Below, in pieces: positions 1-64,000 of a DNA stretch of 64,000 bases. A model generated the notes under the pieces. That model had not been told where the DNA came from. It did no database searches and was given only the letters and a program-made list of their open reading frames with translations. Source of the DNA: Membranipora membranacea. Lineage: Eukaryota; Bryozoa; Gymnolaemata; Cheilostomatida; Membraniporidae. The position numbers and the translations under genes are program-made. The stretch's first letter is position 1; the number at the start of each line of letters is the position of its first letter. The DNA lies in contig OU612075.1 of the NCBI GenBank assembly GCA_914767715.1, positions 10,850,001 to 10,914,000 of the forward strand. Reading direction: 5' to 3'.

Positions 1-1459
1 TCTGACATTATATGAGATACAGGAACCAAGGGCTCTACCTTGTGGTCACACTCAATGTACTGAGTGTATCCATGTCAACTACCAGAATAAGGAGATAGAG
101 TGCAAGACTTGTAGGTAAGGCTATTAGAGTCAATGCCTCCAAAATAAGCTCTGTGTTGGAATAGTTTGGTGGTGCCAAGGTGCTTGGTTTTTATTTGATA
201 TTGTCATCACTAGGCATGACAATATCCAATTCATTTAGAGTAGGTTTTGTTGCAGATGCATTGCACAGATTAAGTTTAGCAATAATGATCCTCTCACAAC
301 AGCATCTTAAGTCTAAGCGAATAATATATTTATAGGGAAACCTTCAAAGATATAGACATCAGAGCACTACCCACAATTCCTGAGCACCTTGTACAGGAAG
401 CGTTGGCCGATACAGAGTTGGGATTACCATCAGCAGGAAGAGAATGTAATCGATGTGAGGATGAGAAAGTGAAGGCTGTGGTCTGTTGTGCTGACTGTAA
501 GAAAAGGTTCTGTCACCAACATGCTGAGGTAGGGACCAATCAACTGCAAGTCAGTATAGAAATATGTACGAATTTGTTTGTCTTGTGAAACTCATAAATA
601 CAACTACAATACCCGACACTCGTTGCTCAGTTGGGTAGCCTAATGGATAAGTTGAATTTCTATACCGGAATATGAATTTTCATCCTGGTTCTGGTTCTGA
701 GTTTAAAATAATCACATACCTGAACAAATTAATTATATAATACCTTATAATTATTATTAAGTATAAGTTAAGTATAAGTATTATGTATTTATTTATACAG
801 GAGCACTTGTTCCATGTCAGCGATCATGTACTTCTGCCAATAGAAGACAACCTGACTGAAGAAAGATACGAGATAAAAAGATGTCAAAATCACAAAAAGT
901 TTGTGCTTGATGAGATTTGCAGGCATTGCAAAGAGCAGTTTTGTAGCAGATGTGACATTAGGGGAAGATGTATTGCTTTAAACGCAGAGAGAGATGAAAG
1001 TGAGTTTGCTAAGCAAGGTTGATATGGAACTAGTAGAAGTTGATTGTTACCGCTCCTGTTTGATTGATTGATGGTTAGTTTTGAGTAGACGCTAGGCCTG
1101 GTTATAGGCAAAAATGAAGAGACACTAACGCTTTCACTGGTTCAGTTTTCTGTTTCTGGTAATAAAGTCCCGTGCGGAAATAAAAACCCTCAGAAACAAC
1201 GCTGTACTTTGAGTTGTTACATGCTTTTCATTTTAGGCCAAGGTCATGAGGTTGTCCCACTTAAAGATGTGACCGAAGGAATGAGGGAGAAACTTCGAAA
1301 GCTGTCACAGAATATTTTCGACAAATTAAAAAGATGTAGAGACATTGAAAAGTCTGGCTGGAGGCGTCTAGCTGATCTCGAAGCTCATACCGAGAACATC
1401 TATCAGGAGATCGATGAAATGGCTGAAAACATGGTGTGTTTTATTTTTATGCCTGATAC

Positions 1460-1591
1460 TAGTCTTAGTGCTCAGACGGCTCCAATATGGGTTAGTGGCA
1501 CAACATTATCAACCACCCATTTCCACTGTGAAAATGGGTGGTTGATAATGTAATGCCACTACTTCGCATTGGAGTCTGAGAACTTAGACTA
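1460..1591. mobile_element. Hairpin MITE, MULE-like, in intron 4 of copy 1
   Basis: A 132-bp near-palindrome whose ends read TAGTCTTAGTGCTCAGAC and the reverse complement. Its centre contains a second inverted repeat (AACCACCCATTT/AAATGGGTGGTT). The nine bases on either side (gcctgatac, gtctgaaac) agree at seven positions. It has the same termini as the element at 52583-52690, which has a perfect 9-bp duplication; this size is typical of Mutator-like elements. Confidence 0.75.
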
Positions 1592-2456
1592 GTCTGAAAC
1601 ATAAAGATATTACTTGGAAAGTTGTCATGTCATATCTTGGAAGACAATCCTTTCCATTAGTAAATAATTTAAGACTATCAATCTATGCAGTTCGGACAAA
1701 CCTTGGCCTGTTGTCAATGAAACAATGAAAAAATCAAAGATCTCAAAATTGTTTCTAATTACAACACAAATTAAATGATACCAAATTTTCATCATCGTTT
1801 TTTATTCTAAATGCAATTCGAGATGATTGTCAATGTCTATATGAAGGTTGCAAGAGCAACTTTGAGTTTAAGGCTTTAATAAATTTTGAGTCGATGGGTG
1901 TCTAATTACCATTACCATTTCTTCAACCATTGGCAGATTCAGCGAATCAGAAGAGAAGCAGAAGACCTGAAGACAGAATTTACAGACCATCTTAATGAGT
2001 CAACTGAGAAAGTAGGCAAGTTTTCTGAGGAGATGCTGCTGAACACCACAGTTTTAGATGACCTGTATATCCACGGTTCTCATCTAGCAGATAAGAGAGC
2101 AGACCAGCAGCTTCTAGAAGAGTTTGATGAGGTATCTTCAAACCTTACACAAACAAATGACAACATGGAGTATGAGACAAAGGTTGCCCTCAAAACACCA
2201 AATCTGCATACAGGTAATAAATTTGCATACAGGTATATTATTTATTATTATAATGGAGTTGACTAATATATATGTATATATATGTATATATATGTTTATA
2301 CTAATACCTGCACATGCGGGGCAATGACCACAATGACCAAGGGGTAAATAACCGAAACGAAGGAAATATTAGATGGCATAAAGCGATAGAGCTGGATTAA
2401 CGGATTAAACTGATATTATGTTCCTTCCTATTTCAGTGTTTGGGTCTAAATCCTTT

Positions 2457-2680
2457 AGGAGTAGGACGTAGCTCGGTTGGTGAGAGCGCCATCTTCAACA
2501 CGCAAGTGATGAAGGTCGTGGGTTCGAATCCCACTGCAGTCTATCATCTACTGGGGTAAGGTTGGCCCCAAGGTGTGCTCCGACCTGCCTGCAAACTGAG
2601 AACAAAAATGGCGCAGACATTGCAGCCTTGCCATTAAGGCAAAAAAAAAATTTCGCCGCCCATGCTTCGGGATGTGGTGT
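2457..2680 (+). repeat. tRNA-headed SINE in intron 5 of copy 1
   Basis: The head has an A-box (TAGCTCGGTTGG, one change from the other copies) and a perfect B-box (GGTTCGAATCC). A shared body and the A-rich tail after AAGGC follow. No acceptor-stem pairing is visible, so it is a tRNA-derived SINE and not a working tRNA gene. It sits at the same intronic position in copies 2, 4 and 5. Confidence 0.75.
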
Positions 2681-4007
2681 GTGATATGTCATCCGAATTT
2701 AATCAACCTTTAGGAATATGTAGACATGACCAGGGAAATTGGAACCCGTTTGTTAAAAAAGTAAGAACTAGAAACTAAAAGTACAAATGGATTGCAGCAC
2801 GCTGTCCACATGTGACTGTAGGGATAAGCTTACACAAGTTTATAATGATAGTAGTCGAAAACTATCTAATCACCAGTTTGATTTTTATTTTCCAGGTCCA
2901 GGCTCAGTGAATTTGAATGGAGAAATGGGATTCCTGCCAACAGCCATAACACATACGAGAAAACAGCTGCCTGGTACATTGGGTGAGCTGGATGCACGAC
3001 GACAGAATATTTTGCACCACACCGAGCGGCCTTGAGATTAGAGACCCTGTTGACTTGAAACTACAGAAGCAACACCTAGATAATAACTATATGTATTCCT
3101 CTGCTACTTTCTGTGGAAGCAAACAGTTTATCAATGCCGCTACATCTGACTTTAAGAAACACATAACCTTTTCTGGATCACTCGAGCAACCTACTCGTTC
3201 TATATTACACAGTGATGTCACTGTTGGCCCAGCTCTTCCTACCCAAGTGTCAGCGAACAAAAACCAAGTAGCAACCATTGACCGAGCCAATAACATGTTA
3301 AAACTCTTTTCAACTATTAAAGAAGAGCACCAGTTTGACATTCAGCTGCCAGAAGGACAGGACCCATATGGAGTTCATCTCACATCCGATGCAGCACTAG
3401 TGACATTGTTAGAAGAAGGGAAGCTGTGTAAATATGCTCTGTCACCATCACCAGACCCAATATGGACATATGAAGGACTGGAGGGACCTACAGGAGTAAC
3501 AACAGATGAGTCAGGCTTCATCTATGTAGCAAGTTGGGATGAGCCCAGAATCTACATCATCTCAGCTGAAGGTAAGTTTTATTAGCAACCCAGACAGCGT
3601 TAATTTAGTTTTACTTGATTATTTTATTTGAATATATTTAGAGGTCAAATCTTAAATTTGAATGTGGCCTAATATGAATTTATTTGAAATGTTTAAGCAC
3701 CACTTTAGTTTGTAACTCAAAAATATCACTATACAAAGTTTGGTTACCATTTGTAGGTGAGAAGATAAGAGAGCTGACTCACGAGAAGCTACAGGAGTGT
3801 CTAGATGATGATTCCTGGATCTCAGATATTGCTGTGAGAGATGGGAAGATGGTGTTAGCTTGTAAACAAGAGGGTGTCATGCTCTTCAATATGAGCCAGT
3901 TAAAGAGATTAACTGATACAGACTGTCAACAGCGCCAGCACTTGTTTATCCACCGATATGTCAACAACAACTCAAAATTGATGACCCAGGAAAAAAGTTT
4001 TGTGTGA

Positions 4008-7000
4008 ATGAGATCGTGTGATTAGCAAGCTAGAAGTGCTGTTCACAAATTGACAACCATTTTGACATGAACTACTTCATATACTCAATATTTCCGAGCA
4101 ATCACTTTAACAAATATTCTCTTGTCTGTTTTAGATGAAGTGATGGGTAGGTGTGATGCATGATAAAAGCCCTCACTCCCTCCACATCCGATAATAATAT
4201 AATATATATTTTCAACCCCAAGTTAATTCAAAATTGTGTTTCGCATGAATGAATTTTAGGGCAATCAACGTAACGTATATTTCAACCAGCGTGAATCAGT
4301 TACAGCTTAGACATTCCCCCAATCTGATCACCGCACACTATCCTGTCAGATAGACATTGAATGCGTGGTATTGAAAAAAGGATTTGTAAATTTTGTGTGA
4401 GTTATGTTAGTGAGATAGGGTTTGGCCAATCACTCAGCTATGATGTGGCAAGATTATATATCAATTCTAATTCACTCATCGAAATAAACGTCTTGATTCG
4501 ATTGTTGAATAATTTTTAGAGATGAAATGGTAACATATGTACATAGCCTACCTTGATCCTCGCCTAGGAAGCAGAGTCTGATACGCTTTTCTTCACTTAG
4601 TTGGTCAAAGTTTGTCCGTGAAAGAGTTTGCCGGCATCAAAAACTCGTTTAATCAGGCTCAACATATCTGATTGTAGGATGCACACTTTCAGGTGATGAG
4701 AATACTTCGTAAGGTGAACAGATACTTCAACTTTGGCATATCGCTCCTCACTGTGTATGAAATAGACAGTTTTCTGAGCTCTGATTTAGGCCTCAATTTG
4801 GAACTGTCCTCTCTTTAGTTTGGTACTTTTAACCCACGCCGCATAGGAAAAACGTGCTGAAAAGAGGGTTATCTTGAAAACCGCTTATAATAGGATAAAA
4901 ATTGTTTTTGATTCAGAATCTGCAACATTGAAAACTCATAACAAACAATGTTTGGTAACTAATTTTAGTATTTGGATAGTCAATAATAGCATTTTTGCCA
5001 GTTTTGCGGACAATTTGGCAGAATCTTTCATGAGTTTCGTCACTAAAATTAAGACTTATCAACAGTCAAGCCTCCAATGATTTGGAAACCCTGTCTCCCA
5101 GGGTTTTCAATGGTACAGACTCTGAATCAAAAATAATTTTTATCCTAGCATCAACGGTTTTCAATAAAACCCTCTTTCAGCAGGTTTTTCCTATGCGGCG
5201 TGGGTTAAAAGTACCAAACTGGAGAGAGGACAACTCCAAATTGGGGCATAAATAAGAGCTCAGAAAACTGTCTATAGTAAATAAGATGTGTCCATTAAAT
5301 TTCATCCTAAATATTCAACCTGTAGTTAATGCTGGGACGTCATAAATCGGTTCACAAATTTTATTGTTGTGATAACAACACTTCCATTCTCTTCTGCCGG
5401 CCTATGTCAGAGTGCAGTATTTAGTTTCAAACGTTAATGTTGTAGGTCGGTTGTAGTCAGCTTACGCTGTCTTTAAGACCAAATTGCAGCACTGTCCAAA
5501 ATCCGATCACTATGAAAATAATTTTGGCTTCTTGCCATAATCAAACAGGCAGAATATTGAATTGTCAGCACATATGCGTGTGTTGAATCATAATCCCCAA
5601 TGTTTCAAACATAAAATCTAGATTGTTGAGCTGGTAAACTCTGCATTACTGCACATTTAGCAATGAAAGTTGCAAACTTGAGGAGAAGCAAGTTTTCGTA
5701 TATATATGTCAAGATTTCATCATGAGATTGATTGAGATGCTCATCAACACACAGGGGTGGCTTCATGCTGCTGGGGCCGGCCACGAGGAGGTTGTACTAG
5801 AGAAGGCCTCGAAACTGCGCTTGACTCATGGTTTCTAGCTGAAGACCTGTGTGTTGTGCAGTGGTACGCGCACCACTGTATGTTGTATCCCTCATGATAA
5901 AAGTATCAATATTACTTTTTGAGCGCACTGTCTATATTAACATTGAATAGAGGAGTTGGGACAAAGTTATGTCTAACCTGCGGGTCTGTGATCAATTTGA
6001 ACAAGACAATGCTTGAGAATCAAACACAGCAGACAAGAGGTCACATATCTGATTTGTCATGTTGTTGAAAGGGTAATCCAATGTTAATAGAACAAATTCA
6101 AGCCTGCCTTTATCATATAAATATTGGTATGGGTTTGATCTCATCGCAGCAAAGTCAAGCATAAAAGAGACATTCAATGGGTCAAAGCGGCGTACAAGGT
6201 GATCTAGATTTGATTCGTCGATGTAATCACTCTGAACCACAATCTTGGCTTTACCTATAGCTGGATCGAAAGCTTAGCTAATTAATTGGAGCATCAGGCT
6301 ATAGAAATTACTAAAAAAACCAAACTACCCAAAATATGATGGACAGGTACAAAGCAGGCTGGATAGGAAATTGTTATGATAAAGTCACAAAATCTATTGA
6401 TTGGCACTTAATATGTTCCTACCTAATGCAAATATCTGAGGTATTCGATGCCAATATGTATTGAGATTTAATATGAAAAAACTACAAGCGGGATCCCTTA
6501 CATTTTTATACCAATTAATATAGAATATTAAGTTTTGAGTCTTTCAATTAAAAACAGTCTTAACCGTCAATTTTTCCCATTTCTAGAGTTTTTACGGCTT
6601 CACAAAACCAGATTTTTTTTAGTTATCAGTTCTAGAATGAATTTCCCTGAGTGGAAGACCAAATGAGCAAGGGATCTGAGCTAAGTGATACACAAAACTT
6701 GATACTCTAAATTTTAGTTCTGTCCCTGGGCTAACCACACATAATGAAAAGTATCACTGACAGGTCCGGCGCAGGTGCAAGATGTAGATACGGAAAACAT
6801 TAAAAATCATGAGTTTGGAGTTGTCGATAGGGTATTTCAGCTAAAACCTTTCAAAACCTATCAGTTATTGTTCATTGCTGAAATGACCAGAGGTGTCACT
6901 CCTAGGTTGTTCAGAGTTTGACAGAATAATTCATCCTTTGAGTGATGGGTCTCGTATAGAATGTGCCCAATTATTACATTTGGAGAGCAAGGGTTTTCAG

Positions 7001-7665
7001 CGAAATGATAGCAAGAATTTTTGTAACATCGAAAGAAACGCAAGCATGATTCATCACCATACTGAGATTAGATTCTATGTGATACTTTAACCTCACTGCT
7101 ATGAGATAAGCAGCATGGTAAAACTATTGCATTTGTTAGAGCTCTTATCTTATCTTACTCGTGACACAAAATTTTAGTATTGCGTGTTCTGTCTCCCAAA
7201 TGAACAGTTTCAGTTTTCCGGGTAGAGAAATCTTAGGTAAGTAATTCTTAATTTTCCTATGGTTCTATATTTGATTAGAACACCTAACATGTTCCAAGTA
7301 GGTCACCAAAATGAATAATTGGAAGAGCTAATCTAGTATAGTAGATGCTAAGATAGCCATCTGAGGGTTCTCAGATGTAAAGGTTTAGTTGAAATTAGCA
7401 AGGAAGTGAGAGCTTGGAAGAGTGTGGAGGAATTATGTGGGCTTTCCTCATGTTATGACTGTATGGTGAGTACTAGATCTAATTTGATCTACTTTGCCTG
7501 CATTTTGGTTTGGCTCCCCCTCCACTGGTCTTTCAGCGTGACCAGTGGACAGGGAACAACTCCAAATGCAGGTTAATAAAGCAAACTTGGTTATGGTGAG
7601 GCTTTTAGCTAACACTAACAACTTTTAATTTTAGTTGCAGATTGTCGTATTGAAGTAAAGTAGTG
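4008..7665. other. Intergenic duplicated flank between copies 1 and 2
   Basis: The first part (to about 6250) is the 3' flank repeated behind copies 2, 3 and 4. From about 6890 it is the type-A 5' flank shared with copy 3 (GCTATGAGATAAGCAGCATG at both). It holds the foldback at 4765-5272 and, at 6059-6066, the uninterrupted paralogue of the giant-transposon target site. A palindromic MITE-like block at about 7470-7590 carries CCACTGGTC and GACCAGTGG. I see no coding exon here. Confidence 0.6.
4765..5272. mobile_element. Foldback/MITE with long inverted repeats and TA target site
   Basis: Arms of about 180 bp (start GACAGTTTTCTGAGCTC, end its complement) flank a short AT-rich centre. Copy 2's flank near 15820 lacks it and reads GAAATAGTAAATAAG, so the insertion falls within GAAATA with TA on both sides. 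TA duplication suggests a Tc1/mariner-mobilised, non-autonomous element. No coding capacity is seen. Confidence 0.75.
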
Positions 7666-10600
7666 ATGGAGAATATAAACATAGCAGTAACCAGAGATAC
7701 AGCCTGTGGATTCTGTGGTCTGACATTATATGAGATACAGGAACCAAGAGCTCTACCCTGTGGTCACACTCAATGTACTGAGTGTATTCATGTCAACTAT
7801 CAGAATAAGGAGATTGAGTGTAAGACTTGCAGGTAAGGCTATTACCCTTGTTGAACCCACAAACGTCGCAAACGTCAAAACGTCGCAATCTAGCGTTCCA
7901 CTAACGTCGCAATCCAAAAAATGTCGCAAACCCACAAACGTTGCAATCTTTTAAACGTCGCAATAGCTTGAACCCACTAACGTCGCAAATGTCGCAACTC
8001 AACAAAAATACGAAGTTGTCTTCTAATTTGATGCAAATTTGGTGATGATGATATGTTGCGAGAAGTAGAAAGGAGCATACAAACTGCAAAACACGGTTGG
8101 GAATTGAATATCAACATTATATATTCACTATGTTTCCATGGGTCGAATGATCATTCGCATCCTATCCAATAGATTTTGGCTGTCATGTGTGGTTTGGCTT
8201 GTTATGTAATCAAAACACAATACAATAACTATATGATCCGACCAAATTCGGTTTGTGAAAGCGAACGACCGATGAGTAAGAAATCGAATAGCTTGATGGT
8301 TTCCATGTGCCGAATGAAGGGCTAAAATCGCCTATATGCGCATTAGTACGGAGCATGGAAACATAGTGATTGTGCCATGCATAATTGTTGTGTATTTTTC
8401 AGGTTATTTGAATCATTTTGTCACTTTCTAGGGTTGTTTATTGTTACCTCAGAATCCATTAACGATGTCATGAATGGGTGTTAATCAAGATTTAGCGCAA
8501 GTAAGGCAATTATCTGCATACATGTCAAGCTTGAAATAATAATAATAAAACCTCAACAGGATACCATAGGAACCATTAGCATACAATAGGATGCGATATT
8601 ACACCTTGCATTTCAATTGTATTTTCATCACTAGAATTATATGCAGTTTGTAATATCAAATCCTGGGTTATGGACAAGAGACCTTGATAGTGGGTCAATG
8701 ATAGTGCAGTTGAAAATTTAAAGAATTTGATATCGCTTTGTGATCCAGCGGCTTATTGTAAATGGCCATGGTTATGTTGCATCTAGATGCCAGATCATGT
8801 GACATGTCATAGCAATCGAGGACAATTGCAACCAAGGGAGTGCAGATGTCACATCCAGAGCAGCAAATAGGAGAATTGTCTATACCAACATCAGACACAA
8901 TAACAACATCCAATATCTTTGGAATCAAGGACACGCAATTAAATTCAAATCTAAATTATATTCTTAATACCGGTGCCACCCACTCTTGCGGCTGATCAAC
9001 CCTGGATCAACCCACTCTTGCGGCCGATCAACACTGGATCAACCCACTCTTGCGGCCGATTCAATCCTCTTTTTGTGGCAATTGAGAAGTGTGTTTTATT
9101 CTTGATTTTTTGCTGGTGTGCGTCAGCAGTTTTTTAAGGTGTCTGGAACCATGCTATATGAGAGCATGGTTCACCAATGCAAGGGCCTCTTTATTTGCAA
9201 CTTCATTTAGAGACAGGTCAGTTTTTCCTGTTTACAGTTTACAGTTTACAGTTTTTATCATAATATTTTCATTTATTGTACATTATTGATATTTATAGGG
9301 AAATAGAACTTGCCTTATTAATTGATAATGGCACAGTATAACACTTGGTTGGATTATTTATATCATCAACTAATTTAGTTAAATGAATTAAATTGAGCAT
9401 GCATGGCATCATTAGCTAGAAAGAATAAATTGTTGAAATAAGACATGCATTGTTAAGTTGAATTGCGTTTGATGTTAAACTTGATAAGAGTTAAAAGGCA
9501 TGCTCTTGAGTCAAGTGCTTGATCTCAAATCAAATTAGATCGCATGTAAATAAGTCAGTGTCACATAGTGAGAATCATCATACCGAGCTCGTGAGCACAG
9601 ATCTCAGTAGCGGAGAGTTAATGTGGTGACTCCATAACTCAGAATCCCACAGTTATATAATAAATGGGTTTCCCCAAAAAATTCAAGTCAAATTACAATT
9701 GGCCTCAATATACTTAGGTAATTCCATAGATATGCATTATGGGAACCGTTAACCTCTTAAATTTTATCGAATTTGTTATTGTATACTCTCTGAAAGAGAA
9801 GTCTTCAAAGTGCCACATCCTGCAAGACCATGGCAAACAGTGGCCTTTCTTGACAAGCATTGCTGGAAGGAGAGGGGAACCCCTCCGACAAAACTTGTCA
9901 AGACAGGGTAAGGGACCAAAAGCAGATGAAATTTTTTGAGATATCGTGATTTGCTTATTAAGTAATCAAATCAATTTAAACAATTTGCCGCTCAACTATG
10001 CCTGGGTACCCAAAGACTATTTATCCTACCTCTAAAACTTCAACCTGCTTTTGCCTATCTAGCCGGCAAGGTAAGCAGTATCTATCTATTCTACCTATGC
10101 ATACAGTGGGCTGCCTATACTATCTATTCAGTGGTATGGAGGAGGGCCAATGAATAAAATAATAAAGAGCTGAGAAGATCTGCTGTAGCCATAGCCTACT
10201 TGTTATCCATATTGATAAATAAATGGTCAGCCAGTGCCTATATCATAGATATATATTATGTATAAGATTAAACATTCTCATGGCACACAGCATTGTCTAG
10301 GAACACAGGCTTTTGTTTTCATTGATCAAACTAAAATTAACTCAATAAACATGCTCAGGGCTCTCAGATGGTTGTTCATGTGCATCTGTTTGTAATCAAG
10401 GTTCATTAATGTTCAACCAGGGAAAATGGATGAACTTTCTACCATACCATTTTATTTCATAAGTAATATATAGTATTTGCTGTCCGTCTAGGTAGACGAT
10501 GACTGCACCGAGGTGCGGCATAAGTGGGATGTAGAAAACATGTGATGAGTCATTCTATTTTACTTTGTGAGGAAATAGCTCCCAACGAAATGAAATTAAA

Positions 10601-13600
10601 AAATTACATGGTATATGGCATATAAAAAAAGTTTGACTTTATTTATCTGGGAAATCCAAAGCGTTGCATGATGGGAAGGCTGTGCAATTTGATGAATTAA
10701 GGCCATGTCATCAAGAGAAAAAAATATAGCACTCAATCCAACTGTGTCAATACCTCTTGACAAGTTCAATCTTTAGCTAAATCAAATATTAAGGTACATC
10801 ACAAATTGGTATGTCACCATATCTGCTAGATAGTGATTAGCATCCCTTTTATGACAGCATTAAAGGATTCTGAGGTAACAACAAACGACCCTGGGAAGTG
10901 AAAAAAATGATTCAAATAACCTGAGAAATACTCAACAATTATCCATAGCACAATATATAACGTTGATATTCAATTCCCCACCGTGTTTTGAAGTTTGTAT
11001 GCTCCTTTCTACTTCTCGCAACGTATCATCATCACCAATTTGCATCAAATGAGAAGACAACTTCGTATTTTTTGTTGAGTTGCGACATTTGCGACGTTAG
11101 TGGGTTCGAGCTATTGCGACGTTTAAAAAATTTGTGAGTTTGCGACATTTTTTGGATTGCGACGTTATAGGAACAACCCTCCTTCAGTGTTGACAACTAA
11201 GACGGAGGATATCCTCATTTTAGTAAATGAGGTTATATTGCATAAAAGTACCTTGATGAGAGGTGTGTCACGGAAGCACAGCAAAATGATTTTCGAGCCA
11301 ACACCTTCCTTCTCATAAATCCAGCAATAAGCTTGAATGATGATATTTACAGGGAAACCTTCAAAGACATAGACATCAGAGCACTACCCACAATTCCTGA
11401 GCACCTTGTACCGGAAGCACTGGCTGATACAGAGTTAGGATTACCGTCAGCAGGAAGAGAATGTAATCGATGTGTGGGTGAGAAAGTGAAGGCTGTGGTC
11501 TGCTGTGCTGACTGTAAGAAAAGGTTCTGTCACCAACATGCTGAGGTAGGAACCCATCACCCTCAAGTCAGTATAGAAATATGCACATATTTTTGTGAAA
11601 CTCATAAAAACAACTATGATACCTGACAACTGTTACCTAGCTGGGTCGCCAAATGGATAAATCATATAAACAAATGTTCTTCTGAATACGAATTTTCAAT
11701 CTGTACATCATTCTGAGTTTAAAAGTATTACATACCTGAACAAAGTAATTTTATAATTTTCGATGACTTAGATAGTATATTGTACTATTTATACAGGAGC
11801 ACTTGTTCCATTGTGGCGATCATGCACTTCTGCCGATAGAAGACAACCTGACACCAGAAAGATACGAGGTAGAAAGATGTAAGACTCACAAGAAGCATGT
11901 CCTTGAGGAGATTTGTAAGAACTGTATGAAGCAGTTCTGTAGGAGGTGTGATTCCAGGGTAGCATGTTCAGCCTTAAATCAGAGGAGTGATCGGGCTGCA
12001 GCCCTTAATCAAGGTTGGTGTAGAATGAGTCCATGAGTTAATTGCAGAGTAAAGGGAAGAGACAACGGAAAACAGTATTGTGAGAAACCATCACTTTGAT
12101 TACAGAGACCAGGTTAAATTCACTGGCCATTTTTGGTCAGGCTAATGTTTGATTGAATGAAGAGCCACTATCCGAGCAAAAGTTTCAGATTTTTTTATCA
12201 TGTATCAGTCTAATAGGATAACCAAATAGGAAAGTAGTAGAGACTTTTATTCATAGAGTTCAAGGTTCAATGCCAGATCCTTATCAGCAAAATTTAAAAT
12301 ATGGAGATAGGGTTCGTTTGAACACCCAAAATGCAATGAAGATATCCGGGGATTAAACCTCTGGAAATAATAACTATCCTTTCTGTTGTTCTTGTAATTT
12401 TAGGCATGTGCCATGAGGTTGTCCCACATAAAGATGTGACCAAAGAAATGAGGGAGAAACTACGACAGCTGTCACAGAATATTTTAGACAAAATAAAAAG
12501 ATGTAGAGACATTGAAAAGTCTGGCTGGAGGCGTTTAGCTGAATTGGAAACTCATGTAGATAACATTTATAATCAGATAGATGAAAGGGCTGAAAATCTG
12601 GTGAGTTGTTTTTTGATGCAAAGAAGTAAATTGGAATTCGTATTTTCATGATACAGGAGCAAGCAACTCATCTACTATTATAGGAGATGCTTTAAGACCA
12701 GGTTCATTAATCATTGTATGTAGCTCATGCGTTGGGTCATCAGAGCAACAATGGTGTTTTTGCTAAATAAATTTGATCCAAGAGGGTGACTTGAAAATTG
12801 AACAACCCCGAATTTAGTAGATCATTTTCGATCCAATTTGCCGGCATTCCAGTTGTTCGTACTCTTCAAGTGAGCTGCCAACCTATTGCCAGCAACCCAA
12901 ACTCCGATGAAGGCAAATTGGATCATTTTGGTCTAGAGTGTGTTGGTAAAATCACACTACATTGTCTATTGGTTTCTTTGTGCGTGTTTTGGTTTCAGCA
13001 AACCAAAAGAGAAGCTGAGGACCTGAAAACAGAATTTAATGACCATCTTAACAAGTCGACAGAAATGGTAGGCGAGTTTTCTGAGGAAATGCTGCTGAAC
13101 ACCACAGTTCTGGATGACCTGTATATCTATGGAACTCATTTAGCAGACAGAAGAGCAGACGAGCAGCTACTGGAAGAGTTTGATGAGGTATCTTCAAACC
13201 TTACACAAACAAATGACAACATGGAGTATGAGACAAAGGTTGCCCTCAAAACACCTTATCTGCATACAGGTAATAAGTTTGCGTACAGGTATATTATATA
13301 TTATTATAATGGAGTTGACTAATATATATATATGTATATATATATGTATATACTAATACCTGCACATGCTGGGCAATGACCGCAATGACCAAGGGGTAAA
13401 TAACCGAAACGAAGGAAATATTAGATGGCATAAAGCGATAGAGCTGGATTAATAGATTAAACTGATATTATCTTCCTTCCTGTTTCAGTGTTTGGGTATA
13501 AATCCTTTAGGAGTAGGAGGTAGCTCAGTTGGTGAGAGCGCCGTCTTCAACACGCAAGTGATGAAGGTCGTGTGTTCGAATCCGACTGCAGTCTATTATC

Positions 13601-14970
13601 TACTGGGGTTAGGTTGGCCCCAAGGTGTGCTCGGACCTGCCTGCAAACTGTGAACAAAAATGGCGCAGACATTGCAGCCTTGCCATTAAGGCAAAAAAAT
13701 ATTTCGCCGCCCATGCTTCAGGATGTGGCGTGTGATATGTCATCCGAATTTAATCAACCTTTTAATCAACCTTTAGGAATATGTAGACATGACCAGGGAG
13801 ATTGGAACCAGTTTGTGAAAAGAGTTAGAACTAGAAACTAAAAGTACAAATGGATTGTAGCACGCTGTCCACATGTGACTGTAGGGATAAGCTTACACAT
13901 GTTTATAATGATAGTAGTCGAAAACTATCTAATCACCAGTTTGATTGTTATTTTCCAGGTCCAGGCTCAGTGAATTTGAATGGAGAAATGGGATTCCTAC
14001 CAACAGCCATAACACATGTAAAGCAAGAGAAAACAGGTGATTGCTGCATTGGGGTGAGCTGGACGCACGACGACAGAATACTTTGCACCACAATAGTCGG
14101 CCTTGAGATTAGAGACCCTGTTGACTTGAAACTACACAAGCAACACCTAGATAATAACCACATGTATATCTCAGCTATTCTTTGTGGAAGCAAACTGTTC
14201 ATAAAGGGCGTTTCATCTGAATCAGATAAACACATAACCTTTTCCGGATCGCTCGAGCAGCCTACTGGTTCTATATTACACAGTTATGTCACTGTTGGAC
14301 CATCCCTTCCTACCCAAGTGTCAGCAAACAAAAACCATGTAGCAACCATTGACCACGCCAATAACATGTTAAAACTCTTTTCAACTATTAATGAAGAGCA
14401 CCAGTTTGACATTCAGCTTACAGAAGGACAGCACCAATATGGAGTTCATCTCACATCTGATGCGGCACTAGTGACTTTCTGTGCAGATGGCAAGCTGTGT
14501 AAATATGCTCTGTCACCATCACCAGACCCAATCTGGACATATGAAGGACTAGAGGGACCTACAGGAGTAAAAACAGATGAGTCAGGCTTCATCTATGTAA
14601 CAAGTTGGGATGAGCCCAGAATCTACATCATCTCAGCTGAAGGTAAGTATTATTAGCAACCCAGACAGCGTTAATTTAGTTTTACTTGATTATTTTATTT
14701 GAACTTATTTTGAGGCCAAATCTTAAATTCGGATGTGGCCTAATATGAATTTATTTGAGATGTTTATACCCCACTTTAGTTTGTAACTCAAAAATATCAC
14801 TATTCAAAGTTTTGTTACCACTTGTAGGTGAGAAGATAAGAGAGCTGACTCACGAGAAGCTACAGGAGTGTATCGATGAGGATGCCGAGATCTATGACAT
14901 CGCTGTGAGAGATGGGAAGATGGTGTTAGCATGTGAGCAGGAGGGTGTCATGCTCTTCAATATGAGCTAG
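7666..14970 (+). CDS. TRIM-like RING/B-box/coiled-coil/NHL-like propeller protein, copy 2
   Basis: Seven exons with consistent phases: 7666-7832, 11353-11545, 11797-12013, 12404-12600, 12999-13269, 13959-14642, 14828-14970, giving 623 residues. Exon 1 starts at ATG 7666 (MEN...) and holds a C3HC4 RING (CGFC, CGHTQCTEC, CKTC). Exons 2 and 3 hold two B-box zinc sites (CNRC...CHQH; CKTH...CRRC). Exons 4-5 are charged, helical coiled coil. Exons 6-7 resemble NHL propeller blades (GPTGV...SGFIYV). By family it should be a RING E3 ligase whose propeller binds the target. Intron 1 is inflated by a 3.3-kb transposon. Exon 5 uses a shifted acceptor and lacks the two leading codons present in copies 4 and 5. 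AATAAA lies at 15320. Copy 4 is the closest intact full-length paralogue. Confidence 0.88.
8126..8368. repeat. Small MITE-like inverted repeat nested in the 3.3-kb element
   Basis: CACTATGTTTCCATG at 8126-8140 is exactly complementary to CATGGAAACATAGTG at 8354-8368. The interior is unique. Confidence 0.5.
8973..9064. repeat. Tandem repeat, three units of about 35 bp
   Basis: The phrase CCCACTCTTGCGGC followed by GATCAAC(C/A)CTGGATCAA occurs three times with small changes. It is GC-richer than its surroundings. Confidence 0.75.
12815..12945. repeat. MITE-like hairpin in intron 4, shared with copies 4 and 5
   Basis: GATCCAATTTGCC and its complement GGCAAATTGGATC bracket a short loop. Equivalent copies are at about 49627-49730 and 63060-63160. 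The common position shows it predates duplication of these genes. Confidence 0.6.
13508..13725 (+). repeat. tRNA-headed SINE in intron 5 of copy 2
   Basis: A-box TAGCTCAGTTGG, B-box GGTTCGAATCC with one change just upstream (TGTGTTCGAATCC), then the same body and A-rich end as in the other copies. Confidence 0.75.
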
Positions 14971-16791
14971 TTAAAGAGATTAACTAGATACAGACTGTCA
15001 GCAGCACGAGCACTTGTTTATCCACCGATATGACAACAACAACTCAAAATTGATGACCCAAGAAAAAAGTTTTGTGTGAATGAGATTGTGTGATTAGCAA
15101 GCTAGAAGTGCTGTTAACAAATTGACAACCATTTTGACATGAACTACTTCATATACTCAATATTTCCGAGCAATCCCTTTACCAAATATTCTTTTGTCTG
15201 TTTTAGATGAAGTGATGGGTAGGTTTGATGCATGATAAAAGCCCTCACTCCCTCCACATCCGATAATAATATAATATATATTTTCAACCCCAAGTTAATT
15301 CAAAATTGTGTTTCGCATGAATAAATTTTAGGGCAATCAACGGAACGTATATTTCCACCAGCATGAATCAGGTACAGCTTAGACATTCGCCCAATCTGAT
15401 CACCTGTCAGATAGACATTGAATGTGTGGTATTGAAAAATAAGGATTTGTAAATTTTATGTGAGTTATGTTAGTGAGTGTAGGGTTTGGCCAATCACTCA
15501 GCTATGATGTGGCAAGATTATATATCAATTCTAATCCAGTCATCGAAATAAATGTCTTGATTCAATTGTTGACTAGTTTTTAGAGATGAAATGGTAACAT
15601 AGCCTAGCTTGATCCTCACCTTGGAAGAAGAGTCTGATACGCTTTTCGTCACATAGTTAGTCAAAGTTTGTTCGTGAAAAATTTTGCTGGTATTGTTAAC
15701 TCGTTTAATCAGGCTCAATATATCTGAATGTAGGATGCACACTTTCAAATGTGATGAGAATACTTCGTAAGGTGAACAGATACTTCAACTTTGGCATATT
15801 GCTCCTCACTGCGTATGAAATAGTAAATAAGATGTGTCCATTAAATTTCATCCTAAACATTCAATCTGTAGTTAATGCTGGGACGTCATAAATTGGTTCA
15901 CAAATTTTATTGTTGTGATAACAACACTTCCATTCTCTTCTGCCGGCCTATGTCAGAGTGCAGTATTTTGTTTCAAACGTTAATGTTGTGGGTCGGTGGC
16001 AGTCAGTTTACGCTGTCCCTAAGACCAAGTTGCAGCACTGTCCAAAAATCCGATCACTACGTAAAATAATATATATATATTTATATATATATATATATAT
16101 ATATTTTATTGTCTGCACATATGCAGGTGTTGAATCATAATCGCCAATGTTTCAAACATGAAATCCAAGTTTTTCAGCTAGTAAACGCTGCATTACTGCA
16201 CAATTAGCATTGAAAGTTGCAAACTTGATGAGAAGCAAGTTTTCGTACATATTTATGTCAAGATTTTAACAATTTTCTAGCTCATAATCAATTCAACACC
16301 AATGAAAACACATTTCTACTACACAGTCCATTAACATCACCACAACTAAATTAATGTCTTAGTAGTCAGTTCATCAATGCTTGTGAACCACATAGTCTAG
16401 GTTTATTATAAAGTCTATGGACTGACTATATATTTGCTATTTAGCAGTTGTCTTACCAACATCAATGTGGAGACAACTCTTACTCACATAACATTCGAGG
16501 CCATTTTGGTTATTATAGGTTCTCTAGCTGCCTATTGACTTGATCATCGCTGCATTTACTCAACATTGTTATATATCAGCCCAGACCTTCCATCGAAAAA
16601 TTATCACCACTAAAATACATGTCATGATAAAAGTATCAATATCACCTTTTGAACGCATTTACAATAAAAAAACATTGATGAGAGGAGTTGAGACAAAGCT
16701 AGTTCTAACCTGCTGGTCTGTTATCAATACGAGCAAGAGAAAATCGGAGAATTAAAAGCAGCAGACAAGAAGTCATATATATTGTCATGTT
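14971..16791. other. 3' flank of copy 2, interrupted by the giant element
   Basis: This matches 4008-6065 apart from the foldback missing here, and includes the AATAAA at 15320 and a long TA microsatellite at 16066-16104. Homology to the copy 1 flank stops at the sequence CATGTT ending at 16791. I see no exon in it. Confidence 0.6.
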
Positions 16792-16821
16792 CATTACAAA
16801 ATAAAGTACACCTATGCAGTA
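16792..16821. repeat. Left TIR of giant element
   Basis: Thirty bases exactly complementary to 40987-41016, with divergence immediately inside. Confidence 0.85.
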
Positions 16822-16953
16822 TCCTTAACCAGTGGATCCTGACATTTCTAGTTGTGGGTGTGTTTAAACAGGACCCAAACAAAGCGGTAATATATTTAGT
16901 GATATAAGGCTGCAATGCCATGCATAGAACAAGTCCCAGGCCTCTCCGAGACC

Positions 16954-17055
16954 ACCAGCTGGTATCCAACATGTCTTGCCAACCTGCGCCGATACTGGTC
17001 CGATGCTACCAGCTCGAATCCAACATGTCTTGCCAACCTGCGCCGACGCTGGTCC
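16954..17055. repeat. Left subterminal 54-bp direct repeat
   Basis: ACCAGCT then a few variable bases, then CCAACATGTCTTGCC and AACCTGCGCCGA, repeated at a 54-base period. It is GC-rich in an AT-rich region. Subterminal repeats with a palindromic core are common transposase-binding sites; ACATGT also recurs near the right end. Confidence 0.7.
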
Positions 17056-17924
17056 ACAGCATGCGGTGCCAGCAAGAGCACATGCCACACAGCATGCTGT
17101 AATCACTGCCGTAAGTGGTGTCGTAACATGCTTAGTGTAGTATGGGGAGTTGCATTACCATTTACAATGGGCGGGGCTTACTCAGGATTAGAGACTAGAG
17201 CATTATGTTGCTACAGTAACATACATATACAGTATTTAATACGTTTACAGGACCATGGCAGTTCAGACAATCTTCAGCATTCAAAGTCAAAACATTGATA
17301 TCACCAACTCATCTTACTACTTATTGATACACTCATGGCATCTGCAAATACTACAGTGGAGGCAGACAATATTGCTGGTAGCAGGGAATATACTACACCA
17401 GGTCCAGTTGCATCAGCCAATATTAGTATCACTGAGATTACTTCACCAGGACCAGTGGTAGCACTAGACAATATTACTAGTACTAACAATGAGATTATTA
17501 CACGAAGACCAGGTACACCATTTGAGAATATCCCTGATGTCATCAGGGACTCGATTATGAGTGAAGTGAGTACGAGGGAAGTCATCTATCTGGACACAGG
17601 CAACACTAGAAAACTTGCAGCTAGGAAGGCAGCCTGGGAAGAGGTGGCCAGGGCTGTGGGGAAACCTTCAGAGGTCTGCAAATCTGTGTATGAGAACAGA
17701 CGATCCTCTCTCCTCAGACATCTCAAATCTAAACATGCAAACGTGCAAACAGAGAAGGATATAAGCACATTCCACAAAGAAACAATGTTTTTATACCCCA
17801 TCTTAAAACAATGTATTAAGAAATCGCTTACTAGAAAAGCTACAGCAACTACAGCAACATCATCAACAGGAGCAGCATCCCCAACAACACCAGTTATCCA
17901 GGAAACTATGGCGGCCCGTAGCAC

Positions 17925-18050
17925 CTTTATTAATGCGCATTAATTAACATGCTAACTCGCTAAGTCGCTTATGCGCATTAGTTAACATGCTAACTCGCTA
18001 ACTCGCTAATGCGCATTAATTAACATGCTAACTCACTAACTCGCAGTTAA
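17925..18050. repeat. Left subterminal repeats of the 5.3-kb element
   Basis: Three units of ATGCGCATTA followed by a TTAACATGCTAACTCGCTAA-like stretch. The inverse set is at 23113-23210. Confidence 0.85.
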
Positions 18051-18064
18051 ACCTGTTTTGGGTA

Positions 18065-18370
18065 ATGACTGTATTATCAAAGATGGGCTTTGTGATAGGC
18101 ACTTACACCACTACCATACCTGCCATGACCCTGGAACTATTTCAAACTACTTACATGGGAGATTGTGAGATGCCAATTCTTCTTGATCAATCATTGAGTC
18201 AATGTCTTAGGTCTGTTGTATTATTATTTACATCACATGTTGGTCATGTGATCGCACTCTTATGTGGAGGACACAAATGGATTGTGGCTTTTTGGTTTTG
18301 GAGTTTGTTAGTGGATCACCATGAGGAGCCTGAAGCAGACAAATTAATGAAGAAACTTATACATAGATAG
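18065..18370 (+). CDS. Unrecognised 101-codon open frame inside the 5.3-kb element
   Basis: An open frame with several hydrophobic stretches in its second half (LLFTSHVGHVIALL, WIVAFWFWSLLV). I recognise no domain and see no convincing splice partners. It could be a relic of element coding sequence or chance. Confidence 0.15.
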   Translation: MTVLSKMGFVIGTYTTTIPAMTLELFQTTYMGDCEMPILLDQSLSQCLRSVVLLFTSHVGHVIALLCGGHKWIVAFWFWSLLVDHHEEPEADKLMKKLIHR

Positions 18371-18611
18371 TTAAATGAGTTAGGGCTGGCCAGCTATAAA
18401 GAACCACAAGAAGAACACTTACCAGGTAACATTACTTTACATCAAGGTATCACTCACTCATTTTGGCCAAAGTTGCATGCATGGATAGCCATGGATTTAC
18501 ATGCAACAGCCCATGGGAATGGGTCTTGATGGATGCCCTAGCCTAGACTGCTCTGCAATCTTTCTTTCCAACCCACAGGTCTACTCCAAAACCTGGGATT
18601 TCACTCCAAAA

Positions 18612-18727
18612 TCCCTATTTTCACACCTCAAATAACACAGGTTGGATCACAGGTCTTCTCCAAAATCCCAGGTTTTTGGAGTAGACCTGTGATCCAACCT
18701 GTGTTATTTGAGGTGTGAAAATAGGGT
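18612..18727. repeat. Palindrome in the 5.3-kb element
   Basis: An arm beginning CTATTTTCACACCTCAAATA is exactly complementary to the arm ending in CTATTTTC's complement near 18725; about 40-bp arms with a short loop containing CCCAGG. Confidence 0.7.
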
Positions 18728-18817
18728 GACTCAAAATTAGTGACTGGAGTTTTGGCAGGTCTGGTACTTCATTACAGTCAATGTTGTATGACAAATTTCC
18801 ATCAATCATTTTGTTAT

Positions 18818-19062
18818 GTGCAGTTCTAAGAATGCGCAGTTTTAAGAATGCACAGTTCTAAGAATGCGCAGTTTTAAGAATGCGCAGTTCTAAGAATGCG
18901 CAGTTTTAAGAATGCGCAGTTCTAAGAATGCGCAGTTCTAGAAATGCGCAGTTCTAAGAATGCGCAGTTTTAAGAATGCGCAGTTCTAAGAATGCGCAGT
19001 TCTAGAAATGCGCAGTTATAACAATGCGCATTTCTAGCAATGCGCATTTATAATAATGTGCA
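18818..19062. repeat. Short tandem array, AATGCGCAGTTCTAAG-type unit
   Basis: About fifteen units of 15-16 bp, alternating CAGTTCTAAG and CAGTTTTAAG forms and decaying to GCATTTCTAGCAAT at the right end. The GCGCA core resembles the element's subterminal ATGCGCATTA. Confidence 0.85.
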
Positions 19063-20355
19063 ATGTTTTGTGTACTTTTCATTCAGTGATTACTTTAATA
19101 TGTATTTTGGTTTCTCACCTTATTCATGTTACTGTCATCTCAAGTGGATCACCCTATTCTTCCAAAAAGTAGACAACTCTCCTTTAGTTGCCATACCTTT
19201 AGATTTTGTGTGACATATGATGTGATATTATTTCTTGATAATAAAATCATGATGGCTAATTTAGTCCAGCTCCAAACCTCATATTACGTTTGTCTTGGTT
19301 TGATATATTGTTCCAATGTTCCGGGACCTAAATTGTTTCCGCTTACGGTTTTAATAATCTTTTATAGATATTCCATACTATGTCTCCATTACATTAATCT
19401 TTGATAATCTTTTTCCCACAGTGAAACCGCTGCATATAGTGTAGTGTCTAGCCTACAGAACTGTTGGGTTAGTCCAGAACATAAGACATGTCTATATACT
19501 TGGGTCGAAGTATGAAGAGAGAGTATCCAAGACTGCACAAATCCGCACAACACTTGTACAGTTTCTTCTCACAACGGGGAGAATTCTCCCTGCTCCAAAG
19601 CTAAATAATGATACTTTCAAATTTCAAATTAAACTCATTGTCATTTTATTATGAAAGAGTGTGGTGATTTTTCAGGTTGTTTATTTATTGCAAAATACCT
19701 GTTTAATGATAAATATATACATATGATGAAAAATTTTGTTTATTAAATATAAAAATGGAGGAGGAGAAAAATTTAATTGGTTTGATAGCTTTGCTGCAGG
19801 AGTCATCGCTCTCACCATTCAGAGTAAGCTCTATGACTTTCTAAAAAGGAGAATAACAACACAGTTGGTTTCCTACAATGCATTTGGTCCAACTACACTG
19901 ATACAGCAGGGATACAGTGCTTCTTTCAAGACTTCTTTGTATTCTACAGAGTTGTCCTCTCTTGTTCAGAGGTCTCAACTCAATAGTTGAACGATTCGTT
20001 AGATTGAATGGTAACAGAGCCAGATGGTACACTCAAAGTAGGGCTCATATAGTAAAAAGTGATCACGCACTTAGAATTTGCCTAGCAATGACCTTTATTA
20101 TTTGTTTGTTATTTTTGCAGAGAAACTAAGCTAGGACTTACTTGAAAGACCCTACACAGTCTTTAGTGTTTCAAGCAAACTTGACTACCTGAAAATGCCA
20201 ATCTTAAAATCTGTGTGTCATGTCATTGTACTGATCCAGATAGCATATCTTGACAAACTTTGTTGGTGCCCCCTCCTCAACCAACATAACCAACATCAAG
20301 GTTGTCATGACAGGCCATTAGCTGGTTTACTTACATCTTTTTTAAGACACTGAAG

Positions 20356-21710
20356 TTAACGTCGATTCTGATTAGATGCAGCCCTATAGAGATCCCCCAT
20401 CTTCTCGATCACTACAGTATCATTGTAACCCAGTGCCCTCTCAGCACCTTCGAAAGATAGACATATCCATTACTAGCAGGCAGCAAAGGCAGTGCATGCA
20501 GGCAAACAAAATTGGGGTAAAACATAGCATAGCCTAATAATGCAAGAGATTGGCCTTAGCCTAGCTCAACTAAGTTTAAGTAATTTCTATTTATCTAAAC
20601 CAAGTTCTCTCAAACTCTTCTCCTTGACAAACAGATAAAAAAAACTGAGCAATGTAGATTGAAATGGTCGCCGCCAACCAGGTAGTATTAATATATTTAT
20701 CAACATACAAACAACTCACTCTCAATCCTCTGATTTGAGGTTTATCCGAACTCCTCACACAATTGTCAATATATCTGCAATCAAAATTAGTATGAGGATA
20801 CAACACAAATAGGTCTTTATGGCCAATCCCAATCTTATCCTTTCAGTCAAACAATACTGCTCAAGTCTCAAGATCAACTGGATACTGTATCTCTGCTGCA
20901 ACGAGCTTGATTTCTGTACTGAGACTAAGCAAGGAAAATGTTTACTTACATGTACCAGTCGGTGCTTCCTGAGTAGAACTTATTGGCTTTTTTTTTCTTT
21001 TTTCTGGGGTCAAAGTGAGTCCTTCATCTAAAGCAAAATAATTTTGTGTTATCAATTGGTGAAATGTCGGGTACTAATTCTGAAGTCGCATTTTCACTCT
21101 TTCTAAAATTAACAACACAAGTGGCAGCTTATAATGTAACTATGGGTTAACAACGGATAGGATCCATGATATTCATCTTGGGCAGGAACCATCTCAAAAT
21201 TGAAACCTTGGTGGCCAATAACTGTCAACAGATGTTAGTTGATATTGCAGATACCTAAAAAAATAACGTATAGCTGCTCATAGATGGTTGGAGTTGTCAT
21301 CCCCTTTTCCGTGACATTGCAACTCCAAGACGATGTCAATAAAGTAGACCTGGCTGATAATGATGACTTCTTCCTGTGACGCCACCTACCAAACTGGGCT
21401 ACTTTATTGTATTGTCAAAATCAGTGATGGCAAATCATTTTATCAGATGTTTTGGGAAGAGGCTGACTTGAATTTCATTATAATATTATATCTATTCTGA
21501 GTCAGATTCATCTGGTGGGCCCGCTACTATGATTATTCTTTGATCGGTCTCTAGGTTGGTAATGTATTTTATCTCATGAATAAATCTCAAATTGTGACTC
21601 ACCAGAAGCAGTCTTTGGATCTAATGTTGGTAGTGATAAAGGTATAACATTGTCATCATGCCTACCATTGTTATCATTTGTACCATCGCTCTCTTCTCCA
21701 TCACCATCAT
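20356..21710 (-). CDS. Three phase-linked exons of an unidentified gene in the 5.3-kb element
   Basis: Minus-strand exons 21603-21710, 21027-20950 and 20447-20356 have acceptor and donor sites and phases that agree; the last ends in TAA. They encode an acidic Asp/Gly/Asn stretch, a basic KRKKK nuclear-signal-like run and a short tail with EKMGDLYRAA. Layout resembles the linker of the host MADF-BESS protein. Upstream exons were not found between 21711 and 23100, so the product is incomplete and its function unknown. Confidence 0.4.
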
Positions 21711-22987
21711 CTTTAAAATATTACAATTGAATTATTTTTTCAGTCCAAGGATTTCACTGGGCACAAAATTGTTATTTTGAGGACCCTAACAAACCGCTGG
21801 TCATTTTTACTGTATTGCCAATTGTATTGACAAGGGGTTTGAGTGCAACAAATCTATGATGGTGTTCATTTTAGGATACATTTTAATATATATATTACAG
21901 TATAAAGCGGAAAATAGGGTGAATCAAGGTGTGAAGTAACTGTTTTTTTACCAATTTACTGCGTCTATTCCCGCCAGCCGGATAATATTGGCAATTCATT
22001 ATTAGGGCCCTGTTTTAATTAAAGTTGACAAAAGCCTGGTCTTCAGTCAGGGGTTCAATAAAAATAATTAAATCTTATTGGTCAAATCCAATGCTCTCTG
22101 GGGGCAGAGGACAAATTGTATCCGAACTGGGCTGGCCTCTACAATGACAATACTTTGACCAGATTGTTTACCAAACTTTGAACTACTAAGAGTAAAGGCT
22201 TAGACACAAAGCTCAAATCAAGGCTAAATATCTGAATACAAGGTGTGAAGACTGGGATTTTGGATGTGAAGAAGGTAAAGCTTTTAAATGGCATAGTATG
22301 GTTACGGTAATGGTCCCATCCTGACAATCCCAGGGAGGGTAGGCTACTCCCATAAAATTATCCACTATCCAATAGAACCACAACAATGACCCTTGCGTCT
22401 TGGCCTACAACTAACCCAACATATATATCTTCCTTAATACCTTGATTAGAGCGACATGAGCAAACCATTGACAAAAAACCATGTTTTCCAACTTAAAACA
22501 TGTCCATTCACAGACAGCAGGTCACTGACAGTTGATTTGATGAGTTGCAGCCTTGTGTGTGTCTGGTTCCCTGATAACACTAGTGACATAGGCCTATGAA
22601 CAGCTTAGTAGATACTTCATTAACACACAGTTGACACCACAATATGTAGTAGTAACTGTGCAAAATCAATCTGAGGTAGGCCTACTACTATACTATGCGA
22701 GTTGCTAATCAATATTATATCAAGGACTCCTTGATCATATACTTACTCATACTGAGTTTGAAAGGTTATCATTTGAGTACATATAACTGATGGAATAGTC
22801 TGCAAACTTTGTCCATCACGCTCTAATGTTGTACCAAACCAGAGAGTTATAGCCTTACCATACTCAGTGATGAATGGTATGAGGATACAGGTGTCATTTA
22901 CAATAAAACTCCATCAGCAACAACACAACAAATTACATTGCTTTGTTTAAATCATTTTTTGGTGGAGGAGTAGTAGAGCAGAGATTA

Positions 22988-23046
22988 GTATGACCTCTGT
23001 GATTGGTCTTATTTTGAAAGTAAGACCAATCACAGAGGCCATATCA
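22988..23046. repeat. Hairpin near right end of the 5.3-kb element
   Basis: CCTCTGTGATTGGTCTTA and its complement are separated by a few bases. Confidence 0.7.
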
Positions 23047-23112
23047 AGACAGTGATAGCCCGCACATGCATAAAGACAGACCCAAAAATATTTCTGGAAA
23101 TCTTTAATCTCT

Positions 23113-23224
23113 TAATGCGCATTAGCGAGTTAGCGAGTTAGCATGTTAACTAATGCGCATTAGCGACTTAGCGAGTTAGCATGTTAGCTAATGCGCATTA
23201 ATAAAGGTGCTATGGGCCGCCATA
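23113..23224. repeat. Right terminal and subterminal repeats of the 5.3-kb element
   Basis: Inverse of 17907-18030, ending GGTGCTATGGGCCGCCATA. Confidence 0.85.
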
Positions 23225-24897
23225 AGGAAACACCACGGCATGACAAGAAGAGATGTTCAAATAATGGTGAGAATTGTTTTCTGATAGGAAAATTTTACAG
23301 CAAAGCATACCTGATATACCTTGTGATTTGGACATAAATTGGAGTAAAGTTGTACCAATTTTCCGTGTTTCATTTCCACTTAGTACCATACTAGTAGGCC
23401 TACAATATGCCAGGTCACAAAATCTTAGGAGTTTGTATGATATGGAATAAATATCAGTGTGGAAGTTTGTTGGTGTCTCAGCTCTATTCCTCTACGAGTC
23501 ACGTATTAACCAATTTCCAATTGTACCAACATTGATAAACTTACTTGCCGTGCATGGCTCTCAAAGTTAAAACACCCAGATCAATTTATAGGCTCAAGCT
23601 TAGGTAGTGCCTGTCAGGTATATACACATGTAGTTTCACTGAATTTCCTGCGTAAGATGGAAGTGATTATGATTCTAAATTGTGAGCCTTTAGTTTTTTT
23701 TATGACACCCCTGCTAATGTTGAACACCAACGTCATGTTCACCCTGGTCTAATCGCTGATTTTAAGTTTCACAGATACAGGCTTTACTAAAATTATTGTA
23801 AGATGTATGTGAATTTTTCATGCAATTGACTAACACCACCTCACCTGTTCTGGAATTTTATTTTAGACATTGGCACGGGCAATGAGTCGGACAAGGAACT
23901 ACTTGGCGAGAACAAGAATATCAAAGAAATAGGTAAGTAAAGGCGTTAGCTAGGAGAAGCCTTGTGCATATGGTGGCTTTGTTGCTTAGACAGTTAGACT
24001 TTATTTCTTCATTTACACATGATTTACAATATAACACAGAAAACCCTCAAAACAATTTCTGCATGTCCTACCATCATCGTTAGCTATTTTTGATGGCGCT
24101 TGAGTTGTTGAAGCATTTGAAATCTATAGCTAACAAAACTCCAACAGGCAGCTCATAGTTAATCAAATGAATATATGGGCTTTGTTACTACCTCCTGATG
24201 TGTTGGCATGTATTATATTTTCCAAACAAAAACCTGCTGTCCCAGCTATTTCTTGAAAAGGGAATTTCGATATAGACTTTTTGTACAAGAGCTGTCAAAC
24301 CTCAACCTCACTAAGCCTACCAGTTCTCTTGAAAGAAGGATTTTACTTGACTTGGAATGAATAGTTTACTCATGACTCAAACTCTTCTCTCACAAAAAAT
24401 TGATCTGATTCTTTACTTGTTTTGACTGAAGAGACGAAAACGGGAGTCAGCAGGAGTTGATTTTGTTATAATCTTGCTGGCTATAGGCGAGGAGCTGCTA
24501 TAGAGCTGTGTGGAAACAGCTGATAATTTGATGCTGTTGCTTCACCCATGTATAGTCATAATTTTGGTGTATTCCAGGCCAGATTATTAAAAATGACGGT
24601 TTTTTTACAGGTGCCAGTAATACGATTGACCAAACTTCATCGGAGTGTATTGTTACAGGAAAGAAACGGAAAACTACGGTAAGATCCTGGTGCATTGTTT
24701 CCTGATACTTTAAACAACCCTATCAAAAAGAGAATATTATTGTATTATATTGTATTGTATTATATTATCTTGATATTATAACAAGATTGTATAAACTCCT
24801 TGGTGTAACAGTTGGCTTTCTACTGCTGGCCTGGATGCAAATTTATCATTTTGTTGAAAAGTAATGATATAAACTTGAGTTTGGTGACGCTAGTTAA

Positions 24898-24969
24898 GGG
24901 GCTACATAATAATATTATGTAGCCCCATAATGTAGCAAAATGTTGTCCAAGCTCATATTATGAGCTTGG
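24898..24969. repeat. Two adjacent perfect palindromes in the last MADF intron
   Basis: GGGGCTACATAAT and complement (24898-24926), then CCAAGCTCATA and complement (24947-24969). Confidence 0.75.
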
Positions 24970-25434
24970 AAAAAATTTTGCTAGCATTGAATCCGTGTGC
25001 GAAATGGAAAGCTTTTCCTCCTGTGAGTACCTACTGTACACCCCATAGGATAACAACAGTGCTCTTGATATTTTTTCCAGACTTCGACCGCAGATCCTGT
25101 GCTGATGGAGTTACTGAAGGCCATCAGGCATTCTGACACAAACGAAGAAGTTGATGACAACGTCAGCTTCTTTAAATCCATGCTAATCAAAGTTAAAAAG
25201 CTGAATACTGATAATCAGCTGCTATTTCAGCAGGAGATGCTGGGTAAATATGCTGATATTCTCCGGCGTCAGAACGCACCAGCACAGCAGAACTCATTTT
25301 ACCAAAACTTAAATTATACTGGTAATTTTGGAACCCCATCAAGCTCTCATCAACTTTATACCGATTCAATGCCTCCTCCTCCCCCTCAGGTTTCGACCCC
25401 AACAAGCTCGCAGCATACTTATCAAAATCTTTGA

Positions 25435-26829
25435 TTTTTTCTTACTTACACAATTTATCTTCACAAACACTCGATATTTAATATTATTATCAGGATAATT
25501 TTTTACTTCTAATACTCAGTCTCAGTCAGAATACGTTCTTTTTACTTACTACTTGATCTCACAATTTATCTTCGCAAACACTCGATTTGTAATATTATTA
25601 CCAGGATTATTTTTTACTTCTAATACCAGTAGATTTAATACTCAGTCTCAGTCAGAATACGTTCTTTGTTCACAGATTTAAAAAAATAAACTTTAACACT
25701 AGTCAAATGCTTATTTTGCACATCATTGTATTTTCTATATAAGCACAAAAAAAGCAATTCAATCCAGCAGCTAAATTTTGCCCAAGTGATAAAATATATG
25801 ATGATAATGATATACTGACAGCTCCCTCAGCGGAATTTACATATTTACACAAGTGATCCCTCTGATCTTCGGCGTCATGTGTATAGTTTCTTGTGCCTAG
25901 GCGCGATGGAGCATCTAGGGCTGGGTTTTCATATTGGTTGACAATATTATGCCAGTCACCCTCTTTCAGTTTGTTGTCAGCATATGAGTCTCAAAATGCT
26001 GTTGGTAAATACCCAGCATTATCGGTACATAGTAGGTAGTTGTGGAGGCAGCATGTAGCTTTCACAATCTTATCTACTGTAGCCATATCGGCTCGGAACA
26101 CACGATTCACATGTCAATTACCAATCCGATCATAGGGATATGCATCAAATCTTTAGAGATGCATCCTTGCTAGGACCAAGGAGTAACTGTTACTCCTTGC
26201 TTAGGACTAGGACTGAAATATAATCTAGTTGACACTCACTCAAAGAATCAGATAATGCAGTTATATAATGTTGATGAAAATTTTACACAGGAGTTACTTG
26301 CAAGATGCCCCTGCCCCTAAGGTCTGCTCAGACACCCCAAATATCTTACTGCCTGGATAAAGACTGTTGTTTGCGACACATGTGCATTTATATCAAACAT
26401 TTCCTGACCATATTTCTGCATGCAAGGCAACTTTACTATTTTTAAAAGCAGAGTATGTATATCGGTTTCCTTTGTCTCACAACTTTTACATTTAGTGCTA
26501 GCAATACAATCAATCATGTAAGAATTTTTCACATCTTTTAAGTATATTCTTGTGTCATAAATCTGTTCAAAGAAATTTTGACATGAACATGGGCAAGGAA
26601 AATATATCTTTTGTTTTTAAAAGCACCATGATGCAGGTAACCATGATAATTTGAGTTGACATATTAATACAAGGCAAGAAGAAGAGGAGTACATTAACTG
26701 ACAACATGTTGACTAGGACATGATTTGCATGACAACTTATGAATAATGAGAAGCGCTAGTACAGTATGAAAAATGTCAAGAAAAAAAGAAGGAAATAATA
26801 CAATTTAACAATCACAATGAAATCGATAG
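25435..26829. other. Non-coding stretch between convergent genes, with a roughly 115-bp tandem duplication
   Basis: 25446-25668 holds two copies of a block containing CACAATTTATCTTC, ACACTCGAT and ACTCAGTCTCAGTCAGAATA. The first AATAAA after the MADF stop is at 25685. The remainder shows no exon that I can support. Confidence 0.55.
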
Positions 26830-28811
26830 TTAATTAGTTAAGGCAATAAATTTTTCCATACATAAGATATCGTAATTTTCAGGTATTGAAGAAGCAGTAC
26901 CAAGAGTTGATTTAGAAACTTTAACAGTGATGCTCATTTTAAGAAGATTAGGTGTTATGCTCAGTTGAGTTAAAAAAACCAGTTTATTATCGATCAGTTT
27001 TATTTTCCATTGTTTTGGCATCATTTTATCAAAGTGTGTTAGCTGTGGGAACATGCCCTTAAAGTTGAGCATGTCCTCCATTCCTACTGGTACCGACGTT
27101 ATTGGCAGGGTGAAAGAAAATGACGTGCCCTTCTTCTTAAAAAACTCCTGAATGTGCAGGTACAGCTGGTAAACGAATGTGTGACTGGTTGGTTTTAGCA
27201 TAAGATTTCGCTTCTTCTGCTGTAAATCTTTCATCTAAAAATACACCAAGGATTATTGGGGTGAAAGCAATGCCGATGACAGTGCTATGTAGGTCTTTCA
27301 AGCAGAATTCAAACGGCACATTAAGGATGGGGTGTTTGTTGATCTGGACACAAACGTCAGTACTAGCTGTACATGCATACAATCCAGTAGAATTGCGACT
27401 ATGACAGATCATTTCAACAGATTTGGAGAGAATTTGCACGTGAACATCGACCGGATGACAGGCTTCTTTGAAAAATCCTCAATCCAGTTTTTTTCTCAAT
27501 TAAGCAGGCGAGCGAGAGGCTGATGAGGCAATCTGAATAGGCCTACTGGGATATGAATAATACTTACAATGTTATCATTGGAGATCTGCATATCCGGCAG
27601 CTCAAGAACGGAGGCTCTAACCTTAACAATTGCCAATGGGTCATCTTCCAGAATAAGAGATACATGAGCTTCACCCGCAGCTAAAATGAGAAATTTTTTA
27701 ACGGTTACACAGCTAATGCTCTATTAATATCTTCCAAAACAGAGGTCGGTAGCAATATCTTGGGCGGAGGTAAAAACTTCATGTCATTGCAAAGGCTCTT
27801 TACAAGCAGATACAAGAATACTTCGCAGCCATCATCATACAAAGAATGTGACAAGAGAGGTTTTCGGAAGCATGATAATATCTTCCATCAATCTATATGG
27901 CTGAGGCTTAATTTTCGCAACACAAAGTACACATAATGACATTTATCTATAGTTACATAAAAATAGTAAGTGTAACAATCACTCACCATCTGTTTCAAGG
28001 AGTGAAACCCGAGCTTTCAATCCAAGCCATCGAACAACCATCCCAATCACGAGTAAGATGTTTCCAGTAATCAAAATATAATGCTCTGTATATGTAGAGG
28101 GCGCAGTAGTAGGCATAGTAGGTGCAGTAGAAATAGACAGAGTTGTAGCAGGTGCTGGAGAGATAGAGAGTGCAGAAGTTGTAGTAGGTGCAGTTGATCG
28201 AGTTTTCTTTACAGGAGATCCTGGTGAGGGAGGCACGAGCTGAACATCACCGTAGAAAACAGTCTGAAAAAGAATTGATCAGAAATTTGTAACAGCAAAA
28301 TCAAGATTGAAATTTCCAGGTGCTTGGCCAAGTTCTGGAAACCACTTTCACATACAAAATCACACAGTGACAATGGTACAATCAACAACTTAACAAATGG
28401 ATGAGCTAGCTGATTTGATACTTGTTGATGTAAGCTATGTCAATAGTCAATAAAGGTCCTGATCATATTGGGGATACGCTCAGATGCAAAAATTACATTA
28501 AAAGACGTCTCCCGAATATATTTTTATCTACTGTATTCAGGAAAAAAATTATTCAATATTTTGTGTACATGTTATTAAGGGAGTCAACGCAATAACAACA
28601 CACTTTGCAAAAAAACAAGCGGCTATATGGATATTTGCCTTACCTTATCACACATTGTCGTGATGGTGGCAAGGAAGGGATCATTAATCTTGACCTGAAA
28701 TTCATACTGCTCCATCCAAAACTTGTCTTCCCTCACCAGCTGCTCTAATTTTGTTCTTTTGATCTTCCGCCCCAATTCCCTGGCTGGCACTGCGGTTCTC
28801 ACATTCTTCTC
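26830..28811 (-). CDS. Minus-strand exon block of unknown function, possibly 3' part of the BRCT/HMG gene
   Basis: Exons 28811-28644, 28263-27987 and 27680-27568 join in phase; a following exon at 27343-27137 is compatible. They encode a basic helix (GRKIKRTKLEQL), a strand-rich segment (KFWMEQYEFQVKI, TVFYGDVQLV), a Pro/Thr/Ser-rich linker and a hydrophobic run (ILITGNILLVIGMVV) that might be a membrane segment. Near 27137-27234 the frame overlaps another open frame that continues to 26830 and looks more protein-like (FVYQLYLHIQEFF), so a small frameshift or missed intron is likely. The join from the exon at 30217-30074 does not fit in phase. It may therefore be a separate gene or be missing an exon. 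Confidence 0.4.
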
Positions 28812-29229
28812 CTGAAACTAGAGCAAGTAATGATATCCTTAGATTACATAATTTAATCATGATTAGATTTATTTGAGCTAGCAAACAGTGAGAATGACAG
28901 AATTTCTTTAAAAAGAAGGGCTGTCAGACAGAAACATTTCTGACTTCGGCCAGGATGCTAGAAGAATTCTAAGCAAAAGGAAATTCTTTTATCAGCTCAG
29001 ATGAGATGAGGGTTGTTAGAAGTATAATACATATTTTAGGATCATTCTCTCACCCATAAATTTAGTTAGATATCAAAACATCATTAAAATAAACTGATTT
29101 TAGTTACAAAATTGTTTAACTTGGTCCACTATTCCAAGTTTATAATTGTCGAATTTCTTAATACTTAATTATTTTTGTGGATTTTTGAAAATTACTTTCA
29201 TGGTTTTGCTAAAATGTGTTATGAGTTCA

Positions 29230-29660
29230 TTGGCAATTGCCATTGCGCAATCTCAACAATTTCTGACGGATTAATTTCAAGATCTTCACAGAGTAAACTT
29301 GTGTTGTCGGCTAATAAAATATAATTGAAAGCAGCCGAAACTTTCACAATGTCACATTTGTGATAACAATGGTCCTAAAACAGAACCCTGGGGCACTTCA
29401 AGGGTTACATTCCTAAAAATTGATTTCTAGGAATATATTTTGATAAATTGCCTACGGTTACTTAGAGAGGAACAGATGAGTTGTATTGCTGAATGACTAA
29501 ATTTAAATAAGCAAAAATTTGAAAGTAAAATTTCATGATTTCTGGTATCAAAAGCTTTCAAAAACCTAAAATATTGCCTGGGCTGGATCACCATTATCAA
29601 ATATTTTATGTATCATCTCTAAAAAATCATTTATCACCAAAGTTGTATTATTAGCAGCTG
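29230..29660 (-). mobile_element. Degenerate non-LTR (LINE) reverse-transcriptase fragment
   Basis: On the minus strand, in order: KAFDTRNHEILLSN (about 29560-29520), VPQGSVLGPL (29398-29369) and LADNTSLL (about 29320), which are RT palm motifs, the last a FADD-box with D changed to N. Frameshifts separate them. It lies between the BRCT/HMG gene and the downstream exon block. Confidence 0.75.
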
Positions 29661-30073
29661 TCCAGCTCCAACTTTTAAGCCATGATAGTTATGGTGGTGT
29701 TTTCTGCACAATAACACATTTTATTTTGGAATCATTTTCTGTCCCATGTGTCATGTAATCCTCACCTATGTATACTTGACAAATTTAGCCAGTGAATATC
29801 CATTTAATAGCATTAATATTGGTGGTAAATAAAATAATTCAACCCTGAACAAAGCCTTTCGTCCATCGTTTGTGATACACTGCTCAATTCAATCAAATCT
29901 TGTTGCAATTTGTACACTCTAAAGTGTGTGCTTTAAGGGAAGCATAAAGTTATATTCGTTGATAGTTAATAAACATGGGGGCAATTTTTTCCTTGCCAAT
30001 TGCTTGACATGAACAGTATATATAGCATATGAAAGTAATGCAAAGTCTATAATGGTCCGTAATCATGACATAC

Positions 30074-33000
30074 CACTTCTCCTTTGAAATTTGGGAATCG
30101 CTCCCATCTCCTCACTGTCCAGTTTCCAGTCTCTCCTTCTCTTTCGCACCATGCCTTCTCCCATCTCCCTGTCACGTCTAGTACGTTCAACTGCTCCATC
30201 CGTACTGACTCTCAATCCTGAAATGACAAGGTAATAACGGTTACAACATGTAATTAGTATCCTAATTCTGTGTCTTAGTACAGTGTTATCAATGTTAATC
30301 CTAAAATATCTCCACTCTGTAACATCAGCCAATTTCACTCTGTTGCATTCTGAAATACTGCTTTTTCCATCGCCTTTTACTCAGTAACTGATGTAAATAA
30401 TTTCAAAGTTACGTTGGCCTTCCTAACTAGGTTTGACAAGGGTAGAGCCAACAATGTATTGCTATAACTAGATTAAAAGCCAAAACATTTATAGGCATCA
30501 TTTGGATTTTGGCAGACAGCAGTTCAATATATTCAATGCACCTCGCTCTCTGATTCTTTTGGCAGCCTGCACATAATCATTTCTTTCACTCTCTCTCATC
30601 TCTCTCCACATAAGTCCAACCTCCCTCCTCCGCTCTGTGTAAGATAACACCTGAGATGTTTTACCATACGCGTTTTTTGAAAACAAAACGAATGGTGACA
30701 CATATTTGTTTTGTTTCCTCTTGATGACTGTCACTGAAGATAGGGACTTCAGAGCATTTTCACGAGCTTGCTTTGCAGCTTTCAATACTGTATAGCTCCG
30801 CCTTGTACCAGGTGCCAGGAGAGGTGGCTGAAATGAAAAATGTTCTTACTATTAGTCTGCTGTTAAATAAATATTATAATATATATGCTTATCACAAGAC
30901 AGTGCTGATCTGCAGCTTAATGTCAGTCAAATACCACCTAACTATATAATATATTCCTTCTAGCTGACTAGGTTGTAAATTCCATTGCATAGGTATCTGC
31001 ATGATTGGATCTCATTAAGCTGAAATACAATTTATACTATTTTATTTAGTTAAGCTAGTTTGGGCACTTAATGTTGGCTAGCACCTTATGTTGGCTAGCT
31101 GAGATGGGAGTCGCGAGTTCATAAGTGGGAGTGATTGAATGTTATTTGATCATATCCCACATAATCAAGTAATTCAATAACATCATAGACTTACAGCTTT
31201 GATGGATGTTACTCTCAGCTTCAACTGGGAGTAGTCAATCAGGTACTCATTGTGAGGTATAACTGTCTTAGCTTTGAGACACGCATCCATCCACTGGTGA
31301 CTGACTACCGGCCACCCTCGACGTTTAGCAGTGATAAGGATCCGTGGGGTGACCTTCCTCTCTGGAGCTCTAGCAGAGGCAATAACCAGAACAGGAATGC
31401 CATCTGGGCAAGAGCTAGCCTTGCTTGCATCAAGATGCACATTATCTGTCATCTCCAGGAACTGATCTCTCATCGAAGCTAGCTTCTTGGGCAGTTGCCC
31501 AAAAAAACTGACATAGGACTTGAAATGCTTGAATCTTTCTGTAGTGCTAGTACCATCACTGAAAAAAATTACATTACACATATTAGATACAAAAAATATG
31601 AAGCGTATCTGCTAAGTGCTTGTGGCATAACAAGTTGATAGTAATCGCGTCAGTGGGCTACTAAATGGTTTTGCTTTGTTTTGTAATCACAAGTAGTTGA
31701 TGGTGATGATGGTTCTACCGAATTCAAGGGATATTATCACAACACACTAAAACCAATTCAAGAGTTTCCCACTAGAAAGCCACCAAAAAATCCCTTTCCA
31801 TACTGAGCATTAGGATTATTATTTCACCTCTCTCGCTGTTTCTCTTTTTCTTCAGCGATCCAATGCTGTAGTTTAGTTTTTTCCTTCAGATAAGGCAACA
31901 GTTTTCGGAAATCAAAGAACAGTAGCTCATAGTTAGTGGATGTTGGAGCTTTACCCCCACCATGGCTTGTGCAGCTGATATAATGCCGCTGATGAGAATA
32001 GTTGAGATGTTCTCCCTGCTCTGTGGACATTCTAAGAACAAAGCACAAGAAAAATAAGAAGACTACAGCAGAGTAGATTTGATAAAAGTATTATTAATTA
32101 TTATAATATCATACTAATTTGTCTGCAAATAAATAAGAAGAACAGTTTCTCTTTCAAACCAAACTAATTTCAAAATTCTTGCACAAGGCTGTATCATTTA
32201 ACAATATATATCACCTTGAGAAATTCAGTGATGAAAACAAAGTGGCAGATGTAGCTTGTATCGCCCAAGTTGCTTACGATGGCAAGGGCAAACCATTTGA
32301 ATACTTTAAAAAACCAATCAATTACTTACCGCATAAATGATGCAATTTCTCTGGTGTTTAGGTAAGCCGGAACATAGTCAATCAGCTTCATGATATATGA
32401 GGTCATTGCTTTTGATGACCACATACACTTCATTGAGGCATGCAGCAGGTCTGCTAGCCGTTGGTACTCTTTCTTGTCAGATGACTCCAATCCAAAGTCA
32501 TAATCCTCTGGATCTTTGGAGCCTTCCTCGCGACCAGGTTTCAGCCTTGGAGGCTTTTCGCTATCTCTGCAGAGTAAAAGAAGTCATCATCAACAAACTT
32601 ACAAACATACTTGCTAGAGAGTATCAATGTAATAATATATGAGGCCATCAGTGGAACTGTAGAAATAGACAAAACTCATATCAATACAACTTGTGAGAGA
32701 TCCTACATTGCAGAAGTAATGTTAATATATTATTATTATCAAATTATGTGCTGCTTACTTCCAATTAAAATGATATTATATCTTAATACTTGAAGAAATC
32801 ATCCCAATTAAAAATTCTGGTTGGATATCTGATGTTGTGCAACACAATACTAACCGAAGCATATGGAGCATGGTCCCAGCAGTTCTCCAGATGAAACGTA
32901 CTAACGTTGACTGACATCGAGAACCATCTAGCTCTCTCAAGACAATAGCTGGTACATTTATCACTGGAGCTTGAACGATGACATCCACCAAGAGGTCGTC

Positions 33001-36000
33001 ATAAATCCCGTTTGTCTCACCAGGGAAGTCAAAATACTCCTTCGGTGCCAGCACAGAGAGAGCTTTCGACTTGTTGAGTGTGATTTCCGACTAGGAATAA
33101 AAAGGAAGAGGTGACTTTGCGGGTCTCAGCTCAGCGCAGCATTTAGTGAGTAGATAGCATTTACATCAGGATAATTTTAATCCTTTAACATGCTCGCAGA
33201 TTAAAGTTCAGTTCAGTTTATACCATATTCAACATCAGGTAGATATAAATGAATGGTCAAAAGAATGAAATGGGATTAAACGGATTATTGACATCGTGTT
33301 AATATTAGCTGAAAATGTCATATATTATAAGGGGGAAATTCCTTGAACGAAACTCTGGTGCAACAGATTTCTGTAAATTCAATCTGAAAAGCCATAATTG
33401 TTTTGCGTTTATAAAGTTTCTTTTCAACAATTTATGAGAACAAATAATTTTGTAATACTTCAACTTCATCAAAAGAGGATAAGCACTAGTACCTGTAACT
33501 TTCCATTGACAATGTCTATGTGACCAGTCAGTACATCTCGCTGCTTCAGTCGATCACAGAATAGGTCTACACGCCACATAACATCCCCTTTCACTTTGAC
33601 ACTAGTCTCATCGACAATCGTCTCTAGGGTAAGGTTGATGAGCTTTTCAGCCACTCGAGATGCAGCGTGATCTATACACATCACTTTTCTGACTAAGGGA
33701 ACAGAGGGCAAGAGACTATCCATATTGCAGCGGTCGATGGTCAGACCCAATGAAGACCTGAGCCCATCTGCACCAGTAGCATCTTTATCCTCCATGCCCT
33801 CACTGTATATGTTACTACCTAAATAGAACAATCATAATTACAGGGTTGTATCCATGAGTTTTAGAGTTGTAGGGCCAGGCGGGGTGGGTGTGAGAGGGGG
33901 GCTGAATGCCTTCCCACAAGGGGGGGATATGGGGGCCTTCCCAGAAACAATTTGAAAAGTTGAAGCAATCTTGAGGGGTTTGAGCCCTATTTGGAAAGGG
34001 ATTAACAAGCAATTGGCTACAGCAACAACTGAATTTTAGGGCTTCATAAATCATTTCTGATCCCTACTGGAATTGATACTTTTCTGCAATTATTTTGACT
34101 TGAGGATAGACAAAGCAAGTACCATCGCTTGGCATTCAAATAGCAGTAAGGTATGGGGGCTCTCCAAACACAAATTTAAAAATTGAGGCAGTTTTCAGGG
34201 CAATATCCTTCTAAGATTAGAGGTCAATCTCCCTTCGCAACCAATTCAAAACAGGCTACTTGTTAGAGCCTGGCCCGTATATGCGCAAATGTTTTGAGGG
34301 GGCCATGGCATTGAAGCATAGCTGACATGCTTCAAAGTTTAAATGTATTGATGAACTCTAAACCTTATGACAAGCAGAAATTTTCCAAGGAAAACAGCTA
34401 CATCAGTTTAATCCCTTCATAATACCTAAATATAACACAAGGGGCCTTCCTTAGCAGCTGCTATTGATAAACATAAATACAGTTAATGTGTACTAATATC
34501 ACCTTAGTCAATTTTTGGGGTTTTCCAAAATTGTGGTAGGTCCATGGCCCGCTAACCCTACCTATGAATACACCAATGCATGTATAACCAGCTATCAAGC
34601 TGCAACAACAAGCTACAACTGCGATAGATGAGCTCATGTCAATAATACTTGAATATATTGGCCAAAGATAACTCCAGCAATGGAAAATTCATTGACACAA
34701 TTATCAGATTGGCAGTTTGCAGCCAATTGATTTAGGGGAAAGATTTGATGCTGTAATACATACTTATATATACTTGAGATGCAGCTAAAATTATCATTAT
34801 GTACACAGAGTTATTTTGCATCATTTTCAAACAGCAAGTATGTGCTAGTCATGTCTTTCAGTCAGTAACTTGATCAATAACTCATTCACTAAATTTACCA
34901 TTGATTTTTCTAGGATGAAAATCTCCCTCAAGAGCATTCAGAAACATTGTGTCTCCCGTTAAGTACCACACAGCATCGTCATTGGCCACAAACTCATCAA
35001 GCCAACCTCCGATGTTGGCAGATAGTGATAGGCGATGGTCATCTCCTGAATATACACACACTGACATGGCAAGGAGAGGGGAGTGGATCTTGAGGTCTTT
35101 CGGTGGATTAAGAATTAATCCGTTGTCTATAGCTGAGATTGTGATGGCAGTGCTTTTGTGCCCACCAACGGCTCTCCCGTCACCCCATATCTAATAGCAA
35201 ATCAAAAGATAAACAAATCAATGACAACTTACAATAGCCAATACAAACTCTCAGACACCATAATTACCAACAACGGCACCCCACAACGCTGTGTACTAAG
35301 CTCTCTATTGTTTCAATGTATACTGATGGTATTAGCAAGATAAGGAAAATTTCCAGTTTTAAAATACATGGACAACATGTGTTTGATTAGAGTAATTGGA
35401 AACACCTCGAATCCAGTTTATGTTCTGAAGTAAACAAGATTGCAAATCAATAAGCATTTCTTGACCAGTGTCTAAATTATAGAAAAATTGGTGTAGAGTG
35501 GAAGCTGAATTTTGATTAGCCCATACTGGTCAGCAAGAATACCACATCAAGCTTAAATTTGGAGGCACTATCAGTGAAAGCAACCAATTCACTATTTGAA
35601 TAGGCTGCCACCAGAGCAATGCCTGTTACAGAAGTATAATTAAATTCATTTATGATGCTGCCTTTATGGAAATAAATATTAATTAAAAGGAAAAACATGG
35701 CATCCACTTTTCTTTGTTCATGAACAGATAGGGCAACAATACAACTCCACAATTCTGCCCTAAAACTGCAGTGAAAAGTGCTAACAGCAGCACAATACAC
35801 AAATAACCATACTGATAAACATTTAAGGTTCAAACTACACAGCAATCATCAAATAACAGAACAGATTAATTTATAATTTGATGAATGATACTCAACATCC
35901 ATATTACACACTAAGGCAGACTTACTTTCCAGCGGTTGTTTTTTGTATTGGCAGGGATAATTAGCTGCAAGTAGTTTTTGACCGATCGTGGCTCGATCCT

Positions 36001-38241
36001 CCATCCGTGTGTGGTTTTCATGGGCTTGAATAGCAACTCAAAATCACACCGCATCATCTTTTTCTCCAGATTTATAAGAACATCACCTGTGAAGAATCGA
36101 GTCTAAATAAGTATCTATATGATTGTGCAATGCAGCTAACATATAACAGTTCAGCTAAATTTATTTCAGTCAAGTAGCACGTAATGAATATCAGCAGCTT
36201 CTTGTGATTATCTTGACATTGTTTACAGCCTTTTTTTAGGTAAAGGTAAACAACAAAGTACAACAAGCTGCAAAATCTAATCAGAGTTCAAACTTCAAAT
36301 TTGATCAAAATTGATTGAGTTAGCAACAAAAAACCAGTTGACTACAAACCATTGCTACTACATAATCCAATGTCACATCACAAACAATTTAGCACTTTGG
36401 TGTTCCAATGGTAATATTCCATACAGTGGCCTGTCTAAATTTATTTTGAAGTCAAGGTTATCAATAATTCAAATCTTTTTAGAAATTAGAAAATAATGAC
36501 AATGAAGGGATCAACATTATGCTTAAAAATAGATGTAATGACTCACTTGGAAATGCACTGGGGATGTGACGACGGAGTGTCTTGATAGTACGGCTGACAC
36601 TTTGACTATCAGTGATGTGAATAATCTCACGTGGACTAATAGTGTGTCTGCGGTTGACAGCTTTTGAGAGTCTTTTTACTATCTTGTCCGATGGTAGACG
36701 TTCGATGATGGTATTAAGGTCCTCACCACTGAATCTTCCTTCACAAACGGCGAACCTCCAAGTTTTTGCCTGGTAGGCCATTGAGGCGAGAAAACTGTCT
36801 TTAGATCCTACAATTAATGTAAATAAACATCATCCAGATATCATGTTATCAGATTCCCATATACCTGTAATGACACACAAGAGAGCCCCAAAACTATCCA
36901 ACATGTGAGTTACCAACACAAAATCTTTAAAAAGAACAGTACTCACACAGCCTTTTCAGCTTTGGTTTGGCCACAATTAGGTTTAAAACACACTGCTGTT
37001 ATACTCTCTTATACCTCCATGAACCTGTCCGATGAGATTGTTTCGGTGGATCTGTTCGGCTTTCACACGAGTCATCAGCCTCTTTCTGGTGTTGACTGGT
37101 GGTTTTCGTAGTTGGATGGCTGGCTCAAGTGGCTTCAGAATAGCATTATGTTTTCTTATAGGGCGATTATCAGGAAAACCTGAAAAAGATAGAATAAGGT
37201 ATCAAATTGGCGAACAAGTTTCCATAAGGTAATAAAGATAATATGCTTTTGATGCCAGCTGACTATAGTATTTAATTTTAATAGAACAAGCGTATTAGAA
37301 AAAAACTTCGCCTTTTTCTTTCACTTTGTTTCACATAACATCTAATAAGGTCAAACACATAAAATTTATAAATGAGATTCACGCTGGTGATATTATGCAA
37401 AATGTGCTTACGTAGCTCACTATAGTATATTCTACAAATTAATTGTAGTGGACACTTACACTCTTTATATATAAGACGTTCCAAGTACTTTGCTAGCTTG
37501 AGCTGGTTGGGTAGAACCTCACCGCCAGAGGAAAGTGGTCTGTTTAACAACTGCATTATTGTGCATAACAATGAAATCTTTCTTTCTCCAATGGTCTTGT
37601 GATCTTTCTGAAATGCCAGAAAAACAAACCATAAAGATCGAATGCAAGAAAATAGGTTGAGGATGAGCATCAGAGCTGGACTTTGGCTGTATTCACCAGG
37701 GGTTCTCCTATCGGCTCGAATTTTAGTAACATGTACAGATACACGAGACTTGCTTAGGAAAAAGTAATCTACTTTTCAAAATTTTCATTGTTACCTTGTG
37801 CTCGGATATGGACAAGCCTCTTGATTTAAGAAAGTTTTCTGGGACTTTAGCTCTCCTACAATCTGGTTTTATGTCTAGAATCTCGTAGTAGGCAGCCTGT
37901 GATAAAAACAATCCCCTTTCCTGTGAGACATACATTTCGCGACCCTCAAAGAATCCATCTGGGCCTAAAAAATATATTTGAGAATAACAAACAGTCTTCA
38001 GGGTGTTAAATCACACTAGAAAACAAGATAAACTCAAAAAGTCAGTCAGCTACATGGAGATCAGTACAGTACAGCATGATGATTCTCATGACATTACAAT
38101 TGATCACTGATTCACACTACAATATCACCCACCACCCGTGTGTACAGCAATACAGACTCCAACTCATTTGCTATCTGATGATAGGGACATAGGGCTAGGT
38201 ATGATGATATGTAAAACCAACTTACCTCTAACTGGCTCCAT
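30074..38241 (-). CDS. Large transposase-like protein with BRCT-like and HMG-box domains
   Basis: Fourteen exons on the minus strand, every junction in phase: 38241-38226, 37964-37795, 37607-37460, 37179-37015, 36807-36547, 36086-35926, 35190-34899, 33818-33493, 33090-32855, 32566-32330, 32031-31828, 31558-31195, 30827-30542, 30217-30074. This is 1,003 codons, continuing. Start ATG 38241 is the first in frame. Residues about 790-840 resemble a BRCT C-terminal half with its tryptophan (VVSHQWMDACL, W828). Residues about 897-955 form an HMG box (YVSPFVLFSKNAYG, then MWREM). The N-terminal 700 residues have WGDGR (D311), CIDHAASRVAEKL (D454) and TEQGEHLN then CTSHGGG (E675/E678), which I read as a possible D-D-E core. 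Being the largest gene in the giant element, it is the likely transposase. The enzyme assignment is inference. Confidence 0.65.
35200..35520 (+). mobile_element. Second degenerate LINE reverse-transcriptase fragment
   Basis: Plus-strand frame with GTPQRCVLSSLLF (35274-35312), then KYMDNMCLI in place of the YADD box, then a WC-like tail. It lies in an intron of the BRCT/HMG gene (between 34899-35190 and 35926). The family may be RTE- or CR1-like. Confidence 0.65.
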
Positions 38242-38253
38242 AGATGCAGGTTT

Positions 38254-38941
38254 AGCTACATATCAAAGAGAAGAGGGATATCTGTAATATAATGAAAATT
38301 TGGAATTGAAAAAAATAGACAATACAAATCATAAACTAATAATAACTACAGGCTTTGGCACTTTGCAGACCGGGTTGTCCTCTCCCTGATATTAATCTCA
38401 AAGAGGAGATAACCAAGAACATACACTCAACACGCATCCTGAATCCTGAGTTTATCGACACGGAACAAGTATATTCAACAAAAACTTGCTGGTGATATGT
38501 TTTCTTTTCAAATCTATCTCATCATTTTGAAAATCTCTATTGCCAGTCATGAAATGTGATTCAACTACACCTACATGGGAAGGGTAATATGTAATTCATT
38601 GGGCAGTTCTACAAGGACCAAAAGAGTGTGAATTGACAAACATATGTCTGCATGTTTAAGAATTAGTTGACAATGTCGTCAAAACATAATTTGAGCAGAG
38701 TGTTTATTTGCACACAAAACTGACAAACTTGGGATAAGATCGTTCGTTACAAATGAACAAGACCTGCTTGATCTCTAATCACTAGGTGGAATTATACAGC
38801 TTTAAGTGATCGATCTATGACTTACGCTTATTGAAAGATCAAATAAGCAAATGTTCTGGGCAAAGAGCTTGAGAGAGTGGGATTCAAAATGCCTTGCTTC
38901 TGGTTGACCCGAGATAAGGCTACCACATCGCTGAAAAAAAA
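38254..38941. other. Upstream of the BRCT/HMG gene; nothing recognised
   Basis: The first coding exon could extend to an acceptor at 38254, so a 5' UTR exon and promoter probably lie here, but I cannot locate them. Confidence 0.4.
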
Positions 38942-39810
38942 AAGAGTTTGCTTTTTATAGGATCTTTTGAAATTCACCATTCAACAGGTATCACACTAGA
39001 GGTGACCCAGTCACAGTCGAGACACACAGTACCGGCACACAGTCCTGACAAACAGTCACAGTCGAGATTTACTCAGGGCCTCCTCCAATACTCAGCTGGG
39101 TGAGAAGATAAAACAAAGTGTTGACTATGAAAAAACAAGTTTGAACTTCACTCACTATAAAAAGTTCATTTCTGAGATATCTTTCTCTATTCGATTGGTC
39201 GTTTAGCTTATATACTGCGGCAGTTAAGTTTCATCCTATAACTTGGTGAATTGCTAAATATATAATGTTATACAGGTGTATTTCAAGGTGTATTTCAAAG
39301 CAAGCAATGTTGTTGTGAGTGAGTAATGAAACTCCATCAAGCCTGTGATGAAGTCAAAACTCAGATCATCACTCACAACAATGAAAAAGGAAGAACTTTT
39401 TATAGTGAGTGAAATTCAGACTTGTTTTGTCATATGAATATAGTGCAGCACTTAGTTTGTTTTCTCTCACCCACCTGAAGGTCGGAGTAGGCCCTGAGTA
39501 AATCTCGACTGTGACTGTGTATCTGGACTGTGTGTCTGTACTGTCTGGACTGTGTATCTGGTCTGTGTGTCTTGACTGTGAACCTTGATTTAGTAATGCT
39601 CGACTATGACTTAGTCACCTCTAGTGTGATACCCTTTGAATGGTGAACTTCAAAATATCCTATAAAAAAGAAAGGTGTTATAACAGTTGCTCAAGGGAGT
39701 TTTGTGATTGCAATTGCTTCATTTTTTGTTGTTGTGAGTTTTGCTCTGATGTTTTGACTCCATCACAGGCTTGATGGAGTATCATCATCCACTCACAACA
39801 ACAATAACTC
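38942..39810. repeat. Large nested foldback near the right end of the giant element
   Basis: Outer arms at about 38945-39030 and 39595-39680 are complementary (TATCACACTAGAGGTGAC and inverse), with CAGTCACAGTCGAG repeats inside each arm. Inner arms repeat AACTTTTTATAGTGAGTGAA. A GTTGTTGTGAGT...CATCAAGCCTGTGATG block at about 39310 recurs inverted at about 39730-39805, so several inversions or insertions are layered. Confidence 0.7.
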
Positions 39811-40986
39811 TCAAGAAAGCGATTGCAATCATGCATTTTGCAAATGATACTCAAGGTTTGATGAAAATTTATCTAAAATTAGATGAGATTACTGGCAGCT
39901 AGAAATTATAAGGTTATAATTGCCTAGTAAGTGTTGAATCAAATAGTAGTATTTAGCATTATCATACCATGTAAACTCAACACTACTCCTAGGCCGACTC
40001 AAAGGCAGTGAAGTTAAACCACATGATGCATATAGAGGGATAGGCCTATGGACCATCTCCCTTAGAAGTTATCAGGCAGCAACGATACTCCTTGTTATTA
40101 CTGAAACTCAACAACATTATTACTCACTCGAGTCAATATATTTAATCGCTGACTAGCTTATTCAAATGTTAAATGTAAGTAATGTCTCACTACTCAAGTC
40201 AGTCAGTGAGTGGCGGTGTTGTGCATGTGTGCTGCAGCAATAAGCAGCCTGACAGGAGCTTACTGAATTGTGTTACTCAGACATATAAGCACAAATTATA
40301 TCACAGTAATGTACCACTCACAGTGGACGTGGTGGAGTGTCTGAGTCGAGTGTGTGTACATGTTAGAGCAAGGAGTAACACGTTACACTAACACCACCAA
40401 CAGCAACCTCTTGCTAACATTTCTTTGTTACTTACTCCTTGGTTAGTATTGAAAGCTTTTCTCAGTCAACTATTCAAATTACCTGATTTGAGAGTTTGTA
40501 TGTCAACTAGTTTCACTACAAGTTGTGCCAAAAAAGTCATCTCTTACTCAGTAACAGTCAAAAATTATTTCAAATATAACCGCACAAGTTACAGCAGTAT
40601 TCATAATATTATCATGACCTTGACCTAGCCAAGATAATCATTTTTCTATTTTGCAAAGTAGTTGGGTTGAAAGTGTACTCCTCAACATTTATCTTATAGT
40701 ATGGTGGTTATATTTTCGACATATTGACCAAGCCACAGCAATCAAAGGACAGTCATGAAATGAGATGGATGTCGGCTTCTGTCTCCCAGAAAGTGTTCAC
40801 GACATGTCCGACTGACCAAGGCCGACTGGCCAGCATGCCATGGGGCTTGCAAGCACAACATGTCCGCTGACCCAGCAACTAGACCGGACACACCCTGTAA
40901 GACATGCTCTATGGGGTGCCCAGACATGGTCTGCTACATCTTCCAGCCAGTTCCCGACATCGGCCCTGGGGGCCGATCGGACATAC
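39811..40986. other. Right part of giant element, GC-rich subterminal zone from about 40790
   Basis: 39811-40740 shows no supported exon. 40790-40985 is GC-rich with ACATGTC motifs and GGCCGA words (40803, 40857, 40970), comparable to the left subterminal zone. Confidence 0.5.
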
Positions 40987-41016
40987 TACTGCATAGGTGT
41001 ACTTTATTTTGTAATG
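40987..41016. repeat. Right TIR of giant element
   Basis: Exact complement of 16792-16821. Confidence 0.85.
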
Positions 41017-42520
41017 TTGTTGTTCGGATTTATAAACTAATATACATAAAGAAGAAACTCCATCTTGCCTTTTATTATATCAAAGTTGGTATGGGTTTAA
41101 TCGCATATCAACAATAATAAATAGGAGAAACAGTCTATATAAGTGCCACACTAATTCTAGGAATTCAAATCGTCTGCTCTTTGTTACAGACATATTATAT
41201 AGATATTAGACTGATTAGGTGACTAAATCAGTACAGCTGGCTGCTTTTCACCAATATTTTTTTTGTTGATGCTCTATTTTCTTCACCCATGCTGTCCCTA
41301 CTAATGTTGTCTGTTGGAACGGCAGATGAGAGAACAAAACTTAAACGGTCATCACTCCTTCTTATGGTCAGATAGATCTGTTAGTGTTGGGTCAAGAAGC
41401 ACATAAGATAATTTGGACATTAATTTATTGATGTGATTACCTTTAATCTCAACCTCAGCTTAACCAATTGCTGGTAAGAAATATTTTGAACGCCTATTGC
41501 AATTGTGACATGGACCAATAGTAATTAGTATAAAGATAACCTCACTATCAAAAGTGGCGTTAAATACTATGAACAGGTATAGCGCAAGTTATCGGGATAG
41601 GAAACTAATAAGATAAATAAACAAAAGTTATGGAGTGGCACTAAATATGTAAATACCTTTTGCTATTGAAAATATACCAGGCTCTTAGTTTATAATGTTT
41701 TAATGTGGAAGTAGCATTTCCAGCAGGATTTAAATCCAACTTCAGTTCAAGTGTTATAAAATATAAAATTGACTCTGGGGAGACTTTGAATTAAAAACAG
41801 GCTATCGTTCAGTTATTTATTTAATTTCGGACACTTCATCAATTGTGTGAACGATTCAGGTACATATGTGCCTAATGTAAAGAATTAAAGATCGAGAGTT
41901 TTCAGCAATGAGATAGGAAGAATTCAAGCCAAAAGCTTTGCACAATAATTTGAGTTACCCAAGGCTTCGTTCCTTTTAAACTCAATTACTTTACACTGAG
42001 TGGTATTTAATGCTGCTGCTATGAGATAAGCAGCATGGTAAAACTATTACATATGGTACACCAAATTTTAGCTGAGCATTGCGTGTTCTGCTTCCCACCT
42101 AAACAGTTTCATTTTTCTGGGTGAGTAAACCCTAAGCGAGTGATTCTTAACTTTGTCATGATTTTGTATGTCATTAGAATGCTTAACATGATCCATGTAG
42201 GTCACCAATACAAATGTGGGTGTTAACCTAATAACCTGAGAGATCTCAGGACGTAACACTATATATGAAAGCAGCAAGGTAGTGAGAGCTTGCAGGAGTC
42301 TGGAATTCGGAATCTAAAAATGGCTAGTATGACTCTAGCAGCTGTTATTTGATTAAAATGCCATTAAATTCACAAGTTGACATTCCTTTACAAGGATTAT
42401 CCACAGGCTATGAATGTATAGTGAGGCCCAGCTAGCCAAGTGTTGGCTCTCCCTACCAAAAAATCAGAGGCAACACATTGCTACCCATAGCTAACATTTT
42501 GCTTTGGTTTCAGATTGTCG
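41017..42520. other. Array flank resuming after giant element; 5' flank type A of copy 3
   Basis: TTGGTATGGGTTTAATCGCAT matches the copy 1 flank near 6122. From about 41880 it matches the 5' flank of copy 2, including ATGAGATAAGCAGCATGG. Confidence 0.6.
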
Positions 42521-43516
42521 TAGTGAAGAAAAGTAGTGAGGGAGATTTCCTACCAACAGCCATAACACATGCAAAGCAAGAGAAAACAGGTGATAGTTGC
42601 ATTGGGGTGAGCTGGACGCACGACGACAGAATACTTTGCACCACACCGGGCGGCCTTGAGATTAGAGACCCTGTTGACTTGAAACTACAGAAGCAACACC
42701 TAGAGAGTAACCACATGTATTCCTTTGCTACTTTCTGTGGAAGCAAACTGTTTATCAATGCCGCTACATCTGACTTTGAGAAACACATAATCTTTGCCGG
42801 CTCACTTGAGCAACCTACTCGGTCTTTATTACACAATGAAAATGTTGAGGAGTCACCCATAATTACCCAACTGTCAGCAAACAAAAATCATGTAGCAACC
42901 ATTGACCACGCCAATAACGTGTTAAAATTCTTTTCAACTATTAATGAAGAGCACCAGTTTGACATTCAGCTGACAGAAGAACAGCTCCCATATGGAGTTC
43001 ATCTCACATCTGATGCAGCACTAGTGACATTCTTAGAAGCGAAGCTGTGTAAATATGCTCTGACACCATCACCAGACCCAATCTAGACATGTGAAGGGTT
43101 GGAGGGGCCTTTAGGAGTAACAACAGATGAGTCAGGCTTTATCTATGTAGCAAGTGCTGAATGCCCAGAATCTACATCATCTCAGCTGAAGGTAAGTATT
43201 ATTAGCAACCCAGAGAGCGTTAATTTAGTTTTACTTGATTGATTTTTTAAAACTTATTTAGAGGTTGAATTTGGCTGTGGCCTACTATGAGTTGATCTTG
43301 GATGTTGTAAAGCACCACTTTAGTTTTTAACTTTGAGAATCCTCAAACACTTTACTATACCTAGTTTGGTTATCACTTGTAGGTGAGAAGATAAATGAGC
43401 TTACTCATGAGAAGCTACAGGAGTGTATCAATGGGATCTATGACATCGCTGTGAGAGATGGGAAGATGGTTTTAGTTTGTGTAGATGAGGGTGTTATGCT
43501 CTTCAATATGAGCTAG
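42521..43516 (+). pseudogene. TRIM-like gene copy 3, deleted for exons 1-5
   Basis: The type-A 5' leader (GATTGTCGTAGTGAAG) runs directly into the middle of the propeller exon at about 42541, so RING, both B-boxes and the coiled coil are missing. In the propeller exon, the conserved tryptophan codon of DPIWTYEG is TAG (43084), a codon is lost at VTFLE, and the SWDEPR block is shifted. The donor at 43191, the last exon 43383-43516 and AATAAA (43840) persist, though the last exon has lost several codons. It cannot make a ligase. A truncated propeller peptide is conceivable but unlikely. Confidence 0.85.
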
Positions 43517-46500
43517 TTTAGAGATTAACTGTTGACTGCACCGTTATTTGTTTATGCCACGATATGTCAACAGCTACTCAGATATATGAACCCTGAACCC
43601 AATGCTGTGTGATTAGTTAGCTACGCTTAAAATGTTGTGTACAATGTGTGTGGCAATCCTATTACATTAAATATTTCATATATTCAATATATCCGTCAAA
43701 TCTGTCGAGCATATTATATTATCATGTCTATTTTAGATGATGTGATGGATTGGCGCAATGCATGATAATTCCTCCACGTCCCATAATAATATCGTACATG
43801 TTTTTTACCCAATGATAATATAATTTTGATTTTCACCTGAATAAATTCAGATGGCAATCAAGGTGATATATATTTCGACCCGCATGAACTGAAAACGACT
43901 TAGACTTTTGTATGCCCGATCAGATCACCTCAAACCAGCCGGTCGGACGCTCTCTAGCGTGTTGGAATAGACGCATATGTTAGGAAATCGGTGGAAATGG
44001 TTTTGAATAAACGGTTTGTAAAACTTTTGTCAGTTATGTTTGTGAGAGTAGGGTTTGGCCTAGATCAAGGTTGATCCACTTCCTGCGTTCGGAGTTGACC
44101 CCCCTCCACTGGTCAGCCGGCACGTGACAAGTGGATGGGGGCAACTCCGAACGCAGGCGAATGACAACATTATATATCAACCCCAATTCACCCCTTGTAT
44201 AAGGCAATCAATGCCTTGATTCAATTGTTGACAAGTTTTTGGTAATGAAATAGCAACATTAATACACATCCTACCTTGATCCCTGCCTCGGTTGAGTCCG
44301 ATATGCTTTGCTTCACTTAGTTGACCAAAGCTTGGATATTTGACAAATAGTCTAGGCGAAGTAGGAGGCTTTCACAAACCCATACCAAGCTAGCAGCTAT
44401 CGTCCTTATGTACCCATCATGAAAGCCTTCATTGTTCATTCAAGGTTCATTCATAAGAACAAGTAATGGCTATAAGTTTAGCTAGGTCCCAGCAAAAGTG
44501 CAAAAAGTAAGAGCGCATATGAGTTGATCCTGGGCTTTCACAAAACAACATAACTTACCTTGAAATCTAAAATCACAAGAGTTGTTTCCAGTTTGTCACT
44601 GTCCAAAAATCCCATCTCTGTCGTAAATTGATTATGGCTTTCCACCACAAAAAGAAAAGAAATGTTGAACTGTCAGCATAGATGCATGTGAAGAATCGCT
44701 ATCACCAATGTTTCGAAGAGAAAATACAAATTCTTTAGCCGGTAACCTCTGCCTCACTGCGAATTTAGCATTGAACCTTCTGAACCCGATAATGAACGAA
44801 TTTCCGTACATATATGTAAAGAGTTGGGCAATTTCATAATCAAGTCGAAGAAGATCAACTTTCAAAAATGATGCAATTCAAAGAAAACATCTTTGCTTCA
44901 ATAGCGTAGCGTCAACCACATCAGTAAGCGCCTCTATTCTTGTAGTCTATACGGTGTATTGGTGAATTAAGTCTTAAGTGTTTGACTGACCATAATATAT
45001 TGACTATATAGGAGTTGTCTTAACATCATCAATGTGGGCACAATTCATATCCACATAACATTCTACCTATTTATTTTTGATAAAGCAGCTTGGATATTTG
45101 ATATCGCTGTAAGGGATCGGAAGATGGTGTAAGCTTGTTAGAAATGGGTTGTCATGCGTTTCACTATGGGCCAAATAGCTGCCTTTTAACCAATGGGTAC
45201 TAACATACCTATCATTGCAAATCCAATACATGTGTAAAACCGTATATATATTATTATATATTTTGAAATCAGAGCTACCTTAACCACCAGATTAATATCA
45301 TAGTTGGCTATAACTCTTTGGTTTTAAACCATTTATACAAGTAAGCTAAAGTTTCTCTTCATCCAATAACAATATCGAGTCATTTCATCCAATACAAGGA
45401 AATCCCTCTTTTCATCGCCAGACTAATTTGACAACTCTTGTCAAATCTTAACCAACACTAACTTTCTGGCTTTGCTGGTTTGAATATATTTTGTACCACA
45501 GATTTAAGAAGTTTGTCTTCATCCTTACTAAGACTATGACACAGTCAGAGGTTCATAGCCATAATTCAATTCAATAAAATGATCATAATAAATGGTTTTA
45601 GGTTTGAGTTCATGGTCCATCATTGTTGTTGTAGTTGTAATCGTTTTTATGACGGCTTGAAAAAAGTTTATATATGTGATTGAATGGCATCAAATGACAT
45701 TGGCTGGAAAGATCTGATTTTTTAATAAATTCTTTGCGTGTGACTGTCCAATCAAGTGTTCCATGAGTTAATGTTGTCACTACTAACTCCATTTGTACCC
45801 TTTTTTGTACGTTGACTGTCGCTAAATGAAAATCAATGAAAATATATTTCAGATGCTAATAACTCTTGATGAATGCAATAGATATACCTTGCATAAGACA
45901 TGAACTTTTTACTTATTCTTATGGGTCTATATTGACCTCATTAATGACCCAGAAAAGGTGACCTATTAAAATGGACGTACCGCTATATCTAGTTTTGTTA
46001 TAGCCATATAAATATTGAAGATCTTCAGGATCTCTGCATGCTCTTTGTTATCATGTGACAGTGATACTAGACCAAGTCTGATTCAGCTAACTACATACGG
46101 AGTTGCTCCCCCTCCACTGAGAAGACTCTCTACGTTTTTGCCTGCAGATTATCAGAGGAGGAGTAGCAACTGTAATGTAGGCAAACTGGATCAAACTTGA
46201 TCTACTGTCGTATACAAAGATGAGGTGAGGTACTCAAAAACTGAAACTGATGCAGTGACATTGATGTAATGGATAAGTTATAATATTTGCTACAAACAGC
46301 CATCAACTCTCAATATGATTTTATTTACCTTAGTGAAGGGAATATTAGCTAGAGTTAAGTCATGATAGTTTGGAGATGGCTTGATGTTAGCTATCACTAA
46401 CTGGCTAACAAGTGTGAGTCTATACGGAGTAAATAAGGTGAGAAAATGTCGGCTAGCCGTAAATGTAAATGTCTGAAGGCTATCCTATTTAGGCATCAGA

Positions 46501-47682
46501 AATAGTAAATAGTACCATGATATTTAGAAATACCTCTGGTACAACCAATTTATGGGCTGAAATACTAAATTGTAGTCTTTGCTAAAATAACAGTTCAAAT
46601 ATTGGCTGCTCATTATTAAAAATCCCTTGCAACTTTATGCGAATGAAAGGATCATTTCATTAGCTACTCGCAGAAGTATGGATGACAGAAATGTTACCAA
46701 ATTTTCATATTAGAGAGTTGGTCTCCAATATCACACTACGGATACAACTCCTTCATTCTGCAAGTAATACGAAGGGTCATTTGGTAGTGATGATTGTTTG
46801 TATGGGCTGGTATCTAACATTATTGAGTATGTGCAGTAAGCAGCTGTTATCCTACCAATACTATCTAACAAGTTAACATGATATATTTTTTCTTTTGTAC
46901 TTATGTTTTAAACATACATTCTTATGCAATAGCACCTCAATAATCCTGAATGGGTGATCATTCAGTTGACTAAGCTCTAAAAAATTTTAGTTTTCCGTTT
47001 CAATGGTTCAAATATAATAGACACAATAATTTTAAGTAAATCAAAGGAGTCAATTCCAATTATGTTTGGGTAATCGTTGTTGATCAATGCTCCTGCAAAA
47101 ACAGACTGTACTGTGAAGCTGTGCATTTAATATTGTTAGGGTGTCATGAAAACATGTACAGAGAAAAGGGATGGCTTTGAGGAATTAATTTTGTAATTTG
47201 TGATCTGAATTATTTCTACAAATAAAATCTTTGAAAAGATTTCTGAGGTGCAAAGCATACCTTAGAAATTACTTTTGTTCCTAACAAGCTTATGTTCTGA
47301 GCATATTTATTAACACAGAAGGGGGAGGAGGTTATAACGCACCACTTGATATTCATGCTAGTGATTTAGCACAACATTGGATCAGTTTGGTTCGGCAGCC
47401 AGTTGACAATCAAAGTCTTTCCGCAGCAAAGAGAGGTGAGTGGCTTAGCCTATGATCTTTGTTAGAAGGCACCAACCTAACTCATATACCACCACAACAT
47501 GACTTGTACTGCAGAAAGTGGGATAAGATTCAGGCTACCGTATAAAATCATCATGAAGGTTATATGTACGTAAAAGTCCTCACCAAAGAAATTGTGGAGG
47601 CTGAGCGTATACTATACAATAGTATTCGTTGTCAGTCAGATTTACGGCTTGTTGACATTGGTCTTCTTTTAGTTCTCTAAAA
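43517..47682. other. Duplicated flanks between copies 3 and 4
   Basis: To about 45060 this is the shared 3' flank. A MITE-like palindrome is at about 44085-44160 (CCCCCTCCACTGGTCAG and near-complement), with a related one at about 46095-46200. From about 46500 it is the type-B 5' flank shared with copy 5. No intact gene is seen. Confidence 0.6.
45096..45178 (+). pseudogene. Last-exon relic of another TRIM-like copy
   Basis: Reads like the last exon (GATATCGCTGTAAGGGATCG, GAAGATGGTGTAAGCTTGT, then TCACTATGGGCC) with an in-frame TAA and small indels. It lies 1.6 kb behind copy 3's last exon, so at least one more gene end once stood here. Confidence 0.6.
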
Positions 47683-50600
47683 ATGGCGACTGCAGTAGGG
47701 GTCACAGAACCGGCGGTGACGCAGAATATAAAGATAACAGTAACCAGAGATACAGCCTGTGGATTCTGTGGTCTGACATTATATGAGATACAGGAACCAA
47801 GAGCTCTACTCTGTGGTCACACTCAATGTACTGAGTGTATTCATGTCAACTACCAGAATAAGGAGATAGAGTGTAAGACTTGCAGGTAAGGCTATTCGAG
47901 TCAGTGGCTCCAAAAAGTTCTGTGTTGGAATAGTTTGGTGGTGCCAAGGCGCTTGTTTTTTATTTGATATTGTCAGCGCTAGGCATAACAATATCCTTCA
48001 CTTAGAGTAGGTTTTGTTGCAGATGCATTGCACAGAGGAAGTCCAGCAAATGATCCTCACACAACAGCATCTTAAGTCTAAGCGAATGATATTTTTATAG
48101 GGAGACTTTCAAAGATATAGACATCAGAGCACTACCCACAATTCCTGAGCACCTTGTACAGGAAGCGCTGGCTGATGCAGAGTTGGGATTACAGTCAGCA
48201 GGAAGAGAATGTAATCGATGTGGGGATGAGAAAGTGAAGGCTGTGATCTGCTGTGCTGACTGTAAGAAAAGGTTCTGTCACCAACATGCTGAGGTAGGGA
48301 CCCATCAACGGCATATCAGTTAAAAACATATTCATTCCTATATGCCTTATGAAGCTCATATAAAAAACTACGATACCTGATACTAGTTGGGTTGCATTAT
48401 GGATAGAGTTCATTATAATTTTCTTTGGAATAAAGAATATGTAACATGATTTAACATACTGAATTCAATGGTAATAAATCTCAAAACCCAACTATATGCA
48501 ATACCCCCTAAGTCGATAACACACATATATATGATCATAGATTTCTATTTGCAGGAACACTTGTTCCATGTCAGCGATCATGTACTTCTGCCGATAGAAG
48601 ACAACCTGACACCAGAAAGATACGAGGTAGAAAGATGTCAAACACACAAAAAGCATGTCCTTGAGGAGATTTGTAAAAACTGTAAGAAGCAGTTCTGCAA
48701 GAGATGTGATTCTAAGGTAGCATGTTCAGCCTTAAATCAGAGGAGTGATTCGGCTGCAGCCCTATATCAAGGTTGGTGTGGAATGAGTCCATGAGTTAAT
48801 TGCAGAGTAAAAGGAAGAGACAACGGAAAGCGGTATCTATAATAATTTGAACAGCATCACTTTGAATACAGAGACCAGGTTAAATCCACTGGTCGAGGTT
48901 GGTAAGGCTAATGTTTGATCGGAATGCAGTGCCACTATCAGCGCAAAAGTTTCAGTTTTCCAATTTAGTATAATAGTCTAATAGGCTGACCAAATCGGTC
49001 GTAGGAAAATAGTAGAGACTTTTAATCTTTTGGTACAAGGTTCAATGTCTGCTTTGCTATTCAATTTGGCAGATCCTCCTTATCAGCAAAAAATATCGAG
49101 ATAGGGTTTGTTTGATCACCCAAAATGCAATGAAAATATCTGGGGAATAAACCTCTGGAAATAACAACTATGTTGTTCTTGTAATGTTAGGCATGTGCCA
49201 TGAGGTTGTCCCACTTAAAGATGTGACCGAAGAAATGAGGGAGAAACTACGAAAGCTGTCACAGAATATTTTCGACAAAATAAAAAGATGTGGAGACATT
49301 GAAAAGTCTACCTGGAGGCGTTTAGATGAACTGGAAACTCATATAGATAACATTTATAATGAGATAGATGAAATTGCTGAAAATCTGGTGAGTTGTTTTT
49401 TCATGCAAAAATGTAAATTGAAAAGTCGTTTTTTCATGATACAAGAGCAAGCAACTCTTTCCTATTTTAGGAGAGGATTTAAGACTAGGTTTATTAATCA
49501 TTGTATGCAGCTTATGCGTTTGGTCATCAGAGCAACAATGGTGTTTTTGCTAAATTAATTCGATCCAAGAGGTTGTTTGTCAATATGACTTGAAAATTGA
49601 ACAACCCTGAGTTTATGAAGCTCAAGTTTGATCCAAATTGCCGCGATTCCAGTTGTTCTTCTGGTGAGCTGCCAACCTTTTGCCAGCAACCCAAACTCCG
49701 ATGAAGGCAAATTGGATCATTTTGATCTATAGTATATTGGTAAAATCACACTACATTGTCTATTGATTTCTTTATACATATTTTGGTTTCTATCACCGAC
49801 TACAGATTAAGCAAATCAAAAGAGAAGCTGAGGACCTGAAAACAGAATTTAAAGACCATCTTAACAAGTCGTCAGAAATGGTAGGCGAGTTTTCTGAGGA
49901 ATTGCTGCTGAACACCACAGTTCTGGATGACCTGTATATCTATGGAACTCATTTAGCAGACAGAAGACCAGACGAGCAGCTACTGGAAGAATTTGATAAG
50001 GTATCTTCAAACCTTACACAGGCTAATGACAACATGGAGTATCAGACAAAGGTCGCCCTCAAAACACCTTATCTGCATCAAGGTAATAAGTTTGCATACA
50101 GGTATATTATATATTATTATAATGGAGTTGACTAATATATATATATATATAAATATATGTATATACTAATACCTGCACATACGGGGCAATGACCACAATG
50201 ACCAAGGGGTAAATAACCGAAACGAAGGAAATATTAGATGGCATAAAGCGATAGAGCTAGATTAATGGATTAAACTGATATTATGTTCCTTCCTGTTTTA
50301 GTGATTGGGTCTAAATCCTTTAGGAGTAGGAGGTAGCTCAGTTGGTGACAGCGCCGTCTTCAACACGCAAGTGATGAAGGTCGTGGGTTCGAATCACACT
50401 GCAGTCTATTGACTACTGGGGTTAGGTTGGCCCCAAGGTGTGCTCCGACCTGCCTGCAAACTGAGAGCAAAACTGGCGCAGCCACTGCAGCCTGGCCATT
50501 AAGGCAAAAAAATATTTCGCCGCCTATGCTTCGGGATGTGGGTGTGATATGACATCCGAATTTAATCAACCTTTTAATCAACCCTTAGGAATATGTACAC

Positions 50601-51777
50601 ATGACCAAGGAAATTGGAACCAGTTTGTGAAAAAAGTTAGAACTAGAAACTAAAAGTACAAATGGATTGTAGCATGCTGTCCACATGTGACTGTAGGGAT
50701 AAGCTTATGCATGTTTATAATGATAGTAGTCGAAAACTATCTAATCACCAGTTTGATTTTTATTTTCCAGGTCCAGGCTCAGTGAATTTGAATGGAGAAA
50801 TGGTATTCCTACCAACAGCCATAACACATGTAAAGCAAGAGAAAACAGGTGATTGCTGCATTGGGGTTAGCTGGACGCACAACGACAGAATTCTGTGCGC
50901 CACAGATGAAGGGCTCGAGATTAGAGACCCTGTTGACCTCAAATTACAAAAACAACATCAAGATAGTAACCACATTTATTCTTCAGCTATTCTTTGTGGA
51001 AGCAAACTGTTCACTATGGCCGTTTCATCTGACTTGAAGAAACACATAACCTTTTCTGGCTCACTCGAGCAACCTACTCGTTCTATATTACACAGTGATG
51101 TCACTGTTGGACCAGCTCTTCCTACCCAAGTGTCAGCAAACAAAAACCATGTCGCAAACATTGACCACGCCAATAACATGTTAAAACTCTTTTCAACTAT
51201 TAATGAAGAGCACCAGTTTGACATTCAGCTGACAGAAGGACGCGACCCATATGGAGTTCATCTCACATCTGATGCAGCACTAGTGACATTCTTAGAGGAA
51301 GGGAAGCTGTGTAAATATGCTCTGTCACCATCACCAGACCCAATCTGGACATATGAAGGACTCGTGGGACCTACAGGAGTAACAACAGATGAGTCAGGCT
51401 TCATCTATGTAACAAGTTGGGATGAGCCCAGAATCTACATCATCTCAACTGAAGGTAAGTATTATTAGCAACCCAGACAGCCTCAATTTAGTTTTACTTC
51501 ATTATTTTATATGAATATATTTAGAGGTCAAACCTTAAATTTGTATGTGGCCTAATATCAATTTATTTGAGATGTTTAAACACCAGTTTGTAACTCAAAA
51601 ATATCACTATACAAAGTTCGGTTACCACTTGTAGGTGAGAAGATAAGAGAGCTGACTCACAAGAAGCTACAGGAGTGTATCGATGAGGATGCCGAGATCT
51701 ATGACATCGCTGTGAGAGATGGGAAGATGGTGTTAGCATGTGAGCAGGAGGGTGTTATGCTCTTCAATATGAGCTAG
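47683..51777 (+). CDS. TRIM-like RING/B-box/coiled-coil/NHL-like propeller protein, copy 4
   Basis: Exons 47683-47885, 48101-48293, 48555-48771, 49191-49387, 49806-50082, 50771-51454, 51635-51777; all phases match; 637 residues. Start ATG 47683 opens MATAVGVTEPAV, an N-terminus shared with copy 5 but not copy 2. RING at about residues 29-67 (CGFC, CGHTQC, CKTC), B-box 1 in exon 2, B-box 2 (CQTH...CKRC) in exon 3, coiled coil in exons 4-5, propeller in exons 6-7. Stop TAG 51775, AATAAA 52127. In the RING, CGHTQC is preceded by Leu where other copies have Pro. Predicted E3 ligase of the TRIM/RBCC type; the target is unknown. Confidence 0.9.
50322..50545 (+). repeat. tRNA-headed SINE in intron 5 of copy 4
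   Basis: A-box TAGCTCAGTTGG, B-box GGTTCGAATCA, same body and position as the others. Confidence 0.75.
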
Positions 51778-53343
51778 TTAAAGAGATTAACTAGATACAG
51801 ACTGTCAACAGCGCGAGCACTTGTTTATCCACCGATATGTCAACAACTACTCAAAACTAATGACCCAGGAAAAAAGTTTTGTGTGAATGAGATTTTGTGA
51901 TTAGCAAGCTAGAAGTGCTGTTCACAAATTGAAAACCATTTTGACATGAAATACTTCACATACTCAATATTTCCGAGCAATCCCTTTACCAAATCTTCTC
52001 TTGTCAGTTTTAGATGAAGTGATGGGTAGGTTTGATGCATGATAAAAGCCCTCACTTCCTCCACATCCGATAATAATATAATATATATTTTCTACCCCAA
52101 GTTAATTCAAAATTGTGTTTCCCATGAATAAATTTGAGGGCAATCAATTTAATGTATATTTCGACCAGAGCGTATTGATTACAACTTAAACATTCGCCCA
52201 ATCAGATCGCCTCACACTATCCTGTCAGATAGACATTGAATGTGTGGTATTGAAAAAGAAACATTTGTAAATTTTATGTGAGTTATGTTAGTGAGAGTCG
52301 GGTTTGGCCAACCACTTAGCTATGATGTGACAAGACTATGTACCAACTCTAATTCAGCCCTCATGATAAATGTATAAAACAATCAATGTCTTGATTCAAT
52401 TGTTGACTAGTTTTTAGAGATGAAATGGTGACAAATAAACATAGCCTACCTTGATCCTGTCCTTGGAAGTAGAGTCTGATATGCTTCTCGTCACTTAGTT
52501 GATCAAAGTTGGGATATTTCAGCAAAGACTCGACAGGGTGACAAGCTAGATCTACGACAATTAAGTTATGTTACCTGTGATGTAGTCTAAGTGCTCAGAC
52601 TCCAAGGCGCAGGGAGTTAATTGCGCAAGCTATCAATTGATAACTTGCGCAATTAACTCCCTGCGCCTTGGAGTCTGAGCACTTAGACTACCTGTGATGA
52701 TGTTTAAAACTAATAGGCTTTTACAAATATATACAAAGCTAGCAAGATTTGCTCTTGAGTTCCAATAAGCTATGATTTTTATCAGCTCATCAGGAAAGCC
52801 TTCATTGTTCATTCAAGGTTTGTTAATAAGAACAAGTATGGGCTATGAGTTTAGCTAGGCCCATACTGGTCACCAATTTGTAGCACTGTCAAAAGATCCC
52901 ATCTCTGTTGTAAGTCGTAATGTTGCAATGTCAGCATAGACGCATGTGATGAATCGCTATCACCGATGTTTGGAAGATAAAATACAAATTCTTTAGCTGG
53001 TAACCTCTGCCTTACTGCAAATTTGGCATTGAAACTTGTGAACTTGATGTGGAACGAATTTCTGTACATATATGTAAAGAGTTGGGCAATTTCATTATCA
53101 AGTCGAAAAAGATCAACTTTCAAAAATGACTCAAATCAATGAAAACACCTTTGCTTCAATAGCGTAGCGTCAACCACATCGGTAAGTGCCTGAATTCTTG
53201 TAGTCCATATGGTGTATTGGTGTATTAAGTCTTAAGTCTTTGACTGACCATATATTGACTATATAGGAGTCGTCTTAACATCATCAATGTAAACACAATT
53301 CATATCCACATAGCATTCTGCCTATTTATTTTGATAAAGGAGC
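51778..53343. other. 3' flank of copy 4
   Basis: Shared 3' flank with AATAAA at 52127. Homology to 43517-45090 ends at about 53343, where the retrotransposon begins. It contains the MITE at 52583-52690. Confidence 0.6.
52583..52690. mobile_element. MULE-type hairpin MITE with 9-bp target duplication
   Basis: A nearly perfect 108-bp palindrome starting TAGTCTAAGTGCTCAGAC, flanked by CCTGTGATG at 52574-52582 and 52691-52699. Nine-base duplications are a hallmark of Mutator-like elements. Related to 1460-1591. Confidence 0.88.
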
Positions 53344-56300
53344 ATACAGTAAATATAAATCTCAACAATCTCTAGCTCAGGCTAACCAAAGGGCTCAACT
53401 CGCTCTGAATTCAGCTCGTACCGCTATCGATAAACTGGAAGCCATCCAGTTCCCAGTTGAGCATTCATATAATGTCAATCCTGTAATCTTGTATGCAGAG
53501 AATGCTTTAGTCTCATGTCAACAATCATTTCTGTCAATAACTGATTATACATCTGATTTTGAAAATCTGATTTCTAAGTTAGGATCACTGTTACTAGAAA
53601 TTCAGTGCAGAGTGCCCAAGCCAAATAATTTGGCTAACCTAGTGTCTGATATTTTTTGAGACTCCAAGTATTGTCTCTGCGCGAAATGCCAACTCAAATC
53701 AACTATCGCAGCAGCAAGGGCCAACGCGAGGTCCAATAGCTGTTCAATCTAGTCATGCTGGGCTTTCCCATAGTGCTGTGAACGGTGGCGTTATCGGCGC
53801 TGTTGCGGGGTCCTCTGGGGGGCGGGCAGCTGGCAATCTATCACACTTTTCTATAGTATCGGTGTACAATAACCAAACTCGACACAACACACTTCCTCTT
53901 AGCTCCACCCATTTAGGTCATACCAATGTGCATAGTAGTAGTAGTGATGGTCACAGATCCAGTCCGTGTTCACATAGGAAATCTAGATTTAAGGAATCCC
54001 CTCTACCCACATTTAACGGTGACCGCTTGAAATGGGCTGAATTCAAAGCTATATGGTGCAGGTATGGGGCCGAGGAAATAGATAATGATGTAGACCGAGC
54101 TTATGCTTTAAAGCAATGTTTAAAAGATGAGGCGTATAGGATAGTGGAATCAATAACAGCAAATCAACCTGATGCGTATCCTAATATGTGGCATAAACTT
54201 GATCTTGTGTACAGTGATGTTAGTCAGGGTGTTCAACATGCACATTATCAACTAGAAAAGCTAAAACCAGTAAAAGAAGGTGATTATGCAGCGTTAGTCA
54301 AATTAGTGAATGCTATCGAAGTGGTGTATAGCCAGCTTGGTGCATTGGACCAGCTTTCATCCATTACCTTACCAACTGTTGATAACTTAGCTGATTTATT
54401 ACCCATCACTGTAAAGCGAGATTGGTTAAAGGCTTATAGAGTGCTAATGGTAGAAGATAAAATCCATCCTTTCCCTGAGTTCATGCGATTTATTGAAAGT
54501 GAGCGAGACACTGCTTACAGGGAGAGTGCCCGGAAATCTATCAAGTCCAGTAGTAGTAGCGGTAAATCATTCCAGTGTGATTCATCATCATCATTACTAA
54601 AGTGTAGCACTGTATTAGATACAAGTGATAACTCTGATTCTGAATCGTCTCATATCAAGTCTGATACAATGTATACTAGTAATGAATATCAATGTGTGAT
54701 TCATAATGATACGAAGGTTGGTCACGTTACGGCAAACTGTCCTGATTTTGTCAAGCTTGAGAGACGAGTTAAATTTGATGTATTGAAAGGAGCTAGAGTG
54801 TGTTTCCGATGCTTTGGTAATCATTCTCGTCACTCATGTAAAGTAAATGATAAATGCTCTCTATGTGGATTCACGAATCATCATGTACTTTTATGCAAGT
54901 CTGTACAGAATAAAGCAAGTATTGCAAATCAAATCACAACCTCGGATTGTAACGCTGCCGATAGTCGACAAAAGTCTGTTTTCGCCATCAACCATGTAAG
55001 GAGCGCTCGCTGTCCTCAGGAGGCTACACTCTTCTATGACGGCGGATCAAATACAACATACATACTAAATGATGCTGTCAAACGTCTGAAAGCTAGGAAA
55101 ATCAGACCAGTGACTCTTGATGTTACAACTATGGGAGGTAATGTGAAGCAATTTCAGACCAACTTGTACGAGGTAGATCTGCTTACTACAGAAAAGAAGA
55201 CTTACACACTGGAAGCATTTGGAATGGAAACGCTAACGGGACCTGTTAGGCGGTTGGACATGGAAGTGATACAACAACTCTTTCCTCTATTCAACGTGAA
55301 ACTGTTGGAGCGTAGGAATTCTCAAGTGGACATACTGGTGGGTATAAACCATTTAGGAGCCCATCCGAAGAAGGAGGTAGCAAGATGTGGAGAGGACTTA
55401 GGCATATTCGAAGGAAAGTTGGGATTCTGCATACAAGGAACACACCCAGCCCTTTGTGAAGGCACAGTCGTATCTAATCACATCAAAGCAATAGTCAATG
55501 TAGCTGAAACTCGAGTGGATACCAGAAAGAAAGTTGGTGATATAGTACTGAACAAAGTTGTAGCACCATTCATAGAAGGAGAACAACTAGGATTAGAAGT
55601 TTTGCCAAAGTGTGGTGCCTGTAAGTGTGGCAAGTGCCCCACAGTAGGACACACATACTCCTTTCAGGAACAGCAAGAGCTTGATGTGATCAGAAGTAAT
55701 CTGATTTATGATAAGGAAGGTCAAAGATGGGTGACTAAATACCCATGGATCGAGGACCCCTCTACATTACCTGATAACTATGGATCTGCTCTCGCTACAC
55801 TCCGAAACACAGAGAAAAGGCTAAAAAAGGATCCTGAGTGGGCTAAAATCTATGATTCTCAGATTCAAGATATGATAGACAGGAATGTGGCAAGAAAACT
55901 CAGCAAGAAGGAAATGGAAGAATGGACAGGACCGCTTTTCTACATATCTCACTTGGCGGTTGAAAATCCCAAGTCAAAGAGTACCCCAGTGCGCATTGTC
56001 TTCAATTCTTCCCAAAAGTTCAAAGGTTTCTCTCTAAATGGTATGCTGGCTAAAGGACCAGATGCCTATCTCAACAACATTCTTGGCATTCTTCTGCGGT
56101 GGAGGGAAAACTATGTAGGAATAGCTGCGGACATACGCAAAATGTACAATTCAATATTTGTGGAAGAAATTGAACAACACTGTCACAGGTTCCTGTGGCG
56201 CAATATGGATGACCGAGAACCGGATGTGTACGTCATTATGAGGGTCAACATGGGGGACAAGCCGGCAGGAGCTATCAGTGCGGAGGCTCTATACAAAACT

Positions 56301-59300
56301 GCTTCAATGTTCAGGGAGACTAATCCAGATGTTGCTCAGTTGCTATTAGGATCTACATACGTTGATGATATAGTTGATTCTGTAGAGGATAAGTCAACGG
56401 CAGTAAAGCTGGCTTCCGACACAGATACAATTCTAGGTAAGGCAGGATTCAAAACCAAAGGTTGGCTACTCAGTGGTGAATCAGAGGTATTGACAGATCT
56501 CCGTACGGTATCGAACCAAGCACCAAACCCATCAACAACCAAAGTATTAGGAGTGGAATGGGTTTCAGCAAGTGATGAGATCACTTATTCTATGGATCAA
56601 CAAACTCAGCTCTTCACTGAAGTTATGGTAACTGACAGGTTGACAAGAAGAAGGGCACTGGAGCGTGTGATGAAGATTTACGACCCACTAGGAATACTCT
56701 CCCCCTTTACACTAAGGGCCAAGATATATCTACGAGAAACATGGTCCGAGAAGCTAGGATGGGACGAAGTTATGAGTACAGATCTTCAAATGAAATGGAA
56801 GCTATTCTTTGATCAGATGGAGAACGTTTCATCACTGCGTTACAACCGATGTCTGAAACCCATCGATGCAAGCTCAAACGATCCGAAGCTGATCATATTT
56901 TCGGATGGGAGTGATGTTGCATACGGAGCTGTGGCTTATGTTAGGTGGCAACTGGAGAATGGAAAGTTTTGGAGCACGCTTGTGATGGCAAAGAGTCGAA
57001 TAGCCCCCATGAAGAAGATCTCAACTCCTCAAATGGAGCTAAATGGAGCTGTTGTATCAAAGAGGATTCGCCAGGTCATAGAAAAGGAAATGAGAGTGAG
57101 GTTCGAGGAAGTGATTCACCTGGTAGATTCTGTAACGGTTCTAGGTATGCTGCATAAAATCTCGACTCAGTTTAAAATATATGAAGGAGTTCGATTGGGT
57201 GAGATTCAGGCTGCAACAAATGGCAACATGGACAGTTGGTACTGGATAGAGGGAAAGTCTAACATCGCAGACTACTTAACCAGACCTAAAGATCTCCATG
57301 AGATAAATCAAGATAGCCGATGGTGGAAAGGCCCTGAGTTTCTTGAGACACCAATGGACTCTTGGGCAATAAAGTCTAAGGTTGAAAACCCAGAGTCATT
57401 GCCAGGAGAGAAGGCCTCCACACATGCTGCTGAAACTAAAATCAACCAAAATTCGGATCTGGTCGATTATTCCTCATTTAGTTCCCCAAAGAAGCTACTG
57501 TGGACAGTAGCCCGCGTATTGGATATCTGTCGTAGGAGATTTAAGGGAGGTTGTAAGATGGAGAATATAGATCCACAAGTCTTCCAAGATGCAAAGATAT
57601 TGCTACTGAGAGATGTCCAACGAAACTTAGGAGAAATGAAACAGTACAAACAACTAAAACCAGTCCGTAATGACAAGGATTTGTGGGTCTTAGGAGGCCG
57701 GCTATCATCCTTCAATCCGCTAGCTCAAAATCCTACAGATGGGGCCCAAGTGCTTTTGCCTACCAATCACCCGTACACACGTATGCTCATGAGACAAGCT
57801 CACGTACTAAGCGGACATGGTGGTCATGATTCAACTCTAGCTCGATTCAGATGGCTCTTCTGGACACCTCAAGGATCGAAGATAGCCTCCGCGGTAAAGA
57901 GAGAGTGCCAAATGTGTAAGAAGAGGGATGTAAAGCTGATTCAGCAGCATATGGGAAATCTCCCCACCGAAAGACTCTCTCCTTCGCCCCCCTTCAACAG
58001 AGTGATGCTGGATATATTTGGACCATACTTAGTGCGTGGAGAGGTCCAAAAGAGAATATCACAGAAGGCCTATGGTGTGATTTTCACAGATCTGTATTCT
58101 CGGGCTGACCATATCGAGCCTGTGTACGGATATGATACTGCTTCCTTCATGTTGGCACTCCTACGGTTCACTAGTATTAGAGGTTGGCCGGCTAAGATAT
58201 ACTCGGATCCTGGAAGTCAATTGGTAGCTGCAGAACGGGAGCTCAGTCAAGCATGGAGTTCTATGGATAAGGCGGAGATTCACCGGACATCTACAGAAAA
58301 CGGAACGACCTGGACACTCAGTCCTGCAGACAGTCCATGGAGGCAGGGGACAGTTGAGGCGCTGATAAAGTCAACGAAACGATGCTTTTCTTTTTCTATG
58401 TGCAATCATCGTCTTTCTCCATCTGAGTTCAATACAGTGTGTTACCAAGTGTCTAACACGTTGAACGAAAGACCAATAGGTAGGTGTGGTGGACATGATT
58501 CAGATATAAGTGTGTTAACACCAAATCTCTTGCTACTGGGTAGGACAGGTACTAGCAATCCAGGTAATTTATATGAAACTAATAGTTACAGATCTAGTTT
58601 AGTTAGTTCAGTCTATAATGTATTCTGGAAGCGATGGTGTGAGTTGTATGCACCAACAATCATCAGACAGTATAAGTGGTTTGAATCGTCGCCAAATTTA
58701 AGACCCGATGATATAGTTGTTGTATGTGATCAAAACGCATTGAAATCAAATCATTATTTGGCTAGAGTAAAGGAGGTTTTCCCAAGCTGTGATGGAAAAG
58801 TGAGGAAAGTGTCTTTGGCTTACAAAAACTTCCAAGTTGGGGAAAAAGTACACCAATACTATGGGGCTAAGGATACAATCATATATCGAAGTGTCCAAAA
58901 ATTGGCTTTGCTGGCGCCCGCCCCCGAGTGGTCAATGCGGTAGCGCTGCACTGTCGAGAGATCACAGTTGGCTTGGTAGAGTTAGCTTAATTAGATTACC
59001 GCCTGTGATAACGCGAAATGAAGCGTGCGATTTTGTACACATCCCCACAGACACTTTTTATGCACTATACTTTGAATTTCTGGTTCAGTATCATTTTGAT
59101 AGATTATTGACTGAGTTGCATCAAATTTATTCGAAGTAATTCAGCCAACGTCTACCCCTCCGATGTATTCGGATAATTACTTGGCTATCAAATCCTGTTA
59201 CAAGTTGTGACTAATGTAACTCAAAGCTTTTGTGCTTTTACTGAGCAAGTATAATTACAACTGGTCAAGCAGTGTATGTTCAACCATCAGAGAGCTGTGA

Positions 59301-59950
59301 GGTGTTTTATTTTGTCTCACCATTTTACAATCTACCTATTCATAATGGAATATATCTATCTGATTACGAGATGAGACTATTATGCTATACACACTCAATG
59401 TTATTGTAAGTAAAGATCATCATTGATTAATATATTTCAGCATTCAATTAGATTCCTTTGTTTTGACTGACTTATGAACTGTTTGATTGTCAAAATAATT
59501 ATCCTCTTTATTGTAATTTGCAATGTGTAATGAAGACTAGGAAAATGGATCAGCACCTATCTTATCAGGTTTATTTTTATAGAGAGCACAACCATCACTC
59601 GCTCATCACACCGCACAGCTAACATACACCCAAATCTGCAGGGTTAGAGTCTCATAAGGTCATAATTTGTAAGATCATATTAACCGTTTTTGATTATATT
59701 ATAATTATTGTTTTATGCCAAACCTGCTCTGTTTATGTAATATCGTATAATTTTGAACGTTTATAGAATCTTATCATAACAATTGTCATTTTTATACAGG
59801 TTACGATATCAATACAATCAGTTAACTTTTACGACAAGACCTATCCTGCAACAATCACTCTGCACAGGCACAAACCATTGAGGCACAAATTTGTACCTAC
59901 AATATAAATATAACTAGCACTATATCTATGATGAACTCGGGACCCAATCA
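53344..59950 (+). mobile_element. BEL/Pao LTR retrotransposon, 5'-truncated
   Basis: The array flank breaks inside gag-like coding sequence at about 53344, with no 5' LTR or primer-binding site. Coding sequence runs to 58943. The type-B flank resumes by about 60060, so a 3' LTR, if present, lies within about 59140-59950, but there is no second LTR to define it. Confidence 0.8.
53348..58943 (+). CDS. BEL/Pao Gag-Pol polyprotein (N-terminal part frameshifted)
   Basis: The long frame is open from about 53641 to the stop ending 58943. GTG 53778 is only a convention; no ATG-led start is evident. Domains in order (numbered from 53778): Pao-type gag (residues about 70-250), CCHC-like knuckles (CFRCFGNHSRHSC), aspartic protease with DGGSNT (about 427), reverse transcriptase with YVDD (about 862), RNase H (FSDGS, then TPQMEL), H2C2 integrase zinc site (HVLSGHGGH...CQMC), integrase core with acidic residues in LDIFGPY, SDPGSQ and QGTVEALIK, and a C-terminal DUF5641-like tail. 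Upstream, a 103-codon gag N-terminal frame (about 53348-53659) ends in TGA after a six-T run, one base out of register. Pol looks intact, but the copy lacks 5' control sequences. Confidence 0.9.
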
Positions 59951-61127
59951 ATAATAAATACTTCGGCCACTGAAACACTTATATTTGATATTTCAAAATC
60001 TTGCATTGTGTGGGCTGCCTTACTTGACAAAAGGCAGTACGGTGGTCAATTTGCTGCAAAGATGGCGTATGCCCAAAGACTATCCTAGATATCAGAAACA
60101 GTGTCAACCTGGACATTTTGAAATGTCTCTGGTGCAAAAAACTAACTGACTGAAATACTTTATTATGGTCTACGCTAGCATAACAATTCAAATACAGGCT
60201 GCTCATAACAATAATAATGCCTTTCAACATTACACAAATGTTAGGGCGGGGGGGGGGGGCAAAAGTCTGGGGGGCTCAGACTATTGAGCATGCTGCTATC
60301 CTACCAATACTATCTAACAAGTTTACATAAAATATTATTTGTTTTGCCCTTTGTCCATACATTCTTATGCAATAGCACCTCAATATGCTGAATGGGAGAT
60401 CATTCAGCATATTGACTAAGCTCTAAAAGTTTGTTTAGTTTTCAGTTTCAATGGTTCAAATAAAAAAGAGTCAATAACTTTAAGTAAATAAAAAGATTCA
60501 ATTCCAATTATGTTTTGGTAATCGTTGTTGATCAATGCTCCCGCAAAAACAGACTGTACTGTGAACCTGTGCATTTAATATTGTTAGGGTGTCATGAAAA
60601 AGTGTACAGAGAAAAGGGATGTCTTTGAGGAATTAATTTTGTAATTTTTGATCTGAATTATTGCTACAAATAAAATCTTTGAAAAGATTTCTGAGGTGCA
60701 AAGCATACCACAAAATTACTTTAGTTCCTAACAAGCTTATGTTCTGAGCATATTTATTAACACAAAAGGGGGAGGAGGTTATAATTCACCACTTGATATT
60801 CACGCTAGTGATTTAGCACAACATTGGACCAGTTTAGTTCGGCAGCCAGTTGACAATCAAAGTCTTTCCGCAGCAAAGAGGTGAGTGGCGTAGCCTATGA
60901 TCTTTGTTAGAAGGCGCCTACCTGACTCATATACCACCACAACATGACTTGTACTGCAGAAAGTGGGATAAGATCCAAGCTACCATATAAAATGATCATG
61001 AAGATGATATGTACGTAAAAGTCCTCACCAAAGGAATTGTCGAGGCTGACCGTATACCATACAATATTATTCATTCTCAGTCTGTTTTATGACCTGTTGA
61101 CATTTGACAACTTTCAGAACTCCACAA
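58944..61127. other. Retroelement tail and type-B 5' flank of copy 5
   Basis: 58944-59950 is AT-rich with no recognised gene. 60060-61127 matches 46500-47682. A G-run (GGGGGGGGGG) interrupts it at 60244-60259. The promoter of copy 5 must lie here, but I cannot define it. Confidence 0.5.
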
Positions 61128-63520
61128 ATGGCTACAGTAGAAGGGGTCACAGAACCGGCGGTGATGGAGAGTATTAGGTTAACAGTTACCAGAGATACAG
61201 CCTGTGGATTCTGTAGTGTGACATTATATGAGATACAGGAACCAAGAGCTCTACCCTGTGGTCACACTCAATGTACTGAGTGTATCCATGTCAACTATCA
61301 GAACAAGGAGATAGAGTGCAAAGTCTGCAGGTATAGCTATTAGAGTCATAACCTCCAAAATAAGTTTTGTGTTGGAATAGTTTGGTGGTGCCAAGGTGCT
61401 TGTTTTTTATTTGATATTGTCATCGCTAGGCATAACAATATCCTTCACTTAGAGCAGGTTTTGTTGCAGATGCATTGCACAGAGGAAGTCCAGCAAATGA
61501 TCCTCACCCAACAGCATCTAACGTCCAAGGGAATTATATATTTATAGGGAAACCTTCATAGATGTAAACATCAGAGCACTACCCACAATTCCTGAGCACC
61601 TTGTACAGCAAGCGCTGGCTGATACAGAGTTAGGATTACCGTCAGCAGGAAGAGAATGTAATCGATGTGAGGATGGGAAAGTGAAGGCTGTGGTCTGCTG
61701 TGCTGACTGTAAGAAAAGGTTCTGTCACCAACATGCTGAGGTAGGAACTCATAACCCTCAACTCAGTATAGAAATATGTAGATTTTTTGGTGGAACTCAT
61801 AAAAACAACTACGATACCTGACAACTGTTACCTAGCTGGGTCGCCAAATGGATAAATCATCTAAACAAATCTTCTTCTGAATACGAATTTTCAATCTGTA
61901 CATCATTATGAGCTAAAAAGTATTACATACCTGAACAAAGTAATTTTATAATTCTCGATGACTTAGATAGTATACTGTACTATTTATACAGGACCACCTG
62001 TTCCATTGTGGCGATCATGCACTTCTGCCGATAGAAGACAACCTGACACCAGAAAGATACGAGGTAGAAAGATGTAAGACTCACAAGAAGCATGTGCTTG
62101 ATGAGATTTGTAAGAACTGTATGAAGCAGTTCTGTAGGAGGTGTGATTCCAGGGTAGCATGTTCAGCCTTAAATCAGAGCAGTGATCGGGCTGCAGCCCT
62201 TAATCAAGGTAGGTGTAGAATGAGTCCATGAGTTGATTGCAGAGTAAAAGGAAGAGACAACGGAAAACAGTATTGGTAAATTTGAAAATAACTACATGTG
62301 AGAAACCATCACTTTGATTACAGGGACCAGGTTAAATTCACTGGCCATTTTTGGTCAGGCTAATGTTTGATTTAATGAAGAGCCACTATCCGAGCAAAAG
62401 TTTCAGATTTTTTTTATTATGTATCAGTCTAATAGGATAACCAAATAGGAAAATAGTAGAGATATTTAATCTTGGAGTACAAGGTTCAATGCCAGATCCT
62501 TATCACCAAAATTTAAAATATGGAGATAGGGTTCGTTTGAACACCCAAAATGCAATGAAAATATCCGGGGAATAAACCTCTGGAAATAATAACTGTCCTT
62601 TCTGTTGTTCTTGTAATTTAAGGCATGTGCCATGAGGTTGTTCCACTCAAAGATGTGACCAAAGAAATGAGGGAGAAACTACGACAGCTGTCTCAGAATA
62701 TTATAGACAAAATAAAAAGATGTAGAGACATTGAAAAGTCAGGCTGGAGGCGTCTAGCTGAACTGGAAACTCATATAGATAACATTTATAATCAGATAGA
62801 TGAAAGGGCTGAAAATCTGGTGAGTTGTTTTTTGATGCAAAGAAGTATATTGGAATTCGTCTTTGCATGATACAAGAGCAAGCAACTCTCTCATATTATA
62901 AGAGATGCTTTTTTAAGACTAGGTTTATTAATCATTGTATGTAGCTCATGCGTTTGGTCATCAGAGCAACAATGGTGTTTATCCTAGATAAATATGATCC
63001 AAGAGGGTGTTGTCAATATGACTTGAAAATTGAACAACCCTGAGTTTAGTAGATCATTTTCGATCCAATTTGCCGGCATTCCAGTTGTTCGTACTCTTCA
63101 GGTGAGCTGCCAAGCTTTTGCCAGCAACCCAAAATCCGATGAAGGCAAATTGGATCATTTTGATCTAGAGTATATTGGTAAAATTACACTACATTGTCTA
63201 TTGATTTCTTTATACATATTTTGGTTTCTATCACCGACTACAGATTCAGCAAATCAAAAGAGAAGCTGAGGACCTGAAAATAGAATTTAAAGACCATCTT
63301 AACAAGTCGACAGAAATGGTAGGCGAGTTTTCTGAGGAAATGCTGCTGAACACCACAGTTCTGGATGACCTCTATATCTATGGAACTCATTTAGCAGACA
63401 GAAGAGCAGACGAGCAGCTACTGGAAGAGTTTGATGAGGTATCTTCAAACCTAACACAAGCAAATGACAACATGGAGTATGAGACAAAGGTGGCCCTCAA
63501 AACACCCTATCTGCATACAG
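61128..63520 (+). CDS. TRIM-like RING/B-box/coiled-coil protein, copy 5 (3' cut by window)
   Basis: Exons 61128-61330, 61548-61740, 61992-62208, 62623-62819 and 63244-63520 are intact and in phase; the propeller exons lie beyond the right edge. Start ATG 61128 gives MATVEGVTEPAV, like copy 4. RING CGFC, CGHTQC and CKVC; B-box 1 CNRC...CHQH; B-box 2 CKTH...CRRC. The exon 3 donor is GTAGGT, closer to consensus than GTTGGT in copies 2 and 4. Introns 2-4 are nearly identical to copy 2, while the 5' flank and exon 1 match copy 4, so this gene is a mosaic. Predicted E3 ligase; propeller unseen. Confidence 0.85.
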
Positions 63521-63749
63521 GTAATAAGTCTGCATACAGGTATATTATATATTATTATAATGGAGTTGACTAATATATATATATATATGTATATACTCAT
63601 ATCTGCACATGCGGGGAAATGACCACAATGACCAAGGGGTAAATAACCGTAACGAAGGAGATATTAGATGGCATAAAGCGATAGAGCTGGATTAATGGAT
63701 TAAACTGATATTATGTTCCTTCCTGTTTCAGTGTTTTGGTCTAAATCCT

Positions 63750-63980
63750 TAAGGAGAAGGAGGTAGCTCAGTTGGTGAGAGCGCCGTGTTCAACACGCAA
63801 GTGTTGAAGGTCGTTGGTTCGAATCCGACTGCAGTCTATCATCTACTGGGGTTAGGTTGGCCCCCAGGTGTGCTCCAACCTGCCTGCAGACTGAGAACAA
63901 AAATGGCGCAGACATTGCAGCCTTGCCATTAAGGCAAAAAAATATTTCGCCGCCCATGCTTCGGGATGTGGCGTGTGATA
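63750..63980 (+). repeat. tRNA-headed SINE in intron 5 of copy 5
   Basis: A-box TAGCTCAGTTGG, B-box GGTTCGAATCC, same body and position as in copies 1, 2 and 4. Confidence 0.75.
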
Positions 63981-64000
63981 TGTCATCCGAATTCAATCAA

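Follow-up and report, generated by a model that had tools for sequence, protein, structure and literature searches.

The locus considered here raises a simple question: what is the 24.2-kb insertion in a tandem gene array of the bryozoan Membranipora membranacea, and by what machinery could it move? The window, that is, the whole stretch of DNA that was analysed, comprises 64,000 nucleotides of contig OU612075.1 (assembly GCA_914767715.1; positions 10,850,001 to 10,914,000), and the features discussed below are collected in Table 1. The insertion is a DNA transposon. We put at roughly 0.8 the probability that it is an autonomous cut-and-paste element of about 18.9 kb, in which a minus-strand gene would encode the transposase.

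Table 1. Features of the insertion and of its paralogous empty site (positions are those of the window)
Feature	Position	Strand	Basis
Whole insertion, giant DNA transposon including nested insert	16792..41016	.	TIRs, C7 copy, empty site
Left TIR, 30 bp	16792..16821	+	arms aligned; ends counted genome-wide
Right TIR, 30 bp	40987..41016	-	arms aligned
Target duplication TT, left	16790..16791	.	flank comparison and paralogous site
Target duplication TT, right	41017..41018	.	flank comparison and paralogous site
Paralogous empty site TGTCATGTTGTTG	6055..6067	+	alignment through joined flanks
Left GC-rich subterminal zone; pair of direct repeats of 54 bp, 87% alike, ACATGT in each	16945..17052	+	
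Right GC-rich subterminal zone, holding ACATGT and ACATG sites	40786..40986	+	
Nested 5,318-bp transposon, foreign to the element	17907..23224	.	113-bp inverted ends, 7-bp duplication AGGAAAC
MADF exon, split here by nested insert, continuous in C7	17335..17906	+	Pfam MADF above cut-off
BESS exon to stop codon	25081..25434	+	Pfam BESS above cut-off; join to MADF exon putative
Candidate transposase exon X	37795..37964	-	GT-AG, compatible phase
Candidate transposase exon Y	37523..37607	-	splice sites and phase
Candidate transposase exon Z, basic	37015..37179	-	splice sites and phase
Candidate transposase exon A	36547..36807	-	splice sites and phase; match at C3
Candidate transposase exon B	35926..36086	-	weak in-order match at C3 (26%, E 0.01)
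Candidate transposase exon C, from candidate D1 (WGDGR) to candidate D2 (YLTGDTMF)	34899..35190	-	relatives
Candidate transposase exon D	33493..33818	-	44% in-order match at L073
Candidate transposase exon E	33021..33090	-	65% in-order match at L073
Candidate transposase exon E2, least certain	32611..32656	-	splice sites and phase only
Candidate transposase exon F	32330..32566	-	C5 copy; splice sites and phase
Candidate transposase exon G, putative catalytic E in STEQGEHLNYSHQRHY	31828..32031	-	unaligned in C5
Candidate transposase exon H, BRCT-like	31195..31558	-	below Pfam cut-off; unaligned in C5
Candidate transposase exon I, carrying the HMG box, to the stop codon	30498..30827	-	HMG_box_2

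The inverted repeats (TIRs) at the two edges, which a preliminary description of this DNA had called perfect, are complementary over their full length (30/30 bp, 100%), and the element ends start with CATTACAAAA (CATTAC ends). The left flank runs up to the border as TGTCATGTT and the right flank resumes with TTGTTGTTCGG. When joined, the flanks align across a paralogous strip of the window (5870-6260) that holds a single TT; the final 170 bp of the left flank match it at 78%, and from the right flank a 65-bp piece, beginning 33 bp in, matches at 77%. The paralogous site, previously described as reading straight through, does collapse to one uninterrupted sequence. The insertion displays features by which class II TIR transposons are recognised, namely inverted ends at both borders, a target duplication and an empty site. 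For a further mark of that class, a transposase with a DDE/D RNase-H core, the minus-strand gene is a candidate.

The TIR is not unique to this locus: 267 ends (138 + 129) with three or fewer mismatches were counted genome-wide, while a reversed-pattern control gave none (0 + 0). A second paired copy, C7, is 19.2 kb long and has its own target duplication, AA. It differs from the window copy at 31 of 18,877 ungapped positions (0.16%), with a further 73 gap columns, and identity counting gaps is 99.45%. These two are the only near-full copies found; a third copy, C5, is truncated, its left end being missing, with about 93% identity counting gaps. Miniature derivatives, mostly 325 bp in length, occur at 39 of 44 further loci examined. 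A 2-bp duplication flanks 31 of the 41 miniature pairs and the remaining 10 show no 2-bp match; the duplicated letters have no fixed sequence, falling into 13 kinds of dinucleotide, with AT in 5 of the 31. In a shuffle test over all 44 rows, the observed 31 compares with a shuffle mean of 4.1 and a maximum of 13, and a 3-bp match was seen in just one row. The paired copy and the 2-bp duplications bear out the proposal that the insertion is a giant DNA transposon. With two copies so little diverged, each bearing its own target duplication, the element seems to have been active recently.

The length of the element needs a correction. The borders given for the 24.2 kb stand, but the DNA between them is not a single element, as about 5.3 kb of it is a separate nested transposon that is lacking in C7; the element proper therefore measures about 18.9 kb. 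It is important to note that its size, earlier regarded as far beyond that of common cut-and-paste elements, is not exceptional in itself, because CACTA elements of more than 20 kb occur in plants, according to a passage of PMC10741241. In the window copy the nested insert splits the MADF exon of the plus-strand gene, which is an intact run in C7. This second transposon presumably arrived later and would break the frame unless spliced out; the candidate transposase exons of the same copy stay open-frame.

Two genes with DNA-binding domains had been reported from the insertion, and both are found, albeit with qualifications. On the plus strand, MADF (described in Pfam as Myb/SANT-like) and BESS each exceed their Pfam cut-offs, but the gene is interrupted in this copy. 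A MADF relative at C2 has no transposase exon within the 20 kb examined. On the minus strand the HMG match holds, but together with a BRCT match below the Pfam cut-off it makes up only the C-terminal part of a large transposase-like gene; HMG_box_2 itself lies above the cut-off on the exon I frame alone and below it on the spliced protein. The GC-rich subterminal zones with ACATGT cores were likewise recovered, with GC contents of 0.53 and 0.57 against 0.38 overall. In the C7 copy, the subterminal 2 x 300 bp contain four ACATGT sites where 0.39 are expected, and TGACAT is not enriched in the same zones.

The minus-strand gene is predicted from 13 hand-curated exons with 902 complete codons, counted without an assigned start codon. 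All have GT-AG borders and the phase fits at 12 of 12 junctions, a fit that is no independent test because phase guided the curation. A gene chain produced by a codon and splice model was only partly right and was replaced by these script-checked exons. Between the window copy and C5, exons differ at 42 of 2143 positions and introns at 124 of 4104 (p = 0.013); the exons have a pN/pS of 0.37 and zero stops in 712 aligned codons. A frame-by-frame comparison of the same two copies did not separate coding from non-coding sequence, whereas the comparison over the curated exons did. Exons D and I match C5 in broken pieces. A possible third gene on the minus strand (26833-28817) could not be established.

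Judged from its sequence, this gene is probably the transposase of the element. Exon C holds the candidate D1 and D2, each in a conserved GD motif, with a distance of 76 residues between them. Its relatives comprise P0001 and 13 others, all without a name, in public assemblies, which keep the GD motifs, and five loci in the bryozoan's own genome. Exons C, D and E recur in order at L073, and A, B (weakly) and C at C3; the first GD motif reads WADAK at L073 and WGDRR in C5. The C3 and L073 relatives both carry stops, and no convincing TIR was found in the 30 kb around the former or the 10 kb around the latter. The glutamate in exon G is a candidate for the third catalytic residue, by resemblance.

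Database searches gave the gene no family name. In a protein collection the spliced core had no relatives, whereas a profile of exon C did recover some. The core had no match in the PDB, and Pfam returned no transposase above threshold for the curated exons, spliced or singly. Two structure models of exon C (mean pLDDT 34.5 and 40.6) were too poor for use. The only transposase name met was Plavaka, in a minus-strand open frame outside the curated exons (26320-26616; score 12.8 bits, cut-off 26.3; E 0.068 pooled), and this match is probably noise. A pooled Pfam scan of 50 frames also gave an RNase-H-like ZSWIM match (E 0.058), whose source was absent among the frames re-run singly, 23 of the 50 lying outside that re-run. 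Other frames gave sub-threshold Pfam matches only, except for one BEL/Pao frame. Within the open library that was searched, there was no paper on a transposase with BRCT.

A working model can be put forward on this basis. The 13 exons would encode a transposase of the RNase-H-like (DDE) kind, which would bind the ends of the element, excise it and join the excised DNA to a target cut with a 2-bp stagger. Binding of the GC-rich subterminal zones with their ACATGT sites may fall to the MADF-BESS protein and the HMG box, which would thereby help the synapsis of ends that lie almost 19 kb from each other. The miniature elements would be moved in trans by the same machinery.

How else could the locus be read? 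A segmental duplication or assembly join without any transposon has a negligible chance: it would suit the finding of just two near-full copies, but the exact TIR borders, the empty state of the paralogous site and miniature copies with like ends, which number in the dozens, speak against it, and the 2-bp target duplications, found at both near-full copies, contradict it. It is improbable, though less so, that the element is truly mobile while the minus-strand gene is captured host cargo, the ends of the element being moved by an unrelated transposase encoded elsewhere. Catalysis is assigned to the gene by inference, no transposase match exceeds threshold, and no convincing TIR lies in the stretches around the divergent relatives at C3 and C5:21817026, all of which would agree with cargo. 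Yet no other transposase rises above threshold among the scanned open frames inside the element, and divergent, broken copies of the gene are present in its own genome, and unnamed relatives in public assemblies, as would be usual for a transposase. Moreover, the succession of motifs, GD twice and then Q-G-E, is the pattern of DDE enzymes that carry an inserted domain.

The best reading of the element is a member of an undescribed superfamily of cut-and-paste transposons or of a very divergent CACTA-like lineage. Somewhat short of even odds, we tentatively suggest the first described member of a new eukaryotic superfamily, marked by an unspecific 2-bp duplication, by a single protein that unites a DDE-like enzyme with a BRCT-like and an HMG-box module, and by a separate MADF-BESS accessory protein. 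A very divergent CACTA/EnSpm (CMC) member is rather unlikely but deserves weight. In En/Spm, the transposase TNPD is accompanied by TNPA, an accessory protein with affinity for the subterminal repeats, and the candidate transposase, DNA-binding protein and subterminal repeats seen here resemble that arrangement. The size above 10 kb and TIRs under 50 bp also fit the CACTA elements of the same passage (PMC10741241), which are given CACTA/CACTG ends and a 3-bp duplication against the CATTAC ends and 2-bp duplication found here. Among the Pfam models of CACTA transposases none matches the curated exons, spliced or single, although such models could overlook a member that has diverged very far. 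A PIF/Harbinger-like (PHIS) element, with a DDE gene and a Myb/SANT or MADF gene, is very improbable. The MADF-BESS gene has a parallel in the second ORF of PIF/Harbinger, which usually carries a Myb/SANT domain (PMC4482050), but the TWA duplication of that group, or the AT duplication and usual GG ends of ISL2EU, as passages of PMC4482050 give them, differ from the 13 dinucleotide kinds and CATTAC ends observed here. There is also no Pfam-level match to a PHIS transposase.

Cut-and-paste superfamilies are few, and both tools and host systems, RAG among them, derive from them. If a new superfamily is at hand, the repair-type BRCT and the DNA-bending HMG domain might enable a single protein to cut and bend the DNA and to bring in repair at ends separated by almost 19 kb. 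The two-protein, multi-domain design also bears on how ends are paired in very long transposons. A probable enzyme without a match among the families searched, seemingly recent mobility and a 325-bp mini-substrate would make the element directly testable in cells.

Compared with other known groups, the element shares single features with several. Zisupton/KDZ elements make 8-bp duplications, a match seen in 0 of the 44 rows. The Transib/RAG1 lineage makes 5-bp duplications and has CAC-starting ends; unlike Transib and ProtoRAG, the present element has no 5-bp duplication and no sequence match detectable in Pfam or the PDB, and a common layout of D-D, inserted helical domain and then a glycine-containing E motif is possible. 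Tc1/mariner elements duplicate TA (a passage of PMC10741241), which occurs in just 4 of the 31 matching pairs here. Giant size and inverted ends are shared with Polinton/Maverick, for which an excerpt of PMC6431247 names a DNA polymerase of the protein-primed kind together with an integrase of retroviral type. Among the open frames scanned here, Pfam matched neither a family B DNA polymerase nor such an integrase. CACTA/En-Spm elements typically have few full copies, many deletion derivatives, a transposase with a DNA-binding accessory gene and clusters of subterminal motifs, a picture that the present element resembles. Like the giant plant members as PMC10741241 sketches them, the bryozoan element is long with short TIRs; it is set apart from them by its ends, its unfixed duplication, its want of a CACTA Pfam match and its C-terminal HMG box.

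The insertion in the window is bounded by two terminal inverted repeat (TIR) arms of 30 bp each, which are exact complements, and the sequence directly outside them reads ..TGTCATGTT on one side and TTGTTGTTCGG on the other. When the two flanks are joined, the paralogous strip of the array at 5870-6260 can be aligned across the junction; it shows TGTCATGTTGTTG at 6055-6067, so the insertion duplicated 2 bp, TT. In a local-score comparison, random 200-bp windows scored at least as well as the strip in 3/400 cases against the left flank and 4/400 against the right, the 400 windows being drawn from the 64 kb without excluding either the flanks or the remaining array units. The preliminary description had proposed a DNA transposon with these borders and an empty site, and both proposals are borne out by the exact arms, the aligned strip and the copies found elsewhere.

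The genome (339 Mb, 18 contigs), in which the window occupies C11:10850001-10914000, was searched for such copies, as the preliminary description had suggested. With up to 3 mismatches allowed, the 30-bp TIR occurs 138 + 129 times genome-wide, vs 0 + 0 for the reversed control. Exact matches number five: both ends of the window copy, both ends of a copy on contig C7, and a single end belonging to a miniature element on contig C3. The 201 bp at the left end of the window copy and the 231 bp at its right end each have a ~100% match on C7, where the second copy (C7:22402451-22421646, 19,196 bp) has AA at both flanks. In three main pieces, the two copies differ at 31 of 18,877 ungapped positions, with a further 73 columns gapped (99.45% identity counting gaps); besides these differences, each holds an insert that the other is without, that of the C7 copy being ~284 bp. 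A third copy, on contig C5, is without the left end and has ~93% identity counting gaps in its main pieces (single pieces, 80-97%).

The insert private to the window copy is 5,318 bp long, ends in 113-bp inverted repeats and is flanked on both sides by AGGAAAC, which occurs once at the same place in C7. Since these 5,318 bp are a nested insert, the element proper is ~18.9 kb, and the 24.2 kb first reported was inflated by it. In the window copy the nested insert sits within the MADF coding exon of the plus-strand gene, whose BESS exon would lie further on, and interrupts that gene unless it can be spliced out; the same exon is whole in C7. The ends of this nested transposon are made of 38-bp repeats, its duplication is 7 bp, and no transposase was recognisable among the open frames scanned there. 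The overlapping inverted repeats near the right side of the giant element reach 83 nt, have inverted counterparts in both other copies (C7 and C5), and possibly represent an older nested fold-back element.

Positions of features in the window
Feature	Position	Strand	Basis or content
TIR, left arm	16792-16821		
MADF	17299-17940	+	Pfam, above curated cut-off
Nested transposon	17907-23224		
16-bp tandem array inside nested transposon	18816-19062		
BESS	25069-25431	+	Pfam, above curated cut-off
Several protein-like open frames	26833-28817	-	includes hydrophobic stretch
Probable transposase gene	37964 down to 30498	-	13 exons
Overlapping inverted repeats	38947-39831		
TIR, right arm	40987-41016		
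Long BEL/Pao retrotransposon open frame	53643-58943		Peptidase_A17, integrase zinc-binding, DUF5641

Many of the other TIR ends belong to ~325-bp elements; identity to the two ends of the giant is mostly 80-81% over their first 69 bp and mostly 88-89% over their last 64 bp. From end-match listings, 44 loci were picked and inspected for miniature pairs. An end pair was absent at five (L041, L052, L053, L058 and L071); the remaining 39 gave 44 rows, but 3 of these combine one end from each of two neighbouring elements, so that 41 pairs remain. Identical 2-bp flanks were found in 31 of these, and the shuffled control over all 44 rows averaged 4.1 matches and peaked at 13. Given 31/41 matches, 13 different dinucleotides among them and a 3-bp match in only 1/44 rows, the duplication is 2 bp without sequence specificity; a leaning to A/T is possible (17/31 matching flanks consist of A and T only). 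The flanks mismatch in 10/41 pairs, a few of which have altered ends. At C2:39006466-39007502, the TIR sequence recurs six times at 166-bp spacing and once more after 177 bp, forming a satellite-like tandem array apparently derived from the miniature element.

A divergent relative of the MADF exon (63%; DNA similarity 70-76%) lies at C2:17723124-17723483, and no transposase exons were found near it in the 20 kb fetched; it is either a relic or a transposon-derived host gene. The subterminal ACATGT cores of the preliminary description are indeed enriched: in the two outer 300-bp zones of the C7 copy, 4 were observed vs 0.39 expected from the interior rate. ACATG on both strands of the same zones gave 11 vs 2.0 expected, and TGACAT showed no enrichment there. 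The left subterminal zone contains two 54-bp repeats, and a CCAACATG(T/C) site is kept in the 4 miniature copies whose sequences were compared here. Our guess is that such motifs may be binding sites for MADF-BESS or the HMG box.

The minus-strand gene consists of exons X, Y, Z, A, B, C, D, E, E2, F, G, H and I, with GT-AG borders, and its spliced form has 902 complete codons and a stop; no start codon was found in this model. Phase fits at 12/12 junctions, which is not an independent test because phase guided the choice of exons by hand (E2 is the least certain). Across exons A-I, the window and C7 copies differ at 1 of 2291 bases. Window vs C5 differences number 42/2143 in exons and 124/4104 in introns (p = 0.013), with a pN/pS of 0.37 and no stops in 712 aligned codons; in the C5 copy, however, no alignment was obtained for exons G and H, and the matches to D and I are fragmented. 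The order C, D, E is also kept by matching exons at C5:21817026 (L073), in a copy containing stops, and a C3 locus matches exon A (34-36%, stops present), exon C and, weakly, exon B (26%, E 0.01). In public assemblies, exon C alone retrieved P0001 (69%), and a three-sequence profile retrieved 13 more relatives, all without name (P0003-P0015, E 8e-45 to 9e-10), which are not 13 independent witnesses because some are near-duplicates (P0007 of P0001, P0011 of P0003). WGD[GA]R is kept in every alignment row covering the first motif, apart from P0015 (GEGR); among sequences not in the alignment, L073 reads WADAK and C5 reads WGDRR. The second motif, GD, is present in every row covering it, P0011 exiting the alignment before it. 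Within exon C, the candidate D1 is residue 4 and the candidate D2 residue 80. Exon G, after exon F, contains STEQGEHLNYSHQRHY, which we liken to the third-catalytic-residue region of RAG1-type enzymes and regard as the candidate region of the third catalytic residue.

Pfam searches of the single minus-strand exons, spliced A-I and spliced pieces gave only an HMG box, a sub-threshold BRCT match and noise; the HMG box passes the cut-off when the exon frame is searched alone but falls short of it in the spliced protein. No Pfam transposase matched any of the 16 rows in the alignment of exon C. In a PDB search, the HMG part faintly matched SOX9, the rest being noise, and two AlphaFold models of exon C were of a quality below use. 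Fifty other open frames, scanned as one pool, returned a Plavaka transposase match (12.8 bits, cut-off 26.3; frame 26320-26616, minus strand) and an RNase-H-like ZSWIM match (E 0.058, source frame untraced), both taken as noise. The open frames at the minus-strand location listed in the table might form a third gene of the element; none of their Pfam matches reached the cut-off.

Within the terms used, the open literature yielded no account of a comparable set of genes, and the transposase possibly belongs to an undescribed lineage, with a catalytic core that we infer. The element is filed as class II cut-and-paste with the superfamily unassigned because none of the compared families agrees in full, in keeping with the preliminary description, which recognised no described family in it. 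Transib duplicates 5 bp and Zisupton 8 bp, descriptions that set both apart from the 2-bp duplication here. CACTA elements resemble this one in being large with short TIRs, and differ in their CACTA/G ends and 3-bp duplications (PMC10741241). Tc1/mariner duplicates TA, unlike the unspecific 2 bp here (PMC10741241). PIF/Harbinger shares a Myb/SANT-type second gene but duplicates TWA, and ISL2EU, unlike this element, duplicates AT and usually has GG ends (PMC4482050).
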